Shown here piece by piece: positions 1 through 64,000 of a stretch of DNA of 64,000 nucleotides; within the stretch, counting starts at the first letter, position 1; each line of letters starts with the position of its first letter. Origin of the DNA: Rhabdophis nuchalis (Eukaryota > Chordata > Lepidosauria > Squamata > Natricidae). The stretch spans positions 377,583,919 to 377,647,918 of the forward strand of contig CM077643.1 of assembly GCA_039707465.1 (NCBI GenBank), read 5' to 3'. The notes beneath the pieces were generated by a model. That model ran no database searches, was not told where the DNA came from, and saw only the letters and a program-made list of their open reading frames with translations. Position numbers and translations under genes: made by a program.

Positions 1-1577
1 TTTTTTCCTTTTTTGAAGATGGGAACCACATCAGCTCTTTTCCAGTCTTCTGGCAGTTCCCCGGTGCTCCAGGATCTCTGAAAGATATAGTTCAGTGGTT
101 CTGAGATCTCGTCTGCCAGTTCCTTCAGAACCCTGGGGTGTAATCCATCCGGTCCTGGTGATTTGAACTTGTCCAGGGCAGACAGGTGCTCACTTACCAT
201 TTTCTTCCCTATTTCAACTTGTGTTCCTAATCTGATTTTTGTGGTGCTGTTTTTGATTGGTTGGACTGTTTTATCCCTTTGTGTAAAGACAGATGCAAAA
301 AAAGAGTTAAATAGTTCTGCTTTCTCCCTGTTGCTTATCATCTTCTTGCCATTTTCTCCCAGCAGTGGACCAATTGTTTCCTTAACTTTTTTCTTATTTT
401 TAACATGTTGGAAGAAGCTTTTTTTGTTATTTTTTACTTTTTTGGCAAGCCTTTCTTCATTGCGAGCCTTAGCTTTCCTCACTTCATCTTTACAGGCTCG
501 GGCTATTTGCTGATATTTTGCCTTAGTTATGTCCCCCTTTTTCCACTTTTTATATTTATCCTTTTTGTCTTTCAATTTGTCAGAAAGTTCTTTATGCAGC
601 CATGCTGGTTTCTTTTGGGAACTGTTATTTTTCTTCTTCATTGGTATTGCGCTGGACTGGGCTTTTATAATCTCATTTTTCAAAATTTCCCAAGCTTCTT
701 GAGTTGTTTTCCCCTTGAGGATTCTCATCCATGGAATCCTTCCCAAGCTCTCTCTGAGTTTATTGAAATTAGCTCTCTTAAAGTCTAAGCCTCTAGTTTG
801 ACTTTGTTCAACTACTTTTGTTTGCATAATGTTGAATTCCAGTATTTCATGATTGCTTGCCCCCAAAGTTCCTGTAGCTTCTACACCTTCTATCATTTCC
901 TCTCTGTTAGTGAGAATTAAGTCCAATATTGCTGATCCCCTTGTTCCCTTCTCTACCTTTTGGGAAACAAAGTTGTCTGCTGGGTTTGTTAGGAACCTGT
1001 TGGATCTTCCACTTGGTGCAGAGTTTGTTTCCCAATTGATGTCAGGGTAGTTAAAATCTCCCATTACTATTGTAGTGTGCTTCCTACATTCCTTAGTTAG
1101 CTGGTTAGCAAAAAGTTCATCTACTTCCTCTGCTTGGTTGGGTGGCCTGTAGTATAGACCTATGACAATATCGTTCCCCCCCCAACCTTTAATATTGACC
1201 CAAATACATTCAAGATAGTTCTCATCATTGTTGTGCTCTATTTCTGTAGAGATGTAATTATTTCTTATATATAGTGCAACTCCACCTCCTCTTTTATTTG
1301 GTCTATTTCTTTTAAATAATTTAAATCCTTCTAGCTGTATGTTCCATTTGTGGGTTTCATCCCACCAAGTTTCTGTAATGGCAACAATATCGTATCTGCC
1401 CTCATTTACTTGAATTTCTAATTCACCCTGTTTATTCCTCATACTCTGTGCATTGGTGTATAGACATTTGAGTCCATTTTGATTGACGCTGTGTTTTCTG
1501 TCTACGAAACCTGTGTTATGCCTGACTATGGTTCTCTTTGCCCCTATTTCTTTGCCACTTGTATGGTTCATGTACAT
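1..1577 (-). CDS. CR1 ORF2, endonuclease and start of reverse transcriptase (partial)
   Basis: Read on the minus strand, this frame is open from upstream of ORF1's stop to the window edge, with the first Met codon at 1577-1575, giving about 525 codons in view. The APE-type endonuclease shows TNAQSM, AITETWW (Glu), GDFNYP, LDLILTN and the SNH motif, so all key residues of the family are there. Next come a Lys-rich spacer and the beginning of the RT domain (KSPGPDGLHPRVLKELA, ending near VVPIFKKGK). The RT active site and the 3' UTR lie outside. The start codon is uncertain; the frame is also open further upstream. Confidence 0.88.
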   Translation of the reverse strand, partial: MYMNHTSGKEIGAKRTIVRHNTGFVDRKHSVNQNGLKCLYTNAQSMRNKQGELEIQVNEGRYDIVAITETWWDETHKWNIQLEGFKLFKRNRPNKRGGGVALYIRNNYISTEIEHNNDENYLECIWVNIKGWGGNDIVIGLYYRPPNQAEEVDELFANQLTKECRKHTTIVMGDFNYPDINWETNSAPSGRSNRFLTNPADNFVSQKVEKGTRGSAILDLILTNREEMIEGVEATGTLGASNHEILEFNIMQTKVVEQSQTRGLDFKRANFNKLRESLGRIPWMRILKGKTTQEAWEILKNEIIKAQSSAIPMKKKNNSSQKKPAWLHKELSDKLKDKKDKYKKWKKGDITKAKYQQIARACKDEVRKAKARNEERLAKKVKNNKKSFFQHVKNKKKVKETIGPLLGENGKKMISNREKAELFNSFFASVFTQRDKTVQPIKNSTTKIRLGTQVEIGKKMVSEHLSALDKFKSPGPDGLHPRVLKELADEISEPLNYIFQRSWSTGELPEDWKRADVVPIFKKGK

Positions 1578-1735
1578 GGTATGGCACTCACTGTTAATTG
1601 TTTGGTTTTGCTTGACAGCAGTGTTGATAATATTACCCGCACAAATATCTATGTTACATGCACTGATAACCCTATGAATTTTAGTTTGCTGGGGCCAGAA
1701 ATGTTCTTTATCTATTGATTCTCTGTCCCCTCTAT

Positions 1736-2560
1736 TCAGTTTAAATGTTTAGCCAGGAAGTCTGTGAATTTAATGCCAAGTAACTCAGTCCCTTTCTTGG
1801 ATGGGTGCAAACCATTTCTTTTGTACAGTTTATCATTGGACCAGCTGCAGGTGTCATGACTAATAAGACCAAAGCCTTCCTTTTTACACCACTCCTTTAG
1901 CCACACATTAAACTCTGCTATGCGCTGGCCCTTTCCTTTTTGTTCCTTGTATACTGGTATAACCTCTGAGAAGATAAGCCTACAACCTGTACTACTAAGT
2001 TCGTACCCCAAACTCTGGAAATCATTCTGCACAGAAGCTACATCTTTTTGGGACAGATCATTTGTGCCAAGATGTATAATAGCATCAACTTCACAGTCCT
2101 TACTTGCATTCTTGACTATCTTAAGAATACGCCTCTTGTCTCTGCTGGCTGTAGCACCCGGCAAACATCTGACCTCTTTCAAAACCTCCATATCCTTACC
2201 TAAGTTTACATCCCTTACGATTGAGTCACCAATCAGGAGGTGACTTCTCTTTTTGGGTACCTTGCTCTTGTTGTGTGACTGATGCATGATCCCTGGTTCA
2301 CACTTTTGCATTTCTGAAGTAGGTTCTTCACTTTGGACCACAATCCCCTGCTTATTTGAGTCGTCATTATTACCTTGACCTGTCACTTTAGTGTCCTCAT
2401 TAAGATCAGCAAGGGCGCTATATCTGTTATGCTGGGACACAGCAAAAGTTTTGTGTTTGTGGGTCACAGCTCTCACCCTGCCAGATCCCACAGTTGTCCA
2501 GGCTGCTCTTCTTCTGTGGGATCTTTGCGGTAGAGGAGGCTGGTAGTGTGGCATCTCCAC
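1736..2560 (-). CDS. CR1 ORF1 protein (SGNH esterase-like)
   Basis: An open frame of 274 codons ending in TGA. The N-terminal 100 residues are basic and low in structure. The C-terminal part carries SGNH-hydrolase blocks: GDS at 111-113 (nucleophile Ser), PGA at 134-136, GTND at 165-168 and LHPS at 251-254 (catalytic His). Esterase-type ORF1 proteins are typical of CR1 elements, where they are thought to bind nucleic acid or membranes and help form the retrotransposition particle. All catalytic blocks are present. It ends where the ORF2 frame is already open, so the two frames are close or overlapping. It is a transposon gene, not a host gene. Confidence 0.88.
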   Translation of the reverse strand: MEMPHYQPPLPQRSHRRRAAWTTVGSGRVRAVTHKHKTFAVSQHNRYSALADLNEDTKVTGQGNNDDSNKQGIVVQSEEPTSEMQKCEPGIMHQSHNKSKVPKKRSHLLIGDSIVRDVNLGKDMEVLKEVRCLPGATASRDKRRILKIVKNASKDCEVDAIIHLGTNDLSQKDVASVQNDFQSLGYELSSTGCRLIFSEVIPVYKEQKGKGQRIAEFNVWLKEWCKKEGFGLISHDTCSWSNDKLYKRNGLHPSKKGTELLGIKFTDFLAKHLN

Positions 2561-2616
2561 TGGGTGGAATGGCCGAATTGGACACTTAATTTCTGCCTGG
2601 AGAGCACAAATTACAG

Positions 2617-2781
2617 ATAGATATAGATATAGATATAGATATAGATATAGATATAGATATAGATATAGATATAGATATAGATATAGATATAGATATAGAT
2701 ATAGATATAGATATAGATATAGATATAGATATAGATATAGATATAGATATAGATATAGATATAGATATAGATATAGATATA
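2617..2781. repeat. (TAGATA)n microsatellite
   Basis: About 165 bp of nearly perfect hexamer repeat adjoining the 5' end of the CR1 element. Confidence 0.95.
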
Positions 2782-3416
2782 TACAGTTTGGTTTATGCCA
2801 TATTGGGCCTGTTAAAAAACTTCAGTTTTTGACACCTGTCTGTGACACCTGTCTGTTCCACTACAACAATTTTTGTCTCCTGGCTTGGTTGGAGCTTGTT
2901 CTTATCTGCTGCATTCCATTTGCAACCTGTTAAAGTGCATAGTGCTTGATTATTTTTTAAGCATCATGTTGCTTGAATTCAAAAGATTCCCTGCTTTCTA
3001 ATCTTAAGGTAAACCTTGGAAATAAGTATCATAAAGTGTGCACACTGATGAACAGAGAAATGCTAAATGCTAGATGGGAACACTGTGCAGATGGGTCAGA
3101 ATTGCTGATTAGAAGTTTCTCTTCAAAGACCAAGTGCACTTTTTCAAAGCTAATTTAGAGTTCAAACCCACACTTCAGCAATGCATGTCAGTCCAGAAAT
3201 AAAAGTCCCACGTGACTTCAGCTCTGAGAGCCTGGCAAAATAATTTTTTTACCATAAATTATAACATTTTATTTTCTAATACAGTGGGGGTGTCACATCT
3301 GAGCTGCAAAAATCCAACCAACCTACTCGATGACAAAAAAGAGATTTCTCTGCATCTCTTCGCTACAACCTGGTGATTATCCTAATTTTTGAAGCCCAAA
3401 TCTTGCAGCCCAGGTC

Positions 3417-3836
3417 TTGGAGGCTAAAATATATGAAGAAAGGTTGCAGGAATTGGGTATATCTAGTCTGATGAAAAGAAGGACTAGGGGAGACATGATA
3501 GCAGTGTTCCAATATCTCAGGGGCTGCCACAAGAAGAAGGAGTCAAGCTAGTCTCCAAATCTGAGGGAAGAATAAGAAGCAATGGGTGGAAACTAATCAA
3601 GGAGTGAAGCAACCTAGAACTAAGGAGAAATTAGAGTTAGACAGTTAGAACAATTAATCAGTGGAACAACTTGCCTCCAGAAGTTGTGCATTCTCCATCA
3701 CTGGAAGTTTTGAAAAGGAGATTGGATAACTATTTGTCTGAAGTGGTGTAAGGTTTCCTGCCTAAGCAGTGGGTTGGACTAGAAGACCTCCAAGGTCCCT
3801 TCCAACTCCATTATTCTGTTATTCTGCTTTAATTAC
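3417..3836 (+). mobile_element. CR1 3' end fragment
   Basis: Contains the decayed end of ORF2 (reading like [12 protein letters not shown]...[14 protein letters not shown]) and the typical CR1 3' UTR with gaccTCCAAGGTCCCTTCCAAC and an ATTCTGTT-like terminal repeat. Confidence 0.85.
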
Positions 3837-5399
3837 CAGAACCAGAGTTTATCAAAAATTCCCTAGTAGAGTAGCCATGTTGATGTGTTGAAGTATAAGA
3901 AATATTTTTGTATATGGGATTCCGTATGTCAGACACTGGGCATAAGAAAGATCCAAATCTTACATAGACAATATGAGTGTGTTTAAAGAATGATGGTAAT
4001 AAATATAGATATATGCAAGTATTTTTAAAATCTACTTTTCCACCAATCCTCCACCTCCCACCTAAGTAGGTAAGTCCAAGAAATACTGAATTGTGGCATT
4101 ATATCAATTAAAGGTCTGGTTGCTATATTCATACAATATACCAAATTTGACTAGTTTCAAATTTGATCAGGGTTTTTTTTATAGTTAGTGCATTGTGTAA
4201 AACCCAACTCATTAAATATTGAATATGCTGTGCAAGCCAAGAAAATGGTTTAATTTAGTAACCCAGTTAATTGTATTATGTAAAGCCAGCCTGTAAGTGA
4301 ACTTTGCTGTTCTTGTGTGTAGTTCAGCACTCTAGATTACACTTATTCTTTTTAAGCCACAAGAGCATTGAGAACCTTATTTGCACTGATGTAAGTCATA
4401 AGAAGCAATATTAGGTACTCTTCCAAATGTACTTTCGGAGCAGATATCTTGCTCCAAAATGGTTATGCACTTTTAATCGGGGTTTGTAAGCTATTAATTT
4501 TCTCCCGAGGAAAGAACCACAGCTGATAAAGCCAAAATGAGATATGAGAAATTACTTTTTCCCATAAAGATGCAAGAAACACACTCCATCTCATCCCATG
4601 TCTTTTGCGTCCAGAGCACGGATGGGTGTATCATGCTGAATAGAAGTTTCTTGATAAGGGCTATCTGCTTACCAGAAGGAGCCAGCGATAAAGGAATGAC
4701 ACTCAATGCTGACTCTGGCTGAATTATTGATGCAGCCTCCTCTGACTTTTCATTGTGCAGCTTTGTGATGGAGCTTTTCTATGCCTCTCCTGGACACTGA
4801 GCAGCTTATGGCTAATTAGATGGCAATATGATCACATTTTATTCCAGCCAGGTACTGAGCCTAAGAGGGCAAAACTTTCCTAAACGTTTAACCTGCAGGC
4901 ATAGCCAGGCTTGCCTCTCCCAAGGAAGACAGTGAAAATGATATTGTTATATAATTCCGCCCCCCCCCTCCAAACACTCTTGGTTGCTTAAAAAGGAAAG
5001 TCATGCCAAGGAAACAGGCACTTGTACCTTGTGTTCTGGCACTTTCCTGTACTGAAAAAAAATATCATTTGCCAAGTATGATTTCATGTAATATAAAAGT
5101 CAGTTTTTATGGTGAATCATTGATAACATGTCCATTGGAGTCTGCGTAATTATTTGGTTCATGCTAACATCTGAAACAGCAGGTATCCCTTAATCATCAT
5201 TACCTCTAAATTCTTTGCTTATGTATGTGCTAATATTTCTAGGATGATATAAAGGCAGTATAAACGGAATGAAGAATGATTGGGAATATCTGCTGGAGGT
5301 AGAAAACCAAGCAAGAGTGATGTCATAAAGTTGCTGAGAAAAGAATGTGTAGGATCAGCTGAAAAACTATAAATCAGAACTGACATCAATGCTCTAGGC

Positions 5400-5470
5400 C
5401 AGGGGTCCCCAACCTTTGCAACTTTAAGTTTGAAGGACTTCAGCTCCCAGAATTCTCCAGCCAGCAAAGC
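5400..5470. mobile_element. Half of a palindromic hAT-type MITE
   Basis: Begins CAGGGGTCCCCAACCTTTGC and keeps one arm up to CCAGCCAGCAAAGC, then changes to unrelated DNA with a C run and, further on, a CA repeat (5641-5676). The second arm is missing. Confidence 0.7.
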
Positions 5471-6140
5471 ATTCCAACCCCCCCCCCATCTCTACTTATA
5501 GAAAAACTGCCACTTCGATCACAGTTTACTCGCAAGAAACCAAAGGCACCAGCCTGATAATGACAGGTGTGATCCCGTCGAAACGTTGCCAAAACACTTT
5601 TAATTTTACACCGGAAAAGACTCGAATAAACCAAAACCTACGTGCGCACACGCACACACGCACACACACACACATATATGCAAACCACCTGTCTTAATGC
5701 CTCTAAAGAACTGCAGGGCTTCTGATTTGATGGAAACCCGTTGATATAAAAATCAGATGTCAAGTTTACTGTGGCAATCAAAAGAAGTACAAACAAGGAT
5801 TCTTGTTTTGGTGAGTTTGTGCCATCTGTTTTAGATGGCTGCTTTTAGAAATGCCCAGGAAACTTTAAATGGTCCAGAACTGTTTGAAAATTGCTGACCG
5901 AAGGATGCAAATGGATTACATCAATACTTTGACTAGCTTTACATGCTGTCGGCTCAATTGAAAGTGCTGGTTTTATTCTCTGCAGCTTCATCTGGACCTG
6001 CTGTTAAATGAAATAAAGCAGCTGCATTGAAAGCAGAAAGCTTCAGAGGGTGAATAGGAATCAAATGCCCACCTATTGCTTTCCTAGCCCTCACCTAGAG
6101 TAGTAGCCTTATTAAAACATGCAGCTTGTAATGGTATGTA

Positions 6141-6310
6141 GGGAGAGGTGGTATTCAGTCAGTTCTCTCCAGTTCAGGCAAACCAGTAGCGGTGGCTGCA
6201 GGAGGCTCCACCCACCCACCCTGACATAATACGCGAGCACTGTGCATGCGCAGAAGGCAGACATGGCGCACGCACTCACATTTGCAAACGGGTAGGGAAG
6301 GTAAATGAAT
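6141..6310. mobile_element. hAT-type fragment
   Basis: Resembles the other GGTGG...CCAGT elements here: a GTGGTATTCAGTCAG start, an ACCAGTAGCGG segment and a GTGCATGCGCAGAAGG stretch. Ends are unclear. Confidence 0.4.
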
Positions 6311-7142
6311 CCTACCGCTGTATGTAGGAATGACTTTTGGGATAGGTGGACAGATGAACATAGACTAGACAATGGGCAGCTAATGGGAAGCTGAGCTCAC
6401 ATATAGGCATAGCAGATGTCTCAGAAAGGGTCCCCCCTAGTTCTTGGACTGTAAAGGTAAACGGGAGAGAGAAGAGATGTGCTTTGAAGTTTTCAAGATC
6501 CTGCTAAAGTAATCTTACAATAAACATAGAGTTAGTATTTCTGGATGTGCTTCTTATCTGGGCTACTTGCAAGGCTGACACAGTTGGCTGGCCAGCAAGT
6601 CATAGGTATTTTGAGGAGGTATTGTGATGTGATTGTAGCTTAATACAGGAGATGGTTCTGTCTGGTCTTCTCCTGTGTTCCCATTTAAGGATGGTGATTT
6701 CTTGCAGCCTGGAAGGCAGAGGTAGTCAGTTGATCTAAATAAGTGAACCATGAGTGCAAGGAGAGAATAAGTGGGGAAGACAAATGGGGTTGAGGATGCC
6801 CAGATGTTCTTCCCACTTGAAATGGGAATCCTTAGAATAATATAAGTTGGAACTGATAGTACAGCAAGTTGTCTCCTTGCGTAGGTGATCAACATTGTAT
6901 CCTTTTGTTCCTTTAGCTCACAGGTATCAAACTTGATCACGTCACGTGACGGATCGCAACATATCATGACATTTTTGCCTTTGTGGAGCCGGGGTGGGCG
7001 TGGCCTGCACATGAAGCATCCAGCCGTTAGGCCGCCAGTTTGACCTCCCCTCCTTTAAGTAGATAGGAAGATTTGCTGTTATTATTAGTTTGGGAAGGGG
7101 GTATTATTTTTCACTTTTCTATTGCCCGTGAACCATATAGAA

Positions 7143-7472
7143 CCCTGATGGCGAACCTCTGGCATGAGTGCCAGAGGTGGCACACAGAGCCTGCTCTGTG
7201 GGCACAAATGCCATCACCAGCTGCTCTTCTAATTTTCAGCACGCACATGCATGCCGGCCAGCTGGTCTTCAGAGGAACGGGAGGGCCAGAAAATGACCTG
7301 AAAACGGCCCCCAAAACAGCCCAAAAGCCAGGTTTTTTGCCCCGAAAAACAGCCTGAAAAATAGGCATGCGCACGCCAGCCAGCTGGTCTTTGGGTTCCG
7401 GTACTCCGGTGCGTGCATATGCACACACGTTCTGGTTTGGGCACTCGGTGCCAAAAAGGTTCACCAACACTG
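7143..7472. mobile_element. hAT-type element, CAGTGATGGCGAACC family
   Basis: Starts CCCTGATGGCGAACC and ends GGTTCACCAACACTG as inverted termini, flanked by ATATAGAA and ATACAGAA (8-bp duplication, one mismatch). The interior is rich in GCATGCGC-like and GCCAAAA-like tracts. No transposase. Confidence 0.75.
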
Positions 7473-7973
7473 ATACAGAACATCACTGAAACTGAACTGC
7501 ATACAAATGGCAGTGCTTCTTTTAAAAATAAATAATTTAGGCCATCGAGTCTACTTTTCAGTACAGAAATGCAAATTAGAGCATCCCCAAGTGACAGACC
7601 CAATTCTTCTTTCTGGGTCATGATCAAACGGCTCTTAGTGTTGGAAAGCCTTTCCTGTCGTTTGTTCAGTATCTGCCTTCTTTTAACTTAAATTGGTTTT
7701 CCATGTCTTAGGCTTTGGAGCAAGAGAAACCAAGCCTCTTTTATTTATTTAACCATATTTATAAACCACCTTAAACTGACTGACTCTGAGGCAGTATATG
7801 CAAGCAAAGCAAGGCGGACTATCGCAATTTAAAATAATCCAGTACGATTGCATGAAAATCATTATAGTAGTATCAAAAATTACATGGTGGACCTCTTGTT
7901 TAACCTAGAGCCCAAAGGTTACCTGGAACAAGACAGGTTTTAGGGCCTCTCGGATCAAAAGGAGGCCATAAAC

Positions 7974-8094
7974 CAGTGATTCTCAACTTCAGCAAGTTTA
8001 AGTTGTGTGAACATCAACTCCCAGAATTCCCCAGCTGGCATCTGGGAGTTGAAGTCCACGCGTCTTAAACTTGCTGGGGTTGAGAAACATAGCT
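7974..8094. mobile_element. Palindromic MITE, CAGTGATTCTCAAC termini
   Basis: The arms share the inner core ATCAACTCCCAGAATTCCCCAG and its inverse with the other palindromic MITEs, but the ends are CAGTGATTCTCAAC and GTTGAGAAACATAG. The target duplication is not convincing. Confidence 0.6.
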
Positions 8095-8264
8095 ATAGGC
8101 AATTGAGCTCCCAGGGGAAAATATGGTCCATAACATGCGGATTCTTACCAAAAAAATCTTTTTCTTACCCCTTAATTTCTCACAAAGTGGATGTCGATAA
8201 TAGTGTTTTTATTTAGTGTTCAGATCAAACCAATGGAAGCATACTTGCTAAGATTATCCCTGAT

Positions 8265-8862
8265 ATAAGAAAAAGTGCAGAGAAGAGCGATCAGGGTGAT
8301 TAGGGAACTGGAGATGAAAACATATGAAGAACAGTTAAAGGAAGTTAAACAGTTAAAGGCTAGTCTAGTGAAGAGAAGGACCAGAAGAGACATGATAGCA
8401 GTGTTCCAATATTTGAGGGGCTGCCACAGAGAGGAGGGGGTCAAGCTATTTCCCAAGCCACCCAAAGGCCAGACAAGGAATAATGGATGGAAACTGAACA
8501 AGGAGAGAGTCAACCTAGAAACAAGGTGGAACTTTCTGACAGTAAGAACAATCAACCAGTGGAACAGCTTTGCCTTTGGAAGTTGTGGGAGCTTCATCAC
8601 TGGAGTCCTTCAAGAAGAGATTGGACTGCTATTTGCCAGAAATGGTATAGGGCAGGGATGTCCAAACTTGGGAACTTTAAGACTTGTGGACTTCAACTCC
8701 CAGAATTCCCCAGCCAGCATAGCTGGCTGGGGAATTCTGGGAGTTGAAGTCCACAAGTCTTAAAGTTCCCAAGTTTGGACATCCCTGGTGTAGGGTCTCC
8801 TGCTTGGGTGGGTGGTTGGATTAGATGACCTACTAGGTCCCTTCCCACTCTATTAATCTGAT
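8265..8862 (+). mobile_element. CR1 3' end, interrupted by a MITE
   Basis: The end of CR1 ORF2 (VQRRAIRVIRELEMKTYEEQL and onward) plus the 3' UTR. The 3' UTR is split by the insertion at 8653-8787 and resumes with GTGTAGGGTCTCCTGCTTGG, ending near ATTAATCTGAT. Confidence 0.88.
8653..8787. mobile_element. Palindromic MITE, CAGGGATGTCCAAAC termini
   Basis: A 135-bp near-perfect palindrome with termini CAGGGATGTCCAAAC and GTTTGGACATCCCTG, flanked by GTATAGGG and GTGTAGGG (8-bp duplication, one mismatch). The host is a CR1 3' UTR, so the MITE is younger than that CR1 copy. Confidence 0.9.
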
Positions 8863-9482
8863 ACATCTTAGTGTGCTGCCATGATGGGCTTTGATTACCA
8901 GCAATTTGAATTGGGCCTGGAATCCGACTGGCAACTGACATGGCGACCTCAAAGCAAGGATTGTTTGCCGAGTAGCAGTCTGGATGTTGTAACAGCCCTA
9001 GCTTCCAAAGAAAGATATTTCAATAGCTCACCAAGTAATTAGGGGTATACCAGAGTATCAGGGCATTTGGACAGTGCAAGCCTAAACTCCCTTAGATATC
9101 TAAACATCTTCTTTAATGGTTTCATAACTTGCTATACTTAATTGCTACGGTAGTCCTCTGTGTTAGGATATTCTAAACAAAGGTTGTGTGGAAATATCCC
9201 TAAACTAGTCAGTCCACTGAGTGGCACTATATGTACTATATTTATTTTTAACCGCTCCATAAGAATTCACTCTGTATGACTGATCTCCCTCGTTGCCCTT
9301 CTCTGAATTTGCTTTGAATTTTCAAGTTGGTGTGTGATGTTTTCCTGCTTCAGATGGTGAGTCTTTTTGAGCTGTTGAATGCAATCTATATGAGTCTGGA
9401 GGATCTTATCAGGAGCCATCCTATGAGTGCTTCTGTCTTCCGGTCAGATGGGGAGCTATGGCCAATTTTCAGTAGTAGCATC

Positions 9483-9713
9483 CTAGATCAAGGAGAGAAG
9501 CAACTTAGAACTGAGGAGACGTTTCCTGACAGTTAGAACAATTAATCAGTGGAACGCCTCCAGAAGTTGTGAATGCCCCAACACTGGACGTTTTAAAGAA
9601 GATGTTGGATAGCCATTTGTCTGAAACGGTATAGGGTTTCCTGCCTAGGCAGGGGGTTGGACTAGATGACCTCCAAGGTCCCTTCCAACTCTGTTATTCT
9701 ATTCTAGATAATG
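9483..9713 (+). mobile_element. CR1 3' end fragment
   Basis: Starts near CAAGGAGAGAAGCAACTTAG and ends with GATGACCTCCAAGGTCCCTTCC and a short TATTCTATTC tail. Confidence 0.85.
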
Positions 9714-10507
9714 AATGACCTTTACCTCATCTCTTTTGATGTGAATACATATTTTATGTTTTTAACATCAGGCAAAGACATTTTTATTTCCCCTCAAGTC
9801 TTTTTCAAGTCATTCTGGAGCTTAGTTTTCAACATCATATTTTTACTGATGTCAACTATCCTGGGAACTTTGTGGACCAAAATAAACTAAAGCTGCTTAC
9901 TCTTTTCATAAATGCAAAACAGAAGGAACTCAGTTTGGAAAAGCGTGAGGCTGACTCAATGAAGGCATTCATCTCTCATTGTCCCTGCTATGGTTTGTGA
10001 GTCCCGAGGACCTCCCTTCCAAACTTGCTTGCAAAGAACTTCAGACCTTGAAGAACTGTTGACAGGCAGAACAATTGATGCTGATTAAGCCAATCAATAT
10101 TGGTTAAAAGGAGTTTTGCTTGTTCTTTTCAATGCAATTTATTCCAGAATTTTATTCCGGTGAAATTATGTATGTTACCACTTCTATTCTGCCTTTCTTT
10201 AAAATTCACAAGAGATTTCCCATATGTGACGTAGTCTTACTTTGTAAGTAAGGATCTTCAAACTACATTGTTTTGCAAAGCTTCATCTAAGGACATCTAC
10301 TGCCATACAGACGGCTCAATTTATGACTTTCTATTAAAGATCTTACACTTTAAGAGCTCTTTGGGGTTGTTGAATTGGGATGAACCCCTTCAGGAAAAAT
10401 GCTGTTCAGAATCAATGACACCAACACAATTCATCCTCTCCAAAAATTGTCTTCATGCTGGATTTAATAGCCTGGATTTAGGATTAGACTGTTATGTGAG
10501 TGCAGCC

Positions 10508-10981
10508 CAGAGGTGGGTTCCTACTGGTTCGGACCAGTTTGGCCAAACCAGTAGTGGTTTGGCAGCCTGAGTCGCTGGATCTGGCAGCGACCCTGACCTG
10601 CCATGCCCTACAGCAGGGGTCTCCAACCTTTGCAACTTTAAGTCTGAAGGACTTCAGCTCCCAGACTTCTCCAGCCAGCAAAGCTGGCTGGAGAATTCTG
10701 GGAGCTGAAGTCCTTCAGACTTAAAGTTGCAAAGGTTGGAGACCCCTGCCCTACAGGGCCACCATCTTGATTTTCAGTTCTGCACATGTGCAGAACAATT
10801 GTAATTGCCCATATTTATTTATTTTTCTTTTTTTAGCTTTTGTACATCCGTAGACCTATTTTTGTGCCAATTTGCATGTGAGTAGAGTGCGCATCTGGTG
10901 TGTGTGTGAGTTAATAGCTTGTGTGCACCAAATTTTTGCATGCACCAAACCAGCAATAATGCTGGGAGGAACCCACCCCTG
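10508..10981. mobile_element. hAT-type element carrying a nested MITE
   Basis: Termini CAGAGGTGGGTTCCTACTGG and AGGAACCCACCCCTG, flanked by a perfect 8-bp duplication GTGCAGCC (10500-10507 and 10982-10989). The interior is interrupted at 10614-10748 by a palindromic MITE. No transposase frame seen. Confidence 0.88.
10614..10748. mobile_element. Palindromic MITE, CAGGGGTCTCCAACC termini
   Basis: A 135-bp palindrome with perfect inverted ends and a perfect 8-bp duplication CCCTACAG. Nested inside the hAT-type element at 10508-10981. Confidence 0.93.
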
Positions 10982-11255
10982 GTGCAGCCCCCATGGTTTG
11001 TGTATGTGAATGAACAATGGGCAGGGGAGAAAGAAATGAGAGGCATGAGAGAGAGAGAGAGCTCATGAGGGGCTTGGAGAGTAAAATTTTGTTGAATTAT
11101 TTATTTACCTATTAAACACATTTATGTGCTTGCTATCTCACAAAAAAGGTCTATGGGTGGTGAATTATGAGAAAATATACTCATATTATTAAGATAACAA
11201 AGGATTTTCAGTTTTCAATCCCCTTTTCTTTAACTTCTTAACAGTTTCCCCAGAT

Positions 11256-11343
11256 CAGGGGTCTGCAAAGTCGGCTCCTTTAAAACTGGTGGACTTCAAC
11301 TCCCAGAATTCCCCAGCCAAAGAGTCGACTTTGCAGACCCCTG
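11256..11343. mobile_element. Short MITE, CAGGGGTCTGCAAAGTCG termini
   Basis: 88 bp with inverted ends CAGGGGTCTGCAAAGTCG and CGACTTTGCAGACCCCTG, flanked by a perfect CCCCAGAT duplication. It keeps one copy of the shared core GGACTTCAACTCCCAGAATT, so one arm is internally deleted. Confidence 0.9.
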
Positions 11344-11734
11344 CCCCAGATGATAGCTTGGTGGTGCACGCTTTGAAGATATTTTCCCCTGTGACGATGG
11401 TACTACATGAGAACACAATATTGTTCTACAGATCACTGGTGGTAGACATGATCATAGCTCATGTTTGAGAAAGATACTGCCTCCCTCAAAAAATATGCTC
11501 AGCCTTTCTTGTTGAACTAATGACACAGCTCAATTGTTTTTCTTCAAGGAATTTGACCCTTCCTGCTGTGAGCCAAACAAGCAGAAAAACAGGTTTTTCA
11601 ACCTCATCAGAATTCCCTACGGTTGTAATGGCTGATAAGCAAAGTTAATTAAAACAATCCATCCTCAGCTCTGGTGTAAGACATCTCGGGCAGGAAAAAG
11701 CTAGTGTGAAATGGGAGTGGGAGATTGCACCAAG

Positions 11735-12183
11735 GTTATTTATTTATTTTATTTTATTAAATTTATACCCCGCCCTTCTCCTTGCAAGGACCCAGGGCGG
11801 CGCACAGGCAATATTAAAATCCATACAAAATACAACAATATATTATTAAAAAACTATTAAATTGTATCCCGTGCTAAAACCCATTATAAAATCCTAAGAA
11901 TTTAAAATTTATACACATTTAAAAGTCAGAAAACGGGGGTTATGCTAGGCCGGCTTGTTGGAATAAATAAGTCTTGAGACGCTGGCGGAAGAGGCGGAGG
12001 TCCGAGGTGGTGTGTAGTTCGGGGGGTAGGTCGTTCCAGAGGGCTGGGCCGGCCACAGAGAAGGCCCTTCCCCTAGGCGTCGCCAACCGGCATTGCCTGG
12101 CCAACGGTACCCGGAGAAGGCCCTCTCTGTGGGAGCGGATCAGACGAAGGGATGTATGGGGCAGGAGGCGGTCTCGTATGTAG
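11735..12183 (-). mobile_element. L2 LINE 3' end, minus strand
   Basis: On the minus strand it encodes the C-terminal tail of L2 ORF2 (RDRLLPHTSLRLIRSHREGL ... FRQRLKTYLFQQAGLA), followed by the 3' UTR with CGCCGCCCTGGGTCC and a tail that reads as AAATAAATAA. Confidence 0.88.
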
Positions 12184-12359
12184 CTAGATTGCACCAAGGT
12201 TAGAGTGTTAACTAGAAATGTTCCTAGATAAATGATTTTGTTTAATCCATAGATCAGTAATTGCAGACCCATCCTGTACAACATTTTTATGTTGCATCAA
12301 CTCAGCGGATTTCAGAGAAAAATTAGCACCATCAGTTTGGCAGAAATTGCAGGACTTAA

Positions 12360-13010
12360 GTGGAAGACCGGGATGGAAGTAGAGATACAGAAGCTGTTGT
12401 GGCCCACCAGGTGGCCAGTGGAGCTGGAAGCAGAGTCGGACAGTGAGGAAGTTGGGTAGGAACATGGGCCAGTCCTGGGGGCTGAGGAAAGCTCAGATGA
12501 GCTCAGTATCAGAGGCAGAGAGGGAGTTAGACAGCAGTGAGGCAGAGGAACAGCTGGAGCCTGCTCCCAAGTGTGCTCATGCGCAGAGCTGCCAGAAAAC
12601 AAAAACAACTAGGAAAGCAGGGTCGACTTAGGAGTAAAGTCACACCTGGAGGTGATTGGCCCCCTCCCATAGGAAACAAAAAAGGAGTGAGTGGGGAGTA
12701 GGCTTTTGCAGGAAACAATTTGTTCCTTAGGTTGTTTCAAGAGAAGAAAGTTCTATTTGTGATTATAAGAGACTCTGTGCCAAGTGTTGCCTTGCCCTGC
12801 ATTTGGAAACTAGTTATATGGCAGCTCTCCAAACGAGATAAAGTTCATGTTGATAAATATTCCTCTGAAAGACTGTTTGCCAAGCCTTGCTGACTATGAA
12901 AGGAAGTCACAGTTGTGTGAATAAAAGAGGTTTGACCAAGACTCTGCTTCTTGCTTTTTAAGGAAGCCTGGGTCAGAACAAAAGCTTCCTCGTTTATTTC
13001 TGCCCCTACC
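12360..13010 (+). repeat. Possible LTR-retroelement remnant
   Basis: A purine-rich stretch with GAGGAAGCAG-like repeats is followed by a segment with GAATAAAAGAGG (polyadenylation-like) and a CAGGACTCTGC-like end. I recall similar ends in squamate LTR elements but found no coding frame, LTR pair or primer-binding site. Low certainty. Confidence 0.25.
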
Positions 13011-13214
13011 ATAGACTTTTTGCTTGGCAATATTGCAGTGAGATGGGCAGCAAACAAAGTTAATAAAAAAAAGAGGTAAATAAAATATTTCCTGTAGAAA
13101 TAGGTTAGAATGACCCACCTGAACTAGCAGTTTAAGTTGGGACTGTGGTGCAGAGGAGTCAATCTCAAGCTTGGAAGAGAACAAACTGGCCAGACTGCTA
13201 GTCAGAACCTGAAA

Positions 13215-13382
13215 TGTATGTACGCGTGCTACAGGTGGCACTCAGAGCCCTCTCGGCAGCTACGTGAGTCATCGCCCCAGCTCAGCTCCACTGCGTGTGC
13301 GTGTGTGCCTTCCGCTGGCCAGCTGGCTTCTGGGTCTCTGCCGCGCATGCGCAGGGGTGGGAATGGTGCATGGGAGGGTCAA
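13215..13382. mobile_element. hAT-type fragment of the CAGTGATGG family
   Basis: GCTACAGGTGGCACTCAGAGCC and CGCGCATGCGCAGGGG resemble the interior of the elements at 7143 and 26380. It stops where an L2 3' end begins. GC- and CA-rich DNA after that L2 (13830-14000) may be its continuation. Confidence 0.5.
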
Positions 13383-13820
13383 CACCGTCTCCTGCCCCAT
13401 ACATCCTTTCGACCGATCCGCTCCCACAGAGAGGGCCTACTCAGGGTGCCGTCGGCCGGGCAATGCCGGTTGGCGACACCCAAGGGAAGGGCCTTCTCTG
13501 TGGTGGGCCCAGCCCTCTGGAACAACTTGCCCCCCCCCACTACGCACCATCTCAGACCTCCGCCTCTTCCGCCAGCGTCTTAAAACGCACCTTTTCCAAC
13601 AAGCCGGCCTAGCATAACCTCCCGTTTTGACTGTTTTTAGATAGATTTTAATTCGGGGGATTTTATACTATTTTAGCACAGGGTATGGGTTTAATAGCTT
13701 TTTAAAATTTTGTATTTTTGTTATATTTGTATTGTTTTAAATTTCCTGTGCGCCGCCCTGGGTCCTTTTTGGAGAAGGTGCGGGGTATAAATTTGAATAA
13801 AATAAAAATAAATAAATAAA
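13383..13820 (+). mobile_element. L2 LINE 3' end
   Basis: Encodes the L2 ORF2 tail (IRSHREGLLRVP, RGRAFSVVGPALWNNLPP, RLKTHLFQQAGLA) with frame breaks, then the 3' UTR with GCGCCGCCCTGGGTCC and an AATAAAATAAAAATAAAT tail. Confidence 0.88.
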
Positions 13821-14225
13821 AACGCACATGGGGGTTTGTGCATCCATGCACAGGGGAGCAGGGTACATGCAGGGGGTCATGCAAGCAGGGGTGGAGGGGG
13901 AGTGGAGGGGGTTGCACGCGCATGCACGGGGGAGAGAGGGAGCATGGGGAAATGTGTGCGCATGTGCAGGGGGTGGGTAGGACACATGTGGGGGGATTGT
14001 GCCCACTTTCCTTAAAAAAAACCAAGGCAATACTGGATCCGATGAATCTAGAATCTAGATAGATAGTTGTTATTTCCTAATGAAAATACAAAATGCTTAT
14101 TCAGTTTCCCCCCAAAGCATAGCTCTAATGCAGCAGATATCAGATAATTATGATTAGTAGAAGTAGGACGATACCCCCACCCCCACCCACTCCATTAATA
14201 TGTAGTAGTCTCTGTGGAATCTTAT

Positions 14226-14760
14226 ACAGTAATACAATAATACAATAGCAGAGTTGGAAGGGACCTTGGAGGTCATCTAGTCCAATTCCCTGCCTAGGCA
14301 GGAAGCCCTATACCATTTCAGACAAATGGCTATCTAACATCTTCTTAAAGACTTCCAGGGTTGGGGCATTCACAACTTCTGGAGGCAACTTCTGTTCCAC
14401 TGGTTAATTGTTCTAACTGTCAGGAAATTTCTCCTCAGTTCTAAGTTGCTTCTCTCCTTGATTAGTTTCCACCCATTGCTTCTTGTTCTGCCCTCAGGTG
14501 CTTTGGAGAATAGTTTGATTCCCTCTTCTTTGTGGCAGCCTCCGAGATATTGGAACACTGCTATCATGTCTCCCCTAGTCCTTCTTTTTATTAAACTAGA
14601 CATCCCCAGTTCCTGCAACCGTTCCTCATATGTTTTAGTCTCCAGTCCCCTAATCATCTTTGTGACTCTTCTCTGCACTCTTTCTAGAGTCTCCATATCT
14701 TTTCTACATCGTGGCTAGCAAAACTAAATGCAGTATTCCAACTTCATCCTGGTGCAAAAG
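14226..14760 (-). mobile_element. CR1 3' end, minus strand
   Basis: On the minus strand it gives the ORF2 end (ETLERVQRRVTKMIRGLETK ... WNRSCLQKL) and the CR1 3' UTR with GATGACCTCCAAGGTCCCTT. Its tail shows repeated AATACAATA on the + strand. Confidence 0.85.
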
Positions 14761-16612
14761 ATTATAAGGTTCTACCAACCAACGGTAGGTGGACAGCATT
14801 TAAGGGAAAAGACTCAATAATATTCATAAAAGCAGCAGTCGAATCCCCAAATGACCATCCTATTCCTGCTCACTCTTCCCATGTCAATCTACTTTTTATG
14901 CAAAAAAAATAATTTATTGTTCTCCTTCACACGAACGCATTTTTGTTGTAAACCACACAGGGAAAATTCTGTTTTATAGAGTACATGCACTTAAAAAAAT
15001 AAATTAAAAAGTTATTTTTCTGCCTTCTGTAAATAGCTGAAGTTTAAAATTCAAAATATGTATTTATAAACATTTATATGCTGCCTTCACACAATTCTGT
15101 GCAGCTATTTCTACTTCCCCATTATATTCACATCTACCATACCTTTCTCCAGCCCAATCTCCTTGAGTTTGTTAGTTATAGCTTTTCAGTGCAACTCTCC
15201 CCCCCAAAAAAATTAAAAAAGGAACTGTAAAGAACATATTAATATTTTAAGATCAACAATATAAAGTCTATTGCTTTTTTTTTGGTTCCTGGCTAAATGT
15301 AGACCAGAATTGTAATTTTATAAAACAACCCCCTGAGGAAAAGGGAGACCTTTTGTAAGGAAAGACAGGATGAAAGTGGAAGTATTTTAATACGCTTTAA
15401 GATTAAACTTTATAGAAGTTTGATCTGTATATTGAATTTATACTGCTTTTCTAATACTTATTCCCCAACCTCAAATCCTGCTATGTTTCCTCATCATGGG
15501 GTCAGGGTTCCAAATAGCATCCAAAATTAAATCAGAATCTGAGGAAAAGTATTGCTCAAAGTTCCAATTTATTAAGAGAGCCATGTTGCCACATCTGGGA
15601 AAGCCCGAATCTGAACGCTTCCCAGTTTTCCCCACCCAGTTGAAAGTTCAAGATCTTGCCCTCACACCCACAAGTCCATCACATGGTCCAATCTTCCACT
15701 GCCATGCTGGTAGTTCCACCCATCCAACTCCGGTCAGGTGCAGAGACAAAGGATGACCTTGGCTTTCTAGAAGAATTTTGTTATGGCTACATACCATCCA
15801 ACTCCTTAATATTCTCCCTCCCATTTTCTCACAATAGAAAATGCATAGTAGAATAATAGAAAGTCTGGCAGGTCTAATGTCCAAAGGAAAAATGACTGCA
15901 GGCCTGACAGATGGTGGGAGGGATGAGCATGTAACATCCAGAGTATATACCAAAAATATACACTCCCAGTAGAGTCACCAAAGATCTGAAAGTCATCCCA
16001 GGTCCCAAGCTAAACCAAGCATATATACACATTCATTGGCAGTGATTTAGAAATATGCTGTGATTTTCTTTTAGTGTCCATTATTAGGACCAAGGCAATG
16101 GCAAACCATTCCCGAAAAATCATTTTAAAAAAAACTGCATGGATTGATCCAGGCAGTTGCTGACTCAAAGTCACTCCTCCTCCCTCCCAAAATAGAGTAT
16201 AGCTAGCAAGCAGGTAGTAACAGGTAGCAAAACATACTTATAATCCCGGTGAGACTGTCTGTAGACTTTACTTCAAAGGAGGACAATACAAATCTCCATT
16301 TCCTTGTGGTTAGTGTACTAGGAGCGAGTGACTTACAACCTTATTGGCATTATGCAGCTCATTATCTACTTGCCTGTGTTCCTTTCTCTAATTTGTAAAG
16401 CCCATGCAAGAAATCAGTTCAGTCATCTGTCTCTGTTGCTTAAATGTGAGAAAAGAAGTATCAGTAACAGAACGACAGAGAGGAAAAAGAGAGAGAAAGA
16501 GAGAGAGAGAGAAGAAAAAGAGGGAGAATGGGTGCCTCCATTTTTAGCCTTGGGTTCTTTGTTTCTGTTCTGCTACTAAACCTGAAGAAAAAAGTGTTGA
16601 CCATTCAGTGGT

Positions 16613-16780
16613 GGGTTATGATCGGTATGCCCCGGTACAGGCATATCAGTGCCTGCCGGGACCACTGGGTACCATTCCAGTATGGTGCTCTGTAGGGCCC
16701 ACCCCCACCCACCCACCATCCTTACCTGTATTTGACCTCTTTGGAGCTTCCGCGCACCCGTGACCATCTCTGATTTGCAA
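16613..16780. mobile_element. hAT-type fragment, CAGTGGTGGG terminus
   Basis: Starts CAGTGGTGGGTTATGATCGG and contains CCGGTACAGGCATA and ACCACTGGGTACC. Related in ends to 54376-54744. The right end is not identified. A GA-rich run lies upstream at 16476-16520. Confidence 0.4.
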
Positions 16781-17519
16781 GAAGAAAAGATGAGATGAGA
16801 TGAGATGATAAGATAAGGATTAGATTCCCTGAGTTTTTGAAATCTCTTCCCTGTTAGTGCTTGTTGCAGATTGCATACATACAGGAAGGGCAGACTATTC
16901 TTCATGATCTCTCTCTATTGTTTTCAGTAACAGAGAGTAAACATCCTGGAATGCTATTGCACTTGTGTCTTTTTTGGTTTTCTGTTGAGAAAACATTGTG
17001 CCAAGTAAAATGCCGAAGAAGTTAGGCTCTTTGGACTGATCAAGCTTGTGCTTATAATTGTAATAGCCTTAATGCATTAATATAGACGAAAGAAGTATCT
17101 TTGATGCCACTTGAAAGAGCTCTTTATGACTGCCCAAGAGTCAGTTTCGCTCTTTCATCCTGACCTTTGCTTGCCAGGTTCTCCTTTGGTTAGGTGGGGA
17201 TATGATGGCATTTGGTATATAATGAAATGAGCAAAGGCTGTCTCCTCCTCTTCCTCCTCCTCCTCCTCCACCACCACCTCCTCCTCCTCTGGAGTTTAGA
17301 GAGAGTGGAATGTCTTTAGACTAGAAATCATGCCTTCCCTTTTTGCACTGCTTGTGGGCATCTCAAAGTCATCAGGTTGGTAACTAATTTTTTTTTAGTG
17401 TCCTTGTGTGCCTATAAGAAAAAAGTAAGAAATAATGGTGAAGGAATAGCTGTTGGGGCAGGTTGAGACCTAAAGTGCATCTCCTTTCTATAATATATAA
17501 ACAAGATAATTCACCCAAA

Positions 17520-18890
17520 CCCAAGACGGCATTGGTCGCGTTGGTGGATGATCTCTGGAGGGCCAGAGATGGGGGTTGTTCCTCCATCCTAGTCCTATTA
17601 GACCTCTCAGTGGCTTTTGATACCATCGACCATGGTATCCTATTGCATCGGCTGGAGGGGTTGGGGGTGAGGGGCACCGTGTTACGGTGGTTCTCCTCCT
17701 ACCTCTCCGATCGATCGCAATTTGTGTTGGCAGGAGAGCAGAGGTCGACCTCGAGACCCCTCACTTGTGGGGTGCCTCAGGGGTCCGTCCTCTTGCCTCT
17801 CCTGTTCAACACATATATGAAGCCGCTGGGCGAGATCATCCGTGGTTTTCGGGTAGAGTACCACCTCTACGCTGACGATACGCAGCTGTATGTATCTACC
17901 CCAAACCACCCAACGATGCCGTAGAGGTGATGTGCCAGTGCCTGGAAGCCGTGCGGGCCTGGATGGGAAGGAACAGACTCAGACTCAACCCGTCCAAGAC
18001 CGAGTGGCTGTGGTTTCCGGCATCCCGGTACAACCAGTTGACTCCATCACTGGCCATAGGGGGTGAACATCTAACCCCTGTGGATGGGGCACGCAACTTG
18101 GGCGTCCTCCTTGATGCACGGCTGTCCATGGAAGATCAAGTGACAGCCATGGCCAGGAGGGCGTTTTACCAGGTTTGCCTGGTACGCCAGTTGCGTCCCC
18201 TATTGGACCGGGGTGCCCTCTGCACAGTCACTCATGCCCTCATGACATCCCGACTGGACTACTGCAATGCTCTCTACATGGGGCTCCCCTTGAGGTGCAC
18301 CCGAAGGCTTCAGCTTGTCCAGAATGCAGCCGCGCGGGCAGTTGTGGGAACTTCTAGGTTTTCCCATGTAACACCGCTCCTGCGCGAGCTGCATTGGCTG
18401 CCTGTCGTCTTTCGGGTGCGCTTCAAGGTGTTGGTTATCATCTTTAAAGCGCTCCATGGCACGGGACCTAGCTATCTGCGGGATCGCATCCTGCCCCATA
18501 CATCCATGCGGCCGATTCGCTCCCACAGAGAGGGACTTCTCCGGGTGCCGTCCACTAGGCTGTGCCAGCGGGCGACACCCAGGGGAAGGGCCTTCTCTGT
18601 GGCGGGCCCGACCCTCTGGAACGACCTTCCCCCCGATATTAGAACAACTATGGACCTCCGCTCCTTCCGTCAAAAATTAAAAACACACTTTTTCTGCTTG
18701 GCCGGCCTAGGATAATCAACTGTTTTTAGGTTTTTTAATGATTAATTTTTAGTTTTAATATGGGATTTTAGCGCAGGGTTAGTTTAATTTTATTTTATAT
18801 TGTACTATGTTTGTGTTTTTATATATATTTTAAATTCCCTGTGTCCCTCCTCGAGTCCCTTTGGGGGGAGAGAGCGGGTTATAAATTAAA
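17520..18890 (+). pseudogene. L2 LINE fragment with frameshifted reverse transcriptase
   Basis: Truncated at the 5' side within RT (starts near TALVALVDDLWRARDGG). It has LLDLSVAFDTIDH, PQGSVLLPLLF and YADDTQLYVS, then a single C loss near 17911 compared with the copy at 57300 shifts the frame. The rest (MCQCLEAVRAWMGRNRLRLN to HFFCLAGLG) is read in the next frame to 18715. The 3' UTR ends in a long ATT array. Confidence 0.93.

Positions 18891-18979
<89 letters not shown>
18891..18979. repeat. (ATT)n microsatellite
   Basis: About 29 ATT units directly at the 3' end of the L2 copy. Confidence 0.97.
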
Positions 18980-18980
<1 letters not shown>

Positions 18981-19453
18981 GATACATGGTTTCTTTCCAC
19001 TGAAACATCTGGAGTTTAAATTAGGAACCCCCATCTAATGTCTTAAAGTTTAAAAACAGATTGGATCTCAGACCTACCCTCTTTCAGTTCCTAAAATGAT
19101 GGCATTCACACTCCATTATTTTAATAATCCTACAGATTAGCAACAGCACTTAGATTTATATACTGCTTTACAGTTCTTTACCGCTTTACAGTTCTTTATG
19201 TTGAGAACAAAAAAAAAAAAGAATCAGTGTAGTTGATTTTTTTTTTTTGCTAACAAAAAAAGCAGGGATAGTTACATTATGCAGTTCTTTTTTCTTTCGG
19301 AATTCCCCAGGAAAAAAGCATGTGCTTCATCATGAAATTGTGATGGAGGAAGGTGAACAGGTAGAATAAAGCTTGTGATTGATAGAAACATGGCCAGGAA
19401 ATACCTCTTTACTTTGAATAAGTTGAAAGGCTTATATGGGCTGCATCCTACGG

Positions 19454-19588
19454 CAGGGGTCCCCAACCTTTGCAACTTTAAGCCTGAAAGACTTCAGCTC
19501 CCAGAATTTTCCAGCCAGCTTTGTTGGCTGGAGAATTCTGGGAGCTGAAGTCCTTCAGGCTTAAAGTTGCAAAGGTTGGGGACCCCTG
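19454..19588. mobile_element. Palindromic MITE, CAGGGGTCCCCAACC termini
   Basis: A 135-bp palindrome flanked by TCCTACGG and TCCTAGGG (8 bp, one mismatch). Confidence 0.92.
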
Positions 19589-20227
19589 TCCTAGGGGACA
19601 GAAGGATAATCTCAGGGAATCCATACACGTTATCTTTGATAAAGCCCAGAGAATTGCATGAATGGAAAATGGCAAACAGTCTCTTGTCTTCAAGAGGAGG
19701 AAAAAGAAAGATCCAGTCTGACTTTGCTGAGCATCTGAATAAACCATAAAGAGTTTGATTTGTAAGCATGCTGAAAATAATATGGTAGCTATTAGAGATT
19801 ATCTCAAAATTGTCAAGAACAAAGCTTTCCAGTGTAACTTTATCTCATTTTTTAAAAATCAGAAAATTCCTTAATAGATGGTGGGAATGCTAATAGACAT
19901 AATATATTATCACTTCAGCAAAGTCTTCTCTCAGGTGACCCCAAGGACACAGACAACCCTCCAGGTGACCTCAACAGTGCTCTAAAAGAATGGAAATGAC
20001 CAGCTGTCTGCAAGGAGTATAAATCCTTTCATTCCCTACCATCCAATCAGAGCTGAAGAAACTTCTTGGATGAGAAGTGAAATGTCTTCAGAAAAAAGCA
20101 AGGAAGTCCAGTTGCCTCTTGAAAAAGCAGCTTTGGGGCAACCATGACCTGGATGACTGAGAATCTCCATAGACATTTGTCCAATAAAGTAATGGTTAAG
20201 TTTAACTATGTGAACCATGACTTAGGG

Positions 20228-20537
20228 CAGTGATAGCGAACCTAGGGCACAGGTGCCACAGGTGGCACGTGAAGCCATTTGTTAGGGCATGTGAGGCATT
20301 GCCCTGTCAGCTCCAGCGCGCATGTCCAGCTGACTTCAGCCTTCCTTTGAGACCGTTTTTTGCCCTCCGGAGGCTTCCCTGAAGGCTCTGGAAGGCTGAA
20401 GGCTCCTGAGGGCAAAAAATGACCCTATGAGCAAACCAGAGGGGGAAAGTGCACGCATGTGCGGCACACCCACGCACGACTCCACCTGTGCTCCTCCCTC
20501 TTTTGGCACGCAAGCCAAAAAAGGTTCGCCATCACTG
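20228..20537. mobile_element. hAT-type element, CAGTGATAGCGAACC family
   Basis: Ends CAGTGATAGCGAACC and GGTTCGCCATCACTG, flanked by ACTTAGGG and ACATAGGG (8 bp, one mismatch). 310 bp, no transposase. Confidence 0.85.
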
Positions 20538-20699
20538 ACATAGGGGAAAGGTGATAGCATTCTTCAAATGGCTAAAAGAATGTCACATAGGAAGTCAAGG
20601 CTTATTCTGTCTTTTTGTTTTGGAGTGAGGTCTCATCAAAGTACTAATAATTATGTATCTTTGCCTCAATGATGATTGCACTGGCATGCTGTAGAGGCT

Positions 20700-21165
20700 T
20701 TGACTTAATGTGATCGCATCCTACCCCATACATCCCTTCGGCCGATTCGCTCCCACAGAGAGGGACTTCTCCGGGTGCCATCCACTAGGCAATGCCAGCG
20801 GGTGACGCCCAGGGGAAGGGCCTTCTCTGTGGTGGGCCCGACCCTCTGGAACGACCTCCCCCCCAAACTTAGATCTATCCTGGACCTCTGCTCCTTCCGC
20901 CAGCAACTAAAAACCTACTTTTTCCAACAGGCCGGCCTGGCCTAACCTACCGTTTTCAGCCTCAGTTGTTTAGTAGAGAAATTTTAAATTGGATTTTAGG
21001 GATTTTAATGCGGTAGTTTTTAGCACAGGGTGTAATTTAATATAGTTTTAATGTATTTATGTATTTATTGTGATGTATTGTATTTTTATATTTTCCTGTG
21101 CACCGCCCCAAGTCCCTTCAGGGAGAGGGGGCGGTTAATAAGTCGAATAAATGAAATGAAATGAA
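20700..21165 (+). mobile_element. L2 LINE 3' end
   Basis: The L2 ORF2 C-terminal region from CATCCTACCCCATACATCCC on, then the 3' UTR with CACCGCCCCAAGTCCC, finishing in ATGAA repeats (AATAAATGAAATGAAATG). Confidence 0.88.
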
Positions 21166-21169
21166 ATGT

Positions 21170-21860
21170 TTAGACTCTGTGGGGGTCTGAATCAACAGCA
21201 GTAACTTTAAGAGAGATCTAGGCATCCTGGTGGACAACCACTTAAGTATGAGCCAGCAGTATGCTGCAGCTGCCAACAAAGCCAATACAATCTTAGGTTT
21301 CATTAACAGAGGAAAGGAATCAAGATAACATGAGATATTATTACGACTATATACTCCCTTGGTAAGACCACACTCGGAATACTGCACTCAGTTCACAATA
21401 TAAAAAGATATTGAGACTCTAGAAAGAGAGCAGAGTAGAGCAACAAGGATTATAAGGTGCCTAAAGGCTAAAACATAGGATGAACAGATGCAGGAACCGG
21501 GCATATCTAGTCTAGTGAAGAGAAGGACTACAGGTGACATGATAGCTGTCTTCCAATATTTGAGAGGCTGCCAACTGATTGTCCAAAGCGCCCGAGGGCA
21601 GGACAAGAAGCAATGGATGGATACTTATCAAACAGTGGTCCAACCTAGAACTAAGGAGAAATGTTCTGACAGCAAGAACAGTTAGTCAGTGGAATGGTTT
21701 GCCTTCAGAAGTTGTGGATGTTCCATCACTGGAGGTTTTTAAGAAGACCTTGGACAGCATTTTGTCAGGAATGGAATAGGGTTTCATGCTTGGACAGGTG
21801 ATTGGTCTAGAAGACCCCAAGGTCCCTCCCAATTTGTTATTGGAACTCTGTATTCTGTTA
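21170..21860 (+). mobile_element. CR1 3' fragment
   Basis: The decayed C-terminal part of CR1 ORF2 (LVDNHLSMSQQYAAAANKAN-like, then LYTPLVRPHSEYCT and [11 protein letters not shown]) and the 3' UTR up to about 21860. Several stops. Confidence 0.85.
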
Positions 21861-22810
21861 TTAAAATATAGCAGTTCTCTTATTGGCTGGTGAAAAGCAA
21901 CCAGAGGTACATAACATCTGCACTATGGGCATTGGATTGGCTTCCAATAGTTTTTCAGATGCAATTCAAAGTGCTGATTTTAAGCCATAAAGCTCTTTAC
22001 AGCTCTACTAATTGTGCTGTCTGTTGTGATCTTAACAGCCAAGAGTCTTCTTGATTACTGAGGTTACAAAAGGGAGAAATAAATAAAGCACTTTAGTTTC
22101 ACAAAAGCAGAATCCAATTAAAATTTTTTCCTAACAATAAGAATATTTGACAGTAGATCCAATCATTCAGCTTGCTAATATGCTGCCGTTCACTAAATAG
22201 GTTCAAGCAGAAGCTACATAGTAATATTACTGGAGGCTTTCATTTAAATTCTTGATCTTGGATTCAGTGGCCTAAATTGGTTCCGTCTCTGGGACCAACT
22301 ACTTTGTGAGCTGCTGAAGCCTCTCAGTTGGCTGCATTCAAGCAGAGGCAGAACAACGATCAGTCAGGGATGGTTCAGTTTAGATTTCTGTACTAAACAG
22401 AGTGTTGGATTTGATGGTCAGATACATCCTTCTAATACCCTTTTTCTGTAATTCTCCACGAAGCCTAGAACGCTTCTTTTTGATCTTGTGACTCTGCTGG
22501 CCCTAAATAACCATCAAATTTCAGCTGCAGGAAACAGTGAAGAAGAAAGACGAGTGTTTATCAAAATTTTGTATAAGATGATATGGATAGTATCTTAAAA
22601 AAGAGAAACAGGCCAGCCTACTTGCAAGACAATAGGGACCACAGTGTATGCATTATTCATAGTACGGCTGGTGAAATGAAACTAGCAAACATGAGCTGTT
22701 CATTTTTTAATAGACTACATGTTACTTTATCTGTCTACAAGCAGAACAAATGCTGTCACCTGTCAGTTTCCCCAGTACAAATGATAGATGAATGAACTTC
22801 TGCAGAGGAC

Positions 22811-22813
22811 ATC

Positions 22814-22859
<46 letters not shown>

Positions 22860-22863
22860 CGAG
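22811..22863. repeat. (GAT)n microsatellite
   Basis: About 17 ATG/GAT units followed by a short T run. Confidence 0.95.
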
Positions 22864-22921
22864 GACAATAGGTTTTTTTTTTTACTTCTTGAAAGTATTA
22901 TTATTTTATTATTACTTATTT

Positions 22922-23402
22922 AATTTGTAGACCGCCCCCTCTCCCCGAAGGGACTCGGGGCAGTGCACAGGACTTTAAAAACGCATTTAAAAGTACAAAC
23001 AATACAATATTTAAAATAGAATTAAATAATTTACCTGCGCTAGAATGTAAAATCTAAAAACCTTAAAAATCCTTAACCCTAGTTCCCGTCAAACCCTATT
23101 TTAAAACATTTGAGGTTAATATTACAGTTTAGGATGGATAGATTAGGTCAGGCCGGCCAGATGAAAAAAGTACGTTTTTAGCTTTTGGCGGAAGGAGTGG
23201 AGGTCCGTAGTTGTTCTAAGATCAGGGGGTAGGTCATTTCAGAGGGTCGGGCCCACCACAGAGAAGGCCCTTCCCCTGGGTGTCACCCGCTGGCACTGCC
23301 TAGCGGACGGCACCCGGAGAAGTCCCTCTCTGTGGGAGCGAATCGGCCGGAGGGATGTATGAGGCAGAATGCGATCCCGCAAGTAACTAGGTCCCGTGCC
23401 AA
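22922..23402 (-). mobile_element. L2 LINE 3' end, minus strand
   Basis: The reverse complement gives the L2 ORF2 tail (SHREGLLRVP..., RGRAFSVVGPTL) and the 3' UTR. The + strand shows GACCGCCCCCTCTCCCC near 22930. Confidence 0.87.
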
Positions 23403-24434
23403 AGTAGTAGCAACTGCATGTCCTCCCCTATTGTTTCATCAAAAATTTTAAGCTGTTGGTTTTTTTTAACTTCCCCACTCTTCTACTCCCCATCCCTGGA
23501 ATTCTGCTCCAGAATATTGCTATCCCTCCTGCTTTCTATCCATTTCTTAAAACCAGGGATTTCCCCCTTCTTTTAAATATTTTTACCTTCTTATCCCTGT
23601 TTCTTAAGAGAATATGAAACTTGAGTATGCTTACCTGTCAATTGTTCCTTTCTTGACTTTAATTTTCATTGCCCTTCCTATTTTCTGATGTTTTCCCTGC
23701 AGAATTTTTGACTATGTGCTTTTTAAGGCTACAGAATGGTCTGATTTTGCATTTTAAAGCAATACCTAATATGGAGTAATAGAAGCATGAATAAGATGGA
23801 ATCATTGCACTTAACTGATTTCTCAATAAGCCCATCAAATGTAGACAGATTCAGGGGACCTCAGTGAAACTCAATGCTCAATGGCAATGGACGTATAGTT
23901 TTCAGCACTAGACTTTGGAATACGAATGGGAGTCAGATTGATAGATGCTTTGAAGATCATTGTGTAATCCTACTAACCATTTGTCAGACCTGGAAGCCGT
24001 CTTTTACATTTGGGCCTTCAGACCCCAGAAGGTACAATTAAATCAGATTGGTTGGATTCACCCAATAGGCTGAATGGGCTTGAACAGCCTGTGGTTCAGC
24101 AAGTCTTCACATCTTGCGTAATGTGTCATTGTGTTAAGGTGTAATATTGTTTATTTGCTTGCAGATTGCATGCTTTGGAAACACAACAATGGGTGTTTAT
24201 TTAACCCAGATTTAATTTTAAACAATTGACTGAAGCTAGCAACTGTGGGGATCAAGCAGTGTATCAAAACAAATATCTAGACATCTTGAGTTGTGCTACA
24301 ATTCATAGCATCAAGTGTAGCAGCTTGATCATCATCCATTTGTCAGTTGGGCTTGTTGGTAGTTTAAGAACTACTCTGCAGCTCCAGCCAATGACTTCCC
24401 TTACAAATGGCTGTCCCTTACACGCTCCAATAGA

Positions 24435-24757
24435 CAGGGGTTGGGCTTCAAAAATTTTAGCAAAGGGTTCTCTGCCCAGTTGCTGGGTGGGTGTGGCCAT
24501 GATGGCGTGGCCTATTCAACCTCTTGAACTACTGGGGGAGGCATTTTGGCCCTCTGGAGGCCCATTTGTTGCCCTCCCAGAGCCTCTGTGCATGCCCTGT
24601 ACTTACCTGCATCCAAAACAGACTGCGTGGAGACTCCTGGGAGGGGAGGGGTGGGTGGGGCCAGCCAGGAGTGGGATTTGGGGGGTTCTCCGAACTGCAC
24701 GGAATCTTAGCTAGAGGTTCTCCTGGACCCCTGCGAACCTCCAGCAGCCCACCCCTG
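24435..24757. mobile_element. hAT-type element, CAGGGGTTGGGCTTC family
   Basis: Ends CAGGGGTTGGGCTTC and AGCAGCCCACCCCTG. The interior has GGGTTCTCTGCCCAG and TGGCCATGATGGCGTGGCC. Related copies lie at 58435-58615 (reverse) and 63330-63718. Confidence 0.65.
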
Positions 24758-25261
24758 CAATGGAGTGACTCAAGAAGGTGTCACCAAGTGATCTGTATGG
24801 GCTCCAAGGCTGGTGCAGCAGGATGGAGAAAAAGAGACACAGATGTTTAATTAAAGTATATCATTATAATTAACGGTGTAATTTCTTCTGACTTTAGCTT
24901 TGGGGAAAGGGCAAAATCATATCTGGCACCATGTCCAAATATTGATATTGCCGTCAGAAGCTGGTAGATAGCAACGTGGTGCTGTTAGTCACAGGGAAGT
25001 CTGAAGAGGTGGGACATGTTTTGCAAATGCAATCTGTAGCTTCCCTGAGGCAGATTGCACTTAAGCACTTTTGCACAATTAGCTAGCTGAGGGTTCCCAA
25101 ATGTGCATATGGGATAAAAGGGAAGGATTGCTATTGTATTGTAGCTGGTGAATCTCTGTGTGCTGCTGGAATTGCTTATATGAATAATCCCTCATTTCAC
25201 CTTCTGTGACCATCCCAGATAACTTTCCGTAAGAACAATCAAAATATCTACAGGCATTAGG

Positions 25262-25620
25262 ATTAGATAGGGATGCAGTGGCTCAGTGGCTAAGATGTTG
25301 AGCTTGTCTGTCAGAAAGGTCGGCAGTTCGGCGGTTCTAATCCCTAGTGCCGCATAACAGAGTGAGCTCCCATTGCTCTTCCCAGCTTCTGCCAACTTAG
25401 CAGTTCAAAAGCATGTAAAAATGCAAGTAGAAATATAAGAACCACCTTTGGTGGGAAGGTAACAGCGTTCCATGCACCTGCAGCATTTAGTCATGCCAGC
25501 CACATGACCACAGAGACGTCTTCGGACAGCGCTGGTTCTTCAGCTTTGAAGTGGAGATGAGCACTGCCCCCTAGAGTCGGGAATAACTAGCAATATGTGC
25601 GAGGGGAACCTTTACCTTTA
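25262..25620 (+). mobile_element. Sauria-type tRNA-derived SINE
   Basis: A tRNA-like head (GGATGCAGTGGCTCAGTGGC, with a GGTTCTAATCCC box B) and a conserved body with ACCACCTTTGGTGGGAAGG, ending AACTAGCAATATGTGCGAGG then CCTTTACCTTTA, the BovB-like tail of this family. Nearly full length. Confidence 0.88.
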
Positions 25621-26379
25621 AGAACAACCACATGAGAGGATTTATTCAAAGAAAAAGGCAGGGTCAAGTAAAGCTTCCTCCCAAAATCCTTCCCCCTGAG
25701 CTGCTTTTCACTTCAAAGATTATTTGAGGGGTCATTTATCTGTATTTGCATAATATATACCATTAGTTGCTCTCTCGCTCTCTTTTTTTTTTGCTGTTCT
25801 GATCTCGTCACTATTCTCCTGTAATGCTTGCTTCCTGCTGTGTTTAGGCTTCTAGTCCTCAAAGGCATAAGGAGGATATGTCAGTGGCAAGAGGATCCCC
25901 TGTGCACACTGTTGTTATCATTCCAGCAATGACGTTTCACACAGAGAAATAACTCTTGCCTGCAACCTTTAGAAACTGCTGGCAAAGAGAATAGAAAATT
26001 AATCATTCTTTGGATATATGGACAGGGAAAAGCTCATTGGGAGAGTATCCGTATCATTTTCAAAAGGTCCTGCTTTCGATCTTCAGTATTTCCAATTAAA
26101 GGGGAGTTGGGGGTGGGAAAGAACTTTCTTTGCCAGAAATCCTGGAGAGTAGCTGTCTGTCAAAGCAGACAATGTAGGCGAGGGGAATCAAATGTCTTTC
26201 CTGAGTGAAGTCAGCTCCCGGTGTCCCTAATTACTTACAATTATGTACCAGTCCATCTTCAAAATGCTTGCCCTTCAACTGGATTTCCACAACACACCAG
26301 ACTAGGCTAAAATGAGCTTTGATAATTTGGCTTAGTATGTTGTGTGAACCTGATGATTGTGTAAGGTCATAATCTAGTT

Positions 26380-26809
26380 CAGTGATGGCAAACCTATGGC
26401 ACGCATGCCAGAAGTGGCACGCAGAGCTCTGTCTCTGGGCATGCCTGCCATCGCCAGCTGCTCTTCGGGGTGCTGGAGTGTTGGAAAATGCCCTGAAAAC
26501 AGCCCACAAAACAGCCCAAAACCCAGGCCATTTTCTGGGCCATTTTCAGGCCGTTTTTCATTCATTTGGGGGTCACTTTTGGGGGCCGAAACAGCCTGGA
26601 AAATGGCCCGAAAAGGGCTCCCAAAACGGCCTGAAAACATCCTGAAAATGGCCTCAAAACTGGCCAAAACTGGCCAAAAAACAAGCATGCGCACTGACCA
26701 GCTAGTCTACGGGTTTCTGGTGCCACGACATGCGCAGGAGCATACATGCAGACACATGTACACACATTCCAGTTTGGACACTAAAAGCTGAAAAGGTTTG
26801 CCATCACTG
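26380..26809. mobile_element. hAT-type element, CAGTGATGGCAAACC family
   Basis: Ends CAGTGATGGCAAACC and GGTTTGCCATCACTG, with a perfect 8-bp duplication ATCTAGTT on both sides. 430 bp. The interior consists of repeated AAAACGGCC/GGCCATTTT units. No transposase. Confidence 0.93.
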
Positions 26810-26919
26810 ATCTAGTTTATTTGCATGTGTCATCTTCTCTGAACAAAGCAATTGTACTTTGGTAATCCAACTTTATTATTTTCCTGGGCTCCAAGATCAC
26901 CACATCTGGGGATTGCAGG

Positions 26920-27476
26920 CAAGAAATTAAAAGACGCTTGCTCCTGGGGAGGAAAGCTATGGTAAATCTAGACAACATGCTGAAAAGCAGAGACATCACA
27001 CTGCCAACAAAATGCATATAGTTAAGGCTATGGTTTTCCCAGTTGCAATGTATGGCTGTGAAAATTGGACCATAAGAAAGGCTGAGCACCAAAGAATTGA
27101 CGCCTTTGAACTATGATGCTGGAGAAGACTCCTGAGAGTCCCTTGGACTGCAAGGCGATCAAGTCAGTCAGTCCTAGAGGAGATCAACCCTGACTGTTCT
27201 TTAGAAGGCCAGATCCTGAAGATGAAACTCAAATACTTTGGCCACCTAATGAGAAGGAAGGACTCACTGGAGAAGAGTCTAATGCTGGGAAAAATTGAGG
27301 GCAAAAGAAGAAGTGGATGACAGAGAATGAGGTGGATGGGGTCACCAAAGCAGTAGGCGTGAGCTTAAATGGACTCCAGAGGATGGTAGAGGACAGAAAG
27401 GTCTGCAGGAACATTGTCCATGTGGTCATGATGTGTCGGACATGGCAACTAGCAACTAACAACAGCAACAAATCCA
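26920..27476 (+). mobile_element. BovB (RTE) LINE 3' fragment
   Basis: Decayed RT C-terminal coding (VKAMVFPVAMYGCENWTIRK-like reading, then a segment like HQRIDAFEL and WRRLLRVPWTARRSSQSVL), followed by the RTE-type end with GTCGGACATGGCAACTAGC and an AACAGCAACAA tail. BovB is known in squamates and has moved horizontally between vertebrates. This copy has stops and is dead. Confidence 0.88.
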
Positions 27477-27613
27477 ACTTTAGAATTTAAGAAATTGGAC
27501 AAAAATTTATGCTGTCTCTCCTATTCTTTCTAGCTATTTCTTCCTACAGGAAACTGATAATGCAGATGATTTGTTTTCTAAGAATCTCACTGTCTTTTCT
27601 GCTTGCTTTCTAG

Positions 27614-27713
27614 ACTCATTGGTATATTCCAGATGGTCCTGCAGAAAGTGGTGGAAGAAGGACAATTGAATGTGACAGACACCTTGATCGATGACAACAA
27701 TGTGTCCATTCAA
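27614..27713 (+). CDS. OTOF: Otoferlin exon (C2A, second half; exon 4 equivalent)
   Basis: A 100-nt exon between a pyrimidine-rich acceptor (ctttctag) and the donor gtaaat. It reads one base completing the previous codon plus 33 codons, starting [10 protein letters not shown] and ending [12 protein letters not shown]. This matches human otoferlin from about residue 77, where the segment starts LIGTFRMVLQ and also contains [10 protein letters not shown]. It forms the last strands of the N-terminal C2A domain, which in otoferlin has short top loops and is reported to bind calcium poorly. Otoferlin is a tail-anchored ferlin of synaptic vesicles in inner hair cells, needed for calcium-triggered exocytosis and vesicle refilling. 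The exon ends in phase 0, matching the phase-0 start of the next exon at 30293. The identification is secure from protein similarity and exon order. Confidence 0.95.
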
Positions 27714-27949
27714 GTAAATATAGTAGTTTTGACCAAGGGGAGGTGGAACCATTTTTATTCTGTCCATGGTCTTCTGAAATGATTGATTGGGTTTTTTTTA
27801 CTCCAACAATGGTGTTTCCATAATACTTAGATAAGCAGTTGTACATCCAGATCAAACTCCAGCCTTTTGCATAGCTTCTTTCACTGCCTATGGATGATAG
27901 ACACTTGTTCCGAGATTGCATTGTTCATGGGAAAGGGGTAAGGAACAAT

Positions 27950-28105
27950 TTAATAGCAATAGAAATAGCATTTATGTTTACATACCACCCCATAACTCGG
28001 TTTACAATGTAAGCATTATTTCCATATTGCCCTCAACAATCTTAGTCCTCACTTTACTGACCACGTAAGGATGGAAGGCTCAGTCAACCTTAAGCCCCAT
28101 CACCT
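27950..28105 (-). mobile_element. tRNA-derived SINE fragment, minus strand
   Basis: The reverse complement matches the SINE at 30498: an AAGGTTGACTGAGCC-like piece, a TTGAGGGCAATATGG piece and a CTATTGCTAT 3' end. Confidence 0.75.
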
Positions 28106-28867
28106 TAAGAGGCCTTTGTGGCTCTTTGAGTGTTTAAGGTTGCCTACCCCTGGTATAGTCCACAGAATTCCATTCCACAAGGTCCCAGCTGTTCAAGGGT
28201 GCAACTTAATGGACTTATTGGAGAACATGAAAGAACAGCATTTGAGGATTGTTGGGTTTAAAAAAAAACAGTGCAAGGTGCTCTCTCTCTCTCTCTCTGT
28301 TCAATCAATATTTAATTTCTCTTTCAGTAAGTATACACAACAGGATGTACAGTAATATAAAAATCTGCTACTTTCTACATTGCGTTATGAAGTTTGCTGC
28401 TGCCTCTAAGTTTCGTTTTGTTTTGTTTTTTGGTCACACTTTGTTTTCAAAGATTGTTTTTACCATGACCTTACATTCACCCAATTTTAGCAATCAGAGC
28501 TTTTTAACCCTGGCTAAAATCACCCAGTGCTCTATGTCAGTATAGAAATGTTTGGGTGAGGTATGTAATTTGCTACCTTATTCAGTAACCATGGGAACCA
28601 CACATATAAAAGGAAAGCAAGTTATGAATCTCCCTTCTATTCCTCCCCCCCCCCCCCCCTCTATTTCTGTTGTAGTTCAGTAGACCTGTGTCTGGATTAG
28701 CCGGACAAAATGGCTGGAAAGTCATTTTGCAAAAATATTTAATCAGTTTTACTGATTTGAAAGAGACTAGAGAGAGGTTGTAAAGCTGTGGATTTGGCTA
28801 TACCTGTTTCACATTTAAAGCATTTTGCTTTACTTTGTTTTCCATTGGAAAAGTATTTTTAATAAAC

Positions 28868-29470
28868 TTTAAAAATTAAAATTAGACATAATTTATTTAC
28901 AAGAAGTTCACATAAAAAACAACATATGAAAGTACTGGAACATCCCAAAATTGGGAAGTTATATACTTCTTTACCACCACAAAACAAGAGGGGAATAGCC
29001 CTATATGTAAAAGAGACAATAAATGCTAAGCAAATTTTTATGGAGGCAGAAGGGAGAATTTTGATGATGGAGATAATGATGAATAATAAACCGATAGCAA
29101 TCTAGGCACCAAATTCTAATCCAGAGGACTTTTATGGAAAGCTCCATAAAAATATATAATAGAATTGGAATGTGAAAGTGTATGTATTCTAGGAGACTTC
29201 AATGCAATTACAGATGTGGAAATGGACTATAAAACTAGAAAGGTAAATAAAAAAACAAGGAAGACACTTCCAAAGGCCGTTTTTTAGAATGATAGAAGAA
29301 CTAGTTATCCAAGACGCATGACGAGAGATACACCCCAAGGAAAATCAATATTTATTTTATTCAAATAGGCCCATGTCTTGGTCAAGAATAGATGTGATAT
29401 GGATGACAGTGGAAATAAAAGCTAATGTGCAAAACATAAGTATAGAAATAAGTAATTGGGCGGATTATAA
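28868..29470 (+). pseudogene. Decayed L1 endonuclease fragment
   Basis: Reads like an L1 ORF2 N-terminus: RGIALYVKETINAKQIF, VCILGDFNAITD, PMSWSRIDVIW and ISNWADYNP. A stop after KPIAI and other breaks show it is dead. GDFN and the SRID stretch identify the APE endonuclease of the L1 type. This is the only L1 piece I saw. Confidence 0.8.
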
Positions 29471-29735
29471 TCCGTTTTCCATTGCTTTCTGTCACTGTGG
29501 AACCTGAACGTATCACCCCCATCATTGGTGCATCTCTGAGGAAGAGTTGCAATGGAGCTTGCAATTTTAAGCTTTTATTTTGATGGCAGCGGAAGCCTTT
29601 GGTGCTTTTGCTGACATGACCCAAGAGCAACTAAGAGACCATGATAGCAAATCACCCATTAAAATACTGCTTGCTCCTTAGAGAGTAAAGCTTCTGAATG
29701 AGAAATATATGGCACCAATGAACCTCTATTTAGAT

Positions 29736-29962
29736 CAGGGGTAGTCAACCTTTTTATAACTACCGCCCACTTTTATATTTCTGTTAGTAGTAAAATTTTC
29801 TAACTGCCTACCGGTTCCACAGGAACGGTGATTTATAAAGTAGGGAAGTCAATTAAATTTAAAAAAAGGAAAGTGCTTCAGTATTGGACAAAACCCCTAC
29901 CGCCCACCATGAAAGCTGGAACGCCCACTAGTGGGCGGTAGGGACCAGGTTGACTACCACTG
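29736..29962. mobile_element. hAT-type MITE, CAGGGGTAGTCAACC termini
   Basis: 227 bp with ends CAGGGGTAGTCAACC and GGTTGACTACCACTG and a perfect duplication ATTTAGAT. The subterminal ACCGCCCAC and GTGGGCGGT are also inverted. Confidence 0.93.
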
Positions 29963-30292
29963 ATTTAGATTAACCCATGCCGCAATAGGCAGGCTGACAT
30001 CAGTGATGATCGACAGTGCAAAGCAGAGATGAGGACCAATTTGACTTCCATTCAGAAGTGCTGCCATCACTTGGTCAATTTAAATTTGACATAGGGTGCT
30101 CTGTTTGTCAAGGAAAATATCCACTTAGTAATACTTTCTGTGTTTGAGTCCATGAACTTCTGCAGGGCAGCAATGTTTTACCTGCTTTTTTGGAATACCA
30201 AAGGAATGGGGCCATCCTTGCCCCAGGGGAAAATCATTTGCAAAGGACAAGGAGGTTCATAACTGTGTGCCTGTGATTTGTTTTTCTTTCAG

Positions 30293-30474
30293 ACCAGTGT
30301 TTCCATTGAGATTCGGTACCAGGCCATGGACGGCAGCGTTGGGGCTTGGAATGATGATGAATTCTCAGAGAGTCCCAGGCTCCATCCAGATGGTGACCCC
30401 TATGAAACTGATGTCCTGCTTCCCAGCTACAGGCAGTCAAGCAAGACCAGCACTGCAGAGAAAGCCTTCCGGAG
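30293..30474 (+). CDS. OTOF: Otoferlin exon (end of C2A and start of linker; exon 5 equivalent)
   Basis: A 182-nt exon after the acceptor tttctttcag and before the donor gtaagg. It encodes 60 full codons plus two bases (phase 2). The start TSVSIEIRYQAMDGSVG aligns with TSLCVEVRYQATDGTVG of human otoferlin and ends the C2A beta sandwich. The following roughly 35 residues are an acidic, Ser/Pro-containing linker that keeps the same length as human (61 residues to the second Arg) although the sequence has diverged. The end AEKAFR plus a split Arg codon corresponds to human GEKSFRR. The phase-2 end fits the exon at 60094 directly and also every candidate cassette exon in the large intron that follows. 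Confidence 0.95.
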
Positions 30475-30497
30475 GTAAGGCTTTCTAATCACTTCCT

Positions 30498-30715
30498 CAG
30501 TGGTGCAGTGGTTAGAGTGCAGTATTGCAGGCTATTTCTGCTGACTGCAGGCTGCCTGCAATTTGGCAGATTGAATCTCATCAGGCTCAAGGTTGACTCC
30601 TTCCAAAGTGGGCAAAATGAGGATCCAAATTGTTGGGGGCAATATGGTGACTCTTACAGAGGGCTGTAAAGCACTATAAAGTGGTATATAATTCTAAGTG
30701 CTATTGCTATTTTCT
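30498..30715 (+). mobile_element. tRNA-derived SINE
   Basis: Begins CAGTGGTGCAGTGGTTAGAG (tRNA-like box A) and has a TTGAATCTCATCAGG box-B region, GGCAAAATGAGGATCC and TTGTTGGGGGCAATATG, ending CTAAGTGCTATTGCTATT. Confidence 0.85.
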
Positions 30716-31271
30716 AATGTCAAACCTATGATAGAAATGCTCTTGTGAAGGTCCTGGGTGCTCTCTGAGCTTGGTAGTTTGCTTGAAGACATTTTGTTAC
30801 CTAGTTGGGTAACGAAATGTCTGCAAGCCAACAACCAAAATCAGAGAATACCCAAGACTCCACAGTACAATCCTGAGCTACAGATATTCTGTTCCATTGA
30901 AAAATGCACATCCCAGAACTGTGACCTATATCTGCTAATCCTGCCAATTACTAATTTACCTGATTTCAGATTGTCTGTTCAACGTCAGACTAACTGCTCC
31001 CCAAAACTGAATCACTGGGGATATAGCATGAAAATATATTGCTCCAGCATAGACTCTCCTGCTTCTGAACAGCTTAGATGTTGATGCTCCTGGTGATGGT
31101 CTCATGAAAACAATTGATCTTGGAATCTTAAGAGTACAAATTAGGGGTGAAATTAACTTACCTTTGATACCGGTTCACAAATGTGAGCATACATTTAGAA
31201 AGCATGAGAATGTTTCCAAAGAAACTTCTAGCAAAATGAGCTGCAGTGGCTTAGAATGCAGTACTGTAGGC

Positions 31272-31454
31272 CAGGGGTCCCCAACCTTTTTTGCACCAGG
31301 GACCGGTTTCATTTTAAAGAAAATTCTGCGGACCGGCTGTGTGGCTCAGCAGTCATGTGACTGGGTGGGCGTGGCCAACTTGGAAAATGTGAAACTCACT
31401 TAGCAATGATCTTGGTTAGCAACCAAACTTTTGGCCTCAACTGTGGTCATAATT

Positions 31455-31529
<75 letters not shown>

Positions 31530-32455
31530 CTCTCTCTCTCTCTTTCTTTCTCTTTCTTTGTCTCTGTCTCTCTTTTTTTCTCTCGCTATTTCTTTCTTTC
31601 TCTTTCTCTCTCTTTCCCTTTCTCTCTTTATTTCTTTCTCTTTCTTTCTTTTTCTCTTTCCCTCTTTCTCTCTTTTTCTTTCTCTCTCTTTCTCTCTTTC
31701 TGTATCTTTTTCTGTCTCTTTTTTTCCTTTCTGTCTCTTTCTCTCTGTCTGTCTTTCTCTCTCTCCCACTTTCTTTTTCTTTCTTTTTCTTTCTCTCTGT
31801 CTCTCTCCTTCATCCGCCCATCTCTGTCACTCTGTGTGCGTGTGTCTCACTCAATCACTCATTCTGTGTCTCTGTCTATCTTTCTCTCCCTCCCTCCCTC
31901 TCTCTGTCTCTCTATGTGTGTCTGTCGTCATCATCCCCCCCCCAGCCTCCACAGCCCGCCTGCCGCGCTTAGTCGCTCGTTTGCTCAGTCAGGCTCCGTG
32001 GCTGGGTAGGAGCCGGGCTGGAGAGGAGGAGGAGGGAGGAGGGGGCAGCCCATTGGGCAGAGCGCGCGGGAGAACGCAGGAGGATGGTGGGGGCTCTTCC
32101 TCCACCCTCATCGATGGAGGGACTCCTGTGCGCCGCCGGAGCAACCCTCCCTACGGCCACCAGTTCCCTCCCCCGCCCACGGAGCCTCCGCAGCCCCTGG
32201 AAGAAAACGAGTGGCCGGCATGCCAGCAGGGGAGGGAATCGGTGGCCGGTCTGGCGGCGCCCAGGAGTCCCTCCGTCGAAGAGGGTGGAGAAAGAGCCAC
32301 ACTCCAACGGTGCGATCAGCCGCGCCTGTGTTCTCCCGCGCGCTCTGCTCAGGAGGGTGCCCCCTCCTCTCTCCTCCTCCTCTCCAGCCCTGCGGCCCGG
32401 CTCCCATCCAGCCATGGACCGGCACTGGTCCACGGCCCGGGGGTTGGGGACCCTG
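31272..32455. mobile_element. 1184-bp hAT-type element with TTTC array and fold-back
   Basis: Ends CAGGGGTCCCCAACC and GGTTGGGGACCCTG, flanked by a perfect 8-bp duplication CTGTAGGC (31264-31271 and 32456-32463). Both ends carry GGGACCGG/CACGGCC-type subterminal motifs. The interior holds a roughly 490-bp pyrimidine tract that starts as pure TTTC (31451-31530), then a GC-rich fold-back (about 31995-32195 pairs with 32215-32410). Long frames here are low-complexity artefacts. No transposase. Confidence 0.92.
31451..31935. repeat. (TTTC)n and degenerate CT tract
   Basis: About 20 pure TTTC units grading into a CT-only tract of nearly 500 bp, inside the hAT-type element. Confidence 0.95.
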
Positions 32456-33906
32456 CTGTAGGCTACCTCTGCTGACTGCCAGCTGCCTGTAATTTGGCAA
32501 TTCAAATCCCACAAGGCTCAAGGCCAACTCAGCCTTCCCTCCTTCTGAGGTGGGTAAAATGAGGACCCAGATTGTTGGGGGCAATATGCTGACTCTGTAA
32601 ACCACTGAGAGAGGGCTATACAAGCAGTGTGAAGTGAAATATAAATCTAAGTGCTATTGCTATTGCTATAATCTTTGTGTCTTAGAGCATCTAACCTAAA
32701 TGTTGGAACTGCATTCATGGAAGAGGCCTAAATTTTGAGCTTCAACATCATTGGATTTTGGATTGACCCTTTTGCAGTTTCCCCAAGATACCTGTTGCCA
32801 GTATGTTTCAATCTGCCCCAAGTTCAATACAACCCAAAATATCCTTCTTAGCTGCTTATCCATGTCATGCACCTTTAATATATAGCCATGTAAGCTCATA
32901 TGACCCTGGAAATTATCTTCAGATAATGCTGGCTACCTCAACCAAGAAACAGAGATAAACGCTGTGCCCTAGAGTTGGGCACGACTAATAGGGAAACCTG
33001 GTATTAGTGTTGCCAGTTTTCAATCCTTTTGGGTATATTCTCTCCATCTGTTTTGCAAATAGGAGCAGCTTGCATAGCATAGCAAAGATCTCTCTTGGGC
33101 CAGGCAAAATATAGAAAAAGCCAATTTGCTGTATGAAATGGCTTTGAACTGTCTAATTGGAGCTGTAGATCAACTACCCAGATCAATATGTAACCGTTTT
33201 GTTGCTGGGCAGAAACATGATGCTTAGTGTTAACAAGCATAATGCGCCCCTGTGTGTGTGTTGACAGCCTCATTTAGGAGATCCAGATATATGTTTGATT
33301 CCTTCCAAACCCTGACAAGAAAAAACTGGGAGCAGTTATTCAGAAGAAAAAGCAGCATCCATCAGGTTCAAACTTTACTAAGCTACCTAAAGAGAAACTA
33401 CAGAGCAATTTTAAAGGCAAGAGAAGGCATACGATAAATAGCTCAGAAGGTAATTGCACAGTGCTTGGAAACCATTTCTCAGAATGATCTGTCAGATCAT
33501 GGGCATTAGTATGAATTTGCTCCATCTATGGCTGTTCTGTAGTTATTTGGGTGACATTTACCACGTGCCAGCAGACTGCAAATTTTGAGCTTTTCATTAG
33601 ATGCCAAAAAATAATGGGTCAGGCAGCATAAGAAATCAGAAGCCGTTCCTGCAGCCAAAATAGCTCACTAAAATCGTAGAGACTGTCAGAAGTAACAAAC
33701 CCAGAGAGAAGAATAATCAAATATGTGGTTTTAGTCCCCCAACTCATTTGGTAGAAAATACTTCTTATTTCTTTGTTACCGCATTATGTTTTATTTTTTT
33801 TTGTTACCATTTATTTTAAAAATCCTTTCGCTTGTAGAGAAATGAGGTTTTATGTAATTATAAAGCATTTTACTATTAGAAATGGTAAAAATTGAGTTGA
33901 CCTTGT

Positions 33907-34150
33907 GTAGGCATCCCCAACCCCTGGGCTGCAACCACTGCTGGGCCATGGCCTATTTGCAACCAGGCCATGGGAGCGGTGGGCCAGCGTGCATGCGCCG
34001 TGCAGGCGTGCACATACGTGGCAGCCTGCCGGTTGCGCAAGTTGAGCTGCACACGGTCATGCATGCCAGCCTGTCACTCTCATGGTCCAGTTCTCCTCTC
34101 CCCCTACTTCCTTCTGCTGGGCCACCAAGTCGCAAGGTTGGGGACTGCTG
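33907..34150. mobile_element. hAT-type MITE, degenerate ends
   Basis: Starts near AGGCATCCCCAACCCCTGGG and ends CAAGGTTGGGGACTGCTG. The interior has GGGCCATGGCC and CAGGCCATGGGAGCGGTG. The target duplication is not clear. Confidence 0.6.
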
Positions 34151-35251
34151 ACCTAGAGGTTACGCTTGGCTAGTAAAACCATAAAACATCCAAATGAAAT
34201 TTCAGGATTGGACATGATTCAAAGGAACAAGTTTATTGGTTTTTTAAATAATAATAACAATGATGTTCCAAAATGTAGGATTTGAACAGCATAACATTTC
34301 TAACAGAATCTGAGTGAAAAATGTTTTCTTTAGAAAAAGAAAAGAAAAGAGTCTACTAATGTAATATTGTTTGTTTTTCAAGAAACGACCCTTTAGTGAG
34401 AAGTTGCTTTCGAAGCTCAGATCTTCCCTCTTGTTCTTGCAGTTTCTGAATCTATGAAGCAAAACACACAGAACCTCCTACACCCCATGAAAAGTGTCAT
34501 GGAAACCTCTGTTATTTTAGACAATAAATGAAACAACTATTTAGCCATTCTCCAAATAATCTCTTAACTTTATTGCAAACATATTCATCTCTTGATAAAC
34601 CGACATTGGAAGATTTTCTCCTCATCCCCTCACCCCCACATTTTATTTTATTTTTTTCATTTCTTATCCATTGAATGAAAATGTATTTGTCAATTTTGGC
34701 TCGCTGCATTAAGGGTTTCTCCAGATGTTAGCTATTGATTGTGCAGCTAGAATGAATCTATAACGAATTAGTTTTGAAGTTGATGCCCTCTAGCGTCCAT
34801 GTGGCATAAAACAAGGGACTGATATGTTTAAGAAAGAGCTGTAAACTGCATTACTGTAAGAAAAGCAGTAACAAGATAAACTCACTGGATGGGAAAGTGT
34901 TAAGCATCTCATTCATCTGTGTTGGTGAGTTTACACATGCGTACAATGACAGACATGCAGTATTCTGCAGCGTACACTGGAAATGCATCTGAGTGCTCTA
35001 TTGATGAGACATTCATTATAGTTTGTTCAGAGGGGGCACTCAATGTATCAGTGATGCATCATTAACTTACATTATGCCTTCTCACCCTTAACCCATTCAT
35101 GGGGAATTTGCCCAGCCATGCTATTCATCTATCCAATTCATTTATCATTTATCCTAGAATTGCTGTTCCTGCTCTCAGCATCAATCCTTGGTGCCTTAAA
35201 AAAAAATCCATAATATACAAACAGTTCTTGTATTGACCCTCATTATTCTAG

Positions 35252-35338
35252 GCAAGAAGATGATGAATTGTATTACCATAGTGATGATGAACTGCTGGGT
35301 GAGGGAGATACCATCAGCCAAGGGTCTTTGAATGCCAG
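35252..35338 (+). CDS. OTOF: Probable otoferlin cassette exon, 87 nt, acidic
   Basis: A segment flanked by an acceptor (cattattctag) and a donor (gtagga). It is 87 nt, a multiple of three. Entered in phase 2 from the exon ending at 30474 it is fully open and ends again in phase 2, so including or skipping it keeps the frame. It encodes 29 residues starting RQEDDELYYHSDDELLGEGD and continuing with a Ser/Thr/Asn-rich end (TISQGSLNA). The acidic DDEL repeats and balanced codon use look coding, unlike the neighbouring intron. It would lengthen the C2A-C2B linker with a strongly negative stretch. From memory, mammalian OTOF has an alternatively used exon 6 at this position; whether this is its equivalent I cannot check. 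The alternative is a chance open segment, which I think unlikely. Confidence 0.72.
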
Positions 35339-35779
35339 GTAGGAAGCTCAGCTATGCCTGGGAGTGACTCAAGTGTGGGGTGTTGTGCTGAAGAAATATT
35401 TCTTAGGGGCCAGGTGTTCCCCCCACCCCCAAGAAAACTCCAGTAATCTTATATCCTTTGCAATTTGCATTAAGTATTCATGTTTTTATTTTTATTTAAA
35501 TTTATATCCCATTCTCTGGATTTTTATTGTGTAAACCTACTGCAGCCAGGGAATTCTCATTAATTCCCCTACTGGTTGAAACAATCCCAACTTGCTTTGT
35601 TCTGTATTGTATTTTGGTTGCTTATTATATCGTGAGATGCTCAAGAGTTCATTTGGAGTGGGGCCACACCTGAACTGAAATCCATCAATCTCAGAAACAA
35701 ACAAACAAAAACAGCAACTTGCAGTGTGGCACCAGTTTTCTTTCCTAAATGTATCTATGTGTTTGTTTATTTATGAGTT

Positions 35780-35965
35780 TGTCAAACATGTACAAGATTT
35801 TAGGATTTAGGATTTATTACATTTTTTAGATAGCAGGTATACATACGAATATGGACATGAATGAAGGAAAGGAATACAAATAAACGGGGACAGTAGGACA
35901 GGGACAGACTGTGTGCTTATGCACACCCCTGAATGGCTGACTATTTATGAGAACATGACATAATT
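35780..35965. repeat. Unclassified interspersed repeat
   Basis: A segment with TCAAACATGTACAAGATTTT, AATGAAGGAAAGGAATACAA and TGTGCTTATGCACACCCC. I recall similar text as a dispersed squamate repeat but cannot name the family. Confidence 0.35.
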
Positions 35966-36131
35966 GCAGAAATTTCTGGTGTGCTTTTGCTGAGCTTTAT
36001 GTAAACCTTTCCCAAAAGTATGCATGATGCAAGATGATATCATGGTAAGTCGATGTGGTAAATTTTAATCTGAATTCCCAGCAGGGAGGGATTGCATTCC
36101 AGAAGAGCAAAAAAACCAGAGAGGTTTAGAG

Positions 36132-36266
36132 CAGGGGACTCCAACCTTTGCAAATTTAAGTCTGAAGGACTTCAGCTCCCAGACTTCTCCAGCCAGCAAA
36201 GCTGGCTGGAGAAGTCTGGGAGCTGAAGTCCTTTAGACTTAAAGTTGCAAAGGTTGGAGACCCTTG
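36132..36266. mobile_element. Palindromic MITE, CAGGGGACTCCAACC termini
   Basis: A 135-bp palindrome flanked by a perfect GTTTAGAG duplication (36124-36131 and 36267-36274). Confidence 0.93.
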
Positions 36267-37519
36267 GTTTAGAGAGTTTGGGAAGAAAAGAGTCAATCCA
36301 GCTCCTCCTTAGGAATTCTCAAACAATGTGTTGAATAGTGTAAGCATTTGCTTTAGTTTGGCAAGATTTCTGCCTATGGAGAAGGAATAATATAGGAAAA
36401 TCCTTAGAATAGCCTCCGTGTGTCTTTTTTTGCCTTTTGGAGCCTGACAGTAGGCGAGGCTTGTTCTGGTACCTCTTGATGATAGAGATTAGATAAGCAA
36501 CTAGTAGGTAGTAATCCACTAGGAAAGAATGATTCCAGATTTTATGTGGGTCCACCAAGGAGCAGTAGGTTTTGGGTGGGGTGAGTTACATGCAAACCAG
36601 AACAATATTCGTGCAAGAAGTGAATTGTTCAGTCTGGGTCCAAGCTCAAGAGAAGTACTACCAGGCACATAACGGAAAGCCTAAGGGCAACAAAGCCTGA
36701 ACTGGGAAATCAGAGAGGGGACTCAGTTCATTCATTGGAGATAACACAGGAAATAAACTTACAGAAGCTAAACAAAAATATAAAGAAAAACACTATTATG
36801 TCCCTTCCAAACAAAACATTACATTCCCAGCTTTTGTTTAACCTTTTGCAGATGATGTTTATTTGTTTCTGGAGTCGAAGGCAAATGTCTACATACAATT
36901 CTGATTTAAGAGCAGACAGCCTCACCCTTAGGGTCTCTTTCCCATCATTCTCCCATGATGAAACTGTTGTTTGTGTACTTAGAGAGATGGTTCAGAAAGG
37001 GCCGACTGAACCAACTTCTATTCCCCTTGTGAATGGCTGCGGACAGAGTTCCTTGAAACTATGTAAATTCTTAAGGATTTCTCCTCCCATCCCATTCCAT
37101 TCTTTCCCACCAAATAAACAAGGCTAAAATGAATTCTGATAGGGATTTTTTTTTTTTAAAAAAAAGAAAGTTGGCTATCTGATCAGGGATGGAATGAATA
37201 GAAGGGAGAAACAATAAGAGAGCAAAATTACACAGATGCCAGGCTTCACTCAAAGGCGGATGGATACAATGCTTCCTAGCTACAAGAATTGTTTTAGAAT
37301 TTATCTGTGTTCCAAATGGGAACTGAGCAAATGCCAGGCATGTCCTCTTGCAGAATGACTGCATTCCCATAACGTACTTAACAAAGCCCGTTTCAATCTG
37401 ACCAGCAAAGTCAACTGCAGTGATTCACATAACAACCTTGGCCAAAAAAACAAAAAAGGACACAAAATGTCATGCAATTTACTTAACCACCTTGCTGAAA
37501 TCCTGCTCTCCCCCTCCAC

Positions 37520-37650
37520 ATCTTTTAATTGTACTTTGTATTTTTATTTGTATCAGAAATATTTATTTTTGTGGTTTTATTACTTTTAATGTTGTAAGCC
37601 TCCTTGAATCGCCTTGAGGGAGGGAGGGGGATCAAATCAATTCAATAAAT
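37520..37650 (+). repeat. Possible LINE 3' tail
   Basis: A T-rich segment ending in a TTGTAAGCCTCCTTGAATCG motif, GAGGGAGG and AATAAATAG, similar in layout to the L2 3' UTRs in this window. Confidence 0.4.
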
Positions 37651-38693
37651 AGCAGTCATAAGTCAAGAACTTTTTTAAATTCAGGTTTTAGGACCTTTTT
37701 CTAGATGAAAATTCCACCCTCCTCCAAAACCTCAGAACAAAACAAGAAACACCATCCCATAAATTCAGAATAACATCAGAATAACATAACATAAGTAATG
37801 GTTGAAAGATAAATGGGTAGCAGATAAGATATATAATGGTAGCTTAGCTAAAAGTTTAAAGGAATCTCAAATCCAGCAGCCTCACAGACAAGTTGGCTTT
37901 GATTAGGGTGGGAACCATCTATGGCCAGGTCCCATATTAAATTGGATTGTCTTGGACTTGAGCTTGTTTAACTTGTTCACTGAGATTGGTTACTGGGGTT
38001 CACATAAGACATTAAACAACAAATAAGTGAGATTTGTACCACATTCAGGGCCACAAAAATCTAACAGTTATTATTAACTTATTATTCTTAGGTATGTTGT
38101 GTGAACGCATCTTCTAATTCTTTAACTGATCTGATCATTGTGTTAATCGTATTTGCAGCTTGGCAAGACAAAACCCAACAAAATAACCCGGGCTGAACAG
38201 GCACCCACAAAAAGCTTTTTGTATGCAAAGAATAGGTGAAAAATGCTTGATTTCAAACACCTAAGCTTAGGTCTACACAATAATTGTCATTTTTCAAGAT
38301 TGGTACTTGGCTATTATCTCCAAGGAATCCTAGAGGCAATATATTTCTTGGGCTAAATTATTTCATAAATGTGAAAATTTATTATTCAGTGGAATCCTCC
38401 CCCATCCTGAATGCTTCCTGCCTATGGAAATATAACATATCAAGGGAAGGATTTTATCATGGGAAATAGAAATTCATTCAAATCTTCCAATTATTTTCTG
38501 TTCTTGTTTTGTGTACAGAATTATTTTTCTGTTGTGCACTATTCAGACAACTTTTGTTACAAAAATCTTCTCTCTACTTGCTTAGCCTTATTTTGCCATT
38601 GTAATGAGGCCAGTGACAAGTGCTGTTCTCAATATTTTAATGCGGGACAAGTTAAGAAAAGCTACTGATGGATTCCCTCAGCTTCATTTCTCC

Positions 38694-39165
38694 TTCAAGG
38701 TGTTAGTTCTCATCTTTAAAGCGCTCCATGGCTCGGGACCTAGCTATCTGCGGGATCGGATTCTGCCCCATACATCTTCCCGGCCGATTCGCTCCCACAG
38801 AGAGGGACTTCTCCGGGTGCCGTCCACTAGACTTTGTCAGCGGGCGACGCCCAGGGGAAGGGCCTTCTCTGTGGCGGGCCCAGCCCTCTGGAACGACCTT
38901 CCCCCCGACATTAGAACAACTACGGACCTCCGCTCCTTCCGTCAGAAATTAAAAACTCACTTTTTCTGCTTGGCCGGCCTAGGTTAGTCTCTACCTCAGG
39001 GGTTAGGGAATGTTAATTTTAAAATGGGGATTTTAGTACAGGGACAGTTGATTTAATTTGTTTTTATTGTATTTATTTATGTATATATTTTATGCTGTTT
39101 TAATTTTCCCTGTGCACCGCTCCGAGTCCCCCGGGGAGAGGACGCGGTATAGAAAAATAAATCTA
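38694..39165 (+). mobile_element. L2 LINE 3' end
   Basis: Truncated at the 5' side at the FKVLVLIFKALHGSGPSYLR segment. The C-terminal tail is open to 38987 (HFFCLAGLG). The 3' UTR has CACCGCTCCGAGTCCCC and the tail AAATAAATCTATCTATC. Confidence 0.9.
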
Positions 39166-40159
39166 TCTATCTATCCTTCTGTCTCCTTCCATCGTGGCCT
39201 GTAGATGAGACCAAAGCAACCTCATTAGGATACAGCACACAGACACTGTTATTGGATCATGATCATGGCTACGATGTGAATAGGGAAACATGAGAATCAG
39301 CCCTTGGTGAATGGTGTAAACTCATCCCTTTTGGCAAACCTATTGTTCAAGAGACTGTGTGAACCCATATCATAATTCAGTAATCAAGTTGAACATATTG
39401 CATGAATGCAGCTAAAATATGGTGGGCCTTTTTCATGGGTAATGGCAACATGTTGATATGATGATCCATCTGTCTCAGTGTGGCTCTTTTTTGTATGTAA
39501 GCAATTAAATATTTTCTCTTTTTAACCAAATGAGCCATTTGTTTTAACTGGATGTATTCTGTATTCATGTCTATATCTGCATTCATGTCTATAAATGGAA
39601 TAGCTTGGATGAAGATGCGGATGATTGTGAAGGGTAAATATGACGTGTGCAGCAATGCATGGAATTTTTAAAAAAGACAAGTAGATATGTTTTCTTGACT
39701 GTCTATGAAACAGCTCTCTTTAGCAGAAGTCCAGCACTGTACATTTTTCTACTCTTTATCTTCTTGAAAGAACACCCTCAGAAATAAAACAAACAAATCT
39801 GTTTTATAGATGATTATAACATCTATATAAATAAAAATGTAAAATAGTTTGTATGAATCCACTAATCTCAAAAACTACCGATCTGGCTCAAATTTTGACA
39901 CAATGTTGCCAAGGACTTCCGATAATAGAATAGCTACTCATTTTGTGCCTAGCACACATGTAAAATGTACCCACTGAAAATGTTTTTACCTTCCTGTAGC
40001 TCCTCCCACCTGGCTGATACGTCATTGACGCGTAACGGCAAAAAACAGCCTTGCGAAGGAATGTTGCCAGGGGCAACATGGAAAGCAATGCATACGCCTC
40101 CCTGTCTGCCAGCACCCGCTCTCTTAGACACACACACACACACACTCGCGCGCGCGCGC

Positions 40160-40575
40160 ACCCACAGCATCAGAAGCCCCAGCATGTCAGCGAGCGTGTG
40201 TGCGTGTATGCGAGCAGGGCAGCATCCGAGGCTGCAGCTACATAAGTACCGCCGGGGCCATCCGGGTGCCGCATGCCCACCTCCCTCCCAGCTCCATTTG
40301 GCGGGCAGCTCTGGAAAGTGCGCCTCGGTGGCCGTCGGGAGCTCCCGACTGCTGGGCGACCTCGGACCTTGGAGCTGCGTGTCGCAGGGCTCGGGACAGC
40401 CGCCTGCAGAGGCCACTGAGGCACACTTTCCAGAGCTGCCCGCCAAACGGGGCTGGGAGGGAGGTGGGCGTGCAGCACCCGGATGGCCCCGGCAGTGCTT
40501 AGGTAGCCGCAGCCTCAGGTGCTGCCCCCGCCCGCCCGCTCGCTCGCTGACATGCTGGGCTTTCTGCTGCTTGGG
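40160..40575. repeat. GC-rich inverted repeat (fold-back)
   Basis: Two arms of about 200 bp, roughly 40165-40370 and 40372-40575, are near-perfect reverse complements. For example CAGCATGTCAGCGAGCG on the left pairs with CGCTCGCTGACATGCTG on the right, and GGGGCCATCCGGGTG pairs with CACCCGGATGGCCCC. It could form a large hairpin. Confidence 0.92.
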
Positions 40576-40989
40576 GGGGGGAGGGAGAAACTGACATACA
40601 CACAGAGAGGGACAGAGGGGGAGTGAGTGACAAACAGAGAGATAATGAATGAGAGATCGACAGGCGCACACACAGTGACAGAGCGAAAGGGAGGGGAGAG
40701 AGAGAGACACAGAGAGAATGAGTGAGAGAAAGACAGGCAAACATACACAAACAGAGTGATAGAGATGGGGGAGGAAGGAGAGAGACAGACAGACAGACAG
40801 GGAGAATGACAGAGAAAGACAGAGAGGGAGGGAGGGAGAGAAAAAGAGACTAATGACTTTGCCCACCACTGCATTAGGCACGAGGGAGGGGAGGGAGGGG
40901 GCCTGAAGGAGGTTGACTGTGGGGGGGGAGCAGTCTGGTGAGGGGAGGGATATGTAGTTAGGAAGAGGAATAGAGAGAGAAGAAGAAAT

Positions 40990-41935
40990 ACATTAGGTAG
41001 GTAGGTAAGTAGAGGGATAGACGAGAGGGATGAATACAGCAGGTAGGTAGATAGGTACAGGTATAGAGAGAGAAATACAATACGTAGATAGGTAGGTAGG
41101 TAGAGGGAGAGAGGGAAGAATACAGTAGGTAGGTAGGTAGGTAGGTAGGTAGGTAGGTAGGTTGGTAGGTTGGTAGGTTGGTAGGTAGGTAGGTAGAGGG
41201 ATACAGAGAGAGGAGGAAATACAGTAGGTAGGTAGGTAGAGGGATAGAGAGAGGGAGAAATGCGGTAGGTAGGTAAGTAGGTAGTTAGGTAGGTAGGTAG
41301 GTAGGTAGGTAGGTAGGTAGGTAGGTAGGTAGAGGGATAGAGAGGAGAGAAATACAGTAGGTAGGTAGGTAGGTACAGGGATAGATAGGGAGAAATACAG
41401 TAGGTAGGTAGGTAGAGGGATAGATAGAGGGAGAAATACAGTAGGTAGGTAGGTAGGTAGAGGGATAGATAGAGAGGGAGAAATACAGTAGGTAGGTAGA
41501 GGGATAGAGAGAGAGGAAGAAATACAGTAGGTAGGTAGGTAGAGGGATAGATAGGGAGAAATACAGTAGGTAGGTAGGTAGGTAGGTAGGTAGAGGGATA
41601 GATAGAGAGGAAGAAATACAGTAGGTAGGTAGGTAGAGGGATAGATAGGGAGAAATACAGTAGGTAGGTAGGTAGGTAGGTAGGTAGGTAGGTAGGTAGG
41701 TAGGTAGGTAGAGGGATAGATAGAGAGGGAGAAATACGGTAGGTAGGGGGATAGATAGATAGGGAGAAACATAGTAGGTAGGTAGGTAGGTAGGTAGGTA
41801 GGTAGGTAGGTAGAGGGATAGATAGGGAGAAATACAGTAGGTAGGTAGGTAGATAGAGGGAGAAAGGAAGAAATACAGTAGGTAGATAGAGGGATAGAGA
41901 GGGAAAAATACAGTAGGTAGGTAGGTTGGGGGTTA
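40990..41935. repeat. (GTAG)n array with higher-order units
   Basis: Blocks of GTAG/GTAGGTAG of varying length are separated by a recurring spacer of the type AGGGATAGATAGGGAGAAAT followed by ACA. The spacer recurs about 15 times, so this is a tandem array of composite units, not only a simple microsatellite. Confidence 0.95.
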
Positions 41936-42707
41936 TATGGTGGTTGTGTGTATGTGTGCAGGTGTAGATATACACACAGATTGGTTGGCCATTTAACCAG
42001 AATGGGCCACAGCAATGCATGGCCGGGTATAGCAAGTGCAAAATAAAAACATTGGGTTGCATTCTATACAACCACTTGTCTTGTCTCCTATTCCTGTTTT
42101 GGAGATAAGATATAGTTATCATCACTACCATCCATTTATAACCTAATTTGAATATGTTTTTCTTTTAAAATTGTTCAAGCTGATGGTCATTAGTGTCTTA
42201 ATTATGGAGCTGATGAAGAATAATTTCCCTTTTCATCTGTTCAAAAAGATCTCACACCATTTGGCTATTTTGAGTGATCTCTGGTAATAATTTTATGATT
42301 AAAGAATATCTACCAGACAGTAATAGGGAAAATGAGCCCAAGTTCCAGTAAGAAGAAGATGAATGAACTCTACTTGTGAGAGCTCGTAAAGAAAATTATT
42401 GGGATTTAGAATTCATACATTTACTGGTTTGGGGAGAGAGGATTATAATATGAATAATATATTTAATAACATTTATAGTGAAACTTAGCTGGAATCAGAC
42501 ACTATGAAGAATCTTTGAATGTGTGTTTCCCTGACTATAAATACTATCGTCTCTGACCCAGATTTTCAGCATGTTAAAATAGTGTGGTTCTGTATAATAG
42601 TTTGTTTAATAAAGAATAAAGAAATAATAAAGAAATTTAATAAATATCCCTTCACATTTTAATAGGCCTGTAAAACCATTTGTGACTTTACAGGGAGGAT
42701 TGTATTT

Positions 42708-43200
42708 AAGTGGGACGTGGTGGCTCAGTGGCTAAGTCGCTGAGCTTGTCGATCAGAAAGGTCAGCAGTTTGGCAGTTCGAATCCTTAGCACCACGTAAC
42801 GGAGTGAGTTCCCGTTACTTGTCCCAGCTTCTGCCAACTTAGCAGTTCAGAAGCACATAAAAATGTAATTAGAAAAATAGGAACCATTTTTGGTAGGAAG
42901 GTAGCAGCGTTACCTGTGCCTTCGGCATTTAGTCCGACTACTTGACCACGGAGACGTCTTTGGATAGCACTGGATCTTTGGCTTTGAAATGAAAATGAGC
43001 ACCATCCCCTAGAACAGGGGTCTCCAACCTTTGCAACTTTAAGTCTGAAGGACTTCAGCTCCCAGAATTCTCCAGCCAGCTTTGCTGGCTGGAGAAGTCT
43101 GGGAGCTGAAGTCCTTCAGACTGAAAGTTGCAAAGGTTGGAGACCCCTGCCCTAGAATCAGGAACGACTAGCACATATGTGCAAGGGGAACCTTTACCTT
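42708..43200 (+). mobile_element. Sauria-type SINE, interrupted by a MITE
   Basis: The head (GGTGGCTCAGTGGCTAAGTC), the body and the BovB-like tail (CGACTAGCACATATGTGC, ACCTTTACCTTT) are present. The 3' third is split at 43015-43149 by a palindromic MITE with duplication CCCTAGAA. Confidence 0.9.
43015..43149. mobile_element. Palindromic MITE inside a SINE
   Basis: 135 bp, ends CAGGGGTCTCCAACC and GGTTGGAGACCCCTG, with a perfect 8-bp duplication CCCTAGAA. Confidence 0.94.
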
Positions 43201-43432
43201 TAAATATTATCCTTCAGTGGCCCAAATCATCCATTATCTTCTTTGATGATACACCTGGGTAGAACTTTATATTTAAAACTAAAGAAAATATGAGCCTCTT
43301 TCTGAGAACATGAACAGTTTATCCATAAACCCCAAAGGAGGCTAGAATTTGCTGAACTTCCTTTTGATTAATCTTCTTTGAATAGAAACCTGGGTTGTCA
43401 TGGGCACAGCTGTGCAGGCAAATCCTCTAACA

Positions 43433-43567
43433 CAGGGGTCCCCAACCTTTGCAACTTTAAGTCTGAAGGACTTCAGCTCCCAGAATTCTCCAGCCAGCTT
43501 TGCTGGCTGGAGAAGTCTGGGAGCTGAAGTCCTTCAGACTTAAAGTTGCAAAGGTTGGAGACCCCTG
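43433..43567. mobile_element. Palindromic MITE
   Basis: 135 bp, same family as the previous one, with a perfect duplication CTCTAACA. The two copies are only 283 bp apart and nearly identical. Confidence 0.94.
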
Positions 43568-44499
43568 CTCTAACAGCCTGCGTGTTCAAATTGGCCTCCA
43601 TGTATTTAAGCCTGCTTGACATGGGGCTAGACTTGCAACGGAGCCAGCATGTCTTCTATATTAATATTTTGAGATCAACTTTGCTGCCTGACCACCAATA
43701 TTCCACTCTTTGCTTATCATGTCCGGCGTCTTTTATGTTTTAGGACAGTAAAATGTCAGCAGCAGGACGTGACACCTGATCTATGTTTATTTTAAAAAAT
43801 TAATAGGTAGGATGTAGCTCTGGAGCATAAAACAATCTGGCCCAATTGAATTATTCATGTTTCCTTTCCTTGGGCAAGTTTATAATGCAGCCATCACTTG
43901 GTAAGCATGTGGTGCTTGCCAATCTCTTATCTTCTGAAGCTCTGTCCATGGTGCTGAATTTAATCAAAGATGACCCGTAGGTGGCAAACAAGAGGATAAG
44001 CAGAAGACACACAAAATAGCCCCTGGCTTAAAAGATTTCCTTTTCCAAGGCTTGGCAATCATTCCTTGGTTGCTGTTGTTGCATGGCTTCTGTGTTCGAG
44101 ATGGCTGCTTTCAATATTTTAATATATTTTAAAATATTTTAAAATATTTTAATATATTTCCTTTTTTTGTGTACTTCTATTTGTCTGTGTGTGGTGTTTA
44201 TACTGTGAAGTGGTTTGATAAAAATAAAATTATATGTGAAAATCTTCTTATATTAGCACATGAATGGTGAGGTTAGCTTATTTCATTCCCACCATTTGCC
44301 TAGTTAAAATCACCGTGCAACAGAAAAAGACAGGAATCTGCCCTCTTTCTCCCATAACTCAAAATAAAAGCAAAAATGAAAACCAAAAAACAGAGCATGT
44401 AAAACGATCTGCACAGTTCTCTCCTCCAATTGATCCTTCATGACCCTCTCAGAACTATCTCTGGAAGACATAGACATATCTCTGCAAGCATAGTTTTTA

Positions 44500-44735
44500 G
44501 AGTCTTTAGTAAGGGTTTTAAATATAATTTTAGCACAGGATGTTAAATTTAATATATTTTTATTCTATTTTTACTATGTTACTATTTATTGTTACTGCTT
44601 TTACTACTTCCTGTGCAGTGCCCTGAGTCCCGTCAGGGAGATAGGGCGGTATACAAATGCAATAAAACTAAACTAAACTAAACTAAACTAAACTAAACTA
44701 AACTAAACTAAACTAAACTAAACTAAACTAAGACA
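44500..44735 (+). mobile_element. L2 3' UTR with (CTAAA)n tail
   Basis: Only the non-coding L2 end (TTTTAGCACAGGATG, CCTGAGTCCCGTCAGGG, GGCGGTATACAAATG) remains, followed by about 13 ACTAA units (44667-44730). Confidence 0.85.
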
Positions 44736-45739
44736 TGCTGGTTTATTTTATTTTTTTTGTAATTCAGGGTGCAATTAATCAGTGAAGAGGATTCTGAGCA
44801 TTTTTAAAATCAATTTACTTTGTTTTCATGCATTGGCAAAAGATTGAAGAACCTCACATTATCCTTCTAGGCGAAACCTATTTGTAATAAGCCTTGTAGG
44901 AATAATGAGTAAATTTATTTATTTTTTTATTATTTATTTTTTTATTTAATGAAAGGGAAGGGGGAAGTTTAATCCTTCCTTCCTTGTGATTTACATATTT
45001 TTATGCCACATTCCATAGCACATTGCAAAGATTTTCACTTTCACTAATTAGGACCCGAAAGGCACAATTTGAATGGAGGAAAACATCCAGGGAAAAGATA
45101 TTTGCCAGGGATAATCAAGAATTTGCCAGGGATAGTAGTATTAGAAAGAAAGAGTTAAAGAGCTCTCCCATCCATTGATTCTCTCCTATATAGCCTCTTA
45201 TCTCAGCAATTATTAATTTGGGAGGTAAGTGAATGACTACCAAGGCAATGTATAAGCCTGTCCCTTTGTTCTTTTCATTTGGCTTTTCCATTTGCTTAAG
45301 CTACCAGAAATAATGAGGAAATTATACACAGATGCAATTATTTAGTCTAAGGGTGATAAACATCCTCCTTACTCTTTTAAGTCCTGGCGTGTGATGGATT
45401 TGCATCATTGTGTGCATGGTTAAGATAAGAAAAACATCAATTCAAATCATTAACTTAGGTTGTTATAGCTGATCTAGATCAGTTTTCATAAAATTGAATG
45501 TATTTTGAACTGTAATAACTATACTATCCAAGGAATATTCTGTGTCTTATATTTATATGGAGTTTTCTAGAAGTGCCCATCAGGAAGGGGATTCTTTCAG
45601 TGGGAGGTTCTGAGTGGCCATGAAAAGCTCTTTTTCTGCTATTTGGTTTTTTCTTATCAATTTGAACAGACTCTGTGGGTTTTCTGTGAGTTTTCTATGA
45701 ACATGGGAGTCGGCCCGCCATGTTCCCAAATAAATCTTG

Positions 45740-46133
45740 ACTGAATTGTGGAGAACCTGCCTCATGCCATCGGCCAGGCAATGTCGGCTGGTGACCCCTA
45801 GGGGGAGAGCCTTCTCTGTGGCAGCCCCTGCCCTCTGGAATGACCTACGGACAATCATGGACTTGCGCCTTTTCCGTTGGGCTTTGAAGACTTATTTATT
45901 CCTTGCGGCCAGCCTGGCATAGTTTCTAAACTGGCATAGTTTTAAATGTTATAGTTTTATATGGTTTTTAGTAGGGATTTTAACTAGGTTTTAAGACAGG
46001 CTCCATTATTTAATGTATTTTTAAAGGGTTTCTATGTTTTTATTCGTGTTTTTACTGCTGCCTGTACACCGCCCTGAGCCCTGGAAGGGAGAAGGGCGCT
46101 ATAGAAATTTAAATAATAAATAAATAAATAAAC
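45740..46133 (+). mobile_element. L2 LINE 3' end
   Basis: Encodes a divergent L2 ORF2 tail (PSARQCRLVTPRGRAFSVAA, PALWNDL, LKTYLFLAASLA), then the 3' UTR and an AAATAAATAAAT tail. It ends about 135 bp before the candidate exon at 46270. Upstream (45580-45735) is an unclassified piece. Confidence 0.85.
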
Positions 46134-46269
46134 CCCATTTGGATCCATACGTTATAGGAAGCAAAAGTGTTTGTCCATTTTGCATGCAAAATGCTCTCAT
46201 GAACATTGTTGCCAATTTCATTTATCCTAATTGTTTTTCCTTTTCCTTTTCTTCTGTGCCCTATTCCAG

Positions 46270-46323
46270 CAAACTGTCAGGATTCCAGAAAAAGAGCCAT
46301 AACGGGTACAAATCTGTAGCCAG
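46270..46323 (+). CDS. OTOF: Probable otoferlin cassette exon, 54 nt, basic
   Basis: A segment preceded by an unusually long pyrimidine tract (about 46228-46267, rich in TTTTCC) ending in ccctattccag, and followed by the donor gtatat. It is 54 nt long and phase 2 at both ends. It reads (S/R)KLSGFQKKSHNGYKSVA plus a split Arg, with no stop. This is 18 residues with five Lys, contrasting with the acidic exon at 35252. The upstream DNA back to 46135 is the tail of an L2 LINE, so the acceptor lies close to a transposon edge, but the exon itself does not match L2. An exonised sequence is possible. I favour a genuine, alternatively used exon because of the strong acceptor, phase match and amino-acid make-up. 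Confidence 0.66.
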
Positions 46324-46999
46324 GTATATTAAGAATCAATACGGTGCTTTGGAAAGGGTTTTTTATTCATGCCTGTCCCAGAATTGATCAAAAGGTTGCA
46401 GGTTGTTCCCGTGTTCCTAAAACCACAGCAGAGAGCATATCGATACAGGAATAACCAGAAAATTATAAGTAACTCCATATGGGTAACCATGCAAGAGCAA
46501 TAAAAGACAGTGATTCTGAAAAGCCTCTTATGTGTACAGAAGGTGATGATTACACTTCATGGTCTTATTTTAGAGGCCAGCTTTAGAGCTTTTGAGGATT
46601 GCCACCTGGGTCCTGTCCATGGGGCAAGAGGTTGACTGGAATATACCCCCCTCCTGCCCTTAGTTCACACTGTTGAGGTGTCTATCAAGTGTCCCTGCTA
46701 TAAAACCTATGCAGGATAATGTACCCTTGAATCACCAAGGAATTGGTTCCTGGTAGATAGAAAATAGCCTGTTGCAAATTAACACTTAACTCTCTTGACT
46801 TTGATGCCTCTCCTCCCCCACCCTGCCTGGCTTTCTTCTCTGATGCAACAGGGATGACCACAAAAACTCCAGGTACATATTTGGCCCTTCAACTGCAGTT
46901 CCTTTCCTTTTTTTAGTATGTGCATTCTGTGTATGCACATGTGTGCGGGCTCCTCCTCTGCTCCTCCTCTAATGAGATCTGAAATCAAGCAGGCTTTGG

Positions 47000-47960
47000 G
47001 GACAGTCAATTCAATTCAATGCAAACCTTTATATTGTCAGAGTACAACATGTGTCCAATGAGATTGGCTGAGCCTCCCTTCCTGCACCCCCCAAACACAA
47101 TGCAACTCATGGTGAAAGACAAAAAATCCCTAGCCCAGTGAATCCTACTAACAAACACCCGGTCCTATTGCACCACGTGAACTTATTGCATGTCACGCCA
47201 GGCCCACAAGTCATCCTTACTGCTTTCGGAGTATAAGACGCACCGGAGTATAAGATGCACCAAGGTTTTGAAGAGACAAATTTAAAAACAAGTTTTTGCA
47301 CTCTGCAAACCTCCCAAAAACGGCCTTTTTTCACAAAAACAGGCCCATTTTTTTTAAAGAAAGGGCATGAATAATCCTTAGGAGGCTTGTAGAGTGCTTC
47401 TGGGGGACGGCAAAAATGAGCAAAAAACAGCCTGTTTTTCATCAAAAAAGGGCATGTATAGCCTTTAAGAAGCTTATAGAGTGCTCCTGGGGGCTGGGGG
47501 AGAAAAATTTAGCAAAAAACGGCTTATTTTTTGCTAATTTCTGCCTTCCCCAGGAACTCCCTGAAAGCCTCCTACAAGTTATGCACGGCCATTTTGGTGA
47601 AGGGGGCAGGATTTCGGGAGGCAAAAATGCTGTATTTAGTGTATAAGACGCACCCAGATTTTCAGCCTCTTTTTTGAGGGAAAAAGATGCATCTTATACT
47701 CTGAAAAATACAGTATGTTGTTGTAGAATTACTTTTCATTCAGGAGTCTGACAGCCCATGGATAAAAACTGTTCTTCAGCCTGTTGGTGTGGCTGCCTAT
47801 GCTTCTATATCTGCTTCCAGATGGTAGGAGAATAAAGAAAGGCTGACCAGAGTGTGTCATCCCTGAGGATTTTCCTCACTCTTCTAAGGCAGCGAGTCCT
47901 AGCGATGTCCCCTAGTGGTATCAGGAGACAGCCCACGATGTTTTATGCTGTGCTCACCAT
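47000..47960. repeat. Unclassified repeat split by a GTATAAGACGCACC element
   Basis: The left part (47005-47218) and right part (47714-47960) look like one dispersed repeat. The right part holds GATAAAAACTGTTCTTCAGC and a GCTGTGCTCACCATCTTCTG segment. I cannot name the family; it resembles 3' ends of some vertebrate retroelements. Confidence 0.4.
47220..47713. mobile_element. MITE with ATAAGACGCACC termini and TA duplication
   Basis: Ends CTGCTTTCGGAGTATAAGAC and TCTTATACTCTGAAAAATAC + AG are inverted, and TA flanks both sides. The interior has two or three roughly 110-bp tandem units with AAACGGC and GGGCATG motifs. A TA duplication would suit a mariner-like element, but the family is unknown to me. 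Confidence 0.65.
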
Positions 47961-48414
47961 CTTCTGTAGTATCTTTCTATCTAAAGAATGCATTTGGAAA
48001 TTTCCCTGTTTTCCTTCCCAGCTAAAGGTGTATTGAGATCTACTCTCATTCACAGGAGTAAATTGGAATATATTTGAATGATCTCATTGGTTGCTATGTG
48101 AATTTCAGTTCTCTCATGAATTTCTGACTTTCTTAAGGGCCAGCAAGAGCCATTTCTCTGCTTTCTTGAAACCTTGGGTATATGAAAGCAGAATGCAAAC
48201 TGTTTTGCAAGATTTGTATTATAGATAGAACTGAAACAAGCTGCAGGTAGTAGAGCTGGAGCCAAAGTGAATTGGGATACCCCTTCTTTCTGTGACACCC
48301 CAATTTTCAATCCAGAAACCTTCTTTTTCATTTTCATGTACTTTCTGATAGCCAAGGTTGCAGGGAAGGAGAGAGATAGCTCTTGCCAAAGGCCTGAGTT
48401 AATGTCTTGTAAAG

Positions 48415-48503
48415 CAGGGGTCCCCAACCTTTGCAACGCTGGCTGGAGAATTCTGGGAGCTGAAGTCCTTCAGACTTAAAGTTGCAAAGGTTGGGGACCC
48501 CTG
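48415..48503. mobile_element. Internally deleted palindromic MITE
   Basis: 89 bp with intact ends CAGGGGTCCCCAACC and GGTTGGGGACCCCTG and a perfect duplication TTGTAAAG. Most of the left arm is missing (TTTGCAA joins GCTGGCTGG). Confidence 0.93.
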
Positions 48504-48791
48504 TTGTAAAGGATGTTGAAAATAGATGGCTATAGAATTATAAATGGCTGTCACAGATGAAATGTTTCTAATCCTAACCTTAACCTTTTTCGATATCTCA
48601 GCCAGATTTAAATAATTCTCCACGTTTTTATTTTATTTCATACCTCTCCATGCATGTTTGTTTTTCTCTTTCTATCTCCTATGTGTGCATTTGCTGTGGT
48701 TTTCTGAGAAAAACATTTTTGGCAAGCAATAGAAAGAAGTTGGGTTATAAGGCTTCACTTGATTGTTTCTGAATTGTATTTGTACTTTCAG

Positions 48792-48839
48792 AGAAAAAAT
48801 GAAAGGAAAAGAGAAAAAACATCATCATTTGCCATTCAG
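48792..48839 (+). CDS. OTOF: Candidate otoferlin cassette exon, 48 nt, Lys/His-rich
   Basis: Bordered by the acceptor tttgtactttcag and the donor gtagtt. It is 48 nt, phase 2 at both ends, with no stop in that phase. It encodes (R)EKMKGKEKKHHHLPF plus a split Arg: seven charged or basic positions followed by three His. The polybasic composition would suit a membrane-facing linker, but A-rich intron DNA also yields Lys codons by chance. The donor is weaker than consensus at positions +4 to +6. Roughly one in six random intervals of this size would be open and in phase, so the case rests on its position within a series of similar exons. Confidence 0.45.
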
Positions 48840-49541
48840 GTAGTTTAATACTTCCTATTGTTTTCTTCTAATAATTCCTAGTTTAAATACCTAATCCTCA
48901 GCCACAATGCTATAGTTTCATAGTGATCTCCATAGACTGAGGATTTCATTTTTCAGGCTGATTAATGTCAGTGAGTGATTTGGTAGAAGAAAAGCCAAGC
49001 TTTTCAAATCAATCACGTCAGGAAATATGTATGTATGGACTGAGACCAATTAGCAAATGCATTATTGGCTTCTAGGCTTTGCAGTTAGGCCCATCCCTAT
49101 TTGGAACACTTTGTTTACTGTGGGACAACATGAAGGTTCTGTTAATGCTCAACAAGGTGAGGGTGACAGTTGTGGTGGTGGTAGTTGTGATGGTGGTGTA
49201 CATCTTGAGTTGGGTTGTGCAAAATGTTTCTAATTTGGAACATCTCAGTCTCAAGATTTGAAACATATTGTACTGTACTTAGTGGAAGTGTCTTGACTCT
49301 TTCCCACTATCCTGGATATATTCTGGGTTTCTGAGATAGCTCTGTTATAAGTTCAAAACAAATCCTTGGCACAGTGTCAGTAGAGTTCATACTCTACTGG
49401 TAATTTTTAAGTTTTGTTGTGTTTAAGATTACAATGGGATAACAATATTAGAGACACTCAGAAAACGCCATAACCAATTGGTGATGGAATGGATGTCCAT
49501 GTCTCTAATGTTGAATACCCTTGTTTACAGTTCCTGCCCAA

Positions 49542-50340
49542 TCTATATATATAAAAGTGAAATGCCACTACCACGACATCACAAAATCTCCAGAACTGTA
49601 AAGCCTACAAACTTGAAATTTGGCATGTATATTCCTCTTGGCTTCTGGGTGCTCTCTAAGAAAGGATTTTTCAAAATTACCATCAGATCATTAGCGTTTA
49701 TTATATTATTATTAACATGCTCTGATGCTAAGGAGTTAGATGTTCTACTCCCCCTCCCAACCAGAAAATAACTCTGTTTCAACTGCCACTTGGGCATGGC
49801 CAGCATGTGACACATCTGGCCTGTAAGATGGGAGTTTGGAGAGGAGCCTGAGGGAAAGAAGGGGATAAGATAGGAGAGGCTTCTGTGGAGCAAGCCTGAT
49901 GTAGAGAAGGGAATAGGATAGAGGAGGCTTCTGTGGGGCAAGTCTGATGTAGAGAAGGGAATAGGATAGAGGAGGCTTCTGTGGGGCAAGCCTGAGGGAA
50001 AGAAGGGGGTAGGGTAGGAGAGGCTTCTGTGGGGCAAGCCTGAGGGAGAGAAGGGGATAGGAGAGGATCAGTGGTGCCAGACTGAGGGAGAGGAGGGGGA
50101 TAGGAGAGGAGAAGCTTCTGTTGGGCAAGCCTGAGGAGAGAAGGGGAGAGGAGAGGATCAGTGGTGCCAGACTGAGGGAGAGAAGGGGGATAGGAGAGGA
50201 GAAGCTTCTGTTGGGCAAGCCTGAGGAGAGAAGGGGAGAGGAGAGGCCGATCATAACTAATCATTAATTTTCAAGCTGTAAGTGTAAATTTATCAAGCCC
50301 AATCACACAGTTTCATAGCGGAGCACAGGTATTCAGCTAG
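49542..50340 (+). mobile_element. Helitron-like element, 0.8 kb
   Basis: Starts TCTATATATATAAAAGTG after an A and ends ATTCAGCTAG before a T, the classical Helitron ends. The interior holds a purine-rich minisatellite (49850-50255). No Rep/helicase. The start closely resembles the element at 39822. Confidence 0.82.
49850..50255. repeat. Minisatellite with 48- and 90-bp units
   Basis: Units contain GAGGCTTCTGTGGGGCAAGC (spacing about 48 bp) and GAGAGGATCAGTGGTGCCAG (spacing 90 bp), almost purely purine between them. Long frames on the minus strand here are repeat artefacts. Confidence 0.9.
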
Positions 50341-51037
50341 TATTTGAATAACTGATTACTCTGGCATAGTTAATATTGTTACTAAATTCTTCAAACCTCC
50401 ATAGGAGTTGCACTCTCCCAGTTTGTGGGTCGCTGAGCTTTCCCCCAAATTTTCAAAAGGTTGTTCTCTGCAACTCCATTTGATGGATAATGAGCTACCT
50501 CAATTTTTCTCCCCCAGCCTTCACATTCTCTAAAGCAGACTCTATACTTGGACAAAATAAAAAGTAATGCATACTTTGTGTGTTATGCTCATCAAATTCA
50601 AAAATCATAATTTTAAAACAAAAGGAACAGGAGCTTCAAAGGTAGCCCACCGTAGAAGTCATCATGTGGTTAGAATCCCTCTCCAGAATTCATTATTATG
50701 ACTTCTAGATCAGAATTCACCTTTCATTATCATTTTTGCTATGGAGGCTTCTGTGCTTGGTAATATCACAGATTACTCAAGCAAGGTCCTATGGGTTCAA
50801 TGAGATTTACAGTATTTCTAGGGAGGTAGATGAAAGACAAAAACTGCACCTTGTCATATCATTTTCAGGAGCGCAGCAAGAAAATGTATATTGCTATTCT
50901 CACCTGAGCATAACTCTCTGGAGAGAGGACTACGGCTTTCAGAGCTGAGCTGCAGAAATAGACATGGTCAAAAACTGGAGGCCACGAGACACCCCCAAAT
51001 CCCATGTCTTTCCCATGATCTACAGCCATTAGGATTA

Positions 51038-51402
51038 CATAGGGATGCAGTGGCTCAGTGGCTAAGACGCTGAGCTTGTCGATCAGAAAGGTCAGCAGTT
51101 CAGCCGTTCCAATCCCTAGCAATACATAACAGAGTGAGCTCCCATTACTGGTCCCAGTTTTTCCCAACCTAGTAGTTTGAAAGCATGTAAAAATGCAAGC
51201 AGAAAAATAGGGACCACCTTTGTTGGGAAGGTAACAGTGTTCCATGCGCCTTCGGTGTTTAGTCATGCCAGTCACATGACCACAGAGATGTCTTCAGACA
51301 GTGCTGGCTCTTCGGCTTAGAAATGGAGATGAGCACCACCCCCTAGAGTTGGGAACAACTAGCACATACAGTATGTGCGAGGGGAACCTTTACCTTTAGG
51401 CT
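51038..51402 (+). mobile_element. Sauria-type SINE
   Basis: Full-length: head GGGATGCAGTGGCTCAGTGG, CAGTTCAGCCGTTCC box-B region, body, and tail AACTAGCACATACAG then CCTTTACCTTT. It lies 243 bp upstream of the candidate microexon. Confidence 0.9.
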
Positions 51403-51644
51403 TAGATAAGATGTTGGGGTTACAATATTTAATCATTCTTTTTCCTCAACTTTATCTCCTTTGCTTATTGGGAGAATAATGTGTACATTCCTGAAGAAAG
51501 AAAAATGGGATTTAAATGTACTGTATATAGCTTGTGGCTGTTGTATTGATATAATCTTCTGAAAAATCCTCCTAGTTTTTTGTTAACTTTTTCATTTAAA
51601 TTTTGGCTTTTTGCTTCCTGCCTGGCTCTGCTCACCCATTTCAG

Positions 51645-51662
51645 CAAGACCAAGGACAAAAA
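51645..51662 (+). CDS. OTOF: Candidate 18-nt otoferlin microexon
   Basis: A very strong acceptor region (about 51600-51644: a long T/C tract with three TGC/TGCT motifs ending cacccatttcag) precedes CAAGACCAAGGACAAAAA, followed by the donor gtaggt. The 18 nt are phase 2 at both ends and encode (S/R)KTKDK plus a split Lys or Asn. Neural microexons of 3-27 nt that depend on SRRM4 typically carry UGC motifs just upstream of the acceptor, and SRRM4 is needed in inner-ear hair cells where otoferlin acts. These two statements are family knowledge. That SRRM4 controls this segment is inference. It could be a decoy site pair. Confidence 0.45.
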
Positions 51663-51865
51663 GTAGGTTTCTTTGTCATAATCTCTGCTTCTCTTTCATC
51701 TAAACTCTGTTCTGCAACTTCTTGTATCATTCGTTAATGGTCAGAAATGGGAACAGCATCTTAGAATAGAATTCTGTGACCTTCATCACTATCGACACAA
51801 AAGGGGGCTCAGTAGATGAGACCTCATTCCCCATATTTTTAAGGGCAAAGAGGCAGAGCCTTGGT

Positions 51866-52200
51866 CAGTGTTGGCAAACCTTTCAGCACTGAGTGCCAAA
51901 ACGGGAGTACACTCATGGGGGAGCACTCCCTGGCGCGCATGCATGGGAGTGCCAGAAACAGGAAGAGCAGTTCCCTGGTGCACAGGCGTGCACCAGGAAA
52001 CTGAGCTTCTGTTTTCCAGTGCAAGCATGCGCACCAGGGAGCTGCTCTTTCCTCTGCTCCCATGCATGTGAAGACCAGCTGGCCAGCTTGCATGTGTCCA
52101 GAACCCAGAAGAGCAATGGGTGACGGCTGGCGTGTCTGGAGAGATGGTTCTGCATGCCACTTCCAGCTCGCATGCCATAGGTTTGCTTTCACGTGCCAAG
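51866..52200. mobile_element. hAT-type element, CAGTGTTGGCAAACC family
   Basis: Starts CAGTGTTGGCAAACC and ends near CATAGGTTTGCTTTCACG. GCGCATGCATGGGAG and GCACCAGGGAGCTG occur inside. The target duplication is not clear. Confidence 0.65.
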
Positions 52201-52536
52201 GTGTAAGGCTGGTATATGTCCAGTATGCTTCATTTCACTTATTCTTTGTTTATTAATCAAATTTATATAGCCGCCGACCTCACCAAAGGCAGCAAACTCT
52301 TGGCAGTGGACAAAAATCAATAAGAACAATAAATAAAAACCAAAAATGTGCAATATTAAAAAAAAACCTTATTAATAAATAACATAAAAGCAAAAAGAAA
52401 ATGTCAGGGGAGGGAGGATAAAAATGCCCACCTCAACAATGAAGCTATTGAACCAGGTCCCTGATCACTTGGGAGCCCCAGATCTGACAACACAGCTAAG
52501 ATATGAGGGATGTTTGGAATACCATGTTTCATTTGG

Positions 52537-52539
<3 letters not shown>

Positions 52540-52567
<28 letters not shown>

Positions 52568-52584
52568 TGTATGTATGTATGTAT

Positions 52585-52623
<39 letters not shown>

Positions 52624-52624
52624 T
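52540..52624. repeat. (GTAT)n(TTAT)n microsatellite
   Basis: About ten ATGT/GTAT units change directly into ten TTAT units, followed by an L2-type 3' tail on the minus strand (ATACCCCGCACCTTCTCC, 52625-52662). Confidence 0.93.
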
Positions 52625-52734
52625 CAAATTTATACCCCGCACCTTCTCCTAAAAAGGACCCATAAAGGATAATAAACTTTTATATTTATAAGGCACAATA
52701 AAAAGACAAGGCATGATTTTATGATCATATAGGT

Positions 52735-52985
52735 CCTCTCAATCAAAAGGTCGGCAGTTCAGCGGTTTGAATCCCTAGCACCACATAATGGAGTGAGCTC
52801 CTGTTACTTAGCTTCTGCCAACCTAGCTGTTTGAAAGCATGTAAAAATGCAAGCAGAAAAATAGGAACCACCTTTGGTGGGAAAGTAACAGCATTCCGTG
52901 CACCTTTGGCAACGAAGATGAGCACCGCCCTCTAGAGTTGGGAACGACTAGTACATATGTGCAAGAGGAACCTTTACCTTTACCT
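52735..52985 (+). mobile_element. Sauria-type SINE, head-truncated and internally deleted
   Basis: Begins within the head (AATCAAAAGGTCGGCAG), lacks the CATGACCACGGAGACG block, and ends CGACTAGTACATATGTGC then CCTTTACCTTTACC. Confidence 0.85.
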
Positions 52986-53429
52986 ATAGGTCCTCTTGCT
53001 TGTACACAATGAATGTGTGAGCCCTAGATTGAAATTATTCAAGTGTGAGTGATCCCACTAACTGTCCAATTCTCAAAAAGTACCACTTTATTTTCCAAAT
53101 CCGCTCTCTTCTGAAATTCTGATGTTTGCTTTAATTTGTTCCAATTGTCAAAATTATCTTTATTTGATTCTCTGTTCAACTAGTCAATTACCCCTAGCTG
53201 ACTGTCTGCCTGTCTACATTTCTACCTATCTACTTACCTATCTAATTTATATATGGGCACATTTCATTCCCAAAAATTTGCATAATACAGTAGCAGAGTC
53301 AGTTTCAGTTGACGGACTGGTTGAATTCCTGATCCTTCTAAATGCCTTTCTATTCCCAGTAATATCACACTAGATCAAATGACTCTTTTTCTAAAATTTG
53401 ACCTAGGTGGTCAAGATAGGACAACGTGA

Positions 53430-53650
53430 TTATAGCAATAACAAAGCACCTAGACTTCTATACTGACCCATAGTCCTTTACAACACTCTCTGAGCATTTG
53501 ACTAATGTCAGCATATTGCCCCCAACAATCTGGGGTTCTCATTTTACTAACCTTGGAAGGATGTAATGCTGAGTCAACCTTGAGCCAGTCAGGAATGAAC
53601 TGCAGGCTTTGGGCAGAATTTGCCTGCAATACTGGACCACCAGGGCTCCT
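53430..53650 (-). mobile_element. tRNA-derived SINE, minus strand
   Basis: The reverse complement matches the SINE at 30498: TTGTTGGGGGCAATATG, GTTGACTCAGC and CTAGGTGCTTTGTTATTGC parts. Old copy. Confidence 0.8.
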
Positions 53651-54375
53651 TTTTGACTGGTCCTTTCTATATCTTGGCAAGAGATGATCTGGTATTTCCC
53701 AAGCATTTTTCCCAGAGAAAACCCCCATGTATACAAGGGAAGGGCCCTCTGTGTCTTTAAGTTTAATATGGATAGACTACAGTGGGTAAACATTTTCTAG
53801 TCCCAAGGTCACCATAAGACAAGCATTCTACATCCAAAGAAGGTTCAAGATCAAACATCTTTCCATCTAATCTTGCACTGTTCATTCTAACTGGCAATGG
53901 CTTTCCAAGAACAATTTCTTTTCCAACCACCTTAATCTTCACTGAATTTGAGGATTTTGTTCCACCCCAAGTTGTGGCTGATTTACAAGCTATCCAGAAG
54001 TGAATGAGTTATTTAGCTTAGAAACCTATGAACCAGCCCTCAATTTTAATCTCTCCTTCATCTCTGACCACAAGATAGATGACCTTTCTGGGATAATTTA
54101 TTCACTTCAAAACATTTCTTGATGTTAGAAAGGCAGATTTAACTGTGAATAATTCATTTCCAAGCCATAATCAGACCCATGCTTAGAATTCATATGGAAT
54201 TGGGGAAGAAGCCACTGTTGGCAGTCTTATGGCTCTTTTTCCACCAAGCATGAATCCTGAGCTCAGATTAATTTTTTTCCCCAAAAATGTAGTGTGGTAC
54301 ATTCTGAACATCTATTTAGGAATAATGGAGCAAACTGATAACAGCCCAGAGACCTAAAAAACAATGGCTCCCAAA

Positions 54376-54744
54376 CAGTGGTGGGAATCAAGTAATTTAA
54401 CAACCGGTCCTCTGCCCTAATGACCAGCTGGGTAGGTGTGGCTCGGTGGTCATTTGACTGGGTGGGCATGACCAACTCAACATCACTCACATCGATGGGC
54501 ACTTCACCTTAGCTGTTACAATGTAATAAGGGTTAATAAGAGAGACAGTTTCTGTAAGGAGGGCAATAAAGATGAGGCTAGAAATAACACCAGAATGTTT
54601 CCTTCCTGCCTTCCATACAGGATTAGCCCTGTAAAGTGAAAAAAACAAAATGAGATTTCTTCCAACAACCGGTTCTCCGAACTGCTTAGAAAGTTAACAA
54701 CCGGTTCTCCCAAATAGGTGCAAACTGGCTGAATCCCACCACTG
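54376..54744. mobile_element. hAT-type element, CAGTGGTGGGAATC termini
   Basis: Ends CAGTGGTGGGAATC and GAATCCCACCACTG (overlapping inverted repeat), flanked by a perfect duplication CTCCCAAA. AACCGGTTCTCC/AACAACCGGT motifs are inverted near the ends. Confidence 0.92.
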
Positions 54745-56064
54745 CTCCCAAACCCAGTTACTAAATCATGGAGACCTCTTCTAAGGCCATGATTTTGGGC
54801 CCTGTGAGGAGACAAAAAACATCGCTAGGAATCTGGAATGGCTGCTATTCAGCCTTTGCCAAGCTGTCTCAGGTGTTGTCATCCAATATTCATGAAGGGG
54901 ATGGTATCAATTCTCTGCTAACACAGCTGTCTTCCTAACTACGCCATTCCTTCCCCTCCGTGCTGTTATTTTTTGGTGGTGTCCGAAAATGGAGGGCAAC
55001 TGGGCCTGAGTTTAATGACGCAATCGTCCCAAAATGGTGTAGGAGCTGGAAATGGACCAGGAATTCTTTTCCCCATCTCAGTAACTTCCTGTCCCTTTCA
55101 AACTACACCCCCCACACTCTTTTTGTGATTGTAATTGTGAGATACAAGTAAAGAAGTCTGATTCTACCTTACCTGGAACAGGTAAGTAGTTGCTTTGATT
55201 TCTTAATCTCTGAAAGCTTTGTAGGAGTGTTTTTCTGCTATGAATGGGTTGGAGAGTATCTATTGGCATATTTGAGATGTCACCCTAGAACAAGATCATA
55301 AGCAAGCGTACTTTCTTGGGGGAAATGTATATTTTATAATTTTAAAAACAGAGGGGGATACAAAGAATATGCCCGAGGTACTATTTAAAGAGAATGATCT
55401 CCTTGACAGTGGTAGCTGATCCTGCTGTTCCAAAAAATGTTGCATGCTATTCCAAAATCTACGATGCTAGATATATATTTTATCTTCAGCAAAGCCCATC
55501 ACTCTGGGGGAAAAAATGACTCTGATGGGCACTTGGCTGGCACATCCTCTGATGCACAGAGTGGCTGTTTTGCCTTCCATTTTTCATGCTCCCTGTATGC
55601 AGAAGTTAATGTCTTTGTCAAACAATGTTGAGCCAACATATAATGCCAAAGAAATTTTTGAACATGGTCTTAATAAGGACCACTGTAATACTGGAGTTTT
55701 CAGAGTTTAGTTCATATCTGTGTGACGATTCCAGGAGCAGACTGTAACTACAGTCTGTCTTTTAGCTATCACTTTCTCCATTTAGCTCGTGGGAATTGAA
55801 TAAGACCTCCCCAGTGTTTGTATATGTAAGAGAGGAGTTTTACTATCGCTTTTAATAGATGTTGTCCGATAACCTGAGGTTCAAAACACCTGACTCAGGT
55901 GACAATCTGCCTTCCACCACCTGCTTTGCCTCTGGAATCCCCTTGTGTCTTCCCATCCTTCCATTTCTCTGCTGCTCACCCAACAATGTCCCCCACCCAT
56001 CACGTCCATTGCATTCAGGCAGATGGTCCCCTTCAGTGTTCTCACGTTTCAAAGGAATGTTAAT

Positions 56065-56094
56065 AATTAATTAATTAATTAATTAATTAATTAG
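56065..56094. repeat. (TTAA)n microsatellite
   Basis: About seven AATT/TTAA units. Confidence 0.9.
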
Positions 56095-56239
56095 CATTTC
56101 ATTGTGCACCAGCTGGTTGCCTTAGGGAAGCTCTTGAAAATTGCTAAATAAACTAGAGTAATAGAATCCCTGAAAACCAGTTCATTTCTTCCCAGTTATC
56201 CCTTATGTTAAGTTTTAGAAGACATACACTCCTTGATGC

Positions 56240-58335
56240 CTAGAGAGAAAATGGAGGTCTACTCGATCTGAATCTGACCGGACACAGGTAAGAGCCCATT
56301 TACGGACTTACATTGTGGTGCTGAGAGTGGCCAAACGTCATCATTGTGCCATTCTCATAGCATCCGCAGAAAACCGCCCTGCCGCCCTGTTTAGGGTGAC
56401 CCGCTCCCTCCTTCAACAGAGGGTGCGGGAAGCCCCACTACAGGGTAGAGCAGAGGAATTTGTGACTTTTCTGCAGGAGAAAATCGCTCAGATACAGAAC
56501 GAGCTAGCCCCCATTGCTGGTCCAGTGGAGTGCCGCGAGGCGGATCTTGTTTGGGAGGAGTTTGACTCCGTTGCTTCCGATGATATGGACAGGTTACGTG
56601 GGCGACTGCGAGCCACCACATGTTTATTGGACCCGTGTCCCTCCTGGCTTGTACTGGCATCCTGGGAGGTGACACGAGGCTGGCTCCAAGAGGTTATCAA
56701 CGCATCCTTGAGTGAGGGTTCCTTGCCTGCTTCCCTAAAAGAGGCTATGGTGAGGCCCCTCCTTAAGAAGCCCTCTTTGGATCCAGCTCTTTTAAACAAC
56801 TACCGTCCAGTCTCCAACCTTCCCTTTTTGGCGAAGGTTGTTGAGAGTGTGGTGGCACAACAGTTTCCCCGTCACCTGGAGGAAGTTGATTATCTAGACC
56901 CGCGCCAGTCCGGCTTTCGGCCCGGGCATAGCACCGAGACGGCATTGGTCGCGTTGGTTGATGATCTCTGGAGGGCCAGAGATGGGGGTTGTTCCTCCAT
57001 CCTGGTCCTATTAGACCTCTCGGCGGCTTTCGATACCATCGACCATGGTATCCTATTGCATCGGCTGGGGGGGTTGGGGGTGGGAGGCACCGTGTTACGG
57101 TGGTTCTCCTCCTACCTCTCTGGCCGATCGCAATTTGTGTTGGCAGGAGGGCAGAGGTCGACCTCGAGACCCCTCACATGTGGGGTGCCTCAGGGGTCGG
57201 TCCTCTCGCCTCTCCTGTTTAATGCATATATGAAGCCGCTGGGTGAGATCATCCGTGGTTTTGGGGTAGAGTACCACCTGTACGCTGATGACACCCAGCT
57301 GTACATATCTACCCCAAACCACCCCAACGATGCCGTAGCGGTGATGTGCCAGTGCCTGGAAGCCGTGCGGACCTGGATGGGAAGTAACGGACTCAGGCTC
57401 AACCCGACCAAGACCGAGTGGCTGTGGTTTCCGGCTGCCCGATTCAACCAGATGATTCCATCTCTGGCCATAGGGGGCGAACATCTTGCCCCTGTGGATG
57501 GGGTGCGCAACTTGGGTGTCCTCCTGGATACCCGGCTGTCCATGGAAGATCAAGTGACAGCCGTGGCCAGGAGGGCGTTTTACCAGGTCTGCCTGGTACG
57601 CCAGTTGCGCCCCCTATTGGATCGGGACGCCCTTCGCACAGTCACTCATGCTCTCGTGACATCCCGACTGGATTATTGCAACTCTCTCTACATGGGGCTC
57701 CCCTTGAGGTGCACCCGGAGGCTTCAGTTGGTCCAGAACGCAGCCGCGCGAGCAATTATGGGCACCTCTAGGTTTGCCCACGTAACACCGCTCTTGCGCG
57801 AGCTGCACTGGCTACCTGTCGTCTTCCGGGTGCGCTTCAAGGTGTTAATTATCATCTTCAAAGCGCTCCATGGCTCGGGACCTAGTTATCTGCGGGATCG
57901 GATCCTGCCTCATACATCCTCACGGCCGATACGCTCCCACAGAGAGGGACTGCTCCGGGTGCCGTCCACTAGACTTTGTCAGCGGGCGACGCCCAGGGGA
58001 AGGGCCTTCTCTGTGGCGGGCCCAGCCCTCTGGAACGACCTTCCCCCCGATATTAGGACAACCACGGACCTCCGCTCCTTCCGCTTAAAATTAAAGACAC
58101 ACTTTTTTCGCCTGGCCGGCCTTGGGTAGTCTCTTTTTAGGTTAGGGGTTTTTAGGGGTAATTTTTAGTTTAGTATATGGGTTTTAGCGCAGGAATAATT
58201 TAATTTACTTTTAATTTTGTAGTTTGTATTCTGTACTTTGTTCTTTGTATTTTTAATTGCCTGTGCCCCGCCTCGAGTCCCCTTGGGGAGAGAGAGCGGG
58301 CTATAAAATTAAATTATTATTATTATTATATATAT
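56240..58335 (+). mobile_element. L2 LINE, 5'-truncated, open RT
   Basis: The L2 sequence starts near 56240 and runs through the complete RT and C-terminal domains, then a 3' UTR with CCCGCCTCGAGTCCCC and an ATT-type tail. The endonuclease region is missing, as in most truncated LINE insertions. Confidence 0.93.
56315..58129 (+). CDS. L2 ORF2 fragment: reverse transcriptase and C-terminal domain
   Basis: 604 codons are open to TAG. The first codon of the listed range is GTG inside a frame open from about 56250, so it is not a true start. RT motifs are intact: NYRPVSNLPFLAK (about 162-174), SGFRPGHSTETA (199-210), LLDLSAAFDTIDH (232-244, motif A), PQGSVLSPLLF (292-302, motif B) and YADDTQLY (323-330, catalytic). 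The tail HWLPVVFRVRFK ... IRSHREGLLRVP ... FSVAGPALWNDLPP is typical of the L2 clade. The endonuclease is missing, so it cannot move by itself. The open frame suggests a recent insertion. It is a transposon gene within the OTOF intron, same strand. Confidence 0.92.
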   Translation: MVLRVAKRHHCAILIASAENRPAALFRVTRSLLQQRVREAPLQGRAEEFVTFLQEKIAQIQNELAPIAGPVECREADLVWEEFDSVASDDMDRLRGRLRATTCLLDPCPSWLVLASWEVTRGWLQEVINASLSEGSLPASLKEAMVRPLLKKPSLDPALLNNYRPVSNLPFLAKVVESVVAQQFPRHLEEVDYLDPRQSGFRPGHSTETALVALVDDLWRARDGGCSSILVLLDLSAAFDTIDHGILLHRLGGLGVGGTVLRWFSSYLSGRSQFVLAGGQRSTSRPLTCGVPQGSVLSPLLFNAYMKPLGEIIRGFGVEYHLYADDTQLYISTPNHPNDAVAVMCQCLEAVRTWMGSNGLRLNPTKTEWLWFPAARFNQMIPSLAIGGEHLAPVDGVRNLGVLLDTRLSMEDQVTAVARRAFYQVCLVRQLRPLLDRDALRTVTHALVTSRLDYCNSLYMGLPLRCTRRLQLVQNAAARAIMGTSRFAHVTPLLRELHWLPVVFRVRFKVLIIIFKALHGSGPSYLRDRILPHTSSRPIRSHREGLLRVPSTRLCQRATPRGRAFSVAGPALWNDLPPDIRTTTDLRSFRLKLKTHFFRLAGLG

Positions 58336-58434
58336 TATTATGATGTCATTTTTTTCCCCTACGAAACCTTTGGTTTAATTCCAGATGGCACATTTCCTTG
58401 TGAAAGGCCCATCAGGTTTACTAGGTTTTCCAGT

Positions 58435-58615
58435 AATGGGGAGGCCATTTCCACCCTCCCAGAGGCTCGTCGAATGCCTCCGGAGCCCAGGGAGGGCAAA
58501 AACGCCCTCCCCCACGGGGTGATGCAGGAGACTGACTAGGCCATGCCACCATGGCCATGCCCACCCAGCAACCGGGCAGAGAACCCCTTGCTAAAATTTT
58601 GGAAGCCCACCCCTG
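58435..58615 (-). mobile_element. hAT-type fragment, CAGGGGTGGGC family, minus strand
   Basis: The reverse complement starts CAGGGGTGGGCTTCCAAAAT and contains AGGGGTTCTCTGCCCGG and GGCATGGCCATGG. Same family as 24435-24757. Confidence 0.6.
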
Positions 58616-60093
58616 GTTACATGCACATGTAGCCTGCCAATCCTTAGTATAAACAGGAGTTTCTTTTCATAGAATCCTACAAGTAAGGAAAGGCAGAGCC
58701 TAGGAAATTAATTAGTCAAATCTGTTGCATAATGCCATAGTCTACTATTATAGCATCCTCAACAGATTCAGCTTCTGTACAACACTATACAACACTGTAG
58801 CGAAGGGGAGTATATTTCTTTCCAAGGCAGTCTGTTCCACTGTTAAACCATTCGGTTAAGATTTTTTTTTTCCGGATATCCAACCAAAATCTACATTTTT
58901 GTAATTTAAAATTTAAATTACATTATTTCATGTCCATTTTCTTTCACAGCAAAATTGCCATGGATTATGTATGCTATGGCCAAATAGAAGGCAGCAGACT
59001 GAGGAAGCTTGATTTAAAATAATACAGTCTGCCTGCCTTCATGCCTCCCTCCCTCTCTTTTCAGCCAATTGCACAGCTTTCCTAATTTGTCCGTTTTCCA
59101 AAAACATTAGCCCTATTAATTAATTAATGAGGCTAAAAAATCTACTCGGTTCTTTTGGCGTTTTTGGAGTTGGAAGAGTTTATAGAATAAATCAAGTACC
59201 TCTTGCCTTAATCCCCTGAATTCATCCTCAAATAAGTTTGAATCCCAGCTTCTTCCCATCTTTGGACTATGGTTAAGGGAGGATAATGGGTGATAGCCTT
59301 ACAGCTTTTGTGGCTCTCTATATATTTCAAGATGTCAAGATGCAGATGATACAGAACTGGAAACAATGGCTAAAGGTCCAGTAGAAGATAATATCAATAA
59401 CTTAAGACTGAACTGTGGAATCCTTGGTGCCCTAGGAGGTTGGTTGTTTGGTTCTAGGTATTCATTACCCAACTAGATAACATCATCAATGCCATTTTAG
59501 ATGGGGTTTGCTTCATGTTTATGTAGTTAACTAACAAGGACCCCACCAACACAGGCAGGGCAAATTACTGAATATAAACAGGGAGCAAACCCTACACTCA
59601 CAATCACGGAAGATATTACATACTTGCATAACATCTACATACACAAAAACTAGCTCAGATTCCACAATTGCTAAAGGCCAGGAAAATTCATGCCAACACA
59701 ATATGAATAATGGCAGTCCATTTGAAGCTCTGGTTATGGACATGGCATATGTGTGAAATACCTACTAGTGCCAATAAATATATTTTATGCTTGGAAAACA
59801 GCCATTGTGTGTCTTATAAAATTGGTTGGATGAAAACTTCTCATTGAGAATTAAATATGTTTATATTTTCTTGAGACAACTTTTCAGTGGTTTATCCCAA
59901 ACTACAACAAATTCTAAGGAAGAGCAATGCATTTGCTCATATTTTTCTCTTGTTTCCTTTCCCTCACTCTCTCCTTTATTTGTCTTTCTCCTCAGTTTGT
60001 CTCTCAACTGCTTCTTGGGGAAGGGATCTTCCTTTTTGGCTTATGATCTGAGAAGGCATAACGATGTTCATAATGTATCTACTTTCTTTACAG

Positions 60094-60170
60094 AGCTGGA
60101 AGAGGAGTCTTTTCAGCCATGAAGTTGGGCAAAACACGTCCCTCAAAAGATGACCCTCACCGAAAGCAAG
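60094..60170 (+). CDS. OTOF: Otoferlin exon (C2A-C2B linker, GRxVFSAMKLGK segment)
   Basis: A 77-nt exon after the acceptor ttctttacag and before a less usual donor gtgtgc. It completes the split Arg codon and reads AGRGVFSAMKLGKTRPSK, matching AGRSVFSAMKLGK of human otoferlin, then DDPHRKQ. It ends with one base of the next codon (phase 1), matching the start of the exon at 61585. The segment is a conserved basic piece of the linker between C2A and C2B. The exon is distinctive for otoferlin among ferlins. The human protein has EEPQRP where this one has DDPHRKQ, so the linker end is variable. Confidence 0.95.
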
Positions 60171-60356
60171 GTGTGCATGTGCTCACCATCTAAACTTCAA
60201 TCAAATCAATGAATTACTACAATCTCGTTATACCCTGAGACTGCAAATTTGCAGTTTCAGACTAGGTCTGAAGTGACGGATACTCCTTTGGATTCAAATA
60301 ACTGTGCTCATTTCATTTTTAAAAAGCCAATTTCCTACACTTACTTATTTACAAAT

Positions 60357-60410
60357 TGGTTGGTTGGTTGGTTGGTTGGTTGGTTGGTTGGTTGGTTGGT
60401 TGGTTGGTTG
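60357..60410. repeat. (TTGG)n microsatellite
   Basis: About 13 TTGG units ending directly at the target duplication of the next MITE. Confidence 0.95.
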
Positions 60411-60418
60411 ATTTACAA

Positions 60419-60541
60419 CAGAGGTTCCCAAACTTGGCCACTTGAAGACTTGTGGACTTCAACTCCCAGAGCAGAGCTGGCTGGAGAATTCTGGGAGTTG
60501 AAGTCCATAAGTCTTCAAGTGGCCAAGTTTGGCAACCTCTG
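60419..60541. mobile_element. Palindromic MITE, CAGAGGTTCCCAAAC termini
   Basis: Ends CAGAGGTTCCCAAACTTGG and CCAAGTTTGGCAACCTCTG, with a perfect duplication ATTTACAA. It shares the inner GGACTTCAACTCCCAGA core with the other MITEs. Confidence 0.93.
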
Positions 60542-60975
60542 ATTTACAATATATATACAGCCTGTTCCAACCAAAAGGGACTTTGGACAGGGGACAATGG
60601 AATCCTATATGGACAAGAAAAAATGCAACATTTCATTATCAAACTCCCCACTAAACAATCAAAAACTTTATAGGTGCTCAATATTTTAACCTGTCCTAAG
60701 AGTCAAAACACTGCTTTGGTTAGTTCAAAGAATGCCAATAGGATACAGACCATTTGTTCTTCCAGCAAAGAGTGTTCAGTAGAATTGGATTTCTACTGAG
60801 AAGGTCAGTTGCCTGGCCGAGATGCATGTACCTTTTGACTCTTCCATGTATGTATCAAAACTGCCATTCACAATTGCATATCATGCTGCCTCTGCACTTC
60901 TTGGAGAATGCAATGCAAATACCTTTTAAACAACACAATCTAGGTCAATTCACTCTAACTTAGAATCCTCTGGAA

Positions 60976-61336
60976 CAGTGATGGTTGTATGGAAACATTG
61001 AACCCATGCTCATCGGCACCACAGTATGGAAAGCTGAACGTCCGGGTTCTAGCTTGCATGTGCGTCTGATGATCAGTGATCCACATGATCAGTGTGTTAA
61101 CACAGGCCACTTTTTGGGAATGCCATGTGCGCAAAGGGATCCACATTCTGGAAAAGTCAAACTTCCAGATTCTGGCCGCATGCGCACCCGACAATGCATG
61201 CACACACCAGTTTTCAGCACTGCCACACACATGAAGGACAGCTGACCATTGTGTTTACATGCATGCCAGAAACCTGGAAGACAAACAGGCTTCCTGTGCT
61301 GCTTTGGGCATACGAGCCGTAGGTTCACCATCACGG
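60976..61336. mobile_element. hAT-type element, CAGTGATGG family
   Basis: Starts CAGTGATGGTTG and ends GTTCACCATCACGG, flanked by CTCTGGAA and CTCTAGAA (8 bp, one mismatch). 361 bp. Confidence 0.8.
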
Positions 61337-61584
61337 CTCTAGAAGCATGTTGCCTTGCTAGCTGGTGAATTCTGAGAGCTGAGATTCACCTGTCTGGAAG
61401 ATCCAGTTTAGAGAATGCTCATCCAGGCACTTTTAACAGTGCCAGTTCTGAATTATATCATGACTGGATCACGGCTCACCATACTTTCTCTGGTTTCTCT
61501 CACCCTTCTTGAAAGGATGCCCATTGTTAAAGTTTTGTGATAGTCAATCAAATGTTTTAACTATGACTTGTCTTTCTTGGACAG

Positions 61585-61711
61585 ATCAACCAGCGATCTT
61601 GGAAGCAGAAGATCTGGACCGTAAAGCAATACGGCTTGGAGGTGGCTTGGATCCAGATACCATCTCCCTGGCATCCGTCACAGCTGTGACCACCAATGTG
61701 TCTAATAAGAG
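61585..61711 (+). CDS. OTOF: Otoferlin exon (linker before C2B)
   Basis: A 127-nt exon between ttggacag and the near-consensus donor gtgagt. It completes an Asp codon, then encodes 41 residues starting [18 protein letters not shown] and ending [10 protein letters not shown], plus two bases (phase 2). Human otoferlin has EPAVLEMEDLDHLAIRLG and [11 protein letters not shown] at the same places. The Ser/Thr-rich [15 protein letters not shown] part is highly conserved. The phase-2 end joins the exon at 62143 to restore Arg. The identification is secure. Confidence 0.96.
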
Positions 61712-62142
61712 GTGAGTACAGGACAACTCAGAAAGTGGAGATCAGATCTACACATGTTAGAATGTAAAAAAGGTGTGAGAAAAAAAATGAGAAATGTGGC
61801 ACTTAACATTAGAGGCAACATATTAACCTATCAAAACATTTTATTTATTTCTAGTCCGCCTTCATTAACAAATAACTGCATTGTATAACCTTTTGCTTAA
61901 AGTTCAAAGAGCCTCATCGAATTTATTATTCCTTCTGGATGGTATTAGGAGTTTTGCCTGGTTTATTCATAAGGCTAAACTATAAGCCACCATTTGCATG
62001 TCACGATAGATAGTTTATGTTGTGCTAACCCACAATGAAGCCAACCACATACTGTATAAAATATACACAATGGGCTAAATATTATATTATGTATTATGTC
62101 ATTGTTATTATTGTCTTTCACTATTATCATGGTCTTTTTAAG
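61712..62142 (+). other. OTOF: OTOF intron (431 bp)
   Basis: A short AT-rich phase-2 intron. No recognisable repeat or regulatory site seen. Confidence 0.85.
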
Positions 62143-62197
62143 ATCCAAGCCAGATATTAAAATGGAGCCCAGTGCAGGAAGACCAATGGACTACCAG
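62143..62197 (+). CDS. OTOF: Otoferlin exon (18-codon linker exon before C2B)
   Basis: A 55-nt exon with the acceptor ctttttaag and the donor gtgaga. One base completes Arg, then the 18 codons SKPDIKMEPSAGRPMDYQ are identical to human otoferlin at every residue I recall. It ends in phase 0. This is the segment immediately before the first beta strand of C2B. Such conservation in a small exon makes it a good anchor for gene identity. Confidence 0.97.
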
Positions 62198-62469
62198 GTG
62201 AGATGTTTCCAGTCTCTCATTTGTGTTATGGGAGTAATATGGGAGTCCAAAATCTCCACTACCACAATCCTTCTCCAATTAACTATCATCATGAATAATC
62301 TATTCACCCTTATTACCACCTTTCATAAATTGGTACGTTTCATGGCCTCTTGCATGTCCCAAAGCAGGAATTGTTGATGGCACATCAGGTGGGGAAAAGT
62401 GATATTAGTGCAATTAGTACAACTCAGAAGCAAGTTGTCCTATTGCAGCATGCTTAAGGCATGCTTAGC

Positions 62470-62745
62470 AATCTGTGCTTGATTGAATCAATGCAATTGC
62501 TTTGGTTCACACAAGGGATAGAATCAAGATCATGTGAAGTGTTAATGCCACTTTATAAGGCCTTGGTAAGGCTGCACTTGAAATACTGCATCCAGTTTTG
62601 GTTGCCACAATGTAGACAAGATGTTGAGACTCAAGAAAGAGTGCAGAGAAGAGCAACGAAGATGATTAGTGGACTGGAGGCTAAAACATATGAGAAACGG
62701 TTGCAGGAACTGGGTATGTCTGGTTTAATGAAAAGAAGGAGTCTA
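62470..62745 (+). mobile_element. CR1 ORF2 C-terminal fragment
   Basis: Reads LMPLYKALVRLHLKYCIQFW and VQRRATKMISGLEAKTYEKR, the C-terminal part of CR1 ORF2, in frame but truncated at both sides. Confidence 0.85.
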
Positions 62746-62814
62746 ACCACTGCACCATCACAGCTCTTATTATATTATGTGAAACAGCTATATTCTCCAT
62801 TCTGGTGCTAGATG

Positions 62815-62965
62815 ACAATAACAGAATAGAGATGAAAGGGATCTTGGAGGTCTTCTAGTTCAACTCTTGCTCAAGCAGGAGACCCTTTACCATTTCAGGC
62901 AGGTGTGTGTCCAGTCTTTTCTTAAAACCCTCCAGTGATGAAGCACCTACAGCCTCTGAAGGCTT
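62815..62965 (-). mobile_element. CR1 3' UTR fragment, minus strand
   Basis: The + strand shows GGGATCTTGGAGGTCTTCTA and AAACCCTCCAGTGATGAAGC, the reverse complement of the CR1 3' end. Confidence 0.8.
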
Positions 62966-63069
62966 TCAAGATGCTGCAGATTGACAGGCCTTTCTGGTTT
63001 TTGCAAAGCACCCATAGGTAACATGTACTGTAGCTCCTTTTAGGAACAAAATAAGTAGAGAGAAATTAA

Positions 63070-63306
<237 letters not shown>

Positions 63307-63329
63307 TGATGGATATTTAGGTTAGAGGA

Positions 63330-63718
63330 CAGGCTTCAAAAATTTCAGCAATGGGTTCTCTGCTCGGTGGATGGGTGGGCGGGGCCTAATCAGCCTCCTG
63401 CATCGTATGTGTGTGTGTTTTCACGTTCCCCAGACTTTGAAGGCTTTCCTTCAGCCTCTGGGAGGACAAAAACTGCCTCTGGGGGCCTTCTGGGAGGCCT
63501 GTCCCCCCCCCCCCCACGAGCCTCTGTGCGGCCCCCGCACTTACCACGCATCCAAAATGGGCTGCTTGGAGACTCCTGGCAGGGAAGTGGTGGAGTGGCA
63601 GAAGCAGGGCGTGGTGGGCAAGACCAACCAGGGGTGGGATTTGGAGGTTCTCCCAACGTGCCATAACATTAGCTACAGGTTCTCTCGAACCCAGGCGAAC
63701 CTGTAGCAGCCTGCCCCT
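63330..63718. mobile_element. hAT-type element, GGCTTCAAAAATTT family
   Basis: Starts CAGGCTTCAAAAATTTCAGC and ends GTAGCAGCCTGCCCCTG. The interior resembles 24435-24757, including GGGTTCTCTGCTCGG. A C run lies near 63506. Confidence 0.65.
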
Positions 63719-63952
63719 GGGAAAAACCCAACAAATACGGAAAAAGAGGTTCCTCTTAGCTATCAGTGAGGCTTGGAAGCTGATTCTTGCAGGAGGGCTA
63801 AAGGGTTGCCTGTCTTTATAGGAAGCGGTAAAACTAAACACCAAGACCACAGAATACTGGAAAGAAGTGGACTGAGGCATCTTAGTCAGTACTTGGGGGG
63901 TGGGGGGAATCCAGATATAAGCCTGTTTATGACTTTAGGTCAACAAACCTGC

Positions 63953-64000
63953 TGCTGTGACCTAGAGGTAGAGCTCTCGCCTCCCAATCAGGAGGTTGTG
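63953..64000 (+). mobile_element. Head of a tRNA-derived SINE (partial)
   Basis: TGTGACCTAGAGGTAGAGCT then CTCGCCTCCCAATCAGGAGG looks like a tRNA-like SINE head, different from the two SINE families above. It runs off the window. Confidence 0.6.

Follow-up and report, generated by a model that had tools for sequence, protein, structure and literature searches.

The OTOF locus and four candidate segments

The window, which is the whole 64,000-nucleotide stretch of Rhabdophis nuchalis DNA analyzed here, carries ordered otoferlin-coding exons on one strand, and the gene is OTOF. Using a human OTOF sequence (1997 aa) as a tblastn query, we recovered residues 47 to 1937 collinearly, though with gaps, from the window plus 100 kb beside it; residues 1-46 and 1938-1997 had no match in the same DNA. 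Exon numbers (5, 6, 7) follow from the order of the human residues. All of the exons considered here lie on the + strand. The exon 5 equivalent (30293..30474), found with human residues 107-179, encodes the end of C2A and the first, acidic half of the linker between C2A and C2B, terminates in FRR at the border AG|gtaagg, and ends in phase 2. The exon 7 equivalent (60094..60170) picks up the split codon AG|A, reading R-AGRGVFSAMKLGK, supplies the second, basic half of this linker, AGRGVFSAMKLGKTRPSKDDPHRKQ, and contains an in-frame methionine (VFSAMKLGK). The same search located the exon 4 equivalent (27614..27713), the exon following that of exon 7 (61585..61711), an exon for the linker end and the start of C2B (62143..62197), and a further C2B exon (63133..63264), the borders of these four being tentative and set at the best-scoring nearby sites. 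Between the exon 5 and exon 7 equivalents, which join in phase 2, lies an intron of 29.6 kb, and the net charge of the linker changes from -5 on the exon 5 side to +5 on the exon 7 side.

Four short segments of this intron, all on the + strand, had been singled out in a preliminary description: c87 (35252..35338; 87 nt, 29 residues, QEDDELYYHSDDELLGEGDTISQGSLNA), c54 (46270..46323; 54 nt, 18 residues, SKLSGFQKKSHNGYKSVA), c48 (48792..48839; 48 nt, 16 residues, REKMKGKEKKHHHLPF), and c18, a candidate microexon (51645..51662; 18 nt, 6 residues, SKTKDK with split codon K). We verified for each of them that AG/GT borders flank it, that its length is a multiple of three, and that it reads open in phase 2. 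Since all joins are in phase 2, each segment could be retained or left out with the frame intact, and the junction codons, read by eye as AG+G, AG+C, AG+A, and AA+A, yield no stop in any of the 16 combinations; the proposed 16 in-frame combinations, with up to 69 added residues (29+18+16+6), thus hold. The charges had been described as alternating, which is wrong, as one acidic segment (c87, -8 counting the trailing split-codon R) is followed by three basic ones (c54, +5; c48, +4; c18, +3). A single match in the snake's own genome was found for c87 and for c54. Repeats overlap none of the four segments within the window and do overlap the flanks of c54, c48, and c18.

Pfam returned no family for three linker peptides, and a PDB search with the linker gave weak, unrelated matches alone (best E 0.61). 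The exon 5 peptide, compared with a protein database, yielded four candidates and no hit, and pattern scans of two contig collections, one viral and one of genomes, gave 5 and 29 matches, respectively, with no confirmed relative among them.

Splice signals, codon usage, and peptide composition against controls

The splice scores of all four segments fall inside the range at sites adjoining the other OTOF exons, a comparison set made up of the best-scoring sites near exons and including a few that are clearly false. Nine in-frame candidates (9-200 nt, both splice scores at least 5.5) occur on the + strand of the intron, and by summed score c87, c54, and c18 rank first, second, and third among them and c48 sixth. 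Under the same criteria this strand holds 10 out-of-frame controls with a length remainder of 1 and 10 with a remainder of 2, and the antisense strand holds 6 in-frame candidates, two of which outscore c87 and every other + strand candidate. At a summed score of at least 14.3, the intron has three candidates on each strand, compared with 3.6 (+) and 2.4 (-) per 29.6 kb in other OTOF intronic and flanking DNA and a mean of 6.6 in an order-3 Markov null. That splice borders and frame set these segments beyond chance was not borne out: per kilobase, such candidates are equally dense on the antisense strand and in the remaining introns of OTOF. We rejected splice score combined with frame as proof of exons, because control introns, antisense, and Markov sequence give as many such segments or more.

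In codon usage, c87, c54, and c48 were indistinguishable from open intronic windows, of which 16%, 23%, and 76%, respectively, match or exceed their codon scores; c48 has both the lowest splice sum and the lowest codon score of the four. The codon score of c18 stands out, with 0.45% of open intronic windows as high, a figure that rests on six codons.

Peptide composition was more distinctive. With a combined statistic for charge and low hydrophobicity and a cut of p<=0.03, both picked after the peptides were seen, 4 of the 9 in-frame candidates qualify, and these are exactly c87, c54, c48, and c18, versus 2 of 60 controls (Fisher 0.0019). Relaxing the cut to <=0.05 gives 4/9 versus 6/60 (0.021), and to <=0.1 gives 5/9 versus 10/60 (0.019); a rank test gives 0.022. 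A net charge as low as that of c87 is seen in 0.11% of open windows. Overall, we judge c87 to be the best supported of the four segments and c48 the weakest.

Relation to mammalian OTOF exon 6

Mammals splice exon 6 of OTOF alternatively (PMC7768390; PMC10394277), and by exon order we infer that its site is the same junction as the one studied here, so that the idea of alternative splicing at this linker position fits what is reported in mammals. The intron after exon 5 would then correspond to the exon 6 site of mammals. All four segments lie between the exon 5 and exon 7 equivalents with symmetric phase 2, as expected of a counterpart of mammalian exon 6, and the position of an in-frame insertion between C2A and C2B, after the fifth coding exon, would be shared. 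Mouse otoferlin is given as 1992 residues (PMC7768390), and a mouse cochlear cDNA encodes 1977 (PMC6328916); the difference of 15 residues is the gain expected from a 45-nt phase-2 exon. By this arithmetic the cochlear cDNA is without the insert, so that its inclusion is not necessarily characteristic of hair cells. The mouse has one exon of 15 residues, whereas the snake may have as many as four, with candidate lengths of 29, 18, 16, and 6 residues and an acidic peptide among them, and none of the four (87, 54, 48, or 18 nt) has the 45-nt length of mammalian exon 6.

We slightly favor the reading that the intron, at the position corresponding to the exon 6 site of mammals, contains two or more genuine cassette exons that keep the frame, namely c87 and one or more of the basic segments; that all four are real cassettes is unlikely. 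What would be new is several candidates at an alternative-splicing site that is already known, where mammals are reported with one. Among the papers listed in our literature searches, no title or opening of an abstract describes a reptile with several OTOF linker exons, and queries with the segment peptides found no paper. The 10 papers listed, of 1,456, for optional small exons of otoferlin in reptiles do not contain the word otoferlin. OTOF exon 6 goes unmentioned in the available portions of PMC10018040 and PMC12528612, and the exon 6B that appears in the latter belongs to Brip1.

The intron may instead hold one real cassette, either c18 or c48, corresponding to mammalian exon 6, the other three segments being open by chance, which we consider rather unlikely. 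This reading draws on the mouse exon 6 peptide, presumed here to be SKGREKTKGGRDGEHK, which is basic, as are c54, c48, and c18. The best local match to it on the + strand is c48, with 0.18% of 2278 segments (both strands) scoring equally high, and c18 has both of its ends (SK...K), a property of 5 of the 2278 open AG..GT segments, c18 included. A background of about three candidates per 29.6 kb at a summed score of at least 14.3 also leaves room for chance segments. Yet in 16 of 200 trials a shuffled version of this peptide matched one of the four segments equally well, which means that part of the c48 match is due to composition; the mouse sequence itself is a presumed one, and the charge enrichment spans all four segments rather than one. 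We regard the resemblance to the mouse peptide as no more than a lead.

It is quite improbable that all four are chance pseudo-exons of a long intron. Segments that are in frame and bounded by splice sites are just as dense in control introns and on the antisense strand, and denser in Markov sequence, and codon usage does not set three of the four segments apart, all of which such an origin would lead one to expect; against it stand the enrichment in charge and low hydrophobicity (4/9 versus 2/60) and the alternative splicing, by exon order, of this very site in mammals.

Least probable by far is that some of the exon-like sequence represents alternative starting exons for a shortened otoferlin, as with the mouse inner ear transcript that starts from exon 6b and is predicted to encode a protein without the first 192 residues (PMC10227054): the methionine in exon 7 would suit such a start, but a first exon can do without an acceptor, a length that is a multiple of three, or an open phase-2 frame, features that all four segments possess. 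The mouse isoform resembles the case here as an alternative OTOF RNA arising near the junction, and differs in that an alternative start removes C2A, whereas the segments, as cassettes, would lengthen the linker.

Linker design and comparison with other spliced systems

Hair cells depend on otoferlin to release transmitter at their ribbon synapses, and the gene is a target of gene therapy. The insertion point lies at the transition of the linker from acidic (exon 5) to basic (exon 7), so that, under the favored reading of at least two cassettes, c87 would extend the acidic arm and the other three the basic arm. We infer use of the segments in RNA, its regulation, and an effect on the protein: inclusion would alter the length and charge of this flexible linker, and might plausibly change the way C2A is held relative to C2B or the contacts of the linker with membranes and partners.

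The acidic-then-basic order of the four segments resembles the layout modeled for ferlin A-B linkers, an acidic helix followed by a basic helix (PMC9333456). In dysferlin, the optional exon 5a adds 31 residues in the A-B linker (PMC9333456), and it is like c87 in being an optional in-frame insert at this place in a ferlin (31 versus 29 residues), although it sits in another gene. Because of this precedent the idea of an optional linker exon is not wholly new.

That squamate OTOF has an enlarged set of four cassettes, one an 18-nt microexon, at the site of the single alternative coding exon known from mammals is doubtful. If true, hair cells and neurons could pick among up to 16 linkers with net charges from clearly acidic to clearly basic, which would make splicing a dial for the ribbon-synapse calcium sensor. 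Should reptiles turn out to use several linker exons and mammals one, their comparison would reveal the role of the linker and the isoform features that matter. The present yield is a short, ranked list of directly testable splice junctions.

A TGC lies upstream of c54 (at -13) and of c18 (at -16) and is absent for c87 and c48. We rejected this TGC/UGC motif as proof of SRRM4 control, as it is near background, occurring at 32-35% of strong acceptors in the intron; the comparison with SRRM4-dependent exons is tempered by its presence at about a third of such sites. A pyrimidine-rich tract is found upstream of c54. The intron downstream of c18 is CU-rich, and in this flank and its length of 18 nt, c18 resembles the SRRM4-dependent exons of hair cells and neurons.

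Candidate exons in the OTOF linker intron

On the + strand of the window, match to a human OTOF (otoferlin) sequence places exons at ~27614-27713, 30293-30474, 60094-60170, 61585-61711, 62143-62197, and 63133-63264, and the gene continues in order, with gaps, over 80 kb downstream, up to residue 1937 of 1997 of this human query. The contig that contains the window is 411 Mb long, and the assembly totals 1.92 Gb. Reading of the sequence bears out the phase-2 join of the exon 5 and exon 7 equivalents (30474 to 60094), which reads FRR|AGRGVFSAMKLGK across a 29.6-kb intron within the C2A-C2B (A-B) linker. Four segments of this intron, named by length in nucleotides as c87 (35252-35338), c54 (46270-46323), c48 (48792-48839), and c18 (51645-51662), have the borders, lengths, and open frames assigned to them in the preliminary description. 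Their joins create the codons AGG, AGC, AGA, and AAA, which keeps each of the 16 combinations open. By judgement rather than computation, we regard c87 as probably a real exon, give c54 and c18 an even chance each, and hold c48 to be possible, with the balance slightly against it. These candidate linker exons are worth checking with RNA.

Splice borders and frame, and what chance supplies

Candidate pairs had to score 5.5 or more at both acceptor and donor and span 9-200 nt. The + strand of the intron holds 82 such pairs; open pairs number nine in frame, 10 with a length remainder of 1, and 10 with a remainder of 2. The - strand has six in-frame open candidates, two of which score above c87. 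At a summed score of at least 14.3, counts per 29.6 kb are three on each strand of the intron, vs. 3.6 (+) and 2.4 (-) elsewhere in the introns and flanks of OTOF (123 kb), and an order-3 Markov null yields a mean of 6.6 candidates, with at least three in 96% of 150 simulated introns. The borders and frame of the candidates are thus no more than chance provides. The four-exon series first described is correct as a description of sequence, but is not proven as a series. By splice score, c87, c54, and c18 are the top three of the nine + strand candidates and c48 is sixth. Compared with open windows, codon usage lends no support to c87, c54, or c48 as exons; c18 stands apart (0.45% of windows reach its score), but has only six codons.

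Both c87 and c54 match the genome once each, at their own locus (match counts are lower bounds), and all four candidates are clear of the repeats in the window. Repeats elsewhere include a minisatellite between c48 and c18 (49845-50246; ~8.6 copies of a 48-bp unit), which may make the intron length-variable; a 1.3-kb run of tandem arrays that overlap, built of GTAG and similar units, between c87 and c54 (40594-41924), in a 4-kb bin of GC skew 0.28; and a perfect (ATAGAT)27.5 array at 2617-2781. An element repeated on both strands (12022, 13463, 18562, 20792, 23225, 38840, 45781, and 57982), with a similar peptide in its copies (like GGRSFQRAGPATEKALPLG), surfaced as spurious weak tblastn matches to the linker.

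Charge of the candidate peptides

Each of the nine in-frame candidates was scored, relative to open windows of equal length, for being charged and poor in hydrophobic residues, and so were 60 control candidates: six from the antisense of the intron and 54, on both strands, from other introns and flanks. At p<=0.03, four of nine pass, exactly the four described initially, vs. two of 60 controls (Fisher 0.0019); the counts are 4/9 vs. 6/60 at p<=0.05 (0.021) and 5/9 vs. 10/60 at p<=0.1 (0.019), and a rank test gives 0.022. This enrichment supports the four candidates, as moderate evidence, because the earlier remark about charge prompted the statistic, and the values were known when the cut of 0.03 was picked. 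Of open 87-nt windows, 0.11% have a net charge of -7 or lower, -7 being the value for c87 when its leading split-codon R is counted.

The charges do not alternate, as had been proposed, but run acidic (c87, -8) then basic (c54, +5; c48, +4; c18, +3). Net charge is -5 for the exon 5 part of the linker and +5 for the part from exon 7, and thus the insertion point is the border of acidic and basic arms. The candidates retain the acidic-then-basic order of the helices modelled for ferlin A-B linkers, where dysferlin exon 5a adds 31 residues (PMC9333456). Each included segment would add length and charge to one of the two arms, and might change C2A placement or membrane or partner contact.

Mammalian exon 6 and other OTOF exons

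By exon order, the site of the candidates is already known for alternative splicing: we infer from that order that the 29.6-kb intron is the exon 6 site, and exons 6, 31, and 47 are alternatively spliced according to two reviews (PMC7768390, PMC10394277). Mouse otoferlin is given as 1992 (PMC7768390) or 1977 residues (PMC6328916), 15 apart, the latter being the form reported from mouse cochlea (PMC6328916). Since the 1977-residue form comes from cochlea, the insert, whose absence follows from arithmetic on the two lengths, is at least not constant in mouse hair cells.

Either c18 or c48 could be the counterpart of mouse exon 6. We take the mouse insertion to be SKGREKTKGGRDGEHK in place of one R, which gives the required +15. 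Among 2278 open AG..GT segments (12-120 nt, both strands), c48 is the best + strand match to this peptide and 0.18% score as high; one of the four matches its shuffles as well in 16/200 trials. With split codons counted, c18 agrees with the mouse peptide at its first two positions and at its final one, a match that 5/2278 segments show.

Loss of SRRM4 deafens mice (PMC3464207). TGC lies upstream of c54 (at -13) and c18 (at -16), and the CU-rich flank downstream of c18 has 10 motif matches in 80 nt (1.6% of windows reach that); SRRM4 control of c54 and c18 is a possible hypothesis only, because a third of strong acceptors in the intron share the TGC.

In a DNA stretch downstream of the window (L006, ~2804-2863), two AG acceptors lie 60 nt apart at exon 31, the downstream one scoring 11.0, and the 20-residue optional stretch of this exon seems to be present; the longer form reads A-KLMNAYVTLANGGPYSHPT ahead of GEIVV. 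Human OTOF presumably has RLLRRCRVLCNGGSSSHST here, of the same length, in which RRCR is probably the RXR, whereas the stretch in this gene is without an RXR-type motif. Exon 7 (60094-60170) contains an in-frame Met (VFSAMKLGK) that could, by analogy with the mouse exon 6b isoform, start a short otoferlin.
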